Source: Phyllobacteriaceae bacterium
GTDB lineage: Bacteria; Pseudomonadota; Alphaproteobacteria; Rhizobiales; Rhizobiaceae
Length of the DNA stretch: 64,000 nt
Direction: 5' to 3'
Assembly (NCBI GenBank): GCA_002708825.1
Contig: PAPF01000043.1
Coordinates: 108,809 to 172,808 of the forward strand
Each line of letters begins with the position of its first letter. Position 1 is the first letter of the stretch. The notes beneath the pieces were generated by a model. It worked only from the letters and a program-made list of their open reading frames with translations, did not search any database and was not told the origin of the DNA. Shown one piece after another: positions 1 to 64,000 of this stretch. The position numbers were made by a program, and so were the translations under genes.

Positions 1-1
1 A

Positions 2-2377
2 AAGAAGCGCGGCTCGAAATCGGTTGTCCGCCGCGATGTCATCCGCCTTGTCACGCCCGGCACGCTGACCGAGGAAAAGCTGCTCGATCCCGCGGTACCC
101 AACCACCTCGCAGCCCTCGGCCGCGTCAAGGGCGAGGGCTACGCGCTGGCCTGGGCCGACATGTCGACCGGCGAGTTCCGCGTCGCCGCCCTGGACGAGA
201 CCGGACTGGCCGCCGGCATTGCCCGCGTCGATCCGCGTGAACTCGTGCTCGCCGAACCGCTGTTTCACGATCCGCAACTGCGCCCGTTGGTCGACATGAT
301 GGGCCGGGCCGCCAATCCGCAGCCGGCCAGCCTGTTCGATTCGGCTGCCGCGCCGGACCGCATCGCCCGTTTCTATGGCGTCGGAGCGCTGGACGGATTC
401 GGCCAGTTTTCCCGCGCCGAACTGTCGGCGATCGCCGGCGTCATCGCCTATGTCGAGAAGACCCAGATCGAGGGACGCCCGCCGCTGGAACGGCCCCGCC
501 GCGAGGAAGACGGCGCCTCGATGTATATCGATGCGGCCACGCGCGCCAACCTGGAACTTTTGCGCACCCTTTCGTGCAGCCGCGACGGTTCGCTCCTGAA
601 GGCGGTCGACCGCACCGTCACCGGCGGCGGCGCGCGCCTGCTGGCAGCGCGGCTGACCGCCCCGCTCACAGACCCCGATGCCATTGCCGCGCGGCAGGAT
701 TCCGTCGCCTTCTTCCTCGACGATCCGGACTTGTGTTCGAGGCTGCGCGCGCGGCTGAAGGCCGCGCCCGACATGCCGCGCGCCCTGACCCGGCTGGCTC
801 TCGACCGGGGCGGCCCGCGCGACCTGGGCGCCATCGCGGCCGGGCTGTCGGCCGCTGGCGAGGCGGCTCGCCTGCTGGCAGGCGCCATGCTCCCCGCCGA
901 ACTCGAAGGCGCCCGCGCTGCGCTCGCCGCCCTTCCGCAGGCGCTGGGCGATCATCTTTCCCGCGCCCTCGGCGAGGACCTGCCGCTCATGAAACGCGAC
1001 GGCGGTTTCGTCGCCGGGGCCTATCACGGCGAACTGGACGAGATGCGCGCGCTGCGCGACCAGTCGCGCCGTGTCATCGCGGCCATGCAGGCGGACCTGA
1101 TCGAGGAGACGGGCATCCGCTCGCTCAAGATCCGCCACAACAACGTGCTGGGCTACTATATCGAGGTGACGGCCAACCATCAGGATGTCCTGACCGGCAC
1201 ACCGGAGGCAAAGGCCCGCTTCATCCACCGCCAGACCATGGCCAGCGCCATGCGCTTCACCACCACCGAACTGGCGGAACTGGAAAGCCGCATCGCCAAT
1301 GCCGCCGGCCGCGCCCTTGAAATCGAGCTTTCCATCTTCGCCACGCTGGTCGCCGAGACGGTTGACGCCGCGCAAGCCATTCGCGCCGCCGCCGATGCGC
1401 TCGCCGTCATCGACGTGTCGGCGGCTCTGGCCGTGCTGGCAGAGGCGGAAAACTGGGTGAGGCCCAAAGTCGATGACAGCCTCGCCTTCCATGTCGAAGG
1501 CGGCCGCCATCCGGTCGTGGAGCAGGCGCTGCGCCGCCAGGCTGGCGATCCCTTCGTCGCCAATGATTGCGACCTGTCGCCGGGAAGCGATGGCGGTGAC
1601 GGCGCCATCTGGCTGCTGACCGGTCCCAACATGGGCGGCAAGTCCACATTCCTTCGCCAGAACGCGCTGATTGCCATCCTGGCGCAGATGGGTGCCTGGG
1701 TGCCGGCCACCTCGGCCCATGTCGGCGTCGTGGACCGGCTGTTCAGCCGGGTGGGCGCCTCCGACGACCTCGCCCGCGGCCGCTCCACCTTCATGGTGGA
1801 AATGGTCGAGACGGCGGCCATCCTCAACCAGGCCGGCCCGCGCGCGCTGGTGATCCTCGACGAGATCGGGCGCGGCACCGCCACCTTTGACGGGCTGTCG
1901 ATTGCCTGGGCCGCGATGGAATTCCTGCATGACAGCAATCGCTGCCGCGCCATTTTCGCCACCCACTTCCACGAGATGAACGCCCTGACGGCGCGCCTGC
2001 CGCGCCTGCATTCCGTCACCGTGAAGGTGCGCGAATGGAACGGCGAGGTGATCTTCATGCACGAGGTGGCGCGCGGCGCCGCCGACCGCTCCTATGGCGT
2101 CCAGGTGGCGCGGCTTGCCGGCCTGCCCGAGCCGGTCGTGGAGCGCGCCCGCGAGGTTCTGCAAAAACTGGAAGCCGGCGAAACGGCCTCGCCCGCGGCA
2201 CGGCTTGCCGACGATCTGCCGCTGTTCAGCGCCACGGTCCGCACTGCCAGACCGGAACCGCGCGCTGACGATGCATTGCAACGGGCCGTGGCGGACCTGC
2301 TGCCTGACGAGATGAGCCCGCGCGAGGCGCTCGACGCCATTTACAGGCTCAAGGCGTTGCTGAAGGCCAAGGGCTGA
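2..2377 (+). CDS. mutS: DNA mismatch repair protein MutS (5' end outside window)
   Basis: ATPase that recognises base mismatches and starts methyl-independent mismatch repair with MutL. The frame is already open at base 2, upstream of the first ATG at 161, so the gene is cut by the window edge. About 791 residues are present, and roughly the first hundred (mismatch-contacting domain) are missing. Visible are the connector, lever and clamp regions, then the ATPase: Walker [10 protein letters not shown] near base 1622, Walker [12 protein letters not shown] near 1847, and THFHE near 1960. The family is usually about 850-910 aa, which fits. It is convergent with olsB, 15 bases away; I recall the same mutS/olsB neighbourhood in rhizobia. 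Confidence 0.97.
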
Positions 2378-2392
2378 CCGGGACCGCCCAGG

Positions 2393-3268
2393 CTATTGCT
2401 TCGGCGCGTAATGCTGGAGATAGCGCTCGCCGATCCGCTCGATGGGCAGGATGATCAGGACATCCACGGTGCGGAAATCCGGGTCGATCACGCAGCCGTC
2501 GCCGATCATGGCGCCAAGCCGCAGGTAGCCCTTCACCAGTGGCGGCAGCGCGGCGAGCGCTGCTTTCGGGTTCACCGCCTCGGCAGGCATCAGGTCCATC
2601 GTCTGGTAGTGCGCCGGCAGGGCGCTGGCCCGCCAATGGCCGGTCGCCGTGAAGTTGTGGGCCAGGAAGCTCAGTGATTCCGCATGGGCTGCCGGCACGG
2701 TTCCCGGCAGCGAGGCGCAGCCCGTCATCACGTCGATCCGGTGGTGGTTGCAATAGGTCCAGATGCCCTGCCAGAGCAGTTCCACGGTCCGCTTGTGCCG
2801 GTAGGCGGGCAGCACACAGGAGCGGCCGAGTTCCAGGAAGTTGCGGGTGGGGTGCCGCCGGGTCAGGCTGTCCAGGTTGAACTCGCCGCTGGTGTAGAAG
2901 CCGCCGCCGGCTAGCGCCCTTTCCTGGCGCAACAACCGGTAGGTACCGACGATCTGGGCATCCTCCGGCCCGTCGATCGCCGTGTCGAAGACCAGCAGGT
3001 GATCGCAGATATTGTCGAAGCGGTCGGCATCGCGCCGTTCCAGATCGTGGATTTCGGCGCGCCGCGCGCCCAGTTCCTCATAGAAGACGCGGAAACGCAC
3101 GGCCTGGGCAGCCGCGATTTCGGCGCTGCTGCGCGCCAGGCGCACTTCCATCGTGCCGATCCGCCCGAGAATGCCTTTCGGCTCCGCAAGCGCGCTGATT
3201 GCGTGGGCATGTTCCATCACAAAGGATGCGTTAGGCTGAATCTCGCGGGCAATCAAGCGGCCATGCAT
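2393..3268 (-). CDS. olsB: L-ornithine N-alpha-acyltransferase (OlsB family)
   Basis: Predicted to transfer a 3-hydroxyacyl group from acyl-ACP to the alpha-amino group of ornithine, giving lyso-ornithine lipid, a phosphorus-free membrane lipid precursor. The 291-aa protein shows the GNAT-like OlsB fold signature: RFRVFYEELGA near residue 60, then NFLELGRSCVLPAYRHK near 143 and a region around TGCASLPGT. The length is typical. The ATG at 3268 has GGAG about 11 bases upstream; internal Met codons 18 and 40 are alternatives. No olsA is visible nearby. Direct repeats resembling a Pho box lie 52-80 bases upstream of the start, in line with the phosphate-starvation control known for ornithine lipid synthesis in rhizobia. 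Confidence 0.85.
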   Translation of the reverse strand: MHGRLIAREIQPNASFVMEHAHAISALAEPKGILGRIGTMEVRLARSSAEIAAAQAVRFRVFYEELGARRAEIHDLERRDADRFDNICDHLLVFDTAIDGPEDAQIVGTYRLLRQERALAGGGFYTSGEFNLDSLTRRHPTRNFLELGRSCVLPAYRHKRTVELLWQGIWTYCNHHRIDVMTGCASLPGTVPAAHAESLSFLAHNFTATGHWRASALPAHYQTMDLMPAEAVNPKAALAALPPLVKGYLRLGAMIGDGCVIDPDFRTVDVLIILPIERIGERYLQHYAPKQ

Positions 3269-3319
3269 GGCGGCGAATCTCCGTTGCGGTCATGTTGCCG
3301 GTCCCGATACAGGCCCAAT

Positions 3320-3348
3320 GCTACAGGCCGGTGACAGGGCCGTGACCC
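3320..3348 (-). promoter_or_regulatory. Pho-box-like triple repeat upstream of olsB
   Basis: On the minus strand the segment reads GGGTCAC-GGCC-CTGTCAC-CGGC-CTGTAGC: three 7-base units with an exact 11-base period. The PhoB target in alphaproteobacteria is CTGTCAT-N4-CTGTCAT. The middle unit matches 6/7 and the flanking units 4/7 each. It sits 52-80 bases before the olsB start codon, where a promoter operator would be expected. The match is by eye only. Confidence 0.5.
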
Positions 3349-3396
3349 TGCCCTTTGCCGCCATGGGGCGAACGCGCAGCTTGCAGGGGGCGTCAG

Positions 3397-5652
3397 TCAG
3401 GCCGCGGCGTCCGTGGCGTCGAGCACGGCCGCCGTCAGCCGGTCCGGGTCCAGGGGCTTGGTCAGGAAACCGTTTGCGCCGTGGGCGAGGGCGCGCGCGC
3501 GTGTCTCTTCCTGGCCATCGGCGGTGAGCACGAGGACCGGTCTTTCCGTCCATCCGCCTGCCTGTTCCATGGCCCGGATGCGGTCGATGGCGTCCAGTCC
3601 GTCGAGCACGGGCATGTGCAGGTCCATCAGTACGAGATCGAAAAGGGTGCCGTTGTCCTGCGCATACAGTTCCACCGCCTTTCCACCGTCCTGGGCAAGC
3701 GTGACCGAGTGTCCGGCCCGCTCCAGCGCGGCGCGCGCCAGCATGGCATTGATCGGGTTGTCCTCGGCAAGAAGGATCGACAGGCCTTGCCCGCCGGTTT
3801 TCCCCGCTGCCCGCGCCGGCCTTGGCGGCAAGGCCTCCGCCATCCCGCCGGACGGTTCCCCGCCGAGAATGCGCAGCAGCGTTGTCCCGCGCACCGGGCG
3901 GGCAAGGAAGTTGAGATAGCCGAAGGCGCGCAACGCGCCGAGCCTGCCGCGGTCGCCCGGTGCGATCAGGATGACCGGGTTGGCGCTGCTCAAGCCGGCC
4001 GCGCGCAGCCGGTCCAGGGTGTCGCCCTGCTCCAGGTCGGCGTCGATCAGCATGGCGTCGAACCGGCCGGGAGCGCTTGCGGCGGCCTGTTCCGGCCTGT
4101 CGCAGAGCATTGCGTGCGCGCCTTCCGATGTCAGCGTGGCCGCGATGGCTTCGGCTTCCGTCCGGTTCTTCAGGAGCAGGAGGTAGCGGCGTCCGGCCAG
4201 CTTCGGCTCACGGGCCGCCGGGCAGGCCTCGCATGGCAGCATCATGGTGAAGACCGATCCCGCGCCGGGTTCGCTTTCGACGCAAACCGTTCCGCCCATG
4301 GCGGTCACCAGCCGTCGCGAGATGGCAAGGCCGAGGCCGGCGCCGCCATGGCGGTGGGTCGGTGAGCCGTCGGCCTGCTCGAAGTCGCCAAAGATCCGTT
4401 CGCGGTCTTCGGGCTTCAGGCCGGGACCCGTGTCGATCACGTCGAAGGCGACGGCCGGCCCCTCAGGCCCCGCCGTCATCGAAACAGAAAGCCGGACGCC
4501 TCCGGTCTCGGTGAACTTGACGGCATTGCCCGCCAGGTTCAGCAGCACCTGGCGCAGCTTTCCCGGATCGGTGACGATGTTTGACGGCACGCGCGGATCG
4601 ACATGCGCGGCAATGGCGATGCCCTTCGCATAGGCGCGCGACGCTAGGAGTTCGACCACGCTGTCGATCGTTTCGCGCAGCGGAACCGGCTGCGGTGCGA
4701 TCTCGATGCGCCCGGCCTCGATCTTTGAAAAGTCGAGCAGGTCCTCGATCAGCAGCAGGAGGGCGTCCGCCGATGTCGACACCGAATCGACATAGGTTTT
4801 CTGCTCCGGCGTCAGGCCCGTGTCGGCCAGGAGACGCGCCATGCCGACGATGCCGTTCATCGGCGTGCGGATTTCATGGCTGACCGTGGCCAGGAAGCGT
4901 GATTTCGCCTGGCTCGCGGCCTCCGCGCGCTCGCGCGCCTCGATCAGGTCGTGCTCGGCTTTCTTGCGCGCCGTGATGTCGCGGGCGATGGCGCGATGGG
5001 AAACGTCACCGGTCGCGCTGTCCCGGATCGAATGCTCGATCCAGGAAAACCAGCGCACGCCCAAATCCGTCTGCACGGCGACGTCGCAGGATGTCAGGCT
5101 GCCCGCTCCGGCGAGATCCGGGTCCGGCGCGTTGTCGAGCGCGATGCCCAGATCGGACAGCCGCAGGCCGCGAATGCTGCGCATGTCCATGTTCAGAAGG
5201 CGGGCAAGGGCGTCGTTTGCGTAGACGATGCGCCCGGTCCGGTCACGATGGACCACGAGGTCGCCCAGGGCGTCGATCAGGCCGAGAAAGCGTTCCTCGC
5301 TTTCCTGCAATTCCCACATGCGGTCGGCAAGGGCTTCGTAATCGGCGTCCTGCGCTTCCGCCGTCGTCGCCATGGCCGAAAGCTGGCGCCGTTCGCGGCG
5401 GTCGAGCATGATCCCGGTCGCCGAACATGCAAGGCCGAAGCCGGTCAGAAGCATCGTCACAAGGCCGGGCGAGCCGCCGAGCCCCGCAAGTCCTGCCAGC
5501 ATGAGCGTCACCAGCCCGGCTGCCGTCACCAGCTTGCCGGCGCCGGTTTCCTCCGGCAGCCGCCGCCGCCGTCCGGACGCGTCATGGCCCGCCGTCCGGG
5601 CCGGGCCGGGCGGCATGGCATGCTTGGGCAGGCGGGCTTCGTCCTTTTCCAT
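3397..5652 (-). CDS. Membrane-bound hybrid sensor histidine kinase with PAS and receiver domains
   Basis: A 751-aa two-component kinase with unknown signal. Domain order: basic N-terminus, two adjacent hydrophobic segments (about residues 40-60 and 62-83), a PAS domain (about 115-235), HisKA with the phospho-accepting His in SHEIRTPMNG (about residue 260), HATPase_c with DTGPGL and GGAGLGLAIS, a degenerate receiver-like segment (about 480-590, phospho-Asp not evident), and a C-terminal receiver with LVLMDLHMPVLDG. The double-receiver layout resembles BarA/ArcB-type phosphorelay kinases, but no Hpt domain is seen. No response regulator is adjacent, so its partner is elsewhere. Start ATG at 5652. 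Confidence 0.88.
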   Translation of the reverse strand: MEKDEARLPKHAMPPGPARTAGHDASGRRRRLPEETGAGKLVTAAGLVTLMLAGLAGLGGSPGLVTMLLTGFGLACSATGIMLDRRERRQLSAMATTAEAQDADYEALADRMWELQESEERFLGLIDALGDLVVHRDRTGRIVYANDALARLLNMDMRSIRGLRLSDLGIALDNAPDPDLAGAGSLTSCDVAVQTDLGVRWFSWIEHSIRDSATGDVSHRAIARDITARKKAEHDLIEARERAEAASQAKSRFLATVSHEIRTPMNGIVGMARLLADTGLTPEQKTYVDSVSTSADALLLLIEDLLDFSKIEAGRIEIAPQPVPLRETIDSVVELLASRAYAKGIAIAAHVDPRVPSNIVTDPGKLRQVLLNLAGNAVKFTETGGVRLSVSMTAGPEGPAVAFDVIDTGPGLKPEDRERIFGDFEQADGSPTHRHGGAGLGLAISRRLVTAMGGTVCVESEPGAGSVFTMMLPCEACPAAREPKLAGRRYLLLLKNRTEAEAIAATLTSEGAHAMLCDRPEQAAASAPGRFDAMLIDADLEQGDTLDRLRAAGLSSANPVILIAPGDRGRLGALRAFGYLNFLARPVRGTTLLRILGGEPSGGMAEALPPRPARAAGKTGGQGLSILLAEDNPINAMLARAALERAGHSVTLAQDGGKAVELYAQDNGTLFDLVLMDLHMPVLDGLDAIDRIRAMEQAGGWTERPVLVLTADGQEETRARALAHGANGFLTKPLDPDRLTAAVLDATDAAA

Positions 5653-5735
5653 GGCACGACAATGCCATGGACTTGCTTAGGGAATCGTTCGGTCGCTCAC
5701 CGGCTTTTTAAGGATCTGCGCCGGAATGGGCCGCC

Positions 5736-6731
5736 TCAGGCGGACATGTCGACGGCGACGCGGCCGCGCACCTTGCCCTCGACGATCGCTTTTGCCGTGT
5801 CGATGATGCCGTCGAAACCGATCGTTTCGGAAAGCGCCTCGAGCTTTGCCATGTCGAGGTCGCTTGCCAGGCGCTGCCAGGCTTCCAGCCGTCTTTCCCG
5901 TGGCGCCATCACCGAATCGACGCCGAGCAGCGCCACGCCGCGCAGGATGAAGGGCGCGACTGTCGCCGGCAGGTCCATGCCCTGCGCCAGCCCGCAGGCC
6001 GCCACCGCGCCGCCGTAGCGGGTCTGCGCCAGCACATTGGCCAGCGTGTGCGAACCGGCCACGTCGATCCCGGCGGCGAACCGTTCCTTGCCGAGCGGCC
6101 GTCCGGGCTCGGAGAATTCCGCCCTGTCGATAATGTCGGAAGCGCCCAGATCCTTCAGGAACGAGGATTCCTCCGGCCGGCCTGTCGAGGCGATGACCTC
6201 GTGCCCGAGCTTCGAAAGTACGGAAATGGCGACAGTGCCGACGCCGCCGGCGGCCCCGGTCACCACCACGGGGCCGTCGCCGGGCCTGATCCCGTAGCGC
6301 TCCAGCGCCATGACGCAGAGCATGGCCGTGTATCCGGCCGTGCCGATGGCCATCGCCTGCAGGGCCGACATGCCCGCGGGCAGCGGCACCAGCCAGTCGC
6401 CTTTCACACGGGCCTTGCCGGCATAGGCGCCCCAATGGGTCTCGCCCGTGCCCCAGCCATTGAGGATGACCTTGTCGCCTTCCTGCCACTGGGGATTCGA
6501 CGAGGCCGTGACGGTCCCCGCGAAGTCGATGCCGGGCACCATGGGCCAGTGGCGCACCACCGGCGCCTTGCCGGTAATTGCCAGCCCGTCCTTGTAGTTC
6601 ACCGTGGTTGCCTCGACCGCGACGGTGACATCGCCTTCCATCAGGTCGTCTTCGGAAAGTTCCGTGACCGAAACGGACTGCTTCTTGTCCTCGCCGCGCG
6701 AGATCAGGATGGCCTTGAAGGTCGAACGCAT
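5736..6731 (-). CDS. Acrylyl-CoA reductase-like MDR oxidoreductase (AcuI/YhdH family)
   Basis: Zinc-free medium-chain dehydrogenase/reductase, 331 aa, matching the AcuI/YhdH family length. Members reduce acryloyl-CoA to propionyl-CoA with NADPH. Visible are [12 protein letters not shown] near residue 45, the PGIDFAGTV motif and the nucleotide-binding [14 protein letters not shown] near residue 150. The frame stays open further upstream into lspA, but the ATG at 6731 has GGGAG eight bases before it and the expected N-terminus MRSTFKAIL. Exact substrate is inferred from family only; no DMSP lyase or propionate genes are adjacent. Confidence 0.85.
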
Positions 6732-6787
6732 GATGATGTCTCCCGGTCTGTCTGAGATGGTGATGTGGCCCCGCCCCGGCCTGCGCG

Positions 6788-7279
6788 TCAATCGTCTCCG
6801 GTCCTGGCAGCACGCCGCCATGACAGGACTTCCTCCAGCAGCACCAGCCCCGCGCCGATCGTGATCCACGTGTCGGCGAGGTTGAACACCGCGAAGGACC
6901 AGGCCGGCGTGTGGAAGAGGAAATAGTCGACCACGTAGCCGAGCAGGACGCGGTCGATCAGGTTGCCGATGGCGCCGGCGATGATCAGCGCGAAGCCCAG
7001 ATGGGCCAGCCGCTGTTCGGGTCCGGACATCCAGGCCAGCCAGAGAACGAAACATGAAATGACCAGCGACAGGGCAATCAGTCCTCCTGCCCCGAAATCG
7101 GCCAGCAGCGAAAAGGCGATGCCGGTATTGTGCGTGCGGAACAGCGCGAAGAAGGGAAGCAGGTCGATCTGCTCGTGATAGCCCATGCCGGTCTCGACCA
7201 GGTGCTTGATCCACTGGTCGAGCGCGATCAGGCCGGCAGCCAGCAGGCTGTGCCGGCGGACGGTGCGAGACAGCTTCAT
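6788..7279 (-). CDS. lspA: Lipoprotein signal peptidase (signal peptidase II)
   Basis: Inner-membrane aspartic protease that removes the signal peptide from diacylglyceryl-prolipoproteins. It has 163 aa with four predicted membrane helices. Both catalytic aspartates are in place: GNLIDR (about residue 111) and FNLADTWI (about 132). The start overlaps the stop of the upstream RNA methyltransferase gene by ATGA, indicating translational coupling in a run of minus-strand genes from the rRNA methyltransferase to here. Confidence 0.96.
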
Positions 7280-8127
7280 GCGCCGGCCTCCAGCGAAAGT
7301 GCGCTCCTTCGGATCTCGTAGAGCATCACGCCCGTCGCCACCGCCAGGTTGAGCGAATCGGCGCGCCCGGCCTGCGGAATGCGCAGGAGCGTGTCGCAGC
7401 TTTCCGCGATGGCGTCGGGCAGGCCATGGCTTTCATTGCCCATGACCAGCAGCACCGGCTTGCCGGAAAAATCCACCGTCCGGTAGTCGACTGATCCCTT
7501 GAGATGCGTTCCCGCCACCAGGCCCGGCCATCCGGCCCGCCAGGCGAGGAATTGCTCCTGCGTGGCGCGGGCCACCGGCACGGCGAAGATGGACCCCATG
7601 GTGGCCCGCACGGTTTCCGGCGAAAACGGATCCGTGGTCTCTCCGACCAGGATGACGCCCTTCGCGCCCACCGCGTCGGCGGTGCGCAGGATGGTGCCCA
7701 GGTTGCCCGGATCGCGCACCCGGTCGAGCGCGATCCACACATCGTCGCCGGCGGGCCGGATGTCCGCGAGGCGCGCATGGCTCTGCTCGAACACGCCCGC
7801 CACCATCTGCGGATTGTCCTTGCGGCTGATCGCGGCCAGCACCTTGTCGCTGACCTCGAGCACGTCGCCGCCTGCCGCAATCGTTCGCGCGGCCAGCGCC
7901 TGGATGTCGGCCCTAGCCTTGACCGACTTGGAACAGACAAGCATCCGGATCGTCCAGCCCGCGTCCAGCGCGTCGATGACCAGTTTCTGGCCCTCCGCCA
8001 GGAAGCTGTGGCTCTGGTCGCGGTACTTCTTGAGCGCCAGCGCCTTGATGTCCTTGACCAAGGGATTGGACAGGCTGGTGATTTCCTTGACGCGTCCGGG
8101 AACACCGACAGCTGTTTGCCGGCTCAT
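7276..8127 (-). CDS. TrmH/SpoU-family RNA 2'-O-methyltransferase
   Basis: SPOUT-class SAM-dependent methyltransferase acting on tRNA or rRNA; the target nucleotide is not predictable. It has 283 aa with an N-terminal SpoU substrate-binding domain ([13 protein letters not shown] near residue 18) and the C-terminal catalytic knot: [20 protein letters not shown], then [10 protein letters not shown] and [22 protein letters not shown]. The ATG at 8127 overlaps the upstream stop codon as ATGA; an in-frame ATG at 8139 is possible. The downstream end overlaps lspA the same way. Confidence 0.9.
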
Positions 8128-9227
8128 GATGCCACCCATCGGCTGAAAAGCGAGGTGGAGAGCGCGCGCTGTGCCGAGGCTTCGCGGATCACCAGTTCGC
8201 CGGACTCGACGCGGCCGCCCATGCCCGCGAAGGTGTCGCGCATGAGCGCATGGATGGCGAAGAAGGAGGCACGGATGGAATAGGCGGTCAGCACCACCGC
8301 CAGAGGTTTCGGCGTCAGGATCTGGCGGCACAGGTCCGCCATCACGGGCAGGTTGTCGAACAGTTGCCAGACCTCGCCCTTGGGACCGCGGCCATAGGCT
8401 GGCGGGTCGAGCAGGATGATGTCGTGGCCGTTGCCGCGGCGCGCCTCGCGCTCGACGAACTTCATCGCGTCCTCGCAGATCCAGCGGATCGGCTTGTCGG
8501 AAAGCCGCGCCATTTCCTGGTTTTCCCGCGCCCAGCCGATTGCCTTCTTCGACGCGTCGACATGGGTCACCTCCGCGCCGACCCGCGCGGCCACCAGCGA
8601 GGCAAGGCCGGTGTAGCCGAACAGGTTGAGCACCTTGACCGGCCGTCCCGCGTTCCGGATCAGGCTCTCCATGTGCTGCCAGTGCGTCGCCTGTTCGGGA
8701 AACACGCCGACATGGCGGAACGAGGTGAAGCGGCCGAGATAGTCGATGCCGTCATGCTTCATGGGCCACGTCTCGCCCAGCGCTTCGTGCGGAAAGCGCC
8801 AGCGGCCCATGCCTTCCTCGTCCGTATCGCCGGTAAAGACCGCATCGGCCTTGTTCCATTCGCCCGCGTCAAGGGCCGGCCGCCAGATCGCCTGCCCTTC
8901 GGGCCGGTCGATCAGGTAAGGCCCGTAACGCTCCAGCTTGCGGCCGTCGCCACTGTCGATGAGGGCATAGTTCTCGCCGGGCGGCACTTCGAGGATGACA
9001 GGCAGGCGTTCGGCCGGAAGCGGCCCGCCGCGCCGTGCCACGCGGACGGGCTCTGCCGTGTTTCCCTCGGGCCGCGCCTCCTTCGGCTTCGCGCGGGAAC
9101 CGCCGGTATTTTCCGCGGCATGGCGAGCCTGCCCGGACGGTCCGCCAGGTCTGCCGGAAGGGCCGGGCCGCCTGTTGCGGGTCCCGCGCTTGCCGCTGGC
9201 CTGTGCCGGTTTGCCCTTGTCCTTCAA
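8124..9227 (-). CDS. Class I SAM-dependent rRNA cytosine methyltransferase (RlmI/YccW-like)
   Basis: Predicted Rossmann-fold methyltransferase of the RlmI-like family (23S rRNA m5C). The recognisable part starts at LPVILEVPPGENYALIDSG and includes the SAM motif LNLFGYTGLASL and the catalytic-type DIILLDPPAYGRGPKGE. The first 60-70 residues are Pro/Arg/Gly-rich and low in complexity. The frame is open well upstream without a convincing ATG. I placed the start at TTG 9227, which has GAGGCGG just before it; this start is uncertain. It overlaps the trmH-like gene by 4 bases. Confidence 0.82.
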   Translation of the reverse strand: MKDKGKPAQASGKRGTRNRRPGPSGRPGGPSGQARHAAENTGGSRAKPKEARPEGNTAEPVRVARRGGPLPAERLPVILEVPPGENYALIDSGDGRKLERYGPYLIDRPEGQAIWRPALDAGEWNKADAVFTGDTDEEGMGRWRFPHEALGETWPMKHDGIDYLGRFTSFRHVGVFPEQATHWQHMESLIRNAGRPVKVLNLFGYTGLASLVAARVGAEVTHVDASKKAIGWARENQEMARLSDKPIRWICEDAMKFVEREARRGNGHDIILLDPPAYGRGPKGEVWQLFDNLPVMADLCRQILTPKPLAVVLTAYSIRASFFAIHALMRDTFAGMGGRVESGELVIREASAQRALSTSLFSRWVAS

Positions 9228-9362
9228 CGTGCCGCCTCGAAGCTTGATGGTTGCGCCGCTTCTGCCACAGGCCCGCCATCCTGTCCATCGGCCCCGGCTT
9301 GACCGGGGGAGCAGGCCGCGCCACCCTGCAGGTGTTCGCCGAATCCAAGCGGAAAGCCTGTC

Positions 9363-9458
9363 ATGCCGGAGCCCTATCGCGAAAATGCCGCCGCCGTCAC
9401 CTTCTGGGGCCTGATGGTCTGCCTTGCGCTTGCCATCATCGTCCATGTGATCGGCTGA
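9363..9458 (+). CDS. Possible 31-aa single-span membrane peptide
   Basis: Short open frame (starting MPEPYRENAA) with one hydrophobic segment from about residue 13 to 30 (FWGLMVCLALAIIVHVIG). GGAAAG lies about ten bases before the ATG. It fills the gap between two minus-strand genes and is transcribed oppositely. The composition is typical of tiny membrane proteins, but length and coding evidence are weak; no family recognised. Confidence 0.35.
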   Translation: MPEPYRENAAAVTFWGLMVCLALAIIVHVIG

Positions 9459-9466
9459 ACGCGGTT

Positions 9467-10435
9467 TCAGGCCGGACGCTGCTGCTCCCAGACGGCAATT
9501 GCCGCGGCGAGGTCTTCCAGCGCCGCGCCGACCGACTTGAAAACGGTCACGGTCCTGTCGTCGGTCCGTCCGGGACAAGCGCCGCGCGCAAGCTCGAAGA
9601 GGTCGCCCGCGATCCGGTCTTCGCTCAGCGCGCCGGAGCCCATCGCCTGCACGATGTCGCCGCCCTCCTTCAGCGCACCGCCGCGCGTATCGACGAACAC
9701 CGTGCCGCGCCGCATCAGGTCGTCGTCGCTTTCGCGCATGGCAGGGGTGAAGGCGCCGACGAGATCGACATGGGTACCGTCCTTCACGAGCGCGCCCCTG
9801 ACCAGCGGGACCGTGGAGAGCGTGCAACAGGAAATGATGTCGGCCTCCTGCTGTGCCTGGTCGAGGTCGCTGGTAAACGAAGCCTCGAACCCGGCATCGC
9901 TGAGCCGTTCTGCCAGCGCCTCGCCATTGGCGGCCGACCTGTTCCAGACGGTGACGCGCCGGATCGGCCGCTGGCTGGCATGGGCTTGCACCAGTTCGCC
10001 GGCCAGCGTGCCCGCGCCGCAGACGAGGAGATGGCTGGCATCCTTGCGCGCCAGGAAGGATGCGGCAAGCGCCGAGGCCGCCGCCGTGCGCCGCGCGGTC
10101 AGCCGCTGCCCGTCGATGATCGCCTGCGGCGCGCCCGTCCGTCCGTCGAGCAGCAGGTATTGCCCCATCACCGCCGGCAGGGCGCGGCTGTTGTTTTCCG
10201 GACTGACCGTGACGATCTTGATTCCGATATGCCCGCCATCCGATGTGCCGGCTTTCATGAAGTCGTTCCAGGCTGGCATGAGGAGCAGCACGGAATCCGC
10301 GTCGTCGGGTCTTTCGATGGTGTGGTGATGGCGCACAGGCTGCACCATGCCCTCGCGAAAGGCGGTTCCGAGCGCCTCTACGAGACGTGGATAGTCAAGC
10401 GCGGAATCGACCGCTTCCGGACCGATGACTTTCAT
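9467..10435 (-). CDS. Ornithine cyclodeaminase / mu-crystallin family protein
   Basis: NAD(P)-dependent enzyme family that includes ornithine cyclodeaminase, alanine dehydrogenase and ketimine reductases; the substrate cannot be assigned here. It has 322 aa. The N-terminal part contains the substrate-site GGHIGIKIVTVSPEN (about residue 68) and GAPQAIIDGQRLTARRTAA; the Rossmann part contains LVCGAGTLAG (about residue 138) and DLVGAFTPAMRE. The ATG at 10435 with AAGGGCGAAG upstream was chosen over the longer open frame. It is 10 bases downstream of lapA and probably co-transcribed with it. Confidence 0.85.
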   Translation of the reverse strand: MKVIGPEAVDSALDYPRLVEALGTAFREGMVQPVRHHHTIERPDDADSVLLLMPAWNDFMKAGTSDGGHIGIKIVTVSPENNSRALPAVMGQYLLLDGRTGAPQAIIDGQRLTARRTAAASALAASFLARKDASHLLVCGAGTLAGELVQAHASQRPIRRVTVWNRSAANGEALAERLSDAGFEASFTSDLDQAQQEADIISCCTLSTVPLVRGALVKDGTHVDLVGAFTPAMRESDDDLMRRGTVFVDTRGGALKEGGDIVQAMGSGALSEDRIAGDLFELARGACPGRTDDRTVTVFKSVGAALEDLAAAIAVWEQQRPA

Positions 10436-10445
10436 GGCTTCGCCC

Positions 10446-10775
10446 TTACTGGCGCGGTGCGGCAAGCGCGGTGGAGGAAGACGTGGCCTTCGATGTCTCT
10501 GCCGCACGCAATTCCTTGACCTCGCGGCCGCGCTGGCGGGCCTGCTTGCGGTAGCGGCCCTGCTTCCACCATGTCGCGGCAGAGCCCAGCACCATGCCGG
10601 TGACGAGCGCCAGGAACAGGTAGACGAAGAGCGGCCACTGCACCGTCAGCACGGGATTGCCGGGATTGAACGGATCGAGGGTGAAGGGCACGGCGCCGCG
10701 GTTGGCAACGGCCAGCGCGATCAGAACGATGGCGACCGGAACCAGAACGAGAACGGTGACGAGACGGTTGAGCAT
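10446..10775 (-). CDS. lapA: LapA-domain (DUF1049) inner-membrane protein
   Basis: Small 109-aa protein with two predicted membrane helices (about residues 5-25 and 48-68) and a basic cytoplasmic tail with a low-complexity Ser/Thr/Ala end. In E. coli the LapA/LapB pair is tied to control of LPS synthesis through LpxC turnover; the role here is inferred by family. It lies between ihfB and the cyclodeaminase-like gene on the minus strand, the usual rhizobial position downstream of ihfB. Confidence 0.8.
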   Translation of the reverse strand: MLNRLVTVLVLVPVAIVLIALAVANRGAVPFTLDPFNPGNPVLTVQWPLFVYLFLALVTGMVLGSAATWWKQGRYRKQARQRGREVKELRAAETSKATSSSTALAAPRQ

Positions 10776-10832
10776 GGCGATCGTGGTCCCTGGAATTGCA
10801 AACCGGACGCCCTGACGCGCCCCGGCCTGCTT

Positions 10833-11114
10833 TTAGTCCGCGTTCAGGCGCTCGCGCAACTCCTTGCCGGTCTTGAAGAACGGCACCCACTTTTCCTCCA
10901 CGTGGACCGTGTCGCCGGTACGCGGGTTGCGCCCGGCGCGCGCCGGGCGGTTCTTGACGGAAAAGGCGCCAAAGCCGCGCAGTTCGACGCGGTTGCCCTT
11001 CGAAAGCGCGTCGGTGATCTCGTCGAAGATCGCGTTGACGATGTTCTCCACGTCGCGCTGGAAGAGATGCGGGTTCTTGGTGGCAATGATCTGCACGAGT
11101 TCCGATTTGATCAT
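10833..11114 (-). CDS. ihfB: Integration host factor beta subunit
   Basis: DNA-bending nucleoid protein, partner of IhfA. It has 93 aa and starts [10 protein letters not shown]; the beta-arm segment [22 protein letters not shown] near residue 45 is diagnostic. The ATG at 11114 has AGGGGA five bases upstream; the longer open frame is rejected. It follows sppA by 53 bases on the same strand. IHF would also assist the sigma-54 promoters read by the nearby rpoN product and site-specific recombination by elements such as the island at the right end (inference). Confidence 0.96.
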
Positions 11115-11167
11115 GTCGTCCCCTTTTTGCGCGCGTGCCCCGTCGGAGCGGCAGCCTTCTTGAAATA

Positions 11168-12136
11168 TCAATTTTCCTGAATGGAGCCAACAGGTTGCCA
11201 GACCGAAAGCAGCCCGTCAAGGAACAGCCCTTCGCCGGCCAGCGCGCGAATGGCCGCCAGTTCGCCGCCCTCCAGTCCCAGCAGGCGCGAGGCCACGGCC
11301 AGCGGCAGGCCGCCGAGGGAACTCTCGGCCGGTTTCTTCCACTCGATGACCTTCAGCCCGCTGTCCACGCCTTTTTGCGCAAGCCAGGCCTTCGCTTCGT
11401 CCATGCCGCCCAGTTCATCGACCAGCTTGCGCTCCAGCGCCTGGCGCCCGGTGAACACCGAGCCGTCGGCCAGCAGGCGCACTTCGCTTTCCGAAAGCGG
11501 GCGCCGGTCGGTCACCAGTCCGACGAACCACTCGTAGCTGTCCAGGATCATGGCGCGCATCATCGCCCGTTCGTCGTCCGTCGTTTCGTTGAACGGCGAC
11601 GGCTCGGCCTTGAGCGGCGCTGACTTGATGGTGTCGACCTGAACGCCGATATTGTCGAGCAGTTGCGATACGTTCGGAATCTGCGCGATCACGCCGATCG
11701 AACCGACGATGGAGGACTGGCGGGCGATGATGTGATCGGTTGCGCTGGCGATCATGTATCCTGCCGATGCGGCCAGCGTGCCGACCTGCGCCGTGACCGG
11801 TTTCTTTTCCGCGAGCTTGCGCACCGCCTCGAAGATGGCTTCCCCGCCCACCGTCGTCCCGCCGGGCGAATCGATGGTCAGGACGACGCCCTTTACATGG
11901 TCGGAAGCCGCCGCTTCGCCGATCCGCTTGATCAGTTCCTCGTCCTCCGTGATCGTTCCCTCGATCCGGATCTGGGCAATGTGATCGCGGCCCTTGCCGC
12001 CGATCTCGCCGCGCATGCCGGCCGTGGCCACCGCGATGACGCCGATGGCGGCCACGATGAAGGCCGCCGCGCGCCAGAATGTGACCTTGCGCCGCAGCCG
12101 GCGCCTGTCGATGATCGTGTCCGCGTCCTGCGCCAT
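11168..12136 (-). CDS. sppA: Signal peptide peptidase SppA, short form (S49 family)
   Basis: Membrane-anchored serine protease degrading cleaved signal peptides. The single-domain form is 322 aa, with one N-terminal membrane segment (about residues 18-40). Motifs include [18 protein letters not shown], the nucleophile Ser in [11 protein letters not shown], and a candidate catalytic Lys in [12 protein letters not shown], forming the Ser/Lys dyad expected of S49. The ATG at 12136 has GGGAG upstream. It is divergent from the lpt genes. Confidence 0.93.
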
Positions 12137-12348
12137 GGTCGTCGCTCCCTCGGAAGGCCTGCAGCGGCGAGTCCTAGCGCGATTGCATGGCGGATGCCAT
12201 AGTCTTCCCGGCGGATGGACCAACGCCTGCTTTCATCGAAAAATAACCACAATGGCTTGCAATGCGGAAACGGTTGGGTCAATCGCTGGCTGTAACGCGC
12301 CGGCGTGTATCGCCATCCGGACCGGCCCGAAGGAGAAAGACGCTGTCA

Positions 12349-13053
12349 ATGGCCGTTGCCACAGCCCCGAATGCAGGCCGGCCCCGGCCGGCCCCGCCGG
12401 CGCATGGCCACACGCCCGAAGCCGCTTTCCTGGCCGCGCGCCGTCATACCCGGCGCGTGCGTTTCCTCAAGAAGGTCCTGCCCGTCATGGCGGTGGGCAT
12501 CACCCTCGTCTTCGCGGTCTACTCCTGGGTCGTGACACCCGGAAAGGTCTCCATCGACGTGGCGTCCAGTGGTTTCGTCGATGGCAAGCTGATCATGGCC
12601 TCGCCGAAACTCGACGGCTACACCCGCGACAACCTGCCCTATTCGATGACGGCCAGCCGCGCCATCCAGGAACCGGGCAACATGGAGCGTTTCGACCTGG
12701 AAGACATCGTCGCCCGCCTGCCGCTGTCCGCGGAACAAATGGCCGACGTCTCCGCGGCGAGCGGACGCTACGACAACACGACGAGGACGCTGAACATCGA
12801 CAGTCCGATCTCGATCGTCACGACCGACGGGCTGCGGGCGCGTCTTTCCGGAGCGCGCATCGATGTCGGGTCCGGCAGCCTGGAGACGGGCGACCCCGTC
12901 GAGATCAGTCTTGACGGATCGAGCATTACCGCCGATTCCATGCGGGTCACGGACAATGGCAAGGTGCTCGTGTTCGACAGGAACGTGCGAATGACACTCG
13001 ATCCGGAGCAATCACGTGAACGCGGCGCGGCCGATCCCGCCGGGAAGGAATGA
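12349..13053 (+). CDS. lptC: LPS export ABC system protein LptC
   Basis: Bitopic inner-membrane protein that takes LPS from the LptB2FG transporter to LptA. It has 234 aa with a proline-rich N-terminus, one membrane span (about residues 45-65, LPVMAVGITLVFAVYSWVV) and a periplasmic beta-jellyroll. The start is placed at the ATG at 12349; AGGAG lies about 12 bases upstream, a little far. It is the first gene of lptC-lptA-lptB-rpoN, the standard alphaproteobacterial order. lptA starts four bases after its stop. Confidence 0.88.
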   Translation: MAVATAPNAGRPRPAPPAHGHTPEAAFLAARRHTRRVRFLKKVLPVMAVGITLVFAVYSWVVTPGKVSIDVASSGFVDGKLIMASPKLDGYTRDNLPYSMTASRAIQEPGNMERFDLEDIVARLPLSAEQMADVSAASGRYDNTTRTLNIDSPISIVTTDGLRARLSGARIDVGSGSLETGDPVEISLDGSSITADSMRVTDNGKVLVFDRNVRMTLDPEQSRERGAADPAGKE

Positions 13054-13057
13054 CGCC

Positions 13058-13603
13058 ATGAAACCTCTCCTCGGTCCTGCCGTGGCCGTTTCGCTCCTTG
13101 CCGGCCTCGTTGCGCCGTCCATCGCACAGGACCGGGCGACGGGATTGAAGCTCGATTCCAGCAAGCCGATCCAGATCGAGAGCAACAATCTTGAAGTACG
13201 CGAGGCCGAAAGCGTCGCCATCTTCACCGGCAACGTGGCCGTCCAGCAGGACAAGACCGTCCTCAAGGCGGGCCGGATGAAGGTCTATTACAAGACGGAT
13301 GGCGGATCTGCGACCACCGGCTCGGCCGATATCGACCGCCTCGAGGTGGACGGCACCGTCTATGTGCGCTCCGAAACCCAGGAGGCAACGGCCGAGAAGG
13401 GCGTCTACGACATGGAGAGCGAGATGCTGGTCCTGTCGGGGGACAAGGTTGTCCTGACCGAGGGCGCCAATGTCATCGTCGGCTGCAAGCTGACGGTCAA
13501 CACCAAGTCCGGACTGGCGAAGCTGGAGCCGTGCAGGAGCACCGGCGGTCGCGTGAAAATGCTGCTTTCGCCGGGCGCGGCCCGGAACAATGGCGGGAAT
13601 TGA
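13058..13603 (+). CDS. lptA: LPS transport periplasmic protein LptA
   Basis: Periplasmic bridge protein that carries LPS to the outer-membrane LptDE complex. It has 181 aa with a clear signal peptide ([22 protein letters not shown], cleavage after AQ-type residues near 23) and an OstA-like N domain beginning [24 protein letters not shown] precedes the ATG by eight bases. The next gene, lptB, begins 56 bases downstream. Confidence 0.92.
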
Positions 13604-13659
13604 ACCGGGAACAAGGGGACCGGGCAGGATGGAACGCGCGCGTGGGCTTCTTTGAGCGA

Positions 13660-14457
13660 ATGAAACCTGGTGGCAGGACGGAAACTGGTGGCGCTGGCGC
13701 GCCGGCCGGGGCCGTGCCGCCGGACGACCGCTACAAGGGCACGCTGATCGCCCGCGGCCTGACCAAGAGTTACAAGGGCAGGCAGGTGGTCGACGGCGTA
13801 TCGCTCGGCGTGCGGTCCGGCGAGGCGGTGGGTCTGCTGGGTCCCAACGGCGCGGGCAAGACGACCTGCTTCTACATGGTCACGGGTCTGGTGGCCGCGG
13901 ACAGGGGATCCATCGAGATCGACGGGCATGACGTGACCCATCTGCCGATGTACCGGCGCGCGCGCCTGGGTATCGGCTACCTGCCGCAGGAAGCCTCCAT
14001 CTTCCGTGGTCTGTCTGTCGAGGACAATATCCGCGCCGTTCTGGAAGTGGTCGAGCCGGACCGCAAGGAGCGCGCCCGGCAGCTTGACCAGTTGCTGGAG
14101 GAATTCCACATCGCCCATCTGCGCAAGTCGCCCTCCATCGCCTTGTCGGGCGGCGAGCGCCGGCGCCTGGAAATCGCGCGGGCATTGGCCAGCCGGCCGA
14201 ACTTCATGCTGCTCGACGAGCCGTTTGCCGGCGTGGACCCGATCGCGGTCGCCGATATCCAGCAACTCGTCCGCCATCTCACTGCCCGCGGCATCGGTGT
14301 GCTCATCACCGATCACAATGTGCGCGAGACGCTCGGCCTGATCGACCGGGCCTATATCATCCATGCCGGCCAGGTTCTCACCCACGGCCGGCCCGGCGAC
14401 ATCGTCGCCAATCCGGATGTCCGCCGCCTCTATCTCGGCGAAGCCTTCACCCTCTGA
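13660..14457 (+). CDS. lptB: LPS export ABC transporter ATP-binding protein LptB
   Basis: Cytoplasmic ATPase that powers LPS extraction by LptFG. About 265 aa. ABC motifs in order: Walker [13 protein letters not shown]-loop YLPQEASIF, signature [10 protein letters not shown], Walker [13 protein letters not shown] and the switch His in ITDHNVRE. The start is uncertain: the ATG at 13660 has only a weak ribosome site, while GTG 13642 lies in frame downstream of CAGGATGG. The conserved part starts near base 13740, so function is unaffected. Confidence 0.94.
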
Positions 14458-14525
14458 TAACCAGTCCGCCAGACGGCTGCGTCACCGTGCCCGCGTATTC
14501 GCGGCCGGATACCTTTTGGTAGTTC

Positions 14526-14555
14526 TTGACAAGCAAGGTTCAGGCCAAGTTTTAT
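14526..14555 (+). promoter_or_regulatory. Candidate housekeeping promoter for rpoN
   Basis: A perfect -35 hexamer TTGACA (14526-14531) is followed after 18 bases by TTTTAT (14550-14555, 4/6 to TATAAT), about 75 bases before the rpoN start codon. The surrounding 170-base gap after lptB is less GC-rich than the genes, as expected for a promoter. Confidence 0.45.
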
Positions 14556-14629
14556 GCATGATTGTTGTGCGCTGCGGCAGGGGCGGCGGCGCGACGAACC
14601 GGGGCTTCGGCCCGGGGCAAGGGGTATCG

Positions 14630-16153
14630 ATGGCGCTTTCTGCCAAACTGCAGGTCAAGCAGACGCAATCGCTGGTGATGACGCCGCAGCTGATGCAGTC
14701 GATCCGGCTGCTTCAGTATACCTCCGTCGAACTGGAGCGCTTCGTCGAGCAGGAAATCGAGCGGAATCCGCTCATCGAGCGCGACGAACGCGACGGGACG
14801 GACGACCGGCGCGGGGAGGCCGATGGCGACGGGCCGCAGGCCGTTTCCGAAGGTGATGACGGATGGATGCAGGACGACCTGGAATGGAACGCCGCAGACA
14901 TATCGGGAAAGCTGGATTCCTCTCTGGAAAACGTCTTTCCCGACGATCCCGGCACCCGTGAGGCCGTTCCGCTGCAGATGGAGACGAACTGGAAGTCGGC
15001 GCCATCTGGCGGTGGCGGCGGCGAGCCGTTCGATCTCGACCAGGTCACCGCCGCGCCGGTCACGCTGGCCGATCACGTGCGCGAGCAGATCGCCCTGGCC
15101 ATCCGCGAACCGGCAGCCCGCCTCATCGCCGCCGAACTGGCCGACGGCCTCGATCCGGGCGGCTGGTATTCCGGCGACATGCAGGACGTGGCCACGCGTC
15201 TCGGCGTCGGCGCCGCCGAGGTCGAGGCCGTGCTGGCGCAATGCCAGCGCTTCGATCCGCCGGGCCTCTTTGCCCGTTCGCTGGCCGAGTGCATCGCCCT
15301 GCAACTGAAGGCGAAAGACCGGTTCGACCCGGCGATGCAGGCCATGGTGGAGAACCTCGAACTGCTTGCACGCCGTGATTTCCAGAGCCTCAAGCGGCTG
15401 TGCGGCGTCGACGAGGAGGATCTCGTCGACATGCTGGCCGAAATCCGCAGCCTCGATCCGCGCCCCGGGACCGCCTTCGAGGGCGCGGTCGCCGACCCGG
15501 TCGTGCCCGACGTCTTTGTCTCGCGGGCCGCTGACGGGTCCTGGGCGGTCGAACTGAACCAGGATGCCCTGCCGCGCGTGCTGATGAACCAGGCCTATGC
15601 GAGCAAGGTGCAGGCCGGCGCCCGCACCAGGGAGGAAAAGGACTTCCTTGCCGAATGCATGCAGAATGCCAGTTGGCTGACGCGCAGCCTCGACCAGCGC
15701 GCGCGCACCATCCTCAAGGTCGCTTCAGAGATCGTGCGCCAGCAGGATGCCTTTCTCGTCCATGGCGTCTCGCACCTGCGCCCGCTCAACCTGCGCACCA
15801 TCGCCGACGCGATATCGATGCACGAATCGACGGTCAGCCGCGTGACCGCCAACAAGTTCATGATGACCCCGCGCGGTGTCATCGAGATGCGCTACTTCTT
15901 CACCGCGGCAATCGCCTCGGCCGAGGGTGGCGACGCCCATTCCGCCGAATCGGTGCGTCACCGCATCCGCCAGATGATCGAGGAGGAGACCGCGTCCACG
16001 GTCCTTTCCGATGACGCGATCATGGAGAAATTGCGCGCCGGCGGCATCGACGTGGCGCGCCGCACCGTCGCCAAGTATCGCGAGGGCATGAACATTCCGT
16101 CCTCGGTGCAGCGGCGCCGGGAAAAGCGCGCCCTGGAAAAGGCGCGCCGCTGA
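14630..16153 (+). CDS. rpoN: RNA polymerase sigma-54 factor
   Basis: Alternative sigma factor for enhancer-dependent promoters (nitrogen, C4-dicarboxylate, flagella). It has 507 aa. Region I is the Gln/Leu-rich LKVKQTQ-type segment near the N-terminus (QSLVMTPQLMQSIRLLQ), followed by an acidic linker (about residues 45-110), the core-binding domain, the HTH region around LRTIADAISMHESTVSRVT, and the RpoN box ARRTVAKYREGMNIPSS near the C-terminus. The ATG at 14630 has AAGGGG upstream. It is downstream of lptB and followed by hpf and ptsN, the classic rpoN neighbourhood. Confidence 0.97.
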   Translation: MALSAKLQVKQTQSLVMTPQLMQSIRLLQYTSVELERFVEQEIERNPLIERDERDGTDDRRGEADGDGPQAVSEGDDGWMQDDLEWNAADISGKLDSSLENVFPDDPGTREAVPLQMETNWKSAPSGGGGGEPFDLDQVTAAPVTLADHVREQIALAIREPAARLIAAELADGLDPGGWYSGDMQDVATRLGVGAAEVEAVLAQCQRFDPPGLFARSLAECIALQLKAKDRFDPAMQAMVENLELLARRDFQSLKRLCGVDEEDLVDMLAEIRSLDPRPGTAFEGAVADPVVPDVFVSRAADGSWAVELNQDALPRVLMNQAYASKVQAGARTREEKDFLAECMQNASWLTRSLDQRARTILKVASEIVRQQDAFLVHGVSHLRPLNLRTIADAISMHESTVSRVTANKFMMTPRGVIEMRYFFTAAIASAEGGDAHSAESVRHRIRQMIEEETASTVLSDDAIMEKLRAGGIDVARRTVAKYREGMNIPSSVQRRREKRALEKARR

Positions 16154-16385
16154 CTGGTAACGGCGCTCCGTGTTTGCCCGGTCGCGGGGCTATTTCATTG
16201 ACAACCGATACATCCGGCACTAAGAGCGCGGCCCATCGGAGGCCCGGCCCGGCGGTTCTCCGTGCCGCACCTGTGGAAACCGGGCATGCGGGAAAATCCG
16301 GTCGGGGCCGATGGTCACGACGCCTTGTCTGTTGCGGGCACCGGTGTAGAATCGAAGCCCTGTTCCGGAAGAGAGGACTTTCCAC

Positions 16386-16967
16386 ATGAGCTTGCGCATT
16401 TCGGGAAAGCAGATGGAGATCGGCGATGCGTTCAGGACGCGCATCGAGGATCGCATCGGCGAGGCCATCGACAAGTATTTTGACGGAGGCTTCTCCGGCA
16501 AGGTGACGGTCGAGAAGAACGCCTCGCGCTTTGACGCCGATTGCACGCTGCATATCGACACGGGCCTCGTGCTGCAGTCGTCGGGCCGTGCCATGGATCC
16601 CCAGGCCGCCTTCGACGAAGCGGCCGAGAAGCTGGAGAAGCGCCTGCGGCGCTACAAGCGGCGCCTGAAGAGCCATCATCACCGTGACAGCGAGCCGGGC
16701 CTCGACATTGCCTATCGTGTCATGGCGCCCGTGGCCGACGAGGACGAGGAAGTGCCGGAGGATTTCGCGCCCACCGTGGTGGCCGAATCGACGCTATCCC
16801 TGCGGCAGATGACGGTCGCATCGGCCGTCATGGAACTCGACATGAAGGACAGCCCCGTCTTCGTGTTCCGCAACTCCGCCAACGATCAGGTGAACATCGT
16901 CTATCGCCGCGCCGACGGGAACATCGGCTGGATCGATCCTTCCGCTGGATCGATGGCGGCAGAATAA
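16386..16967 (+). CDS. hpf: Ribosome hibernation promoting factor, long form
   Basis: Binds the small ribosomal subunit and dimerises ribosomes in stationary phase. It has 193 aa: an N-terminal HPF/RaiA beta-alpha domain (MSLRISGKQMEIGDAFRTRI) and a C-terminal dimerisation domain (about residues 130-190, with VFVFRNSANDQVNIVYRRADGNIGWI). GAGAGGA precedes the ATG by eight bases. A possible -35 TTGACA at 16198 lies in the 232-base gap after rpoN, but its -10 partner is poor. Confidence 0.95.
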   Translation: MSLRISGKQMEIGDAFRTRIEDRIGEAIDKYFDGGFSGKVTVEKNASRFDADCTLHIDTGLVLQSSGRAMDPQAAFDEAAEKLEKRLRRYKRRLKSHHHRDSEPGLDIAYRVMAPVADEDEEVPEDFAPTVVAESTLSLRQMTVASAVMELDMKDSPVFVFRNSANDQVNIVYRRADGNIGWIDPSAGSMAAE

Positions 16968-16981
16968 GAAACAACAAGCTT

Positions 16982-17017
16982 CCGGTTGCGTTGCTCCTTT
17001 TTTGGGCCGGCAACCGG
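16982..17017 (+). repeat. Inverted repeat in the ptsN leader
   Basis: CCGGTTGC (16982-16989) and its exact complement GCAACCGG (17010-17017) enclose a 20-base loop containing CTCCTTTTTT. It ends 15 bases before the ptsN start codon, so a folded transcript would lie next to the ribosome site. It may be an attenuating terminator of hpf or a translational control element; neither can be decided from sequence. Confidence 0.4.
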
Positions 17018-17032
17018 CAGAAAGGCTGATCC

Positions 17033-17497
17033 ATGGCTCTCGGCGATCTGGTGAGCGTCAACGCCATATTCCCGGCGGTGAAGGCCAATTCAAAGAAGCA
17101 GCTTCTGCAACTGCTGGCCGAGAAGGCGGCGGGGCTGACGGGGATTCCCGAACGGGAAATCTTCGACACCATCCTGCAGCGCGAGCGGCTGGGCTCGACG
17201 GGTGCCGGCAATGGCCTGGCCATTCCGCATGGCAAGCTGCGATCGATCGGCCGGATCACGGGATTTTTCGCGCGGCTGGAAACGCCGGTCGATTTCGAGG
17301 CGATCGACGACCAGCCGGTCGATCTGGTGTTCCTGCTGCTGGCGCCGGAAGGGGCCGGCGCCGATCATCTCAAAGCGCTTTCACGCATTGCGCGGGTCAT
17401 GCGCGATCCCGATACCGTGGCCAAGATCCGCGGCGCTGCCGACGTCGAGGCCATCCACGCGCTCCTGTCGGGCACGCCCGCCTCGAACGCGGCCTGA
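17033..17497 (+). CDS. ptsN: Nitrogen PTS EIIA component
   Basis: EIIA-Ntr, the terminal phospho-acceptor of the regulatory PtsP-PtsO-PtsN chain; it affects potassium transport, carbon/nitrogen balance and sigma-54-related functions. It has 154 aa. The phosphorylated histidine is in GNGLAIPHGKL (about residue 66), and the PTS_EIIA type-2 signature surrounds it. It lies downstream of rpoN and hpf, as is common in proteobacteria. A hairpin followed by TTT closes the unit. Confidence 0.95.
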   Translation: MALGDLVSVNAIFPAVKANSKKQLLQLLAEKAAGLTGIPEREIFDTILQRERLGSTGAGNGLAIPHGKLRSIGRITGFFARLETPVDFEAIDDQPVDLVFLLLAPEGAGADHLKALSRIARVMRDPDTVAKIRGAADVEAIHALLSGTPASNAA

Positions 17498-17520
17498 GAA
17501 AGCGGCAGGCGGAACGAACG

Positions 17521-17545
17521 GGGCGGGGCCTTGGCTCCGCCCTTT
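17521..17545 (+). terminator. Probable rho-independent terminator after ptsN
   Basis: GGGCGG (17521-17526) pairs with CCGCCC (17537-17542) across a ten-base loop that can extend the stem, followed by TTTCT. It starts 24 bases after the ptsN stop. Confidence 0.6.
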
Positions 17546-17568
17546 CTCATTGCGGGCAAGGCCGCCGT

Positions 17569-17826
17569 TCAGTGGATGCTGACTTCCTGGAGATCGTTCT
17601 CCCAGGCGCCTGCGACAGCGGCCTCGCGTGCGGTGGCCAGCAGGATCGGGTTGCCGTCGGCGGCAAACAGCGTCCAGATGTCGAGGCCCGGTGCAATGTC
17701 CGCGATGCCGGGATAGGCTGCCAGCAGGTCGTCGCTTTTCATCTTGCGCACATAACCGACCTTGCCCTCGCCCAGATGGGCAAGTTCGCTGGCGGTCAGG
17801 ATCGAATTCACGTGGTCTTCCGTCAT
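17569..17826 (-). CDS. DUF1150 family protein
   Basis: Small 85-aa protein of unknown function, family DUF1150, restricted largely to alphaproteobacteria and usually encoded next to an Hsp20 gene, as here (102 bases downstream of hsp20 on the same strand). No membrane segment or signal peptide. Start ATG 17826 with AAGGAGG nine bases upstream was chosen over the longer open frame. A link to heat-shock or protein quality control is an inference from position. Confidence 0.8.
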   Translation of the reverse strand: MTEDHVNSILTASELAHLGEGKVGYVRKMKSDDLLAAYPGIADIAPGLDIWTLFAADGNPILLATAREAAVAGAWENDLQEVSIH

Positions 17827-17927
17827 GGAATCAGCCTCCTTCGGCAAGAAGGGATCTCCTCCACGGGACAATCCCCTCATAGAGCTGTTAACAAGTCGTG
17901 AAACGGAATGGTTCCGGCAAGGCCGCC

Positions 17928-18353
17928 CTAGTCGCGGATCGCGATATCGATCTTGCGGACCAGCCGTTCCGGTTCCGGCCGGTCGAGATCGATGGAGAGC
18001 AGGCCGTTTTTCAGTTCCGCGCCCAGCACGCGCATGCCGTCGGCCAGCATGAAGGCCCGCTGGAACTGGCGCGCCGCGATGCCGCGATGCAGGTATTCGC
18101 GGTCCTCGTCATCCTGCTGCCGCCCGCGGATGATGAGCTGGTTTTCCTCGGTGGAAACGTCAAGCTCGCTCTCGCGGAAACCGGCTACGGCCAAGGTGAT
18201 GCGCAGGCGGACGCTCTTGTCGTCCTCGCTGCGAATCCGCTCGATGTTGTAGGGCGGATAACCGTCGCCATTCTTGGCGATGCGCTCGATGGTTTTCTCC
18301 ATCGTGTCGAAACCGAGCATGAGCGGGCTCGAGAAGGGCGTCATGCGGGTCAT
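17928..18353 (-). CDS. Small heat shock protein, Hsp20/IbpA family
   Basis: ATP-independent holdase chaperone with an alpha-crystallin domain, 141 aa. The domain runs from YPPYNIERI (about residue 30) to the C-terminus and includes RITLAVAGFRESELDV, LIIRGRQ, YLHRGIAARQFQRAF and ELKNGLLSIDLDRPEPE. The start at 18353 has GGAGG nine bases upstream; a second ATG lies three codons in. Divergent from the nucleoside hydrolase gene. No ROSE-type thermometer was identified in the 5' region by eye. Confidence 0.93.
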   Translation of the reverse strand: MTRMTPFSSPLMLGFDTMEKTIERIAKNGDGYPPYNIERIRSEDDKSVRLRITLAVAGFRESELDVSTEENQLIIRGRQQDDEDREYLHRGIAARQFQRAFMLADGMRVLGAELKNGLLSIDLDRPEPERLVRKIDIAIRD

Positions 18354-18462
18354 GTCAAAAGTCCTCCGGGAAGCGACCATTGGCAATCCGGCCCGTCTGG
18401 CGCCGCATTGCATGGACCTGATATGGTCGCGAAAACGAACCGATTCAAGAGAGGGACAAATC

Positions 18463-19404
18463 GTGGCGGAGACGCGCAAGATCATCATCGACACCGATCC
18501 GGGGCAGGATGACGCCGTGGCGATCCTGCTGGCGCTGGCCAGCCCCGAACTCGACGTTCTGGGCATCTGCGCGGTCGCCGGAAACGTGCCCCTTCACCTG
18601 ACCGAGCGCAATGCCCGCAAGATCTGCGAACTGGCCGGCAGGCCGGAAACGAAGGTCTACAAGGGCGCCGTGCGGCCCCTGCTGCGCCACCTCGTCACCG
18701 CGGAGGAAGTTCACGGCAAGACCGGTCTCGACGGCCCGGAGCTTCCCGATCCGCAAATGGCCCTGCAACCCGGCCATGCGGTGGATTTCATCATCGACAC
18801 CGTGATGCGCGAGGAACCCGACACCGTGACGCTGTGCACGCTCGGTCCGCTGACCAACGTCGCGCTGGCGCTCAACCGCGAGCCGCGCATCGCCCCGCGC
18901 ATCCGCCAGATCGTGATGATGGGCGGCGGCTATTTCGAGCAGGGCAACGTCACACCGTCGGCCGAGTTCAACATTTACGTCGATCCGCACGCCGCCGACG
19001 TCGTGTTCAACTCCGGCATCGACATCGTCATGATGCCGCTCGACGTGACCCACAAGGCACTGACCACGCGCGCCCGCGTCGATGCCATCCGCGCGCTGGG
19101 GACGCCGGTCGGCGAGGCGACGGCCGCACTGCTCGATTTCTTCGAGCGCTTCGACGAGGCGAAATACGGCACCGATGGCGGACCGCTGCACGACCCCTGC
19201 GTCATCGCCTGGCTGCTGCGCCCGGAGCTGTTTTCCGGCCGTCACTGCAACGTGACGGTGGAGACCATGTCCGAACTGACGATGGGCGCCACCGTGGTGG
19301 ACTGGTGGGGCGTGACCGACCGGCCTAGGAACGCCCATGTCATGCGCGACATCGACGCCGACGGCTTTTTCGCGCTGCTCACCGAGCGGCTGGCGCAATT
19401 GTAA
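18463..19404 (+). CDS. Nucleoside hydrolase (IUNH family)
   Basis: Calcium-dependent hydrolase splitting ribonucleosides into base and ribose, 313 aa. The family signature DTDPGQDDAVAILLAL at the N-terminus supplies the Ca-binding aspartates; TLGPLTNVALAL and the substrate-site HDP..A motif (LHDPCVIAWLL) follow. The start is taken as GTG 18463 with GAGAGGG upstream; a longer frame is open into the hsp20 promoter but lacks support. A ribokinase gene lies 0.7 kb downstream on the other strand, so ribose salvage is likely, though an AT-rich segment now separates them. Confidence 0.93.
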   Translation: MAETRKIIIDTDPGQDDAVAILLALASPELDVLGICAVAGNVPLHLTERNARKICELAGRPETKVYKGAVRPLLRHLVTAEEVHGKTGLDGPELPDPQMALQPGHAVDFIIDTVMREEPDTVTLCTLGPLTNVALALNREPRIAPRIRQIVMMGGGYFEQGNVTPSAEFNIYVDPHAADVVFNSGIDIVMMPLDVTHKALTTRARVDAIRALGTPVGEATAALLDFFERFDEAKYGTDGGPLHDPCVIAWLLRPELFSGRHCNVTVETMSELTMGATVVDWWGVTDRPRNAHVMRDIDADGFFALLTERLAQL

Positions 19405-19586
19405 GCACTTATACTCAGTGGCAAGCAGAGAACTTGTTTCACTCGTAGCCGTTCACAAATGCTCGCTATTCGAGAACAAAGTTTCTAATGACGGTCGATT
19501 CTTTGGTAGAATTATTGAAGACGGCAACTGGGCTCAAACCAGGTTCATTACGAAATTCGAACGCTTGATTATCTTGTGGAGGCGTA

Positions 19587-20057
19587 TTGCCAGAATCGTC
19601 AGTAGTTTTTGAAAAATACCGTTCCAAGCTTATTTCTCTCCCTTTAACAGCGCTTTGGAGAGGGTATGGTTCTGCAATTTTCTTGGAGTTTGGCGATTTG
19701 TCACCTCGGATTGGAAAAGATGGATTTGCCGGAAATCCAACAGGCAACTTTACAGTGATGATCGAATGGAGTTGGCGAATTGAAAATGAAACATCGATAA
19801 TTTGTGGAAGCTGGAGCGATGAAGGCAATTGGAGCAGCATATTCGAGAAAATAATCGGACAGAACGTTAAAGATGTTTCAATTCACGGGCGGCTTCCTGA
19901 AATATCGATTCGTCTGACAAACGGACTTTATGTTGTTTCGTTCATGACGGCGGAGGACCAACCCAGTTGGGCAATTATTGATAATTCCGTTGATAGGGAA
20001 AAACCGAAAAATTTGGCTGTTCGACAAGGTGTTATTGTAGAAGAGTTTGATATTTGA
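19587..20057 (+). CDS. Hypothetical protein in AT-rich insertion
   Basis: 156-aa protein, not assigned to any family I can name. It starts at TTG 19587 with a perfect GGAGG five bases upstream. No signal peptide or membrane span. Tryptophan-rich centre (MIEWSWRIEN, CGSWSDEGNWS) and a tail with GRLPEISIRLTNGLYVVSFMTA. Such small soluble proteins recur as lone accessory genes; an immunity-type role is possible but not shown. Codon use and base composition (19.4-20.1 kb) are much more AT-rich than the flanking genes, indicating horizontal acquisition. Confidence 0.6.
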   Translation: MPESSVVFEKYRSKLISLPLTALWRGYGSAIFLEFGDLSPRIGKDGFAGNPTGNFTVMIEWSWRIENETSIICGSWSDEGNWSSIFEKIIGQNVKDVSIHGRLPEISIRLTNGLYVVSFMTAEDQPSWAIIDNSVDREKPKNLAVRQGVIVEEFDI

Positions 20058-20114
20058 AGAATTACAAGCGTTGAAGAAAGCCCGTCTATAAAAGTATATA
20101 GTTTGTTGCGGGTA

Positions 20115-21014
20115 TCAAAAATTGATAAGAATTTCCTCCACCTCGGCTGCCAACGGAATCGCCGGCTGCGCTCCGGGCTTCAGGCAGGCAAGCGACCCGG
20201 CCGCCGCCGCCAGCCGCAGCGCATCTTCAAGGATCAGGCCGCGGTCCAGCGCCGCCGCGAAATAGCCGCAGAACGTGTCGCCCGCACCCACCGTGTCGAC
20301 CGGCGTGACGGGCAGCGATGGCACCGCGATGCTGCCCTCCGGCGTCATGGCGAGCGCCCCGGCGCTGCCCAGCGTGACGATGACCGTGCGTCCCGTCACG
20401 TGGACGAAATTGGCCATGCGCGCCTCGCGCGACGCGCCCGCGAGGCCGAGCGCCCCGGCGTAAAGGTCGAACTCCGTTTCGTTGGCGATCACGTAGTCCG
20501 CCTTTGCCAGAAGCGGTGCGGCCTCGGCGCGATAGGGCGCGGTGTTGAGCAGGCTCACGCCGTTTGCCGCCCGCGTGGCCTCCAGCGCCGCGTCCACCGA
20601 TTCCAGCGGAATCTCGTGCTGGAGCAGCACATGCCCGCCGGATGATGCCGCCGCGCGCGCCATCTCCGGGGTCACGCCCGCATTGGCGCCCGGGATCACG
20701 GCGATCATGTTCTCGCCATCCCCGCCCACCAGGATGAGCGCCGTGCCGGTCGGGCCGTCCACGGTGGCCACGCCGGAAAGGTCGACCCCGCCATCGGCCA
20801 GCAGCGCCAGCGCTTGCCCCGCGAAGGCATCGCTTCCCGCGGCCCCTGTCATGCGCGTGGCAGCCCCCGCCCGCGCGGCCGCCAGCGCCTGGTTGGCCCC
20901 CTTGCCGCCGGGCGCCGTGCAAAAGCCGTCGCCCGGCACCGTCTCGCCCCGTTCCGGCAGGCGCGCCACCGTGGCGATCAGGTCGAGATTGATGGAACCG
21001 ATGACGGTGATCAT
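20115..21014 (-). CDS. rbsK: Ribokinase
   Basis: PfkB-family sugar kinase converting ribose to ribose 5-phosphate, 299 aa. The N-terminal signature VIGSINLDLIA and APGGKGANQALAAARAG (substrate binding) and the C-terminal DTVGAGDTFCGYFAAAL (anion hole and catalytic Asp) are complete. GGAGG lies eight bases before the ATG. It probably handles the ribose released by the nearby nucleoside hydrolase. The 3' end borders the AT-rich segment, and the last codons before the stop are unusually AT-rich. Confidence 0.93.
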   Translation of the reverse strand: MITVIGSINLDLIATVARLPERGETVPGDGFCTAPGGKGANQALAAARAGAATRMTGAAGSDAFAGQALALLADGGVDLSGVATVDGPTGTALILVGGDGENMIAVIPGANAGVTPEMARAAASSGGHVLLQHEIPLESVDAALEATRAANGVSLLNTAPYRAEAAPLLAKADYVIANETEFDLYAGALGLAGASREARMANFVHVTGRTVIVTLGSAGALAMTPEGSIAVPSLPVTPVDTVGAGDTFCGYFAAALDRGLILEDALRLAAAAGSLACLKPGAQPAIPLAAEVEEILINF

Positions 21015-21099
21015 GGACGAACCTCCGGGCAGGACATGGCGGCGCGAAGCTATCGCGCCGCGCCGGGGATCACAATCGGGAGCCGGCAGGCAAATGCGG

Positions 21100-21972
21100 T
21101 CAGGCCTGCCCGGCCTCCCAGCCCAGCATGGCGCGCTTGCGCGTCAGGCCCCAGTGATAGCCGGTCAACTGGCCGGATTTTCCCAGCGCCCGGTGGCAGG
21201 GAATGACGAAGGAGACAGGGTTCGCACCCACCGCCGCGCCCACCGCCCGGCTCGCCTTCGGCTTGCCGATGGCGCTCGCGATGTCGGAATAGCAGGCCGC
21301 CCGGTTCATCGGGATGCGCATCAGTGCCTCCCAGACCCGGACCTGGAAGTCCGTGCCGATCATCACGACGCGCAAGGGTTCCTCTGGCCTCCAGCGCGCG
21401 GGATCGAAGATACGCGCCGCATGGGGAGCGATTGCCGGTGCATCTTCCACGAAGCGCGCATTCGGCCAGCGCCGCGCCATGTCCTCGAAGCAGGCCGCCT
21501 CGCCGCCCGGATCGGCGAAGGCCAGGCCGCACAGCCCGCGCTCGGTGGCCATGACCAGCGCCTGCCCGAACGGCGAGGGGTGGAAGCCGTGGCGGATGGT
21601 CAGCCCCGCGCCGCGCGCCTTGTAGTCGCCCGGCGTGATCGCCTCGTGGGTCACGAACAGGTCGTGCAGGCGTCCGGGCCCGGAAAGGCCCAGTTCCAGC
21701 GAGGCGTCGAGAATGGGCGCGCCCTCGTCCAGAAGGCGGCGCGCATGGTCCAGCGTCACCGCCTGCAGGAAGGCCTTGGGCGAAAGCCCTGCCCAACGGG
21801 TGAACAGCTTCTGCAGGCCGGTCGGCGTTTCGCCCACGCGCGCCGCCAGCGCCTCCAGAGACGGCTGCTCGCGATAGTCGAGCGAAAGCGTCTCGATCAC
21901 CTGCCGCACGGTCTCGTAATCCGTGCCCTGCGGCGTGATGTCATGGGTGAGGATGGGGCTTTGAAGGGTCAT
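21100..21972 (-). CDS. Ada-like methylated-DNA-protein cysteine methyltransferase with AraC domain
   Basis: Suicide repair protein for O6-alkylguanine, 290 aa. The N-terminal half is an AraC-type HTH domain (about residues 20-115, e.g. SLEALAARVGETPTGLQKLF and AITPGDYKARG). The C-terminal half is MGMT with the acceptor Cys in SFVIPCHRALGK. Compared with E. coli Ada, the N-terminal zinc/methylphosphotriester domain is missing, so it probably repairs bases but cannot sense phosphotriesters. The ATG at 21972 has GGAG upstream; an in-frame codon eight residues earlier is less likely. Confidence 0.9.
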   Translation of the reverse strand: MTLQSPILTHDITPQGTDYETVRQVIETLSLDYREQPSLEALAARVGETPTGLQKLFTRWAGLSPKAFLQAVTLDHARRLLDEGAPILDASLELGLSGPGRLHDLFVTHEAITPGDYKARGAGLTIRHGFHPSPFGQALVMATERGLCGLAFADPGGEAACFEDMARRWPNARFVEDAPAIAPHAARIFDPARWRPEEPLRVVMIGTDFQVRVWEALMRIPMNRAACYSDIASAIGKPKASRAVGAAVGANPVSFVIPCHRALGKSGQLTGYHWGLTRKRAMLGWEAGQA

Positions 21973-22053
21973 GGCTTGGTCTCCATGCCGCGACAATGGC
22001 CGACGTAGGGACTGTGCGCCACCCGTTTCTTGCGAAGGCGTCCGTCGACGTGG

Positions 22054-22545
22054 TCAGCCGCGCTTGACCGTGGCCAGCGCGCCGGCAAAGGCCTGCGAGA
22101 AGCTTTCCCGGTCATCCGGGTTGAGGAATGCGCCGACCGGCACGGAAAGCCCGCGCTCGCTGATGGCCATGCCGGTGACGCCGATCTCCTCGTGCCGGCT
22201 GACATGGAACTTGACCCAGAACGGGTTGAAGCGGTGCTCCGCCACCTTGCCGGACGGTTCGATCTTGCGGATCAGCATGGCATGACGCCACACCCGAACC
22301 TCCTCGCGTGCCCGCGCGGCGCGGTAGTTCAGCCGGAAGGCGAGCCACAGCAGGAACAGGTCGAGCCCGAAGAAGCCGAGCACGGGCCATGCCCCGAGCG
22401 ACCAGAAGAGAAGCCCGGTGGCGAACCAGATGGTTCCGAAGATGCCCATCACGACGTAGAACCCCGTCCTTCCCATCGAGCGATGGGGTGTCAGGAGTGC
22501 ATCGAAAACCGGCTCTTCGCTGTCAACGGCGGTAGCATGGTTCAT
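22054..22545 (-). CDS. DUF2244 membrane protein
   Basis: 163-aa inner-membrane protein of the DUF2244 family, unknown function. Two hydrophobic helices (about residues 28-48 and 52-72) are followed by a cytoplasmic beta-rich domain with FNPFWVKFHVSRHEE. It is divergent from nth with only 22 bases between start codons, an arrangement that recurs in Rhizobiales; shared regulation is possible. Confidence 0.82.
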   Translation of the reverse strand: MNHATAVDSEEPVFDALLTPHRSMGRTGFYVVMGIFGTIWFATGLLFWSLGAWPVLGFFGLDLFLLWLAFRLNYRAARAREEVRVWRHAMLIRKIEPSGKVAEHRFNPFWVKFHVSRHEEIGVTGMAISERGLSVPVGAFLNPDDRESFSQAFAGALATVKRG

Positions 22546-22567
22546 GGCTGCATATTATAGGGGAAAA

Positions 22568-23323
22568 ATGGACAAGCCAAACATCAAAAAAGCCGCATCC
22601 GTTTCGCCGTCACGGAAACGAAAGCCGGCCCGTCCGCGCAGCCGCTACACCAAAGACGAAGTGCGCGAGATCTTCCGCCGCTTCTCCGTGCAGCGGCCCG
22701 AACCGAAAGGCGAACTGGCCCATGTGAACCCGTTTACCCTCGTGGTTGCGGTGGCGCTGTCCGCCCAGGCGACCGATACCGGCGTCAACAAGGCCACGAG
22801 GGAACTGTTCAAGGTGGCCGACACGCCTGAAAGGATGCTGGCGCTCGGCGAGGAAAGGGTCGGCGAATATATCCGCACCATCGGGCTGTGGCGCAACAAG
22901 GCGAAGAACGTGATCGCCCTGTCGCAAAAGCTGGTCGACGATTTCGGCGGTGAGGTGCCGCGGACCCGCGAGGAACTTGTCACCTTGCCCGGCGTCGGCC
23001 GCAAGACCGCCAATGTGGTCATGTCCATGGCCTTCGGCATTCCCACCATCGCCGTCGACACGCATATCTTCCGCATCGCCAACCGCATCGGCCTGGCGCC
23101 CGGCAAGACACCCGACGCGGTCGAGGAGAACCTCATGCGCGTGATCCCGGAGGATTACCTCTTCCATGCGCACCACTGGCTGATCCTGCACGGACGCTAT
23201 GTCTGCAAGGCTCGCAAGCCGGATTGCGAGCGTTGCGTCATCGCCGACATCTGCAAGGCGCCGGACAAGACCTGCGACATTCCCGCCGCGCTGGTGGAAC
23301 TGCCGCCGCAGGTGATCGGCTGA
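22568..23323 (+). CDS. nth: Endonuclease III
   Basis: DNA glycosylase/AP lyase for oxidised pyrimidines, 251 aa. Helix-hairpin-helix with catalytic Lys: LPGVGRKTANVVMS (about residue 140); catalytic Asp in AVDTHIFRIANR; the [4Fe-4S] cluster cysteines in CKARKPDCERCVIADIC. The basic N-terminal tail (about 30 residues) is usual for alphaproteobacterial versions. The ATG at 22568 follows AGGGGAAAA directly; eight extra in-frame codons upstream are unlikely. Confidence 0.96.
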   Translation: MDKPNIKKAASVSPSRKRKPARPRSRYTKDEVREIFRRFSVQRPEPKGELAHVNPFTLVVAVALSAQATDTGVNKATRELFKVADTPERMLALGEERVGEYIRTIGLWRNKAKNVIALSQKLVDDFGGEVPRTREELVTLPGVGRKTANVVMSMAFGIPTIAVDTHIFRIANRIGLAPGKTPDAVEENLMRVIPEDYLFHAHHWLILHGRYVCKARKPDCERCVIADICKAPDKTCDIPAALVELPPQVIG

Positions 23324-23339
23324 CGGGGAGTGCCGTTCT

Positions 23340-24074
23340 TCAGACGGCCCGGGCGGCCTCGCGCACGCCGAAATCCGGATCGGCCCTTGAGAGCAGCTTG
23401 TGCAGGTGGACCATCATGGCCGCGGCAAACAGCGGCGTCATCAGGTTGAGCAGCGGCACGGCCAGGAAGGCCGCGATGATCAGGCCGGCCATGAAGACGG
23501 TCGTGGAATGCTTGCGCCGGAACAGTTTTGCCTCGGCTTCCGGACGGAAGCGCATGGCGGCGAATTCGAAGAATTCCCGGCCGAGCAGGTAGCCGTTGAC
23601 GAGGAAGAAGGCGATCACGTTGACGCCCGGCACGAGCAGCAGCAGGAGTGCCACGATGTTGCCGGCGATGACGACGCCGAGGAACTTGACGGCGAGGACG
23701 ACGCCGCGGACCACCGGGACGGGCGTGCCGGGCCGGTCGGCCGGATAGTCCTCGCGCTCGACCACCTCGGCCACGTCATCGAGAAAGATGCCGGCGATGA
23801 TGGCTGTCACCGGCGCCACCAGCAGCGCAAGGCCCAGCGCCAGGCCGAGGCCTGCGAAGAGCGCGGCGACGAAGCCCAGCCAGCCGGCCCATGAGGGCAG
23901 GCCCGGCATCAGCGTGTCGAGCCAGGGCAGGGCGAGCCATTCGAAGATCTCCTTCAGCCCGAACCACGAGGCGATCAGCAGCAGCAGGGTTAGGCCGATC
24001 GACTTGAACAGCACGGAACGGAATTCCGGCGTGAACAGGCGGCTGGCGGCAAGCCTTGCGGCATCGAGGATCAT
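23340..24074 (-). CDS. EI24/CysZ-family membrane protein
   Basis: 244-aa inner-membrane protein of the EI24 domain family, which includes the sulfate transporter CysZ. Four to five hydrophobic segments, among them IGLTLLLLIASWFGL (about 26-40), LGFVAALFAGLGLALGLALLVAPV (about 66-90), VVIAGNIVALLLLLVPGVN and a C-terminal pair. The motif NGYLLGREFFEFAAMR is characteristic of the family. AAGGAGA precedes the ATG at 24074. Sulfate uptake is a family-level guess; no cys genes are nearby. Confidence 0.78.
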   Translation of the reverse strand: MILDAARLAASRLFTPEFRSVLFKSIGLTLLLLIASWFGLKEIFEWLALPWLDTLMPGLPSWAGWLGFVAALFAGLGLALGLALLVAPVTAIIAGIFLDDVAEVVEREDYPADRPGTPVPVVRGVVLAVKFLGVVIAGNIVALLLLLVPGVNVIAFFLVNGYLLGREFFEFAAMRFRPEAEAKLFRRKHSTTVFMAGLIIAAFLAVPLLNLMTPLFAAAMMVHLHKLLSRADPDFGVREAARAV

Positions 24075-24218
24075 GATCGTCTCCTTGTCGGGCAGATTGT
24101 CACATGGGCATTGCCCGCCGGGCCTGCAAGCCCGGTTTCTCTTGCAATGCAGCATCGTTGCGGTAGAGACGAAGGGATTGGATGCAAGGCCCAGCGGGCG
24201 GCAGCGGGGAAACCGGCA

Positions 24219-25211
24219 ATGAGCGAATATGATGTCCTGTGCGTCGGCAATGCGATTGTCGACATCATTGCCCGCTGCGAAGACGATTTTCTCGTAGCCA
24301 ACGGCATCCACAAGGGCGCCATGAACCTCATCGATGCCGAACGGGCCGAGGCGCTCTACGCTGCCATGGGCCCGGCGGTCGAGATGTCGGGCGGCAGCGC
24401 CGGCAACACGGCTGCCGGCATCGCTTCGCTCGGCGGCAGGGCGGCCTATTTCGGCAAGATCTCCAATGACAGCCTCGGCCGCATCTTCACCCACGACATC
24501 CGCGCCCAGGGCGTCGCCTTCGACACCCGCCCTCTGCCAGGCAATCCGCCGACCGCCCGCTCCATGATCTTCGTGACGCCGGATGGCGAGCGCTCGATGA
24601 ACACCTATCTCGGCGCCTGTGTCGAACTCGGACCCGAGGATGTCGAGGAAGACAAGGCGAAGGGAGCCAAGGTCACCTATTTCGAGGGCTATCTGTGGGA
24701 CCCGCCGCGCGCCAAGGAGGCGATCCGCCAGACCGCCGCACTGGCCCACGAGGCCGGCCGCCAGGTGGCCATGACGCTGTCGGACCCGTTCTGCGTCGAC
24801 CGCTACCGCGACGAATTCCTCGACCTGATGCGTTCCGGCACGGTCGATATCGTCTTTGCCAACGAACACGAACTGAAGTCGCTCTACCAGACGGGCGATT
24901 TCGATACCGCCGTCGCGGCCATGCGGGCCGATTGCAGGCTTGCCGCGGTGACGCGATCCGAAAAGGGTTCGCTCATTCTTGAGGGTGACACGACCATCCC
25001 CGTCGAGCCGTTGCGGGTCGAAGAGGTCACGGACACCACCGGCGCCGGCGATCTCTACGCCGCCGGCTTTCTCTTCGGCTATACGGCAGGACTGCCGCTG
25101 TCCACCTGCGGCGAACTGGGATCGCTGGCAGCCGGCATCGTCATCCAGCAGATCGGGCCGCGCCCGCAGGTCGACCTGCGCCAGAAGGCGCGCCAGCACG
25201 GGCTGATCTGA
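24219..25211 (+). CDS. PfkB-family adenosine kinase
   Basis: Carbohydrate/nucleoside kinase, 330 aa, most like the adenosine kinases common in Rhizobiales (adenosine to AMP). N-terminal VLCVGNAIVDIIARCEDDFL, SGGSAGNTAAGIASLGG (substrate side) and C-terminal VTDTTGAGDLYAAGFLFGY (catalytic Asp) are intact. The start is the ATG at 24219; the longer frame upstream has no good ribosome site. With nucleoside hydrolase and ribokinase 4-6 kb away it adds to a purine-nucleoside salvage set, though it is not in one operon with them. Confidence 0.87.
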   Translation: MSEYDVLCVGNAIVDIIARCEDDFLVANGIHKGAMNLIDAERAEALYAAMGPAVEMSGGSAGNTAAGIASLGGRAAYFGKISNDSLGRIFTHDIRAQGVAFDTRPLPGNPPTARSMIFVTPDGERSMNTYLGACVELGPEDVEEDKAKGAKVTYFEGYLWDPPRAKEAIRQTAALAHEAGRQVAMTLSDPFCVDRYRDEFLDLMRSGTVDIVFANEHELKSLYQTGDFDTAVAAMRADCRLAAVTRSEKGSLILEGDTTIPVEPLRVEEVTDTTGAGDLYAAGFLFGYTAGLPLSTCGELGSLAAGIVIQQIGPRPQVDLRQKARQHGLI

Positions 25212-25217
25212 AAGCCG

Positions 25218-25892
25218 TCAATCGGTGTCCTTCTCCGTGTCCCGCAACACGCCGTCCGCCTTCAGTTCTGTCTCGGAACGGCCGGGCCGCGGCCGGTAGC
25301 CGGGAATGCGCCAGCCGAAGATGATCGCGCCGCCGCGAACGCCGAAGGCAACGGCGAAGCCGAGGCTTGCCGACAGCCAGACCGGCGCTCCGGCAAGGCC
25401 GAGCGCGGTGAAGACCGCCGCGCCGGCCATGGCGGCGGTCACGTAGATTTCGGGCCGCATCAGCACCGACGGTTCACCGGCCAGCGTGTCGCGCGCCACG
25501 CCGCCGAACGTGGCGGTCAACATGCCCGTGACGATGGCGATGGTGGCCGAACCCGTCGCCGCCAGGCCCTTGGCCGCGCCCATCACCCCGTATGCGGCGA
25601 TTCCCACGGCATCGAGCCAGAGCAGCCAGCGGTAGCGGCTTTCCACCAGATGCGCGGTGAAAAAGACGGCGACGGCGATGGCGGCGCAGGTGAGGATGTA
25701 GGAGGGATCGCGCACCCAGAAGACCGGCGTCTGGCCCAGGATGAGGTCGCGCAGCGTGCCGCCGCCAATGCCCGTGATGACGGCGAAGAACAGGAAGCCG
25801 ATGATGTCGAGCTGCCGGCGCGAGGCGGCCAGCGCCCCGGTCGCGGCAAAGACCGCCACGCCGGCGAGATCGAGAAGGGTGAGCGCGTTCAT
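25218..25892 (-). CDS. TRIC-type cation channel family protein (UPF0126)
   Basis: 224-aa membrane protein with two UPF0126 repeats of about three helices each plus a last helix; the second repeat begins LLWLDAVGIAAYGVMGAAKG. Glycine-rich motifs GIGGGTLRDLILG and TFGGVARDTLAGEP at equivalent places in the two halves mark the trimeric intracellular cation channel family. Start taken as ATG 25892; a TTG two codons earlier (25898) is possible and the ribosome site is weak for both. Confidence 0.85.
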   Translation of the reverse strand: MNALTLLDLAGVAVFAATGALAASRRQLDIIGFLFFAVITGIGGGTLRDLILGQTPVFWVRDPSYILTCAAIAVAVFFTAHLVESRYRWLLWLDAVGIAAYGVMGAAKGLAATGSATIAIVTGMLTATFGGVARDTLAGEPSVLMRPEIYVTAAMAGAAVFTALGLAGAPVWLSASLGFAVAFGVRGGAIIFGWRIPGYRPRPGRSETELKADGVLRDTEKDTD

Positions 25893-25929
25893 GGCCAAGC
25901 CATGCCACGCGTTTCCGGCCCGCTCAACG

Positions 25930-25956
25930 AAAAAAGCGGCCCCGGGGGAGCCGCTT
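25930..25956 (-). terminator. Rho-independent terminator after grpE
   Basis: Read on the minus strand, AAGCGGC (25956-25950) and GCCGCTT (25940-25934) form a seven-pair stem over a nine-base loop and are followed by six T. It begins 27 bases after the grpE stop, so it would end the hrcA-grpE transcript before the UPF0126 gene. Confidence 0.75.
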
Positions 25957-25982
25957 CCGTCTTGTCCTGGTGGAGCCGGGCG

Positions 25983-26621
25983 TCAGGCGTCGCGCTCGGC
26001 CTGCGGGTTCACCGGGCCGGGTTCGGCTGCCTGCGGGGCTGCCTTCGGCCCGCCGGACGATACGCCCACCATGGCCGGGCGCAGCACGCGGTCGCCGATC
26101 ACATAGCCCGCCTGCACCACCTGCACCACCGTCTGGCTCGGCACCTCCGGGTTGGGCACCTCGAACATGGCCTGGTGGTAGTTCGGGTCGAAACGCTCGC
26201 CTTCCGGGTTGAGCTTCTTCACGCCATGGCGTTCAAGAGCGCCACCCATGTCGCGTGCGGTCATCTCCACGCCTTCGATGAGCGCGATGAACCCGGCCTC
26301 TTCGGAACGGCGGGCATGATCCGGAAGCGCCTCGATGGCGCGCGACAGGTTGTCGGCGACGCCCAGCATGTCGCGGGCGAAATTGGCGATGGCATAGGAA
26401 CGGGCATCCGCCACGTCGCGCTGGGCGCGCTTGCGCAGGTTTTCCATTTCCGCCGCCATGCGCAGCAGCCTGTCGCGCAGTTCGGCGTTTTCCGTCTCCA
26501 GCGCCGTCAGGGCATCGTCCTTGCCAGCGTCCTGTGCGCCGGCCTGCGTTTCCATCTCCGGGTTTTCTTCGGTCATGGCGGTTTCGTCGGCCATTCCGGT
26601 CTCCTTGGAGGCTTCGGTCAT
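25983..26621 (-). CDS. grpE: Nucleotide exchange factor GrpE
   Basis: Cochaperone that releases ADP from DnaK. It has 212 aa from ATG 26621, with an acidic low-complexity N-terminus, a long coiled coil (about residues 38-90, [25 protein letters not shown]) and the C-terminal beta domain containing the family signature around [15 protein letters not shown] and [13 protein letters not shown] second ATG at 26594 (MADETAM) has a stronger AAGGAGA and may be the true start. It follows hrcA on the same strand by 102 bases, the usual heat-shock arrangement. Confidence 0.95.
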
Positions 26622-26723
26622 GTCAATCGTCCTGTAACTGCAGGGCTTTTGTCTTGCGTTGGGCCGCATATCGAGCTTTGGCGCCGAAAAATCAAGACGT
26701 ACCCGGCCTCAGCCGCCTTGCGC

Positions 26724-27794
26724 CTAGCGGATCATGCGGCTGATCACCTGGGCGGTGTAGTCGACCACGGGCACGATGCGCGCATAGTTGAGCCGCGTCG
26801 GCCCGATCACGCCCAGCGCGCCGACGACGCGCGATTCGGCGTCCCGGTAGGGCGCCACCACCAGCGAGGAGCCCGACAGTGAGAAAAGCTTGTTTTCCGA
26901 CCCGATGAAGATGCGCACGCCAGACCCTTCCTCTGCCAGGTCGAGAAGCTACACAAGGGCTTCCTTGGTCTCAAGGTCGTCGAACAGATGGCGCAGCAGG
27001 TCTAGTTCCGCCTGGGCCGAGATATGCTCCAGCAGGTTGGCACGCCCGCGCACGATGAGCCTTGCCGGGAGGCCGGATCCGTCGTCGGACCACACCGCGA
27101 TGCCCCGTTCCACCAGATCAGCGGACAGCGAATCCAGCGCCTGCCGGGTTTTCTCCATGACGCGGGCGATCTCGCCGCGCGCCTCGGCCAGCGTCCGGCC
27201 GCGGATATTGGCGTTGAGGAAGTTGGACGCCTCGACAAGCTGGCTCTGCGTCACGCCGGCCGGCAACTCGAGGACGCGGTTCTCCACGTCGCCTGACTGC
27301 GAGACGAGGACGGCGAGCGCTTTGCCGGGTTCGAGCTGGATGAACTCGATATGCTTGAGCGGCGCCTCGCTCTTGGCCGCCAGAACCAGCCCCGCGCCGC
27401 GCGTCAGACCCGACAGCATCTGGCTTGCCTCGGTCAGCATGTGCTCCAGCGTGTGGCCGGCGCCCGATGCGGTGACCTGGGCGTCGATCATGCGCCGCTC
27501 GTCCTCCGACAGCGCGCCCACTTCCATGAAGGCGTCGACGAAGAAGCGCAGGCCTGCCTGCGTCGGCAGCCGTCCGGCCGAGACATGGGGCGAATAGACG
27601 AGCCCGAGATGTTCCAGATCCGACATGACGTTGCGGATGGTGGCCGGCGAAAGCGATTGCGGCAGCAGGCGCGAGAGATTGCGCGATCCGACCGGTTCGC
27701 CGTCCTTCAGATAGCTGTCGACGATCAGTCTGAAGATGTCGCGCGCCCGCGCGTCGAGCATTTGCAGCGCGCTGTCCGTCACATGCTGTGTCAT
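26724..27794 (-). pseudogene. hrcA: Heat-inducible repressor HrcA interrupted by in-frame amber codon
   Basis: HrcA represses groESL-type operons through the CIRCE operator. The reading frame starts at ATG 27794 and runs 281 codons to TAG at 26951-26949, then continues in the same frame for 74 more codons to a normal stop at 26724. Without the TAG the product would be about 356 aa, the usual HrcA length, and both sides read as normal HrcA: LETKEALV before, [20 protein letters not shown] after. The lost tail (about a fifth of the protein) is the most conserved C-terminal part. One base change (CAG to TAG) explains it. A frameshift is excluded because the frame does not change. Genuine mutation, suppression or base-call error remain open. 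Confidence 0.88.
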
Positions 27795-27818
27795 GGGTCA
27801 ACCTTTGCCATAACAACG

Positions 27819-27848
27819 AATATATAATCGGACCGTCGGCGAACTCAA
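27819..27848 (-). promoter_or_regulatory. Candidate promoter for hrcA-grpE
   Basis: On the minus strand TTGAGT (27848-27843) and TATATT (27824-27819) are separated by 18 bases, ending 24 bases before the hrcA start. The gap is the only AT-rich stretch between hrcA and rph. A weak match judged by eye; no CIRCE repeat was found here. Confidence 0.35.
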
Positions 27849-27917
27849 TGTTTGCCAGCGCTCCGGGGGAAGGCTAGAAGGCCAGTCAGACCCACAAGAG
27901 CGAGCCCGAGGTTTTCC

Positions 27918-28634
27918 ATGCGTCCGTCGAAACGCCAGCCCGATGAAATGCGCCCCGTCCTGTTCGAACGCGGCGTGTCGAAACATGCCGAGGGGTCGTG
28001 CCTGGTGAAGTTCGGCGACACCCATGTGCTTTGCACCGCCAGCCTCGAGGAGCGCGTTCCCGGCTGGATGCGCAATACCGGCCGCGGCTGGGTGACGGCC
28101 GAGTACGGAATGCTGCCGCGCGCCACCGGTGACCGCATGCGCCGCGAGGCCTCGGCCGGCAAGCAGGGCGGGCGCACGCTGGAAATCCAGCGCCTGATCG
28201 GCCGTTCGCTGCGCGCCGTGGTCGATCTCGATTCTCTGGGAGAGCGCCAGATCACGGTCGATTGTGACGTCATTCAGGCCGATGGCGGAACGCGCACCGC
28301 GTCCATCTCCGGCGGGTTCGTGGCGCTGCACGAGTGTCTCTCCTGGATGGAGGCGCGCTCCATGATCCGCGTCGCCGACGTGCTGAAGGACCATGTCGCC
28401 GCCATTTCATGCGGGCTCTACAACGGCGCTCCCGTGCTCGACCTCGATTACATCGAGGATTCCTCCGCCCAGGCGGACGCGAATTTCGTGATGACCGGAA
28501 AGGGCGGGATCGTCGAGATCCAGGGCACGGCCGAGGGCGAAGCCTTCACCGAGGAGGAATTCGGCCAGTTGATGGGCCTTGCCCGCAAGGGCATCAACCG
28601 CATCGTCGACCTGCAGAAAATGGCGATCGGCTGA
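27918..28634 (+). CDS. rph: Ribonuclease PH
   Basis: Phosphorolytic 3' exoribonuclease trimming tRNA ends, 238 aa. RNase_PH domain 1 starts with [22 protein letters not shown] sequence (here [19 protein letters not shown]); the phosphate-site [20 protein letters not shown] and [18 protein letters not shown] follow. Start ATG at 27918. First gene of a tight rph-VOC-rdgB-hemW operon divergent from hrcA, a widely conserved alphaproteobacterial order. Confidence 0.96.
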
Positions 28635-28637
28635 TCC

Positions 28638-29048
28638 ATGCAGGCCCGCGGCATCCTCGAAACGGCGATCTATGCCGGCGACCTGGAGGCTGCCGAGGCC
28701 TTCTGGCGCGACGTGATCGGGCTCGAACGCATCCTGAAGGTCGATGGCCGGCACGTCTTTTTCCGCTGTGGCGACGGTGTTCTCCTGGTCTTCAACCCGG
28801 ATGCGACCGCAAGCCCGCCCTCCGACCCGGACATGCCCGTTCCGCCGCATGGCGCCCATGGCCCCGGTCACGTCTGCTTCCGCGCGACCGGCGACGAGAT
28901 TGATGCCTGGCGTGACCATTTGCACGACCACGGCGTGGCCATCGAAGCCGATTTCCGCTGGCCGAACGGCGCCCGATCCATCTATTTCCGCGATCCGGCC
29001 GGCAATTCCATCGAATTTGCCGAGCCATCCATCTGGGGACTTGAATGA
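28638..29048 (+). CDS. VOC-family (glyoxalase/bleomycin resistance) protein
   Basis: 136-aa vicinal-oxygen-chelate fold protein with two beta-alpha-beta-beta-beta modules: [22 protein letters not shown] at the N-terminus and [15 protein letters not shown] plus [16 protein letters not shown] at the C-terminus. Metal ligand candidates are His near residue 77 and Glu near 128. The reaction is unknown. It begins 3 bases after rph and overlaps rdgB by ATGA, so it is firmly embedded in the operon. Confidence 0.82.
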
Positions 29049-29710
29049 CCACCGAAACCGCGCGCCCGCTGGAAAGCCGCGAGATTGTCGTCGCCACGCA
29101 CAATGCCGGCAAGCTGGCCGAGATCCGCGATCTGATCGGTCCCTTCGGCTTCGCGGCGAAATCCGCCGGCGAACTGGGCCTGCCCGAACCGGAGGAAACC
29201 GGCACGACCTTCGAGGAGAATGCCGCCATCAAGGCGCTGGCCGCAGCACGCGCCACCGGCTTGCCGGCGCTGTCGGACGATTCCGGCCTTTGTGTCGATG
29301 CACTGGACGGACAGCCGGGCGTGCATACTGCGGACTGGGCGCAGAAGGCCGACGGCACGCGCGATTTCGCCATGGCCATGCGTAATGTCGAGGAACGCAT
29401 GCAGGCCGCCGGCGCAATCAGCGAGGACCGGCGTACCGGCCGTTTCGTCGCCGTGCTGTGCCTGGCCTGGCCGGACGGCCATGCCGAGTTTTTCCGCGGC
29501 GAGGTGGAGGGAACGCTGGTCTGGCCGCCGCGCGGGCAACAGGGTTTCGGCTACGATCCGGTCTTCCGGCCGCAAGGCCACGAGCGCACCTTCGGCGAGA
29601 TGCCGGCCACCGAGAAGCATGGCTGGGAGGCCGGCCGGGGCGATCTCGGCCTGTCGCACCGCGCCCGTGCCTTTGCCCTGTTCGCACGTGAGAAACTGGG
29701 CGCTCAATGA
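29045..29710 (+). CDS. rdgB: XTP/dITP diphosphatase (RdgB/HAM1 family)
   Basis: Removes non-canonical purine nucleotides (ITP, dITP, XTP) from the pool, 221 aa. Motifs: [16 protein letters not shown] (phosphate binding), [34 protein letters not shown] and [12 protein letters not shown], in the expected order. It overlaps both the VOC gene upstream and hemW downstream by four bases. Confidence 0.96.
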
Positions 29711-30873
29711 GCCTGAACCGCGACGACGGAACGCCGGGATTCGGCGTTTATGTCCATTGGCCGTTCTGCGCGGCCAAATGCCCTTATTGCGACTTCAATT
29801 CCCATGTCCGCCACAAGCCGGTCGACCAGGACCGCTACGCGGCCGCCTTCCGCCGCGAACTGGCAACCATGCGCGAACGCACCGGGCCGAAGGAGGTGAC
29901 CTCCATCTTCATGGGCGGCGGCACGCCATCGCTGATGAAGCCGGCCACGGTCGCGGCGATCCTCGATGCCATCGCTGAACTCTGGACCGTGCCGGACGGC
30001 ATCGAGATCACCATGGAGGCCAATCCGCAAAGTGCCGATGCCGGGCGTTTTGCCGGCTACCGTTCGGCGGGGGTCAACCGGCTTTCGCTGGGAGTCCAGG
30101 CGCTCAACGACGCCGACCTCAAATTCCTTGGCCGCCTGCATGATGCGCGCGAGGCCTTGCAGGCCATCGAACTTGCGCGGCGGACCTTCCCGCGCCTCTC
30201 CTTCGACCTGATCTATGCCCGCCCCGGCCAGACGCCGGCTGCGTGGAAGGCCGAACTGGAAGCGGCCATCGCCCATGCCGCCGACCACCTCTCGCTCTAC
30301 CAGTTGACCATCGAGGAGGGCACGCCCTTCTTCGCGCTTCATGCCGCTGGAAAGATCAGCACCCCCGATGCGGACACCGGCGCAGCGCTCTACGAACTGA
30401 CGCAGGAGGTGACCGAAAAACACGGCCTGCCTGCCTACGAGATCTCCAATCACGCCGCACCGGGCGCCGAAAGCCGGCACAACCTGACCTATTGGCGCTA
30501 TGGCGAATATGCCGGCACCGGTCCCGGCGCCCACGGGCGTTTCATCGAGGACGGCCGGCGCGTCGTCACCATGGCCGGGCGAAGGCCGGAGGCCTGGCTG
30601 GAACAGGTGGAAGCCAAGGGCCACGGTATCGCCGATGGCGAGGTGCTGACGCGCGGCCAGGAAGCCGACGAAATGCTGCTCATGGGCCTGCGCCTGCGCG
30701 AAGGACTTGATCTTGCCCGCTACGAAATGCTTGCCGGACGCGGACTGGAGGCAGAGCGCATCGCGCTCCTGCAGGGCGAGGGCCTGGTGGAAACCCTCGG
30801 CAATTCACGCCTGCGCGTCACGCCGGCAGGCATGATCGTTCTCGACGCCGTGGTCGCCGACCTGGCGCGCTGA
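29707..30873 (+). CDS. hemW: Radical SAM heme chaperone HemW
   Basis: HemN-like heme-binding protein, 388 aa, formerly annotated as oxygen-independent coproporphyrinogen III oxidase. The radical-SAM cysteines are in [16 protein letters not shown] (CxxxCxxC), followed by the GGGTPSLM motif and the C-terminal HemN domain. It lacks the N-terminal extension and extra cysteine of true HemN, so HemW is preferred. Last gene of the rph operon; convergent with dxs, 17 bases away. Confidence 0.93.
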
Positions 30874-30890
30874 ACGCGCCTGCCGGAAAT

Positions 30891-32822
30891 TCACGCCCGC
30901 GACGGCGGCGTCGCGGCCATGGCTTCGTTCATCCCCAGCGCCGAAAGCGCCTGCGCCACGATGTGCGGCGCGTTGAGACCCGCCTCGTCATACATCTTCG
31001 ACGGGCTGTCATGCTGGATGAAGCTGTCCGGCAGCACCATGGACCGGATGCGCAGGCCGTGGTCGAGATGGCCGCCCTGAGCCAGGAAGTGCAGCACATG
31101 GCTGCCGAAACCGCCGACCGCGCCTTCCTCGACGGTGATCAGCACCTCGTGCTCGCGGGCCAGCCGCGCGATCAGGTCCTCGTCCAGCGGCTTGGCGAAG
31201 CGGGCGTCGGCCACGGTGGTCGAAAGGCCGCGCGTTTCCAGTTCTTCCGCCGCGCGGACGCACTCCGCCAGCCGCGTTCCGAACGACAGCAGCGCGATCT
31301 TCGTGCCTTCGCGCACGACGCGGCCCTTGCCGAGCGCCAGCACCTGGCCGCGCTCCGGCATGTCCACGCCCACGCCCTCGCCGCGCGGAAACCGGAAAGC
31401 GGAAGGCCGGTCGTCGATGGCGAGCGATGTCGCCACCATGTGCTTCAGCTCCGCCTCGTCTGCCGCCGCCATCACCACGAAGCCGGGCAGGTTCGCCAGG
31501 TAGGCGATGTCGAAGGAGCCGGCATGCGTCGGCCCGTCCGCGCCCACCAGCCCGGCCCGGTCGATGGCGAAACGCACCGGAAGCCCCTGGATCGCGACGT
31601 CGTGGACGACCTGGTCATAGCCGCGCTGCAGGAAGGTGGAATAGATGGCGCAGACCGGCTTCATGCCAGCGCCGGCGAGACCCGCGGCGAAGGTCACGGC
31701 ATGCTGCTCGGCAATGCCCACGTCGAAGGTGCGGGTGGGAAAGCGCTTGCCGAAGAGATCGAGGCCTGTGCCCGACGGCATGGCCGCGGTGATCGCCACG
31801 ATGCGGTCGTCCTCCTCGGCCTCGCGGATCAGGCTTTCGGCAAAGACCCTGGTATAGGACGGCGCGTTCGATTTCGCCTTCTTCTGTTCGCCCGTCACCA
31901 CGTCGAACTTGGCGACGCCGTGATATTTGTCGGCCGCCTGCTCGGCTGGCGCATAGCCCTTGCCCTTGCGGGTCAGCGCATGGATGAGCACCGGGCCGGT
32001 CGCGCGCGACTTCACCGTGCGCAGCACGGAGAGAAGCTGTTCCATGTCGTGCCCGTCAATGGGGCCGACATAGGAAAAGCCCAGTTCCTCGAACAGCGTG
32101 CCGCCGACGACCATGCCCTTGACGAGGTGCTTGGCCCGCTCCGCGCCTTCCCGGAAGGGCGGCGGCAGAAGCTCCAGGGCGCTCTTGGCGATGGTCTTGA
32201 AATCCTGCAGCGGCTTTTCCGTGTAGAGCCGCGAGAGGTAGCGCGACATGGCGCCCACCGGCGGGGCGATCGACATCTCGTTGTCGTTGAGGATGACGAA
32301 CAGGCGCTTGCCCAGGTGCCCGGCATTGTTGAGCGCCTCGTAGGCCATGCCGGCCGACATCGCGCCGTCGCCGATCACCGCGATGGCATCACCCGTGTCC
32401 ATGCCGAAGTCGCGCGCCGCGGCAAAGCCCAGCGCCGCCGAGATCGAGGTGGACGAATGGGCCGTGCCGAACGGGTCGTATTCGCTTTCCGTCCGCTTGG
32501 TGAAGCCGGATAGCCCGCCGCCCTGGCGCAGCGTGCGGATGCGGTCGCGCCGGCCGGTCAGGATCTTGTGCGGATAGGCCTGGTGGCCGACATCCCAGAC
32601 GATCTTGTCGCGCGGTGTGTTGAAAACCGAATGCAGCGCCACGGTCAGTTCGATGACGCCGAGCGAGGCGCCCAGGTGCCCGCCGGTCACCGAGACCGCG
32701 GAAATCGTTTCGGCGCGCAGTTCCTGGGCCAGGCGGGCAAGCTCGCCGTCCGTCAGGCGCTTGAGATCGGCCGGGCTCTTCACCTGGTCGAGAAGCGGCG
32801 TATGCGGCCGGTCCTGGGTCAC
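30891..32822 (-). CDS. dxs: 1-deoxy-D-xylulose-5-phosphate synthase
   Basis: Thiamine-diphosphate enzyme joining pyruvate and glyceraldehyde 3-phosphate, first step of the MEP isoprenoid pathway. It has 643 aa, as usual. Visible: [18 protein letters not shown], the ThDP motif [21 protein letters not shown], transketolase pyrimidine domain with [17 protein letters not shown] and [18 protein letters not shown] at 32822 with GGAGGGG eight bases upstream is taken as the start; 17 further in-frame codons lie upstream. Terpenoid or carotenoid genes are not adjacent. Confidence 0.96.
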
Positions 32823-32996
32823 GGGCTTTGCCCCTCCGGAAGGTTGTTGCCGCTGCGCTGCGCGGCAAAGCATTTTTCTGCCGTCTCAACTAGTTCAGCC
32901 GTTCCGTCTTTGCAACGGGCGGAAAGACACCAGCGGGCTGCACCTTTGGCGCAATTCGGGGCGTCAGCATGGCGCATGAGCCGGCTTCGCCCGCCG

Positions 32997-34370
32997 TCAG
33001 CGCGGTGTGGCGACCATCTGCAACCCGCCATCGGGCTGCGTCGTCAGCTTCTGCACCGGCCAGGGCTCCGGCGCGCCCGGCGCCATGGCGAAACGGAAAC
33101 GGCGCATCAGCACCCCCATGGCGATGACGGCTTCCTGCAGCGCGAAGGCGGCGCCGATGCAGATGCGCGGTCCCGCGCCGAAGGGCAGGTACTGGAAACG
33201 GTCGATGGCCTCGCGGTTTTCCGGCCAGAAGCGCTCGGGCATGAAGGCCTCGGGCTTCTCCCAGAGGAGGCGGTGGCGGTGCAGCGTCCAGGGCATGATG
33301 AGCACCTGCGTGCCGGCCCTGATCGTGTCGCCCTGCCACTCGAAATCCCGGATCGCCTCGCGGTTGATCGACGGGGCGGGCGGATAGAGCCTGAGCGCCT
33401 CCTCGAAAGCGGCACGGGTGAACGGCATTGCGGCGAGCCAGTCATAGGGATCGGACACGCTCGCGGTCACCCGGTCCACCTCCTCCTCGATGCGCGCCCG
33501 CTCTTCCGGTGCGTGCGCCAGAAGGTAGAAGGTCCAGCCGAGCGCCCGCGCCGTGGTCTCGTGGCCGGCGCCGATGAAGGTGATGATGTTGTCCTCCACC
33601 TCGTCGCGCGTCAGTCCCTCCGGTCCCTCTGCCTCCAGCAGCAGGGTGAGGAAATCTTCCGGCGCGTCGCCGCCGCGCTCCAGCTTGCCGCGCCGCAACG
33701 CCATCGTCTCGCGCACGATCTGGCGGAAGAAGGCGAGCGCCTTGCGTCCTCTCAGCCGCGTGATGCGCGGCAGCCAGTCGGGCGCGGCCAGCAGGTCGAG
33801 CGGGTCGACACGCCCCATGGTTTCCAGCAGGCGCTCGACGCGGTCGCCGAACTGTTCCGGCTCACCGGCGATCTCGTTGGAGAACAGCGTTTCGGCCAGG
33901 ATCTCGTAGGTCAGTTGCGTCATGTCGTGGGCCATGTCGAAAGGCCCGACCCGCGTCTCGTAGACCTTGGCGAAACGCTCCGCCCGTTCCAGCATGGGCC
34001 CGGCAAACCCGCGAATGTGGCGCGGTGTGAACACCGGCGCCATGGCCTTGCGGCCGCGCTTCCAGGTTTCGCCTTCCGCCGTCAGCAGGCCGTCGCGAAG
34101 GATCGGCCGCAGGATCTTCTGGCGCACCCGCGCCATGCGGAAATCGCGCGCGTTCTCCACCAGGACATGGCGTACCAGAACCGGATCGTTGACGATGAGA
34201 AGCGGCCCGCCAATGCCGCCGCGAATGTGGATGACGGGCTCGTTGTAGGAAGGCTCGCCCCACAGTTCCAGCGGATTGCGGTAGACGATGCGGACCATCT
34301 GGAGGAAGGAAGGGGGTGACGTCCGCGGCTTCGGCGCGGGCGGGAAAAAGGGCTGCGGGCGGCTGTCCAT
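32997..34370 (-). CDS. Cytochrome P450
   Basis: Heme-thiolate monooxygenase of unknown substrate, 457 aa. The I-helix oxygen motif FIGAGHETTARAL (about residue 250), ExxR in FEEALRLYPPAPS, PERFWPENR and the heme Cys loop FGAGPRICIGAAFALQE are all present, so it should bind heme. No membrane anchor; no ferredoxin or reductase gene adjacent, so redox partners are elsewhere. Start ATG 34370; a TTG nine codons upstream is less likely. It lies between dxs and gyrB. Confidence 0.92.
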   Translation of the reverse strand: MDSRPQPFFPPAPKPRTSPPSFLQMVRIVYRNPLELWGEPSYNEPVIHIRGGIGGPLLIVNDPVLVRHVLVENARDFRMARVRQKILRPILRDGLLTAEGETWKRGRKAMAPVFTPRHIRGFAGPMLERAERFAKVYETRVGPFDMAHDMTQLTYEILAETLFSNEIAGEPEQFGDRVERLLETMGRVDPLDLLAAPDWLPRITRLRGRKALAFFRQIVRETMALRRGKLERGGDAPEDFLTLLLEAEGPEGLTRDEVEDNIITFIGAGHETTARALGWTFYLLAHAPEERARIEEEVDRVTASVSDPYDWLAAMPFTRAAFEEALRLYPPAPSINREAIRDFEWQGDTIRAGTQVLIMPWTLHRHRLLWEKPEAFMPERFWPENREAIDRFQYLPFGAGPRICIGAAFALQEAVIAMGVLMRRFRFAMAPGAPEPWPVQKLTTQPDGGLQMVATPR

Positions 34371-34448
34371 GGGCGTGTCACTCCGGCTCGCCTTCAAGAT
34401 AGGTCGCTGCGCCCGGGTCCGCCAGTCGGCGGCGGCGAATGAGGGTGA

Positions 34449-37064
<2,616 letters not shown>

Positions 37065-37279
37065 CAGATTACAAGGGCCGCTTACTGACCTTGTCTTTCG
37101 GATGTCTTCCGACCGGGTCTTGTGGCTATGATTGGCGGGTTTTGCTACGGCTACAGCCAAGGCGCGTATTCCTGTGAAATGCAAGCTTGCGTCACAAAGG
37201 CGCGGAGGCAGGCATTGCCCTTCCGTGTGCTGGGAAATAACGTCCCGCTCTACTCGCATAGGAGGAGAGGGGGCGTATA

Positions 37280-37996
37280 ATGCACGTACCGCTAAAGTTA
37301 TCGCATATCTGGATCGGACCGAAGGCTCCGCCTTTGGAATGGATGAAGAGTTGGACCGACAAACATCCCGATTGGGAATATACACTCTACGGCAATGACC
37401 ACCTGAATACCCTTTCCTGGGAAACCGGGCCGCAGATCCGGGAATACATGAAGCGCGGCTGGTATGCCGGCGCCGCGGACCTGATGCGCTATGAGTTGCT
37501 GTATCGCCACGGCGGCTACATGGCCGGGGCGGACAGCATCTGTCTGCATCCTGTGGATGAACTTCTCGCCGATGGCGGCAGTCTCTACACGGTCTACGAG
37601 AACGAATTCCTGCGCGGTCAACTCGTCGCGCCCATTGTAGCGGCAGCACCGGGTCATCCCTTTCTGCGACTGATTATCGACACGTTGAAGACCGTCGACC
37701 CCCTGGAGCTGGACCAGCCTTGGCGCCAGACCGGCAATCTCTTCATCGCTGAAATGATTGAGCGCCATCAGCCGGAAATCGTGATCTGGCCTTCGCACAC
37801 GTTGATTCCTGAGCACTTCCTTGGGCGGAAATACGAAGGCGAGGGAAAGGTCTACGCCCGGCAGATGTTCGGCGAAACCAACAATTTGTACCGGTCGGTC
37901 GGCATCAAGGCCTGGTTCACCGGGAAACGTGCGAAATACTACGCATCAACCGCCCGTAAGAGATTGCGTAAGAAAGGCGGATCTGGAAAAGATTGA
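37280..37996 (+). CDS. Small GT32-like glycosyltransferase (sugar-binding DXD region)
   Basis: 238-aa protein resembling the Gly_transf_sug/GT32 group (capsule or LPS sugar transferases). It starts KLSHIWIGPKAPPLEWMKSW and has the conserved AADLMRYELLYRHGGYM core. The metal-binding DxD that follows in the family reads AGAD here, so the first Asp is replaced by Gly; activity is doubtful or altered. GGAGGAGAG lies upstream of the ATG at 37280. It stands alone, without other polysaccharide genes, and its codon use is a little less GC-rich than gyrB. Confidence 0.72.
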   Translation: MHVPLKLSHIWIGPKAPPLEWMKSWTDKHPDWEYTLYGNDHLNTLSWETGPQIREYMKRGWYAGAADLMRYELLYRHGGYMAGADSICLHPVDELLADGGSLYTVYENEFLRGQLVAPIVAAAPGHPFLRLIIDTLKTVDPLELDQPWRQTGNLFIAEMIERHQPEIVIWPSHTLIPEHFLGRKYEGEGKVYARQMFGETNNLYRSVGIKAWFTGKRAKYYASTARKRLRKKGGSGKD

Positions 37997-38075
37997 TACC
38001 GGTGCACGCCGGTCCACCGGAAGCTCGGCCGGGAAATCGCAAGTTCGCGATGAAAAAAGCAAGGTTCGTTGAACA

Positions 38076-38885
38076 GTGGCACATCCCCTTGACGCCGCGA
38101 TCGCGCTTGAGGAACTGGGACCGGGGCGCTTTGCCGGGAAAACGTCGCCGGTCTATGCCAACATGGCAGGCCCCTTCGGCGGCGTGACGGCGGCGACCTT
38201 TCTCAACGCGGTCATGCTGCACCCGGAGAATGCCGGCGATCCCGTCGCCCAGACGGTCAATTTCTGCGGCGCTATCGCCGATGGCGATTTCGAGATCGCC
38301 TGCCGGCTGGTGCGCGGCGGAAAATACACGCAGCACTGGCTTCTGGAACTGACGCAGCAGGGCGAGACGCGCGGTACGGCCACCATCGTCACCGGCGCGC
38401 GGGGCGAGGTCTTTTCCCATCACGACACCGCCATGCCCGATGCCCCGGCGCCGGAAACCGTGGATGTCATGCCCATGCCGGGCCCGCTCAAGTGGATCGA
38501 CGCCTACGAGTTCCGTTTCGTCGAGGGCCGCCCGGAAATCGCGGCGGAACCCTTCGAGCCCTTGCGCGACAGCCGCTCGCTGTTGTGGATCGCCGACCGG
38601 CCGCGCCGTCCGCTCGATCACCTGTCGCTGGCTGCCATTGCCGACAGTTTCCTGCTGCGCCTGTTGAAGGTGCGTGGCACCTGGGCGCCCATGGGCACCG
38701 TGTCGCTGACCACCTATTTTCACGCCACGGCGGACGAGATCGCCCGGCACGGCGACGGCCCGGTCCTCGGCCAGGCCATCTCCAAGCGCATGCATGCGCA
38801 ATTCTTCGACCAGCACATGGAACTCTGGGCCGCTGACGGAACGCTTCTCGCCACCGGCGCGCAGGTCGCCTGGTACAAGGCCTGA
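38076..38885 (+). CDS. Acyl-CoA thioesterase-like protein (double hotdog)
   Basis: 269-aa protein of the TesB-like thioesterase superfamily (4HBT_3): two hotdog halves, the first around MAGPFGGVTAATFLNAV and VNFCGAIADGDFEI, the second around IADSFLLRLL and VSLTTYFHATADEI. The start is GTG 38076 with only a weak AAGG upstream, so the N-terminus is uncertain. Substrate unknown; it is convergent with the protocatechuate operon and separated from it by a strong terminator, so a shared role is not implied. Confidence 0.72.
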   Translation: MAHPLDAAIALEELGPGRFAGKTSPVYANMAGPFGGVTAATFLNAVMLHPENAGDPVAQTVNFCGAIADGDFEIACRLVRGGKYTQHWLLELTQQGETRGTATIVTGARGEVFSHHDTAMPDAPAPETVDVMPMPGPLKWIDAYEFRFVEGRPEIAAEPFEPLRDSRSLLWIADRPRRPLDHLSLAAIADSFLLRLLKVRGTWAPMGTVSLTTYFHATADEIARHGDGPVLGQAISKRMHAQFFDQHMELWAADGTLLATGAQVAWYKA

Positions 38886-38910
38886 CACGCGGATTCCGGT
38901 AAAGTGAAAA

Positions 38911-38936
38911 GGCCGGAGGCGTTGCTGCCTCCGGCC
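38911..38936. terminator. Bidirectional rho-independent terminator
   Basis: A perfect ten-pair stem GGCCGGAGGC/GCCTCCGGCC with a six-base loop lies between the convergent thioesterase and ligB genes. On the minus strand it is followed by TTTTCACTTT, on the plus strand by CTTGTT, so it best serves the minus-strand lig operon. Confidence 0.85.
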
Positions 38937-38962
38937 CTTGTTCATCGCAAAGGCAATGTGCC

Positions 38963-39805
38963 TCAGGCGGCGCTCTCGAGAACCATCGTGCCTGCGCCCG
39001 TGTTCGAGATCGGGATATGGTAGTTCTCGGTGACCTTGGTCACCTTGTCGCCAAGCGCGCCGCGCATCATCATCCACATCAGGAATTCCGTGCCCTGCGC
39101 GCCGGCCTTCTCCACCAGTTCGTGGCGCGTGATCTTCGTCAGCGCGACCGGATCGTCGACGATCTTCTCCATGCACATCTCGTCGAAGTCGCGGTTGATG
39201 AAGCCCGCCCGCTCTCCGTCGAGCTGGTGCGAAAGCCCGCCGGTGCCCAGCACCACCACCTTGATGTCCTCCGGCCAGGCGCGGATGGCGTCGCCCATCG
39301 CGCGGCCGAAATCATAGGCACGCTTGAGCGTCGGGATCGGGTGCTGCACGGTGTTGGCGGAAACGGGGATCACGCGCGGCATGTCCGGCCCGCGATCGGG
39401 CCAGAAAAGCTGCATCGGCACGGTGAAGCCGTGGTCGACCGGCAGTTCCTGGCAGGAGGTTACGTCGAACTCGTGTTCCACCATGTGCTCGATGATGTGC
39501 CAGGACAGTTCCGGATAGCCCGGATAGGGAGCCATGACGGGAAGCCCCCAGCCTTCGTCGGCATTCTGGTATTCATGCGCCGCGCCGATGGCGAAGGTCG
39601 GCATCTGGTCCAGGAAGAAGGCGAGGCCGTGGTCGTTGTAGATGACCACCGCCACGTCCGGCTTGTGGTCGGCCAGCCATTGATGGACCGCCGGATAGCC
39701 GTCGAAGAACGGCTTCCAGTAGGGATCGTCATAGAGCTTCTTCGCGATCGCGTTGCCGACCGCGGGAATGTGGGATGTGGTCAGTCCGCCGATGATCGTG
39801 GCCAT
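38963..39805 (-). CDS. Protocatechuate 4,5-dioxygenase-type beta subunit (PmdB-like)
   Basis: Catalytic subunit of a class III extradiol dioxygenase that opens protocatechuate between C4 and C5. It has 280 aa. Iron ligands expected from LigB are present: His12 (TSHIPA), His59 (YNDHGLAFF) and the Glu in GTEFLMW, plus the catalytic-type GTGGLSHQL. The sequence style (YNDHGLAFFLDQMPTFAIG, NADEGWGLPV) is that of the Comamonas PmdB group rather than Sphingobium LigB. The ATG at 39805 has GGAGGAAG upstream and sits two bases after the alpha-subunit stop. Last gene of the minus operon. A second, different LigB lies at 46.5 kb. Confidence 0.88.
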   Translation of the reverse strand: MATIIGGLTTSHIPAVGNAIAKKLYDDPYWKPFFDGYPAVHQWLADHKPDVAVVIYNDHGLAFFLDQMPTFAIGAAHEYQNADEGWGLPVMAPYPGYPELSWHIIEHMVEHEFDVTSCQELPVDHGFTVPMQLFWPDRGPDMPRVIPVSANTVQHPIPTLKRAYDFGRAMGDAIRAWPEDIKVVVLGTGGLSHQLDGERAGFINRDFDEMCMEKIVDDPVALTKITRHELVEKAGAQGTEFLMWMMMRGALGDKVTKVTENYHIPISNTGAGTMVLESAA

Positions 39806-39807
39806 GG

Positions 39808-40170
39808 TCACTTCCTCCCCGCCGCCAGCAGTTTTTCCTTGAAGGCTTCCGTCGTCATGCCCGTCTGCTGCGCGCCGACATCCTGCACCGAAAGCCCGAA
39901 TATGCCGGCGAGCTTCGCGAGATAGTAGATGTTGCCGCCCGCCTCGATCATCTTGAGGACATTGAGCGAGCGCACCGCGTCCTTCTGGGCGTCGGTCAGC
40001 TTGTACTTCGTCATGTAGGCCTCCGGGTCCGCCTTGAAGGCCGCCCGGTTGTCCGCATCATTGAACGAGTAGCACATCTTGTTGAGCTGGTAGCCCTTCA
40101 TGGCCTGGCGGCCGTCAAAGAGCGTCGTCCCCGGGATGGAGACGTGATGGTCGAATGGAGCCTGTTCCAT
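39808..40170 (-). CDS. Protocatechuate 4,5-dioxygenase-type alpha subunit (PmdA/LigA-like)
   Basis: Small helical subunit that completes the active site of the class III dioxygenase, 120 aa. LigA-fold marks: KGYQLNKMCYSFNDADNRAAF, DPEAYMTKYKLTDAQKDAV and EAGGNIYYLAKLAGIFG. AAGGAAGGG precedes the ATG at 40170. It is directly coupled to the beta-subunit gene downstream, so the two form one enzyme. Confidence 0.88.
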   Translation of the reverse strand: MEQAPFDHHVSIPGTTLFDGRQAMKGYQLNKMCYSFNDADNRAAFKADPEAYMTKYKLTDAQKDAVRSLNVLKMIEAGGNIYYLAKLAGIFGLSVQDVGAQQTGMTTEAFKEKLLAAGRK

Positions 40171-40225
40171 GGGCCCTTCCTTTCTCGTCGTTTCTCCTGT
40201 CCCTCCGGGCAAGTTGGCCCTTCTT

Positions 40226-41116
40226 TTATCGACCCCAGTAAAGGCGCATCGGGTTGTCCACCAGAAGCGCTTTCCGGAGTTCTTCGTTGACGGCGATCTT
40301 CGGGATGAAGTCGGTCAGCTTGCCGTCGTCGGGCATGTGCGACTTCATGTTCGGGTGCGGCCAGTCGGTGCCCCACAGCACGCGGTCCGGGAATGTCTCC
40401 ACGATCCGTTTCGCAAACGGAACCACGTCGTCATAACCGTCCGGCCCGGTGACGGACAGGCGCTCCGGACAGGAGACCTTCGACCAGATGTTTTCGTTGC
40501 CGGCCATCAGGTCGACGAAGCGCTGGAAACCGGGGCTCTCCACACCCGCCGCGATGTTCGGCCGGCCCATGTGATCGACCACGATGGTGGTCGGCAATTG
40601 CTTGAGGAAGGGCGTCAGGTCTTCCAGATCCTGCGCCTCGAAATAGACCACGATATGCCAGCCGAGCGTGGCGATCTTTTCGGCAATGCCCAGGAAGACC
40701 TCCCTGGGCGTGGCATCCACCAGCCGCTTGACGAAGTTGAAGCGCACGCCGCGCACGCCGGCCTCGTCCATCGCCTTCAATTCGTCCATGGTGATGTCCG
40801 GGCCGACCGAGGCCACGCCGCGCGCCTTGTCGCCGGCCGCGCGGCAGGCATCCACCAGCGCGCGGTTGTCCTTGCCGTGGCAGGTCGCCTGCACGATCAC
40901 GTTGCGCGAGAAACCGAGGAAATCGCGCAGTTCGAACAGCTTCTCCTTCGGCGCGTCGCAGGGCGTGTACTTGCGCTCCGGCGCGTAAGGGAAGACGTCA
41001 CCGGGCCCGAAGACGTGGCAATGGGCATCAACCGCGCCAGGCGGCGGCGTGAAGGCCGGCTTCGACGGGTTCGGGTGGAAGGGCAGCCAGTCCGCGTCCA
41101 TGGTGAATTGGGTCAT
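40226..41116 (-). CDS. ligI: 2-pyrone-4,6-dicarboxylate hydrolase
   Basis: Amidohydrolase-superfamily lactonase opening 2-pyrone-4,6-dicarboxylate to 4-oxalomesaconate, 296 aa. N-terminal AVDAHCHVFGPG provides the His-x-His motif, and WGTDWPHPNMK near residue 245 the catalytic Asp; LigI needs no metal despite the fold. The ATG at 41116 has GAAGGAAAG upstream. It is the step after LigC, whose gene is in the opposite operon, so both operons are needed for the pathway. Confidence 0.9.
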   Translation of the reverse strand: MTQFTMDADWLPFHPNPSKPAFTPPPGAVDAHCHVFGPGDVFPYAPERKYTPCDAPKEKLFELRDFLGFSRNVIVQATCHGKDNRALVDACRAAGDKARGVASVGPDITMDELKAMDEAGVRGVRFNFVKRLVDATPREVFLGIAEKIATLGWHIVVYFEAQDLEDLTPFLKQLPTTIVVDHMGRPNIAAGVESPGFQRFVDLMAGNENIWSKVSCPERLSVTGPDGYDDVVPFAKRIVETFPDRVLWGTDWPHPNMKSHMPDDGKLTDFIPKIAVNEELRKALLVDNPMRLYWGR

Positions 41117-41132
41117 CGTCTTTCCTTCGTCG

Positions 41133-42203
41133 TCAGGCGCCGAACACAACGCCGTCGAAAAGCTTGCGCGCGGTGCGCAGGATACCCGCGCTCTCCATCG
41201 TCCCGTCCTCGTTCATCTTGGCGATGACGGTCATCTCGCCGGTCGGATGCTCGATGGCGAGCGACTTGCGCCCGCCCTCCGGGATGGATGCCATGGCCGC
41301 GGCCGGCGAACCGGGAAGCAGGCAGGCGGTGGCCACCGACACCGCGCCCAGCACACCGATGGAGGCATGGCAGCGATGCGGGATGAAGGTGCGCGTAGAA
41401 ATCGCGCCGCCGTTCAGCGCCGGGCTGACCATGGTCATCTTCGGCACGGACTTCTTTTCCACGTCTCCGAGGTTCATCATCGGGCCGCAAGTAAGGCGGA
41501 TCGCTTCCAGCCTGGCACGCAGCTCTGCATTGGCTTCCAGTTCCTCGCGCGTCTCGGTGCCGGTGATCCCCATGTCCGCAGCCCGCAGCACGACGCAGGG
41601 CATGCCGTTGTCGATCATGGTCACCTCCACGCCGTCCACCACGTCCACTGCGTTGCCGGTCGGCAGCAGCGCGCCGCAGGAGGACCCGGCCGTGTCGCGG
41701 AAGGTCAGCGGAATGGCCGCCGCCGTGCCCGGCACGCCGTCGATGCGCGCCTCTCCGCGATAGGTCACGCGCCCGCCCGGCGTCTGCACCCGGGCGACTG
41801 CGATCTGGCCGGTGTTCTCCATGTAGATGGAGACCTCGGTCTCGCCGTCCCGCGCCGCCACGAGGCCGCGTTCGATGGCGAAGGGCCCGATGCCGGCGAG
41901 GATGTTGCCGCAGTTCTGCGCGTCCGTGACGATCGCCTGGTCGACGAAGACCTGCAGGAAGAGATAATCGACATCCACGCCTTCGCGCCCGGATTTCTGC
42001 ACCACCGCGACCTTTGATGTCAGCGGGTCGGCCCCGCCCATGCCGTCGATCTGCCGGCTGTCGGGCGAGCCCATCATGGAAAGCAGGAAGGCATCGCGGG
42101 CGGCCGTGTCGGCTGGCAGGGCACTGGCCAGGAAATAGCCGCCCTTGGACGTGCCGCCGCGCATCCACATGCAGCGTATGCCTTCGCCGGCAGCCTCAGA
42201 CAT
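41133..42203 (-). CDS. 4-oxalomesaconate tautomerase (PrpF family, LigU/GalD type)
   Basis: PrpF-fold isomerase, 356 aa, predicted to interconvert oxalomesaconate tautomers/isomers before hydration. Family marks: [21 protein letters not shown] at the N-terminus, [15 protein letters not shown] (about residue 98), [11 protein letters not shown] and the C-terminal [18 protein letters not shown]. The start overlaps the aldolase stop by eight bases. GalD in Pseudomonas and LigU in Sphingobium differ in the exact isomerisation; which applies here is undecided. Confidence 0.88.
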
Positions 42204-42888
42204 ATTTCAGGCCCTTTTCCTTGAGCCGGTCCCGCATGTTGTAGATGTCGAGGCCGAGTTCGCCCGCGGCCAGCCGCTTGCGCTTTTCTTCCTCTGCATC
42301 CATGCGCTTGCGCGCCTTCGCCAGCACGTCGGCCGCTTCCTCGCGGCGCACCACGCAGACGCCATCGTCATCGGCCACGATCACGTCGCCGGGGCGCACA
42401 TATTCACCGGCGCAGACGATCGGCACGTTGACCGATCCGAGCGTTTCCTTGACCGTGCCCTGCGCGAACACGGCCTTCGACCAGACCGGGAATTTCATCT
42501 GGGTGAGGTCGCGTGTGTCGCGCACCCCGGCATCGATGATCAGGCCGACGCCGCCGCGCGCCTGCATGGAGGTGGCCAGCAGGTCGCCGAAATAGCCGTC
42601 CTCGCAGGGGCTCGTCGGCGCCAGCACGAGGATGTCGCCGGCCTGAACCTGTTCGATGGCCACGTGAACCATCCAGTTGTCACCGGGCGGCGCGGAAATG
42701 GTGACAGCCGAGGCGGCCACCTGCGCGCCGGAATAGATCGGCCGCATATGGGAGGCCAGCAGGCCCTTGCGGCCCTGCGCCTCGTGAACGGTGGCGACGC
42801 CCGCTTCCGCCAGCCCCTTGATGACGTCCGGGTCAGCCCGCTCGATGGTCTGGACGACAACGCCCGCTTGCGTGGTGGAACCGGCCAT
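42196..42888 (-). CDS. ligK: 4-carboxy-4-hydroxy-2-oxoadipate aldolase (RraA-fold)
   Basis: Class II-type aldolase of the HMG/CHA family, 230 aa, cleaving 4-carboxy-4-hydroxy-2-oxoadipate to pyruvate and oxaloacetate, the last pathway step. The RraA-like fold is shown by [42 protein letters not shown] and the metal/substrate motif IIDAGVRDT. Lies between the hydratase and tautomerase genes in the minus operon. Confidence 0.9.
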
Positions 42889-42912
42889 GGCCTTGCCTCC
42901 TTTGTTCAGCGA

Positions 42913-43647
42913 TCAGAGTTCGTCGACGGTGCGCGGGAAGACCGACTGGAAGCCCTCGGCGAAACGCGCATTGCGCCCGCCGGACTGGCCGCCGGAATTG
43001 CGGCGGAAATGGTTGCCGCGGTTTTCCGCGACATTGGTGTAGAAGTGCCAGAGATGTTCCTGGCCTTCCATGCATTCGATGGCCGCCTTCTTCTTCTCCC
43101 AGACCGGGGTGATGTCGAGGAACACGTCGGGCTTCCAGCCCATCTGCTCGGTCTGGTGCGGCTCGAACAGGTAAAGCTGCGGCGCGCCGAGCACCTTCTG
43201 GCCCGGATTGTGCCCCCAGGCCTGGGCGATCATGCGGCATTCCAGCACGAACTTGGTCGTGTTCATGTGGTCGGTATTGTAGGGGTCCCACATGGAATGG
43301 CTCATCATGAAGGCCGGCTGGACGGCGCGGATGAGATCGACGGTCCTGTCGCGGGCTTCCGGCCCGAAATCGAGCGGGTAGTCGCCCAGGTCGAAGAACT
43401 GGATGTCATGCACGCCGAGCGCCTTGGCCGCGTTCTCCGCTTCCTTGCGGCGGGCATCCTTCACCACCTGCAGCGTCATGCCGTCCTGCTTCCACAGCTT
43501 GGCGCTCTCGCCACGCTCGCCATAGGACAGGCAGCAGACGGTGACGTTGTAGCCCAGTTCCTGGTGCAGGGCGATGGCACCGCCGGCCCGCCAGACGAAA
43601 TCGGCGGCATGGGCGGAGATGACGAGGGCGGTCTTGTTGGCGGACAT
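42913..43647 (-). CDS. galB: 4-oxalomesaconate hydratase, GalB type (PIG-L fold)
   Basis: Zinc-dependent hydratase of the PIG-L deacetylase-like superfamily, 244 aa, giving 4-carboxy-4-hydroxy-2-oxoadipate. Recognised from VISAHAADFVWRAGGAIALH and CLSYGERGESAKLW near the N-terminus and SHSMWDPYNTDHMNT in the middle. This is the GalB type known from Pseudomonas gallate degradation, not the amidohydrolase LigJ of Sphingobium. First gene of the minus operon, divergent from the LysR regulator. Confidence 0.88.
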   Translation of the reverse strand: MSANKTALVISAHAADFVWRAGGAIALHQELGYNVTVCCLSYGERGESAKLWKQDGMTLQVVKDARRKEAENAAKALGVHDIQFFDLGDYPLDFGPEARDRTVDLIRAVQPAFMMSHSMWDPYNTDHMNTTKFVLECRMIAQAWGHNPGQKVLGAPQLYLFEPHQTEQMGWKPDVFLDITPVWEKKKAAIECMEGQEHLWHFYTNVAENRGNHFRRNSGGQSGGRNARFAEGFQSVFPRTVDEL

Positions 43648-43750
43648 GTGCGTTTCCTTCCCGTGGCAGACGGCGGACTGCCGTGATGGTCATGTTGGTA
43701 CTGTAGCGCCGCCGCCGGCCCGCCTGCCAATCCGAAGACAAGCCATGGCA

Positions 43751-43763
43751 TAAGCTTTTGCTA
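43751..43763. promoter_or_regulatory. Candidate LysR-type operator (T-N11-A)
   Basis: TAAGCTTTTGCTA fits the LysR-family T-N11-A pattern with inner inverted AGC/GCT arms. It is 38 bases before the regulator start and about 104 before galB, in the only AT-rich patch of the 153-base divergent gap. Likely effector would be a pathway intermediate (inference). Confidence 0.4.
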
Positions 43764-43800
43764 TAGGGTATGATCCAGCGCAAATGCCGGGGGCTGCGCC

Positions 43801-45030
43801 ATGACCGAAATCCTGCCCAATTTCCGCCACCTGCGGGTCTTTCGCGAGGTTGCCCGCCTTCATTCGGTCAGTGCCGCCGCCGAACAGGTCCATCTGTCGC
43901 AGCCCGCTGTCACCCAGGCCGTCGCCAAGCTGGAGGGCGAACTGGGGGCGGCCCTGTTCGAGCGCCGCAGTGACGGCATGTACCTGACCGGGATCGGCGC
44001 AGCCTTTCTGGAGCGCGTGGCGGCGGCGCTCGACCATGTGGAGGCGGGCGCCCGCGAGGCCAGCCGCGTAGGCCTGCGCCATGCCGGGCGCGGCTTCACG
44101 CGCTTCGACCGCCTGATTACCTCGGCGCAATTGCGTGCGCTGGCGGCCCTGTCGGACGCGTCGAACTTTTCCATGGCGGCGCGCGCGCTGGGGGTTTCGC
44201 AGCCCTCGGTCCATCGTGCCGCGCGCAACCTGGAAAAGGTCACGGGAATCGAGCTGTTCCGGAGTGCGCCCGAAGGCGTCTCGCTCACCCACGCCGCCCA
44301 GGCGCTCGCCCAGCGCACAAAGTTGGCCTTTGCCGAGTTGAAGCAGGGCTTCGAGGAGATCGGCGAGCATCTGGGACGCGATTCCTCCGTCATCACGGTC
44401 GGTTCGCTGCCGCTGGCGCGCAGTTTCATCATGCCGCGCGCCATCAATGCCATGGTTGCCGCGCGACCCAATGTGCAGATCCGCGTCATCGACGGCGTTT
44501 ATGAAACCCTGCTGGCGCGCCTGCGCTCCGGCGAGATCGACGTCCTCATCGGCGCGTTGCGCTACCCGCCGCCGGCCGACGACCTGGCGCAGGAACGGCT
44601 TTTCGACGATCCGCTGACCATTGTGGCCGGCGCCCGCCATCCCCTTGCCGGCCGGCGCAACGTATCGATTGCCGAAACGCTGGACTGGCCCTGGGTCGCG
44701 CCACCCCGCCCGACACCGGCCGGCAGCTACCTCTTCGATACGCTCCGCATTCATGAGCGCGAGCAGACACCGGTACGTGTGGTCTCGTCGTCGCTGGCCC
44801 TCCTGCGCGGCCTGCTGACGAGCGGCGACTACATCACGATTATATCGGCGCACCAGATCCGCCACGAGATCGAGCAGGGCCTTCTGGTGCCGCTCGATGT
44901 TGCGCTCGAAGCCAGCAGCCGCGCCATCGGCCTGACTTTCCGGGATGGGTGGCGTCCGACCCCGGCCCAGTCGCTGTTCCTCGGCCTGGTCCGCGATGCC
45001 GCGCGCGAAGCGATCAGCGATCATGGCTGA
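43801..45030 (+). CDS. LysR-family regulator with two tandem HTH domains
   Basis: 409 aa, about 100 more than a normal LysR regulator. Residues 8-67 form a standard LysR HTH (SVSAAAEQVHLSQPAVTQAV, LGAALFERR). Residues 108-165 form a second, divergent one (FSMAARALGVSQPSVHRAAR, IELFRSAPEG). The substrate-binding domain occupies about 195-405. The two HTHs share the VSQP(A/S)V core, so a domain duplication is the simplest origin. It is placed between the two divergent halves of the protocatechuate cluster and probably controls both. Confidence 0.9.
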   Translation: MTEILPNFRHLRVFREVARLHSVSAAAEQVHLSQPAVTQAVAKLEGELGAALFERRSDGMYLTGIGAAFLERVAAALDHVEAGAREASRVGLRHAGRGFTRFDRLITSAQLRALAALSDASNFSMAARALGVSQPSVHRAARNLEKVTGIELFRSAPEGVSLTHAAQALAQRTKLAFAELKQGFEEIGEHLGRDSSVITVGSLPLARSFIMPRAINAMVAARPNVQIRVIDGVYETLLARLRSGEIDVLIGALRYPPPADDLAQERLFDDPLTIVAGARHPLAGRRNVSIAETLDWPWVAPPRPTPAGSYLFDTLRIHEREQTPVRVVSSSLALLRGLLTSGDYITIISAHQIRHEIEQGLLVPLDVALEASSRAIGLTFRDGWRPTPAQSLFLGLVRDAAREAISDHG

Positions 45031-45138
45031 ATGTGTATCTATGCAGAAAATCAATACTGCTCTTGGCGTTCCAATGTGCGCCCCGGCGGCCTTGCTGCTA
45101 TGTTTCCGGCAATGAAGGAAGATTTCGAGGGAAACGCC

Positions 45139-46077
45139 ATGCCTGAACGCCCGGGCCTGCCGGATATGACGCGCCGGGGCGCCATCGCGCTGATCGGTTT
45201 CGGCGAGGCCGCGCAGGCCTTCACCGCCGGCTGGCAGTCTGTGGTCGACGGCTTCGTGCCGCGCGCCTTCGACATCAAGACCGCCGATACGGCTGCGCGC
45301 GCCGCCAAGCAGGCCGACTATGACCGCTGCGGTGCCGATGGCCACGACACGCTTTCCGAAGCCCTCGATGGCGCGGATGCGGTCTTTTCCCTCGTCACCG
45401 CCGACCAGGCCAACGCTGCGGCCGAAGCAGCCGCTGCCTGCCTGCCGCGCGGGGCCTTGTTCTTCGACTGCAATTCCTGTTCGCCCGGCGCCAAGCGCCG
45501 CTCCCAGGCGGCCATCGAGGCCGCGGGCGGGCGCTATGTCGATACCGCCGTCATGGCGCCGGTCCATCCCGCTCTGCACCGCACGCCGCTGCTGGTCGCC
45601 GGTTCCCATGTCGATGATGCGCTGGCGCTCCTTGCGTCGCTGGACATGAAGGCGCAGCCTGTCGAGGGCGGCGTCGGCGCCGCCTCCGCCATCAAGATGA
45701 CCCGCTCGGTCATGATCAAGGGGCTGGAGGCGCTCGTTCTCGAATGTGTCCTGACCGGCCGCGCCAATGGCGTGGAGGATGCGGTGCTCGATTCGCTCGA
45801 TGCATCGTTCCCGGGATTCGACTGGCGCAAGCGCGCGGCCTACATGATGGAGCGCGTGATGACGCATGGCATCCGCCGGGCCGCCGAGATGCGCGAGGTG
45901 GCGCTGACCGTGGACGAGGCCGGATTGCAGGGCCGCATGGCGCGCGCCACCGCCGAATGGCAGGACGAGGTCGGCGCGATGAAGCTCGATGCCGCGTCTA
46001 TCGGTGACGATGCCGGTGCGCTGGCCGACGCCATCCTGGAACGCTTTGCCGGATCCGAGCAGAAGAAGCGCGCCTGA
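45139..46077 (+). CDS. NAD(P)-binding dehydrogenase-like protein with DUF1932 domain
   Basis: 312-aa protein with an N-terminal 6-phosphogluconate-dehydrogenase-type Rossmann domain (AIALIGFGEAAQAFTAGW) and a C-terminal helical DUF1932 domain (SAIKMTRSVMIKGLEALVLE; Lys of IKM is the usual catalytic position in beta-hydroxyacid dehydrogenases). The substrate is unknown. It sits between the regulator and ligA in the plus operon, 29 bases before ligA. The start is the ATG at 45139 with GAGGG upstream; the frame is open to 45031 but without a ribosome site. None of the known protocatechuate 4,5-pathway steps lacks an enzyme here, so its role is open. Confidence 0.78.
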   Translation: MPERPGLPDMTRRGAIALIGFGEAAQAFTAGWQSVVDGFVPRAFDIKTADTAARAAKQADYDRCGADGHDTLSEALDGADAVFSLVTADQANAAAEAAAACLPRGALFFDCNSCSPGAKRRSQAAIEAAGGRYVDTAVMAPVHPALHRTPLLVAGSHVDDALALLASLDMKAQPVEGGVGAASAIKMTRSVMIKGLEALVLECVLTGRANGVEDAVLDSLDASFPGFDWRKRAAYMMERVMTHGIRRAAEMREVALTVDEAGLQGRMARATAEWQDEVGAMKLDAASIGDDAGALADAILERFAGSEQKKRA

Positions 46078-46106
46078 AGGCGCGGGAAAGACGAGGGAAG
46101 AGGCCC

Positions 46107-47353
<1,247 letters not shown>

Positions 47354-47365
47354 GGGAGCAGTTTC

Positions 47366-48307
47366 ATGCGGATCTGTGTCGCCGGCGCCTATGGCGCATT
47401 CGGCATCAAGCATCTCGATGCGCTGGCCAATATCGACGGCGTGCAGGTCACGTCCGTCATGGGCCCGACGAAGGAGAAGATCGAGGCGCTGGCGCGCGAG
47501 CGTGGCATCGGTCATGCAGCCACCACGCTGGAGGAGTGCATCGCGCGCGAGGACGTGGACGCTGTCATCCTGTCGACCCCGACCCAGCTTCACGCGAAAC
47601 AGGCCATTGCCTGCATGGAGGCCGGCAAGCATGTGCTCGTCGAAATTCCCATGGCCGACAGCCTGGCCGATTCCATCGCCGTGGTGAACAAGCAGAAGGA
47701 AACCGGCCTCGTGGCCATGGCCGGCCAGGTGCGCCGCTTCAACCCGTCCCACCAGTGGATCCACAACAGGATCAAGGCCGGCGAACTGAAGGTCCAGCAG
47801 ATGGACGTCCAGACCTATTTCTTCCGCCGGTCCAACATGAATGCCAAGGGCGAGCCGCGCTCATGGACCGACCACCTGCTCTGGCACCATGCCTGCCACA
47901 CGGTCGACTTGTTCCAGTACCAGACCGGCGAGACCTGCTCGCAGGCCTTTGGCCTGCAGGGCCCGATCCATCCGGAACTCGGCATCGCCATGGACATGTC
48001 CATCGGCATGAAGGTGCCGTCGGGCGCCATCTGCACGCTGTCGCTGTCCTTCAACAATGACGGGCCGCTCGGCACCTTCTTCCGCTACATCTGCGACAAC
48101 GGCACCTATATCGCCCGCTATGACGATCTCTATGACGGCTACGACAAGCCCGTCGACCTGTCGGGCGTCGCCGTCTCCAACAACGGCATCGAACTGATCG
48201 ACCGGGAATTCGTCTCCGCGATCCGTGAAGGCCGCGAGCCCAACGGCGCGGTCGGCCAGGTGCTCGGCGCCATGGAAACGCTGGACAAGATCGAGAAGTG
48301 CTTCTGA
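47366..48307 (+). CDS. ligC: 4-carboxy-2-hydroxymuconate-6-semialdehyde dehydrogenase
   Basis: Gfo/Idh/MocA-family NADP-dependent enzyme, 313 aa, oxidising the hemiacetal of the ring-cleavage product to 2-pyrone-4,6-dicarboxylate. Marks: N-terminal ICVAGAYGAFGIKHLDAL, STPTQLHAKQAIACMEAGKH, and the LigC-specific MNAKGEPRSWTDHLLWHHA and FFRYICDNGTYIARYDD. It is the only LigC in the window and must serve both dioxygenases. Last gene of the plus operon. Confidence 0.94.
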   Translation: MRICVAGAYGAFGIKHLDALANIDGVQVTSVMGPTKEKIEALARERGIGHAATTLEECIAREDVDAVILSTPTQLHAKQAIACMEAGKHVLVEIPMADSLADSIAVVNKQKETGLVAMAGQVRRFNPSHQWIHNRIKAGELKVQQMDVQTYFFRRSNMNAKGEPRSWTDHLLWHHACHTVDLFQYQTGETCSQAFGLQGPIHPELGIAMDMSIGMKVPSGAICTLSLSFNNDGPLGTFFRYICDNGTYIARYDDLYDGYDKPVDLSGVAVSNNGIELIDREFVSAIREGREPNGAVGQVLGAMETLDKIEKCF

Positions 48308-48337
48308 CGGTTCCGGCCGGACAGCAGCAGTTCCGCA

Positions 48338-48366
48338 GGGGCGCGCGACCGGCCGTGCGCCCCTTT
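48338..48366 (+). terminator. Probable terminator after ligC
   Basis: GGGGCGC (48338-48344) pairs with GCGCCCC (48357-48363) across a 12-base loop, followed by TTT. It starts 31 bases after the ligC stop and just before the convergent acetamidase gene. Confidence 0.6.
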
Positions 48367-48372
48367 GGCGTT

Positions 48373-49317
48373 TCAGGAGAGCACGGATCGCGGGAAGTGC
48401 AGGCTGACCACCATGTTGGGCGCGTTGACGATCTCGCTGATCCGCAGGTCCGCGCAGACGGAGCACAGCATGTAGGCATCCTCCGGGGCCATCCCGTGCT
48501 CGTGCGCGATGAGGTCGATCATCCGTGAGACGGCTTCCCGCGATGCCTGCATCAGGTCCGGGCCGATACCCGTCGTCACATCGTGGCCCTCCCGACCGAT
48601 ATCGTCCGCCGCCGGGCCCGGCGTGCGAAAGCGGGGCGACGGCGGTGCCTTGCCCTTGATGACGTCGAACGTCACGACCGCTTCCATCGCGCTTTCGATG
48701 GCCGTCCCGCAGACCTCTCCGTCGCCCTGGGCCGCATGGGTATCACCAATGGAAAACAGCGCGCCCTCCACTTCCACCGGCAGATGGAGCGTCGCTCCGG
48801 CGGTCAGGTGCCGGATGTCCATGTTGCCGCCCACATTGCGCGGCGGGATCACCGGATGGTTTCCGGCCGCGTGCGGGGCGACGCCGAGCGTGCCGGCAAA
48901 AGGGCGGACGGGAACCCGGGCAAGACCGGAAAACAGCGCATCCTGCCCGCCCGACGGATCGTAGTGCCAAAGATGCAGGCGCGGATCGGGGAACTGGTCG
49001 GCCAGCAGGCCGAAACCCGGGATGAGCGCCGTCCAGCCGAAACCGGACGGCCTGAAGGCCTCGATGGTGATCTTCAGCGTGTCGCCGGGGCTTGCCCCGT
49101 CAATGAAGACCGGCCCGGTCACCGGATTGACCTTTTCCGGCGGCATGGTGGTGATGTCATTCGCGGTGCTGTCCGGATGATAGTGCCCGCAACCTGCGTC
49201 GAGACATTCGAAGGCCACGGTTTGGCCCGGCGCCACCGTCATGACGGGGCTGTTGTCCCGGTTCCAGCCGAAATGGTGATGGCGGGAATGGATGGTATGC
49301 GCGTGGAGTGGCGTCAT
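48373..49317 (-). CDS. Acetamidase/formamidase family protein
   Basis: 314-aa member of the FmdA_AmdA family, hydrolysing short amides such as formamide or acetamide to the acid and ammonia. Marks: HFGWNRDNSPVMTVAPGQTV near the N-terminus, a Gly/Pro-rich NPVTGPVFIDGASPGDTLKI (about residue 65), and GDTHAAQGDGEVCGTAIE (about 210). The ATG at 49317 has AGGAGGAGG directly upstream and is preferred over the longer open frame. Not part of the aromatic pathway as far as known. Confidence 0.88.
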   Translation of the reverse strand: MTPLHAHTIHSRHHHFGWNRDNSPVMTVAPGQTVAFECLDAGCGHYHPDSTANDITTMPPEKVNPVTGPVFIDGASPGDTLKITIEAFRPSGFGWTALIPGFGLLADQFPDPRLHLWHYDPSGGQDALFSGLARVPVRPFAGTLGVAPHAAGNHPVIPPRNVGGNMDIRHLTAGATLHLPVEVEGALFSIGDTHAAQGDGEVCGTAIESAMEAVVTFDVIKGKAPPSPRFRTPGPAADDIGREGHDVTTGIGPDLMQASREAVSRMIDLIAHEHGMAPEDAYMLCSVCADLRISEIVNAPNMVVSLHFPRSVLS

Positions 49318-49630
49318 GGCAGCCTCCTCCTCTGCGAGACTGGCAGCATGGAGGCCCGTGTTCAAGGTCTGACCGTCCGGAAAAAAACGTCTGGATTTTA
49401 GACAGATTGTTAACAAGCGCACGCTAAATTTCGCATCGAAGACAGTTTCCTGTGGCATGATGCCTTTCACTTCACGGCCTTGGCGCCGGATGATTTTCCA
49501 GATCGGTGGCGATTGATCCGGTAGCGGCCCGGGCCGGTTTCCGGATGCCAGGTGGTGGCCGTCCGATCCCCCTGCTTTGCTGCTGCTGCGGCGCTCGACG
49601 AACGGTTCTGCAAGACTGGACACGGCTGTG
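49318..49630. other. Divergent intergenic region, acetamidase / GGDEF gene
   Basis: About 313 bases between divergent starts. The part 49380-49450 is AT-rich and contains GTTAACAAG-like sequence, suitable for promoters, but no convincing -35/-10 pair or known operator was found. A TGGCATGATGCC stretch near 49453 only partly resembles a sigma-54 site. Confidence 0.5.
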
Positions 49631-50713
49631 ATGAATGCAAATCCGAAGGAATGCGAAGGCGAGGAAGTGGCGGGCCATCCGCTCAGGGCCGGGTCCGGTA
49701 TGGAAGAACTGGATCGCATCGCCGCCATTGGCGAGGCCGCGATGGCAAAGGCGAGGCAACACCTCACCGCACCGCTGCCGCCAATTTACGATGTCTGGTA
49801 CAATTACGTGGAAGGCTCCAACGAGGAGATCCGCCACCGCGTGGACAGCCTGATCGCCGGATCGTCGGTGGTCAGCACCTATGACCTCCTGCAGATCCAC
49901 AACGAATTCCTGGCCGCCGACATGGCGAGGCAAGGCGAACTGGATGAGGCCAAGGCGCAGCTTGATACCGAGATCAACGACATCCTCAACATGATCCGCC
50001 TGCATGTCCTGTCGAGCGACAGGTACTGCGACGACCTGTCGGCGAAATCCTCCAGCATTCACGAAAGCAGCAGCCTGGACCTGATCCGGGAAACGATCGC
50101 CGGTCTCATCAGCGAAAACGAGAAGATGCGCGACGACACGATGGCCCTCTCGCGCGGACTTGAACAATCGCGTTCCCAGATCGAGAAGCTGCACGATGCC
50201 CTGCAGGAATCCCAGCGCAACGAGATGACCGATCCGCTGACCGGGCTGGCAAACCGTCGCGCCTTCCAGATCTGGCTTGCCCGCGAGATGGAGGAGGCCG
50301 CCAAGACGAACCGGCCCTTGAGTCTTGTCTTTGCCGACATCGATCACTTCAAGCAGATCAATGACACCTTCGGTCATGTGATCGGCGACGAGGTGCTGAA
50401 ATATTTCGGCCGCCTCCTCAAAACCCAGACCGACGATTGCGACATCGCCTCGCGCTATGGCGGCGAGGAATTCGCCATCCTGCTGCCGGGCGCGAAGTCG
50501 GGCGAGGCATGGAAGAAGGCCAACCAGATCCGGGATCTCCTGGCGAAGACGAAGCTGGTCGTCACCAAGACGAATGTTCCCATCGGCACGGTGACCGCGT
50601 CCTTCGGCGTTGCCGAATTCGCCTCCAACGACGACTACGTGTCCTTCATCGAGCGGGCGGATCGTCAGCTTTACATCGCCAAGCAGAACGGGCGAAACCG
50701 CGTCGAGGCCTGA
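49631..50713 (+). CDS. Diguanylate cyclase (GGDEF domain protein)
   Basis: 360-aa predicted c-di-GMP synthase. C-terminal GGDEF domain (about residues 195-355) with DPLTGLANRRAF, FADIDHFKQINDTFGHVIGDE and an intact active site RYGGEEFAILLP. The RxxD product-inhibition site expected just before it reads DDCD, so the arginine is missing and feedback inhibition may be absent. The N-terminal 140 residues (YDVWYNYVEGSNEEIRHRVD) are a cytoplasmic helical region seen in related rhizobial proteins; a coiled coil (about 150-190) links the parts. No membrane span. Start ATG 49631 has a weak ribosome site. Confidence 0.9.
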   Translation: MNANPKECEGEEVAGHPLRAGSGMEELDRIAAIGEAAMAKARQHLTAPLPPIYDVWYNYVEGSNEEIRHRVDSLIAGSSVVSTYDLLQIHNEFLAADMARQGELDEAKAQLDTEINDILNMIRLHVLSSDRYCDDLSAKSSSIHESSSLDLIRETIAGLISENEKMRDDTMALSRGLEQSRSQIEKLHDALQESQRNEMTDPLTGLANRRAFQIWLAREMEEAAKTNRPLSLVFADIDHFKQINDTFGHVIGDEVLKYFGRLLKTQTDDCDIASRYGGEEFAILLPGAKSGEAWKKANQIRDLLAKTKLVVTKTNVPIGTVTASFGVAEFASNDDYVSFIERADRQLYIAKQNGRNRVEA

Positions 50714-50724
50714 CCGGCGGGCAA

Positions 50725-51744
50725 TCAGGCCCGCAAGGGCACCAGGTTGCGCGCGAACTGGTCCGTGCAGGCCGACCAGGAGAATTGCAGCGCGAAATCG
50801 CGGCAAGCCTGGCGGTCGATGGCCAGCGCGTCGAGCGCGGCCTGCCGCAGGTCATCCGACAGCACTCCGCAGGAGGCCCCGCCCAGGATGTCGGCCGGCC
50901 CGTGCACGGGATAGGCGGCAACCGGAGTGCCGCAGGCAAGCGCTTCCAGCACCACCATGCCGAAGGTTTCGAAACGGGACGGCATGACGAAGACGTCCGC
51001 GGCCGAGAGATGCCTGGCGATGTCCTCGCCCGTGCGGTATCCGAGAAAATGGACATCCGGCCAGGCGGCCTTGTAGGCCTTCAGGCTCGGCCCGCCGCCC
51101 ACCACCAACTTCGAGCCCGGCAGGTCGAGGCGGAAGAAGTCCTCCAGGCTCTTTTCCTTCGCGACGCGGCCCAGATACATGAAGACCGGGCGCGGCAAAT
51201 TCAGGAAATCCGGGTCAAAGCCCGGCACGCCCCGCCACGGCCGGAACAGCGTGGTGTCGACGCCCCGGCCCCATTGCGTGATGTTGCGGTAGCCGCGCCC
51301 GGTCAGTTCGTCTTCCAGGCTCTTCGTCTGCACCATCATGCGCGCGCCGGCATTGTGGAACCAGCGCTGGAACAGGTGCGCATGATCCGGGTTCATGCCG
51401 GTCCGGTGCCGGAGATAGTCGCCGTAGCGGGTGTGGAAGGACGTGGTGAACCGCCAGCCCTCCTTGCGGCAGATACGCCTCATGGCAAGCCCGATGGGGC
51501 CTTCGACCGGGATGTGGATGGCATCGGGCCGGAATTCCTCGACCAATGCGCGCAGGCGGCGCCCGGGAAACAGCGCCAGCCGGACTTCCGGGTAGCCGGG
51601 CGCGCCCAGCGAAGGGAACCGGTCCGGGCCCGTCACCATGACCGCATGCCCCTCGGCGGCAAGGTGCTGGCGCGTCGTCTCGAAGACACGCACGACGCCG
51701 TTGATCTGCGGATGCCAGGCATCGCTGGCGATCATGATGCGCAT
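50725..51744 (-). CDS. GT4 glycosyltransferase, probable glycolipid (SqdX-like) synthase
   Basis: 339-aa retaining glycosyltransferase of GT4/GT-B fold. N-terminal DAWHPQINGVVRVFE and HIPVEGPIGLAMRR (acceptor side), SFHTRYGDYLR, and the donor-site E-x7-E in ETFGMVVLEALACGTPVAAY. Divergent from sqdB with a shared 105-base promoter region, so it probably transfers sulfoquinovose (or a related sugar) from a UDP-sugar to diacylglycerol. A glucuronosyl or glucosyl diacylglycerol synthase is the alternative. No SqdD/SqdC-type genes are nearby. Confidence 0.8.
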   Translation of the reverse strand: MRIMIASDAWHPQINGVVRVFETTRQHLAAEGHAVMVTGPDRFPSLGAPGYPEVRLALFPGRRLRALVEEFRPDAIHIPVEGPIGLAMRRICRKEGWRFTTSFHTRYGDYLRHRTGMNPDHAHLFQRWFHNAGARMMVQTKSLEDELTGRGYRNITQWGRGVDTTLFRPWRGVPGFDPDFLNLPRPVFMYLGRVAKEKSLEDFFRLDLPGSKLVVGGGPSLKAYKAAWPDVHFLGYRTGEDIARHLSAADVFVMPSRFETFGMVVLEALACGTPVAAYPVHGPADILGGASCGVLSDDLRQAALDALAIDRQACRDFALQFSWSACTDQFARNLVPLRA

Positions 51745-51757
51745 GGCATGTCTCCCG

Positions 51758-51775
51758 CTGTCGCACGGATTTCAT
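51758..51775 (+). promoter_or_regulatory. Pho-box-like repeat upstream of sqdB
   Basis: CTGTCGC-ACGG-ATTTCAT: two 7-base units with the 11-base period of a PhoB site, 5/7 matches in each to CTGTCAT. It lies 75 bases before sqdB and 14 bases from the start of the divergent glycosyltransferase gene. Confidence 0.5.
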
Positions 51776-51849
51776 GTGTTTGCGCTCTTGTGCACCGCGA
51801 AAGGCGGCCGCGTGGCCGATTCGGCACTTGCACCATCGGGAGAGGGAAC

Positions 51850-53007
51850 ATGAAAGTCCTCATTCTGGGCGGCGACGGGTTTTGCGGCTGGCCCACATCC
51901 TTGCATTTCGCGGCCCGTGGCCATGAGGTCACGATTGCCGACAATCTGGTCCGCCGCGAAACCGACCGCGAACTGGGCTGTGGAAGCCTGACGCCGATTG
52001 CACCCATCGGGGAACGTCTTTCCGCCTGGAGGGCGACGGGGAATCGCCCGGTCAACGATATCCGGCTGGATGTGGCACGCGACTATGACGGTCTTGTTAC
52101 GCTGCTGAAGCGTCTGAGCCCCGAGGTGATCGTGCACTTTGCCGAACAGCGCGCCGCGCCCTATTCGATGAAGTCGCCGCGCCACAAGCGTTACACGGTG
52201 GACAACAACGTGTCGGCCACCCACGGCGTGCTCTGCGCCATGGTCGAGGCGGCGCCGGATGCCCATCTGGTGCATCTTGGCACCATGGGCGTCTATGGCT
52301 ACGGAAAGACCAGGGGCATGGAAATCCCTGAAGGCTATATCGGGGCGACGCTGCGTTCGGGCGGCCAGAGCGCCGACGTCGACATTCTCTACCCGACCGA
52401 TCCGGGCAGCGTCTATCACATGACGAAATCGCTGGACCAGATCCTGTTCCAGTTCTACGCGAAGAACGACCGCCTGGCGATCACTGACCTGCACCAGGGC
52501 ATTGTCTGGGGCACCAACACGCCCGAGACGGATCTTGTCGACACGCTGGTCAACCGGTTCGACTATGACGGCGACTACGGCACGGTGCTCAACCGTTTCC
52601 TGATGCAGGCGGCCATCGGCCATCCGCTGACGGTTCACGGTACCGGTGGCCAGACCCGCGCCTTCATCCATGTCCGCGATACCGTCCGCTGCATCGAACT
52701 GGCCGCCCTCAATCCGCCGCGGCGCGGCGAGCGGGTGCGGATCATGAACCAGATGACGGAAACGCACCGCGTCCGCGATCTTGCCGCGATGATCTCGGGC
52801 ATGACCGGCGTGCCGGTCCAGGCCATGGAGAACCCGCGCAAGGAGGCGCCCGAGAACGACCTGCGCGTGGCCAATGACACGCTGGTCAATCTCGGCCTCA
52901 AGCCGACGCGCCTGTCCGACGGGCTGATGCAGGAGGTCTTCGACGTGGCCATGCGCCATGCCAACCGCTGCGACCGGTCGAGGATCGTCGCCACCGCCCG
53001 CTGGTAG
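51850..53007 (+). CDS. sqdB: UDP-sulfoquinovose synthase
   Basis: Makes UDP-sulfoquinovose from UDP-glucose and sulfite, the head-group donor for the sulfolipid SQDG. It has 385 aa, SDR-extended fold. The SqdB form of the NAD motif, ILGGDGFCGWPTSLH, is at the N-terminus; VHFAEQRAAPYSM, VHLGTMGVYGYGKTRG and the catalytic Tyr-x3-Lys in VYHMTKSLDQ follow. GGGAGAGGG lies eight bases before the ATG at 51850. The frame is open far upstream through other genes but without coding support. Confidence 0.95.
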   Translation: MKVLILGGDGFCGWPTSLHFAARGHEVTIADNLVRRETDRELGCGSLTPIAPIGERLSAWRATGNRPVNDIRLDVARDYDGLVTLLKRLSPEVIVHFAEQRAAPYSMKSPRHKRYTVDNNVSATHGVLCAMVEAAPDAHLVHLGTMGVYGYGKTRGMEIPEGYIGATLRSGGQSADVDILYPTDPGSVYHMTKSLDQILFQFYAKNDRLAITDLHQGIVWGTNTPETDLVDTLVNRFDYDGDYGTVLNRFLMQAAIGHPLTVHGTGGQTRAFIHVRDTVRCIELAALNPPRRGERVRIMNQMTETHRVRDLAAMISGMTGVPVQAMENPRKEAPENDLRVANDTLVNLGLKPTRLSDGLMQEVFDVAMRHANRCDRSRIVATARW

Positions 53008-53106
53008 CGCCGCCGCGGGTTTCGCTCCCGGGCTTGCCGGCCAGGGCGCGCCCGTCTACCTGTTTTCGATCAGGCGCCATCCGGCGCGCGAATGTGAGGG
53101 CTGGCC

Positions 53107-53667
53107 ATGCAGGGCAGGCTGGTAGTGATTGTCGGCCCGAGCGGTTCGGGCAAGGATACGCTGATCGGCTGGTTGCGCCGCCATGTCGGCGAAGACGCCG
53201 GCATCCTCTTCGTGCGGCGTGTCATCACCCGGCCTGCCGGTGCCGGCGGCGAGGACCACGAGGCCGCATCCCCTGCCCGGTTCGAGGCGATGGAGCGCGA
53301 CGGTGCCTTCTGTGTCACCTGGCAGGCCCACGGCCTCTCCTATGGCATCCCGGCCAGCGCGCTTGAGCATGTCCGCGCGGGCGGCACGGCGGTCGTCAAC
53401 GGGTCGCGAAAGGCCCTGCCGGCGATCCGCGCGGCATTTGACAATGCACTTGTCATTCTTCTCACCGTCGATCCGGCCGAACTTCGCCGACGCCTTGGCG
53501 AGCGCGGCCGCGAGAGCGAGGCAGAGATCCGGGAACGCATGGAGCGCGCGCGGCTCGAGTTCGCCCGCACCGGCGCCATGGTCGAGGTCGACAACAGCGG
53601 CCCCGTGGAAGAGGCCGGGCGGCGGGTCCTTGCGCTGATGGAAGAAGACGTTTCCGGGCAGCACTGA
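53107..53667 (+). CDS. phnN: Ribose 1,5-bisphosphate phosphokinase PhnN
   Basis: Guanylate-kinase-like enzyme, 186 aa, making PRPP from ribose 1,5-bisphosphate in phosphonate breakdown. P-loop GPSGSGKDT at the N-terminus (Asp in place of the Ser/Thr seen in GMP kinases), FVRRVITRPA, and FCVTWQAHGLSYGIP, all PhnN-typical. The rest of the phn C-P lyase operon is absent here; it stands between sqdB and plcP, consistent with co-expression under phosphate limitation. Confidence 0.9.
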   Translation: MQGRLVVIVGPSGSGKDTLIGWLRRHVGEDAGILFVRRVITRPAGAGGEDHEAASPARFEAMERDGAFCVTWQAHGLSYGIPASALEHVRAGGTAVVNGSRKALPAIRAAFDNALVILLTVDPAELRRRLGERGRESEAEIRERMERARLEFARTGAMVEVDNSGPVEEAGRRVLALMEEDVSGQH

Positions 53668-53702
53668 GCCCCGGTCACAGCCTGGCGCGTGGCGCCGGTC
53701 AA

Positions 53703-53720
53703 CCGTCACATTGCTGCAAC
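53703..53720 (+). promoter_or_regulatory. Weak Pho-box-like repeat upstream of plcP
   Basis: CCGTCAC-ATTG-CTGCAAC shows the 11-base spacing of a PhoB site with 5/7 and 4/7 matches to CTGTCAT. It is 50 bases before the plcP start codon in the 102-base gap after phnN. The match is weak taken alone. Confidence 0.3.
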
Positions 53721-53769
53721 GCAAATCGGCTCTAAGGCAGCCAACGCAGCCAGTGACCGGACCTCTCCC

Positions 53770-54588
53770 ATGACCAAGCCGGCAAAGTTTCGAACGCTCT
53801 TCCTGTCGGACGTCCACCTCGGAACGCCCGATTGCCAGGCGCCCATGCTCCTCGACTTCCTGCGCGAACACGATGCGGCAACGATCTACCTCGTCGGCGA
53901 CATCGTCGATTGCTGGCGCATGAAGCGCCGGGGCTTCTACTGGCCGCAGAGCCACAATGACGTCGTCCAGAAACTGTTGCGTAAGGCCCGCGCCGGCGCC
54001 CGCATCGTCTACGTGCCCGGCAATCACGACGAGGTCCTGCGGCATTACCAGGGTGTCCACTTCGGCGGTATCGAGGTGTGCGACCGGCTGATCCATGAAA
54101 CGGCGGACGGAAAGCGCCTGCTGGTCATCCATGGCGACCAGTTCGACATGGTCGTGCTGAACCACAAGTGGCTCGCCCACCTGGGTGACTGGGCCTATGC
54201 CCTGGCCATGTGGGCCAACAAGTGGCTCAACCGCGCCCGCCGCCTCCTGGGAATGGAATACTGGTCGATCTCGAAATGGGCCAAGCTGAAGGTCAAGCGT
54301 GCGGTGAACTATATCGGCGATTTCGAGACGGTGCTGGCCGAGGAGGCGCGCAAGGAAGGGGCCGACGGCATCGTGTGCGGCCATATCCATCACGCCGCCA
54401 ACGAGATGATGGGCTCCATCCGCTACCTCAACACGGGCGACTGGGTCGAAAGCTGCACGGCCATTGTCGAACACGAGGATGGCCGCCTCGAGATCATCGA
54501 CTGGGCGCGCATCGCTGCCGCCCGCGCCCGCGCCGGCAATGTCGAGCCGGTTCCCGCCGCTGCCGCCGGCGCCCGCCGCGCGGCCTGA
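53770..54588 (+). CDS. plcP: PlcP-like phospholipase C (calcineurin-type metallophosphoesterase)
   Basis: 272-aa metallophosphoesterase of the UDP-diacylglucosamine diphosphatase-like group (COG2908). In Sinorhizobium and marine alphaproteobacteria the related PlcP removes head groups from phosphatidylcholine and similar lipids, giving diacylglycerol and recoverable phosphate. All metal motifs are present: LFLSDVHLG, LVGDIVDCW, VPGNHDE, VIHGDQFD and CGHIHHAA. Being immediately before btaAB argues for PlcP rather than LpxH or LpxI function. Start ATG 53770; ribosome site weak. Confidence 0.84.
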   Translation: MTKPAKFRTLFLSDVHLGTPDCQAPMLLDFLREHDAATIYLVGDIVDCWRMKRRGFYWPQSHNDVVQKLLRKARAGARIVYVPGNHDEVLRHYQGVHFGGIEVCDRLIHETADGKRLLVIHGDQFDMVVLNHKWLAHLGDWAYALAMWANKWLNRARRLLGMEYWSISKWAKLKVKRAVNYIGDFETVLAEEARKEGADGIVCGHIHHAANEMMGSIRYLNTGDWVESCTAIVEHEDGRLEIIDWARIAAARARAGNVEPVPAAAAGARRAA

Positions 54589-54619
54589 TGAACCCGTCCG
54601 GAATAGGGAAGAGACCACG

Positions 54620-55852
54620 ATGACACAGGGCAATGCACTGACTGTCGGCAAGCGGCTGGGCGAAGCCGTGCACCGGAACCCGGCCCTCTCGCTGGACGGA
54701 CTGCTGGAGCGCGTCTTCTCCAGCGCGTTTCGCGGCCTCGTCTATCCGCAGATATGGGAGGATCCGGTCGTCGACATGGAAGCGCTGGAGATAAGGCCCC
54801 ATCACGAGATGGTCTGCATCGCGTCCGGCTCCTGCAATGTCCTGTCCTACCTGACCGCGGGCCCACGCTCGATCACGGCGGTCGACCTGTCGCCTGCCCA
54901 TGTCGCGCTCGGCCGGCTGAAGCTCGCCGCCGCGTCTCATCTCCCCGGCCCCGGCGATTTCATGCGGTTCTTCGGCCATGGCGATGATCCCGTCAATGTC
55001 GTTGCCTATGAACGCTTCATCGCCGACAACCTCGACCGCGAGACACGCGCCTGGTGGGAGCGCCGCGGCCTCGACGGGCGCCGCCGCATCTCCATGTTCG
55101 CCCGCGGATTCCACCGGCAGGGCCTGCTTGGCCGGTTCATCCTCGCTGGCCACATGCTGGCGCGCCTGCATGGCGTCGATCCGCGCGATCTGGCCGCATG
55201 TTCCACCCGGGAGGAGCAGGAGCGGTTCTTCGAGGAAAGGCTTGCCCCGCTCTTCGACCGTCCTTTCGTGCGCTTCCTGACATCGCGCCGGGCCTCGCTT
55301 TTCGGCCTGGGCATTCCGCCCGCGCAATACCAGGCGCTGGCCGGGCCGGATGGCGACATGGCCGATGTCCTGCGCGAGCGCACCCGCAAGCTGGCCTGCG
55401 GCTTTGCGCTGTCGGACAACTATTTCGCCTGGCAGGCCTTTGCCCGCCGTTACGACCGCAGCAGCTTCGCATCGCTGCCACCCTATCTCGAAACGGGCAA
55501 TTTCCGCATACTGCGCGCCAATGCACGCCGCGTGCAGGTCCTCAACGAGAGCGTGACCGATCACTTGCGCACGCTCCCGGCCGCATCGCGCCACGCCTAT
55601 GTGCTGCTCGATGCGCAGGACTGGATGACCGACCGGCAACTCAACGACCTGTGGAGCGAGATAACGCGCACCGCCGCGCGGGGCGCGCGCGTCATCTTCC
55701 GCACCGCCGCCGGGCCGAGCCTGCTTCCCGGACGCGTGGACGAGGCGATCCTGTCGCAATGGTCCTACCGCGAGGCACAGTCAAAGGCGCTGGCGGGGCG
55801 CGACCGCTCGGCCATCTACGGCGGCTTCCATCTCTATGTGAAGGATCGCTGA
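54620..55852 (+). CDS. btaA: Diacylglycerol 3-amino-3-carboxypropyltransferase BtaA
   Basis: First enzyme of betaine lipid (DGTS) synthesis: moves the aminocarboxypropyl group of S-adenosylmethionine to diacylglycerol. It has 410 aa, DUF3419 family. Marks: LVYPQIWEDPVVDMEAL, ASGSCNVLSYLTAGP (SAM site), AVDLSPAHVALGRLKL, the central LSDNYFAWQAFARRYD and C-terminal VLLDAQDWM. GGGAAGAG precedes the ATG. Its substrate diacylglycerol would come from PlcP, encoded 31 bases upstream. Confidence 0.93.
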   Translation: MTQGNALTVGKRLGEAVHRNPALSLDGLLERVFSSAFRGLVYPQIWEDPVVDMEALEIRPHHEMVCIASGSCNVLSYLTAGPRSITAVDLSPAHVALGRLKLAAASHLPGPGDFMRFFGHGDDPVNVVAYERFIADNLDRETRAWWERRGLDGRRRISMFARGFHRQGLLGRFILAGHMLARLHGVDPRDLAACSTREEQERFFEERLAPLFDRPFVRFLTSRRASLFGLGIPPAQYQALAGPDGDMADVLRERTRKLACGFALSDNYFAWQAFARRYDRSSFASLPPYLETGNFRILRANARRVQVLNESVTDHLRTLPAASRHAYVLLDAQDWMTDRQLNDLWSEITRTAARGARVIFRTAAGPSLLPGRVDEAILSQWSYREAQSKALAGRDRSAIYGGFHLYVKDR

Positions 55853-55853
55853 C

Positions 55854-56513
55854 ATGGAGAATGCGGCGCCCGCCCATGCCAGTCTCATGGATGCCGTCTA
55901 CCGGCACCAGCGTCACGTCTATGACGTCACGCGCAAGTTCTACCTGCTCGGCCGCGACCATCTGATCGGCGAGTTGCAGCCGCCGGCCGGCGGAACGGTG
56001 CTTGAAATCGGTTGCGGTACGGGTCGCAACCTGGCGGCCGTGGCGGCGCGCTATCCCTCTGCCCGCCTGTTCGGAATCGACATCTCCGCCGAGATGCTCA
56101 AGTCCGCCTGCCGGACGCTGGCACGAAACGGCGCGATGGCCCGCACGCGGCTTGCCCTGGGCGACGCCACCGCGCTCGACACGCAGCGCCATTTCGGCCA
56201 CGCGTCCTTCGACCGCGTCTTCATCTCCTATTCCCTGTCGATGATCCCCGAATGGGAAAGCGCGCTCGTCCAGGCCGCCATGGCGCTGAAGCCTGGTGGC
56301 AGCCTGCACGTGGTGGATTTCGGCCAGCAGGACGGCCTGCCGGTCTGGTTCCGCGCTGCATTGCATGCCTGGCTGGCGCGCTTCCACGTCACCCCGCGGG
56401 CTTCGCTGGACCTCGGGATGCGGCGCGCGGCCATGGCCATCGGCGGCGAACACCGCGTCGCATCGCTGCATCGCGACTATGCCCGCTATGGCGTGATCCG
56501 CCGTCCGGCGTGA
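55854..56513 (+). CDS. btaB: Betaine lipid N-methyltransferase BtaB
   Basis: SAM-dependent methyltransferase, 219 aa, adding three methyl groups to diacylglyceryl-homoserine to give DGTS. YRHQRHVYDVTRKFYLLGRDHL near the N-terminus is typical of BtaB; the SAM motif is VLEIGCGTGRNLAAVA, then GIDISAEML and the C-terminal VVDFGQQDGLP. It begins one base after the btaA stop, so the two are translated together. Confidence 0.92.
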   Translation: MENAAPAHASLMDAVYRHQRHVYDVTRKFYLLGRDHLIGELQPPAGGTVLEIGCGTGRNLAAVAARYPSARLFGIDISAEMLKSACRTLARNGAMARTRLALGDATALDTQRHFGHASFDRVFISYSLSMIPEWESALVQAAMALKPGGSLHVVDFGQQDGLPVWFRAALHAWLARFHVTPRASLDLGMRRAAMAIGGEHRVASLHRDYARYGVIRRPA

Positions 56514-56591
56514 CCGGCGGCCTCTTTCGCTGGCACCGCACCGCCTGATCTGTCAGGGTCGGGCGGAAAGGAACAAGCGAAAGGACGATCA

Positions 56592-57002
56592 ATGCCCCTC
56601 ACCATCTCCGCCATGCAGCCCACACGGCGCGGTCCGGAAGACTACTTCACCGGCGATGTCCTGCTGCAACCGGTCATCCAGTCGCCGGAACCCGCCGCGC
56701 TCAACGGTTCCATCGTAACCTTCGCGCCCGGCGCCCGCACCGCCTGGCATACCCACCCGAAGGGCCAGACCCTGCATGTGCTGTCCGGCGAGGGTCTGGT
56801 TCAGGAAGAGGGTGGCCCTGCCCGACTCATCCGCGCGGGCGACACGGTCTGGATCCCTGAAAACCTCCGTCACTGGCATGGCGCCACGGCCGAACGGTCG
56901 ATGGTGCACCTGGCGATCCAGGGCGAGGTGAATGGCTCGGCCGCCGACTGGGCCGAACAGGTCACGCCGGAAGACTACGCCGCTGCCCAGCCCGGACGTT
57001 GA
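56592..57002 (+). CDS. Cupin-domain protein
   Basis: 136-aa single-domain cupin. Motif 1 FAPGARTAWHTHPKGQTLHV (metal-binding His pair and others) and motif 2 IRAGDTVWIPENLRHWHGA are complete, resembling the TM1459/carboxymuconolactone-associated cupins. Function unknown. AAGGA lies eight bases before the ATG. It follows btaB by 78 bases on the same strand, but may be a separate unit. Confidence 0.82.
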   Translation: MPLTISAMQPTRRGPEDYFTGDVLLQPVIQSPEPAALNGSIVTFAPGARTAWHTHPKGQTLHVLSGEGLVQEEGGPARLIRAGDTVWIPENLRHWHGATAERSMVHLAIQGEVNGSAADWAEQVTPEDYAAAQPGR

Positions 57003-57108
57003 CCAGCCCCGCGGGCAGGCTGCGCAATTCAGCGAGCGCCGGAGTGGCAAGGGTCAGCGCGGCCAGAAAGCCGAGTGCGGCGCGTATCGGCATCGGGATG
57101 TTCTTCAT
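56962..57108 (-). CDS. Possible 48-aa exported peptide
   Basis: Short frame starting MKNIPMPIRAALGFLAAL with a textbook signal peptide (hydrophobic core about residues 11-20, cleavage after ATPALA near 26), leaving about 22 residues rich in Leu/Arg/Pro. GAGGGG is six bases before the ATG, and the start is only ten bases after the stop of the upstream CpxP/Spy-like gene, so it could be its operon partner. Its 3' end runs antisense over the last 41 bases of the cupin gene. Confidence 0.45.
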   Translation of the reverse strand: MKNIPMPIRAALGFLAALTLATPALAELRSLPAGLVNVRAGQRRSLPA

Positions 57109-57118
57109 CTGTCGCCCC

Positions 57119-57700
57119 TCATTCGCAATTGTTGTGGCGTCGCCACATCGCGGGATCGTGACCTTCGGGCACGTTCGCGCAGGGGTCCGCCGCGCCGTAG
57201 CCTCGCAGCTCGTTGTAGCGCGCGATCTGTCCGGCCGTCAGCAGGGGCGGCGTTTCCAGATGCCGCGAGAGATGAATGAAGCGCAACGCGGCACGCGCGG
57301 CAGCGGCAGTGTCGATCAGGTCGCGCAACGCCTCTGACGAGAGATCGCCGTTGCGAAAGGCCGCCTCGATGGCTGCTTCGGCCGCGATCAGGCGTTCGCC
57401 CGCCGCCTTCGCCTCGGCCTGCATGGCGGCGAAGATCGCTTCGATGGCGGTCACCTGCTCGGGCGACAGGCCGATCCGGTCTTTCAGTTCCAGAAGATGC
57501 GCGGGACCCGGCACGCCGTTGAGTTCCGCCGCAAGCGCGAGGCCCCAGCCGCGGCCCGCGCGCAAGTCCTCGATGTCCTGTGCGGACAGGCTCTTGATCT
57601 CGCGGCCTTCCATCCCGGCATAGGGGGAATGGCCGTGGTGCTGGGCTACCGCGCCGACCGGAATGGCCAGGATGCAAAAGGCGAGCGCAAGACGGATCAT
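57119..57700 (-). CDS. Periplasmic CpxP/Spy-like (heavy-metal sensor type) protein
   Basis: 193 aa with a signal peptide (MIRLALAFCILAIPVGAVA) then a His-rich mature start (QHHGHSPYAGM). The helical core has LKDRIGLSPEQVTAIEAIF and an LTAGQIARYNELRGY repeat-like end, matching LTxxQ-motif proteins such as Spy, CpxP and the metal-sensing CnrX/ZraP group. The C-terminus has two Cys and a terminal His-Asn-Asn-Cys-Glu, possible metal ligands. Divergent from a Crp/Fnr regulator by 54 bases. Confidence 0.78.
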   Translation of the reverse strand: MIRLALAFCILAIPVGAVAQHHGHSPYAGMEGREIKSLSAQDIEDLRAGRGWGLALAAELNGVPGPAHLLELKDRIGLSPEQVTAIEAIFAAMQAEAKAAGERLIAAEAAIEAAFRNGDLSSEALRDLIDTAAAARAALRFIHLSRHLETPPLLTAGQIARYNELRGYGAADPCANVPEGHDPAMWRRHNNCE

Positions 57701-57754
57701 CGTGGAACTCCTGTGGTTTTCTTTCCTCTCTCGCATCTGGCGGCGGCTTTGCAT

Positions 57755-58306
57755 ATGATTGGTATCATGCCAGCTCTGTTCGAGCCTCTCTTTGCCGATG
57801 CGGCCGCGCGCGAATTCGCCACTGGAGACGTGCTTTTCCGCGCCGGCGACCCGGTCGTGTCGATGATCCTGCTGCGGGACGGGCGGGCCGATCTGGTTCG
57901 TCATACGGGCCACGGACTGAGATTGATCCTGCAACGCGCCGGGCCCGGGCAGATTCTTGCGGAGGCTTCCGCGTGGTCGGACGCCTATCATTGCGATGCG
58001 GTGGCATCCGGACCCTGCGTGGCTGCTTTCGTGCCGCGCCAGGTGTTTCGGCTGCGGCTGATGTCTGACCCCGGCCTCGCTGAGGACTGGGCGGGAACCC
58101 TTGCGCGCGCTGTGCAGGCGGCGCGCCTCAGGGCAGAGATCCGGTCGCTGCCGCGGGTGGCGGACCGCCTCGACGCGTGGTTTGCCGAAGGCCACAGCTT
58201 GCCGGAGAAGGGGCAGTGGCAGGAGGTCGCCGCCGAACTGGGCATTACGCGGGAGGCACTCTATCGTGAGTTGGCGCGACGCCGCGCCGCGGGAACCAGC
58301 GCCTGA
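57755..58306 (+). CDS. Crp/Fnr-family transcriptional regulator
   Basis: 183-aa regulator with an N-terminal cyclic-nucleotide-type beta barrel (FATGDVLFRAGDPVVSMILL, about residues 20-100) and a short C-terminal winged HTH (WQEVAAELGITREALYRELARR). No FNR cysteine cluster. Shorter than the usual 220-240 aa, the HTH being compact. Start ATG 57755, or 57767 four codons later. The divergent neighbour is probably its target. Confidence 0.85.
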   Translation: MIGIMPALFEPLFADAAAREFATGDVLFRAGDPVVSMILLRDGRADLVRHTGHGLRLILQRAGPGQILAEASAWSDAYHCDAVASGPCVAAFVPRQVFRLRLMSDPGLAEDWAGTLARAVQAARLRAEIRSLPRVADRLDAWFAEGHSLPEKGQWQEVAAELGITREALYRELARRRAAGTSA

Positions 58307-58708
58307 TCTTTGTCAGGCCTTCATCGCCGCACGCGACAGGCAGGGGCCGGCCAGCCTCACCATCATCCGATGCGGCTTGGCGCCAGCACCGCCGCCCTTC
58401 CGGTCATTTCTGAAAAGGGCGGCGCGCCGTCCAGGCCATGAACAGACCGGGCGCCCGGTTGCGCAGGTTCGCTTCGGCGCGGCAGGGCATTTGGAAAAGG
58501 GATTGTTCGCGCCGCGTGGGGCGCCTGTCCGTGTCCGCAACGGGATGATGGCGGTGAGAGAGTCCGCCAAACTAGGGCTTCTCGGCGATTTTGATTGTCT
58601 ATCAAAACATTGATTTTATGCGCCTTTGCCTCCATAACTGTCCACGGCTGTCCGCCATGGTATATGGCTTTCCCCACTTTCAAAGTGGGGAAGGAAGTGG
58701 GGAAAGAA
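58307..58708. other. Junction region between core genome and integrase island
   Basis: About 400 bases. The left part is GC-rich with short palindromes such as CCGGGCGCCCGG near 58450 and no convincing gene; from about 58575 it turns AT-rich. This is where an attachment site would be expected, since the integrase starts at 58709, but no tRNA or tmRNA 3' end was recognised. The last 40 bases contain the palindrome listed separately. Confidence 0.5.
58670..58692. repeat. Perfect 23-base palindrome before the integrase
   Basis: Two 11-base arms (left arm TTCCCCACTTT, 58670-58680; right arm its exact complement, 58682-58692) around a single C. A further half copy AAGTGGGGAA is repeated at 58695-58704, right at the ribosome site of the integrase. 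Suggests an operator or recombinase/excisionase binding site. An alternative integrase start at ATG 58664 would place it inside the coding sequence. Confidence 0.75.
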
Positions 58709-59908
58709 ATGGCCCGTTCAATCCACAAGCTCACCGATCTTGCGGTGAAATCCGAAAAAAAGACCGGACGTCATGCCGATGGCGGCGGGCTTTACCTGAA
58801 CGTCGCGGCGAACGGCTCGAAGTCCTGGGTCTTCATGTGGACGCCGAAAGGCAGCGGGTCCCGCCGGGAAATGGGTTTGGGCGCTTATCCGGCTGTCGCG
58901 CTGGCCAAGGCCCGCAAAATGGCAGAAGAGTACCGGCGGGCCATTGCCGAGGGCCGCGACCCGATAGATGAGCGCCGACGGGAGGAAGAACCCACCTTTG
59001 CCAAATGCGTGGACCTCTTCCTTGAAAAGTTCGAACGCCAATGGCGAAACGAAAAGCACCGCGCGCAATGGCGCATGACCTTGACCGAATATTGCAAGCC
59101 GATTGCGAAAAAGCGTGTATCGCAAATCGAAACGGCAGACGTGCTGCGCATTCTCAATCCGATCTGGCAGGACAAGCAGGAAACCGCTTCCCGACTTCGC
59201 GGACGCATCGAACGGGTTCTGGACTTCGCGAAGGTGAAGGGCTGGCGAACCGGTGAGAACCCGGCGCTATGGCGGGGGAACCTGAAGAACGTATTGCCCG
59301 CGCGCGAAAAGCTGCAACGCGGCCATCATGCGGCCATGCCCTATGAAGACGTGCCCGCATTCGTCGCCCGTCTGGCTGAAGCGGAAGCCATGGCCGCACG
59401 GGCGCTGGAATTCCTGATCATGACGGCTGCGCGTTCCGGCGAAGTCCTTCATGCGCAATGGGATGAAATCGACCTCGAAAAGGGCTTATGGATCATTCCC
59501 GCCAACCGCATGAAAGCCGGGAAGGAACACCGGGTTCCCCTGAATGCCCGTGCGCTGGAAATCCTGAAGCCGCTCCATGACCTGCGGGTATCGGCCTATG
59601 TCTTCCCCGGTCACAAGGAAAACCGCCCGCTGTCTGTCATGGCCATGGCAATGCTCATGCGCCGGATGAAAGTGGAGCAATTCACGGTTCACGGCTTCCG
59701 GTCTTCATTCCGGGACTGGGTTGGGGAGGAAACCCATTTCCCACGTGATTTGGCTGAAATGGCCTTGGCGCACCACGTTGGCAATGCGGTGGAACGGGCC
59801 TACCGGCGGGGCGACGCGCTGGAAAAGCGGCGCAAGCTCATGGATGCGTGGCAGGCCTTTTGCCTGTCAACGGACGCAGAAAACGTTGTACGGCTTCCTG
59901 TTTCGTAA
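58709..59908 (+). CDS. Tyrosine-type integrase with DUF4102 arm-binding domain
   Basis: 399-aa integrase of the P4-like class that inserts genomic islands, usually into tRNA or tmRNA genes. N-terminal DUF4102 arm-binding domain (about 1-90, HADGGGLYLNVAANGSKSW), SAM-like core-binding domain (about 95-190), catalytic domain with Arg in TAARSGEVL, His-x-x-Arg in HGFRSSFRDW, and the nucleophile Tyr in NAVERAYRRGD. All key residues are present, so it looks functional. GGGGA lies six bases before the ATG. Confidence 0.93.
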   Translation: MARSIHKLTDLAVKSEKKTGRHADGGGLYLNVAANGSKSWVFMWTPKGSGSRREMGLGAYPAVALAKARKMAEEYRRAIAEGRDPIDERRREEEPTFAKCVDLFLEKFERQWRNEKHRAQWRMTLTEYCKPIAKKRVSQIETADVLRILNPIWQDKQETASRLRGRIERVLDFAKVKGWRTGENPALWRGNLKNVLPAREKLQRGHHAAMPYEDVPAFVARLAEAEAMAARALEFLIMTAARSGEVLHAQWDEIDLEKGLWIIPANRMKAGKEHRVPLNARALEILKPLHDLRVSAYVFPGHKENRPLSVMAMAMLMRRMKVEQFTVHGFRSSFRDWVGEETHFPRDLAEMALAHHVGNAVERAYRRGDALEKRRKLMDAWQAFCLSTDAENVVRLPVS

Positions 59909-60100
59909 TTCAGCCGTTCCGCTCTGTGCGCGGCTTCCTATGGATAAACGTGCATGCTTCATGATTGACACTAAAGCAGAATCAGCAGATTTTTGGCCAT
60001 TCTCTTACTTTACCGGTTCTGCGCCTTGGCCGGGGCTGTTGGGTCTTCCAGACCGCCAACATATGCTTTGACCGCACATGGAACCCGAATTCTGAATACG

Positions 60101-60128
60101 CCCGCCCGATGAATATCGCGGCGGGTTT
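60101..60128 (+). terminator. Terminator-like hairpin, copy 1
   Basis: CCCGCCCGAT-GAAT-ATCG-C-GGCGGG followed by TTTG. It is related in sequence to the hairpin at 60559, about 460 bases away; probably duplicated. Confidence 0.5.
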
Positions 60129-60295
60129 GCCATATCTGAAGCGTTAATTGGAAACCGGCGAGCGCGCTTTCTTCCCAGTGTTTTCTTGACGCGTCAGGGC
60201 TGGTATCGTCAGATATTCTAGATTGCGGCGATTCGCCCCAATGATACTTGGTGATCTGGCTGTTCTGTTGCGGACAAGTTCCCGCCGGGCCAATG

Positions 60296-60321
60296 GCGAA
60301 GATAGTCACCGCTTCGCGCCT
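60296..60321 (+). repeat. 26-base hairpin repeat, copy 1
   Basis: The unit begins GCGAAGA and ends CGCTTCGCGCCT; its ends GCGAAG/CTTCGC form a stem. A second copy at 60487-60512 differs by one base (AGATAG versus AGAAAG). Confidence 0.75.
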
Positions 60322-60486
60322 GAGACGAATTGCGCCTGCCAAAAAAGTCCGCGATCAACCGCACCTGTCCGTCGATGCCCGCTTGACCCGTTTGGGGATA
60401 TGTCGCCAAATGAATGCATTGGCGATGATTCGCCCTGAAACTGCTTGGTGAGCATTGAGGCGTCTGGGGAACACCCCGGCCTGTTA

Positions 60487-60512
60487 GCGAAGAAAGTCAC
60501 CGCTTCGCGCCT
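60487..60512 (+). repeat. 26-base hairpin repeat, copy 2
   Basis: Matches the unit at 60296 at 25 of 26 bases, same orientation, start-to-start distance 191 bases. Confidence 0.75.
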
Positions 60513-60558
60513 TGGGGCAATGCGCCCTGAAACAAGTTTGACTGTCTGAACCGTTTAT

Positions 60559-60585
60559 CCCGCCCGGCGAACGTCGCGGCGGGTT
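60559..60585 (+). terminator. Terminator-like hairpin, copy 2
   Basis: CCCGCC and GGCGGG enclose 13 bases and are followed by TTTT. It lies about 90 bases before the AlpA-like gene and may insulate it from upstream transcription. Confidence 0.55.
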
Positions 60586-60675
60586 TTCCGTTTCCAAACA
60601 CCGTTTGGAATCCCGCGCCCGTATGACCGGCGCAAACCCTCCCGAGACTGACCCTCTACAATCAAGGACCATCAA

Positions 60676-60870
60676 ATGAACGCAAGCTACAAGCCTGCGG
60701 CCTTTGCCGTGCGCCAATTTTGCCGTTGGGCCAATATCTCCCGCTCGACCTTTTACAAGGAAGTGAAGGCGGGGCGAATCAAGCCAGTGAAACTGGGCGG
60801 CAAGACGCTGATACTGGTCAAGGAAGCCGAACGCTGGCTGGCTTCCCTTCCGGGCTTCCATGGCGAGTAG
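60676..60870 (+). CDS. AlpA/excisionase-like helix-turn-helix protein
   Basis: 64-aa DNA-binding protein with a MerR-type winged HTH: AVRQFCRWANISRSTFYKEV then AGRIKPVKLGGKTLILVKEAERWL. Such proteins act as excisionases or activators of integrase genes in islands. AAGGA precedes the ATG by seven bases. The following gene starts five bases after its stop, indicating one operon. Confidence 0.78.
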   Translation: MNASYKPAAFAVRQFCRWANISRSTFYKEVKAGRIKPVKLGGKTLILVKEAERWLASLPGFHGE

Positions 60871-60875
60871 GCCCG

Positions 60876-61289
60876 ATGGCAAAGCGGGTGAACCCGCGCC
60901 GCGTCAAGCGGCACCGGAATTACACCATCGAGGAAGCCGCCCGCGCGTTGGGCGTGGCCAAGGCGACCGTGCGGAACTGGATTGCCAAGGGCCTGCCCAT
61001 TCTGAAGGATCAGCGGCCTTTCCTGATCCTGGGCGGCGATCTGATAGCCTATCTGGAAGCCAGCGCACCCAAGAAGCAATCCTGCCAGCCGCATCAATGC
61101 TTCTGTTTCAGATGCCGATGCCCGCGTGATCCGGCCTTTGGCGAAGTCGAATACATGCCCGCAAATGCCGATGGCGGCACCATCCGGGCCTTGTGCAACG
61201 AATGCACTACCGTCATGCACAAGCGCGTTTCGGCCAAGGCGCTACCGGTCATAGAGCGCCGCGCGACTGTAAAAATCAGGCAAGCCTGA
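60876..61289 (+). CDS. HTH protein with cysteine-rich C-terminal domain
   Basis: 137 aa. The N-terminal half is a MerR/excisionase-type HTH (NYTIEEAARALGVAKATVRNWIAKGLPILKD). The C-terminal half has Cys clusters, CQPHQCFCFRCRCPRDP and later CNECTTVMHKR, that look like a zinc-binding knuckle. Not assigned to a named family. It is likely part of the recombination or control module with the neighbours; a role as second excisionase or recombinase co-factor is a guess. Confidence 0.72.
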   Translation: MAKRVNPRRVKRHRNYTIEEAARALGVAKATVRNWIAKGLPILKDQRPFLILGGDLIAYLEASAPKKQSCQPHQCFCFRCRCPRDPAFGEVEYMPANADGGTIRALCNECTTVMHKRVSAKALPVIERRATVKIRQA

Positions 61290-61601
61290 ACACGCATAGG
61301 CAATGGCTCCTAGCCCTGTCTGAATTTGCACTTCAACCGGTGCGCAAGTTCCCTGATCAAATACCAGGCCTTGACCGCCTCCTTGGGCAGGGGGGCTGCA
61401 AACTTGCCCGCCCTCATGGGGGAAACCGGTCCGGGGGCTTTCATCCATCGCAAACACAGGTTTTCCGCCGGGCACAAGGGAGGGGGCGTGTCGATCCCTG
61501 GGCGCTTTGGCTTGCCGACCGGTCGAAACCTCCACGGACCATAAACCGGGACAATTCGGATTTTCCTCCCAAGACAAACTGAACAGAAAAGGACGTTTGC
61601 C
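61290..61601. other. Intergenic region before second recombinase
   Basis: About 310 bases at genome-average GC without an acceptable gene or clear promoter. The last 30 bases hold the AAGGA ribosome site of the recombinase gene. No repeats were noticed. Confidence 0.45.
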
Positions 61602-62714
61602 ATGCGCAAGCACCATCCGAAGAACGAGCGGATCAAGCGCGCCTATCTGGCCTATCTGGAAGAGGCCAAGCGGTGCTCGATCAAGACCACGGATCAGGTC
61701 GCGGCGGCCATCGCCCTGTTCGAAGCCTCGACCAGATGGAAGGACTTCGCCGCCTTCCATGTCGAACAGGCCCGCGCCTTCAAGCGAAGCCAGTATGACG
61801 CGGTGAACCCGGAAACCGGCAAGCCGCTGGCCAAGGCAACCGTCCATTCCCGGCTCATGCATCTGAAGGCATTCTTCCATTGGCTGGCGGGCCAGCCGGG
61901 CTACAAGTCGCGGATCAGCTATTCCGACAGCGACTATTTCAACCCGTCCGCCAATGACACGCGCATTGCGACGGCGAAGAGGGAACGGCCCGCGCCGACG
62001 CTGGAACAGATTGGCCATGTCCTGAAGGCCATGCCAGCGAGAACCCTCATTGAAAAGCGGAACAGGGCGCTGGTTGCCTTCACAATCCTGACCGGGGCGC
62101 GTGACGATGCCTTGGCGTCCATGTCATGCAAGCATGTGGACCTGACCGCCGGAAAGGTGGAACAGGACGCGCGCGACGTGCGCACCAAGAACCGGAAGAC
62201 CTTCACCACATGGTTTTTCCCGGTGGGCGATGAACCCCGGACGATTGTTGAAGACTGGCTGGAAACGCTGAAGACCGAATGCCTGTTCGGCCCGGACGAC
62301 CCGCTTTTCCCGGCAACGGAAATGGGCTTGGTCAATGGAAAGTTCGCGGCGACTGGTCTTTCCCGGTCGCACTGGAGCAATGCCGGGCCAATCCGGCGCA
62401 TCTTCAGGGATGCCTTCACGCTGGCGGGCCTGCCCTATTTCAACCCGCACTCCTTCCGCAAGACGCTGGCCCGGCTGGGCGAAGAGCGTTGCAGTGGCAA
62501 GTCGCCCGAAGCGTTCAAGGCATGGAGCCAGAACCTGGGCCATGAACAGGTGCTCACCACCTTCATGAGCTATGGCACCGTGGCCAGCAACCGGCAGGCG
62601 GAAATCATGCGTAGTTTCGGAAAAACAACTTCAAATGAAAGTCCGCTCGATACGGAACTCAATCCGGATGAGATAGCGAGGCTGAAAATTTTGCTCCGCG
62701 AGACAAGAAACTAG
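61602..62714 (+). CDS. Tyrosine recombinase/phage-type integrase
   Basis: 370-aa site-specific recombinase unrelated in its N-terminus to the integrase at 58.7 kb: it has a SAM-like core-binding domain (about 10-110) but no DUF4102. Catalytic residues: Arg in LTGARDDALASM, His-x-x-Arg in NPHSFRKTLARL, His in NLGHEQVL and the nucleophile Tyr in FMSYGT. It appears intact. AAGGA lies nine bases before the ATG. With the AlpA-like and HTH/Cys proteins it forms a compact module, perhaps a mobile element of its own. Confidence 0.9.
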   Translation: MRKHHPKNERIKRAYLAYLEEAKRCSIKTTDQVAAAIALFEASTRWKDFAAFHVEQARAFKRSQYDAVNPETGKPLAKATVHSRLMHLKAFFHWLAGQPGYKSRISYSDSDYFNPSANDTRIATAKRERPAPTLEQIGHVLKAMPARTLIEKRNRALVAFTILTGARDDALASMSCKHVDLTAGKVEQDARDVRTKNRKTFTTWFFPVGDEPRTIVEDWLETLKTECLFGPDDPLFPATEMGLVNGKFAATGLSRSHWSNAGPIRRIFRDAFTLAGLPYFNPHSFRKTLARLGEERCSGKSPEAFKAWSQNLGHEQVLTTFMSYGTVASNRQAEIMRSFGKTTSNESPLDTELNPDEIARLKILLRETRN

Positions 62715-62966
62715 ACGCCCTCGAAAGCCAAACGCCTGGAACGTGCGGATAAGGATTGCAAAAAAGTCGAACGAATGACCGGAAAGGGGCCGGAAACCGT
62801 CAGTCAGGTTTCCGAATGGCCAGGCGGCAAAGCAGCCATTGAGCCAGGCTGTTTGCTGCAACGTTTTTGGCCCAGACCTGACGTTGGTTCGGAGCTCAGT
62901 TAAGGTCCGCTTCGAGCCAAAACCGTCACGACTATGTTCTCAAAAAGGCGCATCCTTTTCTGTGTA

Positions 62967-63821
62967 CTAGAAAAGAGCAACCGTAAGTTTTATAAAGGTA
63001 CTGACCGAGGGCACTAAGAGTAAGATAAATCCTAAGACGTAAAAAATCGCCGTGAAAAACCGCATTATGGGTTGGGAGTGGTCATCGATCTCGTACTTTA
63101 TGAATGCTATGTCAGACGCAAATTCTTGGGCCGCAACTGCTCTATACGGTTCAGAGAATGCCCAGATGACCTTCGGCGCCTGATAGGCCCGGTCAGCAAT
63201 TGCTTCTGCAATGAAATAGCCGGAACCGGCGACAAATTCGTGATGGAATTCTTGCCAACGATCACCTTCTTCGTCTTCTGTATTATCAAGCCATTCAGCA
63301 CGATCACGCTCTAGATATTTTCGATACACCTCCACCACTATTTCTGACGTGCGCAACCTGGTGCCTTCAGGGTAATCAAGAGTTGCAGTTTCTTGCCCGC
63401 GGTTATCATTTTGCGTGAATTTTTTCAGAATATCATCAAAGTAAGATAGGACAAATGTTCGAGCAGTCAGAGATTGAACAGCACTCGCAAAGTCCATACT
63501 ATCAGCAAATCGTGCTACGCTTACTGGGCAACAAAACCCATAGATTATAGATCCCGTTCCAACTAAAATAAGCCCGTAATACAGAAAATATACGTTTGTC
63601 AGGTTGAGCGATTCAGTGGCTGAAAGCCCCATGTTGTTAGAAACTTGATTGAAGAACCCGATCGCGTAGTCATTGAAAATAATTAGGTACGCGATCAATG
63701 GAGCGAACATAACCGCACGCATTAGAGGCAGGCTGCCAATTCGCCTAAGAGCTGACCAACTAATGATAAGCCCTACTCGGATAAGCGTGTTTGACTGTGC
63801 GGAATACGTGATAGATTTCAT
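62967..63821 (-). CDS. Hypothetical membrane protein, AT-rich
   Basis: 284-aa protein with hydrophobic segments at about residues 33-56, 76-98 and a long C-terminal pair at 252-284; the centre (about 110-245) is a soluble, charged domain (KYLERDRAEWLDNTEDEEGD). No family recognised. It is clearly more AT-rich than the host genes and than the recombinase next to it, and is likely cargo of the island. Start ATG 63821 has no clear ribosome site. A defence or stress role is possible only by location. Confidence 0.65.
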   Translation of the reverse strand: MKSITYSAQSNTLIRVGLIISWSALRRIGSLPLMRAVMFAPLIAYLIIFNDYAIGFFNQVSNNMGLSATESLNLTNVYFLYYGLILVGTGSIIYGFCCPVSVARFADSMDFASAVQSLTARTFVLSYFDDILKKFTQNDNRGQETATLDYPEGTRLRTSEIVVEVYRKYLERDRAEWLDNTEDEEGDRWQEFHHEFVAGSGYFIAEAIADRAYQAPKVIWAFSEPYRAVAAQEFASDIAFIKYEIDDHSQPIMRFFTAIFYVLGFILLLVPSVSTFIKLTVALF

Positions 63822-63904
63822 GTCTTTACAGTAGCACGGCCGCCGTGAGATCGCGAGATATTCCGTGTTGGATTGGACTGTGGACCTTCGTGCGAAGCGA
63901 TCTA

Positions 63905-64000
63905 GGCCCCGTTGACAAAAGGGATTCCCAATTCAGCGTGGTTCTGATTCAAGAATGCTTTTCGGGAGGCATTCTTGGCGCGCGGCGATCTGACAAACGA
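63905..64000 (+). mobile_element. Left end of IS5-family insertion sequence (runs off window)
   Basis: GGCCCCGTTGACAAAAGGGA at about 63905 looks like the terminal inverted repeat of rhizobial IS5-family (IS427-like) elements, and it follows CTAG, a typical target for that group. Seventy bases on, GGGAGGC precedes TTG 63975, which opens a frame MARGDLTN..., the usual N-terminus of these transposases. Only eight codons are inside the window, so identity rests on recall of this start and the end sequence. Confidence 0.6.

Follow-up and report, generated by a model that had tools for sequence, protein, structure and literature searches.

Predicted Pho boxes upstream of olsB and plcP-btaAB and a candidate sulfolipid synthase beside sqdB in an alphaproteobacterial genome

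A 64-kb stretch of DNA (the window), part of a 4.7-Mb source genome in 44 contigs, holds genes for phosphorus-free membrane lipids and for phospholipid breakdown. Which of their promoters are likely to be controlled by PhoB? The original prediction, read by eye, had named three, upstream of olsB, sqdB and plcP-btaAB, each with 7-base units at an 11-base phase. The sites were present where it had placed them (Table 1). We conclude, with a probability of roughly 0.8, that the Pho boxes of the olsB and plcP-btaAB promoters, which are shared with related genera, predict induction by PhoB under phosphate scarcity, and that the sqdB site is unconserved and probably due to chance or restricted to the genus. 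PhoB control of ornithine lipid and DGTS in Sinorhizobium, on which the prediction had drawn, is indeed published (PMC3972451). A profile search of the source genome identified PhoB (338 bits, cut-off 296) and a PhoR-like kinase (306.9 bits, below the cut-off of 334.2).

Table 1. Genes and sequence elements of the lipid loci in the window (positions are those of the window)
Feature	Position	Strand	Evidence
olsB, ornithine N-alpha-acyltransferase (ornithine lipid, first step)	2393..3268	-	equivalog profile NF052555, 429.5 bits (cut-off 320); PF13444
olsB Pho box, three 7-mers at 11-bp pitch	3320..3348	-	matrix score; recurrence in relatives
-10-like TATCGG, 10 nt past the olsB box	3304..3309	-	sequence; family TA spacing
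GT4 glycosyltransferase, sqdB-paired Agt-group offshoot, candidate sulfoquinovosyl-diacylglycerol synthase	50725..51744	-	profiles, tree, synteny, residues, model
Pho-box-like site between GT4 and sqdB; doubtful, not conserved	51758..51775	+	score 11.36; 1/16 related modules
sqdB, UDP-sulfoquinovose synthase homologue	51850..53007	+	full-length SQD1 (1qrr) match, E 5.5e-94
phnN, ribose 1,5-bisphosphokinase; apparent C-P lyase operon tail	53107..53667	+	TIGR02322, 202 bits (cut-off 156); synteny
plcP-btaAB Pho box	53703..53720	+	score 9.25; block aligned in G001 and G025; recurrence
-10-like TCTAAG after the plcP box	53731..53736	+	identical in aligned G001 and G025 rows
plcP, metallophosphoesterase-type phospholipase C homologue (activity predicted)	53770..54588	+	calcineurin-like phosphoesterase PF00149; assigned by context, btaAB directly downstream as in published type 1
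btaA, first DGTS-synthesis enzyme	54620..55852	+	DUF3419 (PF11899), profile positions 5-385 of 385, 349.7 bits
btaB, DGTS N-methyltransferase	55854..56513	+	methyltransferase Pfam matches

Pho-box-like sites upstream of olsB, sqdB and plcP-btaAB

Mismatch counts said little about these sites. We defined a Pho box as two CTGTCAT-like 7-mers at an 11-bp pitch, scored against genome background. By mismatch count the window was not enriched in box matches (12 against 9.9 expected, with at least 12 in 30 of 100 shuffles). Genome-wide, the strict consensus with up to three mismatches occurred at 289 places, compared to 90 for the reversed pattern. We therefore did not use plain scans as evidence, and instead used an 18-bp matrix built from 26 related pstS promoters, to which each contributed its one best site, leaving out the source genome itself, its sister species, and L213 and L214.

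All three sites were unusual in their local context. In the source genome, the matrix gave scores of 23.3 for pstS (the pst locus thus carries a Pho box), 19.6 for phnC and 16.5 for phnG, and of 16.96, 11.36 and 9.25 for the sites upstream of olsB, sqdB and plcP. The olsB box, composed of minus-strand sites at 3320-3337 and 3331-3348, was the best site in the window, and no position in a 400-kb sample of the source genome (about 800,000 positions) reached its score. Per-position p values in that sample were 2.1e-5 for the sqdB site and 8.5e-5 for the plcP site, the latter being weak and only the 15th best in the window. All three sites stood out from random intergenic DNA: among 157 intergenic upstream stretches, with genes crudely taken as the longest ORFs, none reached even 9.25. 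When the 200 nt upstream of long ORFs were taken whatever the overlap, 11.36 was reached by 1 of 251. What tells the three sites apart is conservation.

The boxes upstream of olsB and plcP recurred in relatives. We counted a box as conserved if it scored at least 11 upstream of the orthologue, using for each gene the 30 best matches with DNA, sets in which distant relatives are under-sampled (matches were present in 51 of 61 genomes for olsB, 46 for plcP, 34 for btaA and 52 for pstS). With the source genome included, there was a box in 23/30 olsB, 20/30 plcP, 18/30 btaA and 8/27 sqdB promoters (two of these 27 being from one genome), and in 26/30 pstS promoters, which are mostly the matrix training set. 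Matrices with permuted columns gave mean counts of 0.45 (olsB), 0.65 (plcP) and 0.57 (btaA), with an overall range of 0.45 to 0.87. With the source genome excluded, the counts were 22/29 for olsB, 20/29 for plcP and 18/29 for btaA; one plcP comparison left out rows with a best score below 5 (28/30 kept). In an additional set of plcP loci, which shares genera with the first and from which 22 of 43 were dropped for having no PlcP match, the box was present in 12/21, or 11/19 without two genomes already used.

Spacing to a -10-like element agreed with these results for olsB. A TA dinucleotide was found at offset 10 after the box in 12/24 olsB, 10/19 btaA and 24/28 pstS promoters, and at offset 12-13 in 9/35 plcP promoters (at 10 in 1/35). 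The window olsB promoter has its TA at offset 10, and the plcP promoter has it at 12. Between phnN and plcP, alignment is maintained at the box and at TCTAAG across three genomes from two genera, with drift in the rest of the gap.

The occurrence of boxes upstream of btaA depended on what preceded the gene. The window btaA has no box of its own (best matrix score -0.6). A box was present in 0/9 cases in which btaA lies behind plcP or plcP-GT4 (window included) and in 18/21 elsewhere, with one locus (L161) that had only about 98 nt of upstream sequence counted as a miss (Fisher p 1.5e-5, for a split spotted after scoring and not a planned test). This is the distribution to be expected of a box that promotes transcription and of btaAB genes transcribed from the promoter of plcP, as those of the window would be; a btaB match adjoined btaA in 30 of the 30 btaA loci compared.

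The sqdB site behaved differently, and it is here that readings of the three sites diverge. Among 16 related divergent GT4-sqdB modules, there was a box (score at least 11) in the sqdB direction in one and in the GT4 direction in none. There is no TA in the 18 nt that follow the window site; read as a GT4-direction box, the site scored -0.72 and was rejected. One could still regard all three sites as working Pho boxes, with that of sqdB gained at the level of the genus, since its score exceeds that of every intergenic background stretch and the sister species keeps a degenerate site (8.6) at the same distance from sqdB. Given its absence from 15 of 16 modules and the missing TA, we find this doubtful. 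At the other extreme, the mismatch count at chance level and the 289 places in the genome would fit chance matches in a GC-rich genome, with no promoter under PhoB. The ranks under the trained matrix, the recurrence in relatives, the btaA operon control and the spacing make this very improbable. Based on these results, we favor PhoB control of olsB, by score, recurrence and spacing, and of plcP-btaAB, by score, recurrence and the btaA control. The sqdB site is likely a chance match or a young, genus-level site, and we do not count it as a Pho box. The argument that motif and gene function coincide repeatedly, offered as stronger than any one site, holds for two sites and fails at sqdB.

phn genes at the locus

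The sqdB, plcP and btaAB genes had been described as one packed 6-kb locus. They are so arranged in the window, but in the sister species (G001) a C-P lyase cluster separates sqdB from phnN, the order being GT4, sqdB, phnF to phnM, phnN, plcP, btaA, btaB. We also noted phnN between sqdB and plcP in the window, a gene that the earlier reading had missed. In G025, phnK to phnN precede plcP-btaAB, as far as sequence was taken, and in G002 phnGHI lie about 2 kb from plcP. In the source genome, a phn cluster ending in phnM occupies a different contig; a transposase ORF and the end of that contig are both less than 1.4 kb away, and phnN was not found beside it. From the gene order in G001 and G025 and this phnM-ended cluster, the window phnN looks like the severed tail of a C-P lyase operon. 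The phn proteins of the source and sister species differ considerably (PhnD 52%, PhnK 83%), so that the cluster may either have moved or have been replaced. C-P lyase genes neighbor lipid-remodelling genes in three genera, which suggests that the capacities to scavenge phosphate and to save it can be passed on jointly.

The glycosyltransferase beside sqdB

The window SqdB is probably a UDP-sulfoquinovose synthase. In addition to its full-length match to SQD1, it has the GTMG and YHxxK motifs, which have catalytic roles in SqdB, and its closest matches are Aureimonas, Aurantimonas and Rhizobiaceae records, from which we take the source to be an alphaproteobacterium. It scored 316 bits with NF041015, below the cut-off of 575. 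That cut-off was passed in 0/61 genomes, the source genome included, even where an SqdD-like gene lies beside sqdB, and so does not discriminate here. We considered whether the homologue belongs to another family and rejected this, since SqdBs encoded beside an SqdD-like gene also miss the cut-off. The window protein shares 61-65% identity with SqdBs whose genes adjoin an SqdD-like, GT8-type gene, which supports the predicted activity.

The pairing of sqdB with "a GT4 enzyme" in the original prediction was correct as gene calling; the enzyme branches off from the Agt group and not from the cyanobacterial SqdX type. In our tree, it fell in an 8-row clade (support 100/99) on the 28-row, Agt/plcP-linked side of a 100/100 split, the tree containing no characterized Agt sequence. 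The label plcP-linked is itself limited, as plcP was found in the roughly 1.9 kb upstream of only 11/30 Agt-type GT4s, the other 19/30 being without a PlcP match. On the other side were the sqdB-adjacent GT4s of cyanobacteria, actinobacteria, Bacillota and others, and we rejected SqdX as an identification on the basis of this split. A fold search with the predicted model gave nothing more specific than general GT4 enzymes, including MshA and BshA.

The GT4 clade was consistently linked to sqdB. Of 394 genomes of the family, 17, in five genera, encode a GT4 with at least 63% identity (next match, 52%), and it adjoins sqdB in 17/17. In 16/16 relatives sqdB is divergent from the GT4 gene and 96-202 bp away; the window arrangement is likewise divergent. 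An SqdD-like gene had no match in G000, G001, G023 and G025 and was present in G014 (the source of the query), G030 and G019, in a search that took in three of the 17 GT4-clade genomes.

The clade differs from Agt-type enzymes at a residue that is essential in the SAR11 enzyme GTcp. At the position of GTcp Asp256, placed by motif, 18/18 clade rows have Glu (Glu259), compared to Asp in 28/28 Agt-type and 3/3 gammaproteobacterial rows. The neighboring Thr is replaced by Phe. In the window GT4, FPSxTDTFG has become MPSRFETFG and the catalytic His104 is kept. The MshA counterpart of GTcp Asp256 is a Glu that contacts the sugar; in GTcp, changing Asp256 to Glu cost more than 90% of activity, and the accessible text does not list UDP-sulfoquinovose as a donor (PMC8231724). 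Two observations count against a sulfolipid synthase. Glu alone does not prove the donor, as it is found in MshA and also in the GT4s beside cyanobacterial sqdB. Three Agt-group GT4s near sqdB (L017, L050 and L084; labelled Proteobacteria, Gammaproteobacteria and Salinisphaera) have the ordinary Asp, indicating that a GT4 can be paired with sqdB without the change.

We give about even chances to the proposal that a third kind of sulfoquinovosyl-diacylglycerol synthase evolved separately in the sqdB-paired clade: an Agt with Asp changed to Glu that would use UDP-sulfoquinovose as donor and replace SqdD. A less probable reading is that the GT4 remains an unaltered Agt whose product is glucosyl- or glucuronosyl-diacylglycerol, its adjacency to sqdB reflecting shared use. 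Its grouping with the Agt enzymes in the tree fits this, as does the source genome having no other close family member (next matches 33% and 32%, over part of the length). The constant adjacency to sqdB and the Glu in every clade row, a change so costly to the SAR11 enzyme, argue against it. So does a second GT4 match in 9/17 clade genomes (47-52% identical in the 8 listed), which in G023 (L282), G303 (L346) and G182 (L347) has plcP upstream.

Some species descriptions of Aureimonas in subscription journals list sulfolipid. Our literature search, which covered such journals thinly, found no joining of an Agt-group enzyme with sqdB in titles and abstract openings. It found no support for sulfolipid in Aureimonas, and none is named in the accessible parts of PMC7179689 and PMC10731981.

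The predicted regulon and known systems

Because the sites upstream of olsB and plcP-btaAB match the Pho box and are also seen in related genera, phosphorus-free membrane lipids are likely switched on when phosphate is short. From gene content, PhoR-PhoB would sense low phosphate, OlsB would start ornithine lipid, PlcP would cut phospholipids to diacylglycerol, and BtaAB would turn diacylglycerol into DGTS. From diacylglycerol, the divergent SqdB-GT4 pair would make an acidic sulfolipid, or a glycolipid instead should the GT4 have retained the donors of Agt. A regulon claim read by eye now has controls that show which of its three sites to trust. If our reading of the GT4 is correct, the enzymes that complete sulfolipid synthesis have at least three origins, one of them in a promiscuous glycolipid enzyme of low-phosphate conditions, and a single substituted residue offers a direct way to study how the donor is chosen.

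The regulon is mostly known biology. In S. meliloti, ornithine lipid, DGTS and PlcP are PhoB-dependent, and a putative Pho box before olsB was already reported in A. tumefaciens; sulfolipid is reported for the former and Agt glycolipids for the latter (PMC3972451). What differs from remodelling in Sinorhizobium and Agrobacterium is the pairing of sqdB with an Agt-group GT4. Putative Pho boxes are also reported in plcP clusters, among which the type 1 cluster of Phaeobacter MED193 has btaA and btaB downstream of plcP (PMC4796936). The window shares that order; unlike MED193, it has phnN before plcP and sqdB and the GT4 gene next door, and the G001 locus has the complete C-P lyase cluster ahead of plcP.

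The window GT4 belongs with the Agt/GTcp synthases by motifs, tree and the retained His, and departs from them in lying beside sqdB, not after plcP, and in having Glu for the essential Asp (PMC8231724). Its gene lies beside sqdB, like those of the known sulfolipid synthases, cyanobacterial SqdX and alphaproteobacterial SqdD. Unlike SqdX, it is separated from the cyanobacterial sqdB-linked GT4s in the tree, and unlike SqdD, whose relatives are GT8-type and had no match in the source genome, it is a GT4 enzyme.

Gene neighborhoods of plcP-btaAB

The genes around plcP-btaAB included C-P lyase (phn) genes in three genera, in which they lay before or near these genes; phnN was the sole phn gene remaining in the window. 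At two loci from other proteobacteria, which their label or genus places in the Gammaproteobacteria, GT4, sqdB and plcP were found together; the same functions were apparently joined independently there. An integrase-like ORF, judged by eye, was located ~2 kb beyond btaB, and therefore a mobile element may border the plcP-btaAB locus.

Coordinates of features in the window, in relatives and elsewhere in the same genome
Feature	DNA	Position (strand)	Matrix score
phnN	window	53107-53667	
Integrase-like ORF	window	58595-59908	
AAATC beside plcP Pho box	window	53723-53727	
phn genes by plcP-btaAB	L247	4815-18802	
phn genes by plcP-btaAB	L250	876-10580	
phn genes by plcP-btaAB	L258	10749-15876	
GT4, sqdB and plcP	L017	5949-9012	
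GT4, sqdB and plcP	L084	4439-8152	
Pho box	L118 (contig C5)	4287-4304 (+)	19.7
Pho box	L118 (contig C5)	4866-4883 (-)	22.0
btaA fragment	L249 (contig C14)	1-795	

Other candidate genes in the same genome

The two Pho boxes on contig C5 were among the strongest scored in this genome. An unnamed ORF of 162 amino acids begins 62 nt past the minus-strand box and is possibly an additional Pho-regulon gene. On contig C14, a btaA fragment (65% identical), cut by the contig end, adjoins gatB and is either a second copy or contamination.

A GANTC site beside the plcP Pho box

GANTC is the methylation motif of CcrM. Of 47 distinct plcP promoters from relatives (L259-L288 and L305-L347, several from the same genera), 31 carried this motif exactly 2 nt 3' of the Pho box, with a middle base of A in 22, G in 4, C in 3, and T in 2. 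GANTC was at this offset in one of 29 olsB promoters, and in none of those of btaA (0/19) or pstS (0/28). The plcP promoter in the window reads AAATC rather than GANTC at this position. We suggest that the site could possibly provide a cell-cycle input to phospholipid breakdown. Passages of one study report PhoB-dependent GANTC methylation at a Caulobacter promoter (PMC5172544).
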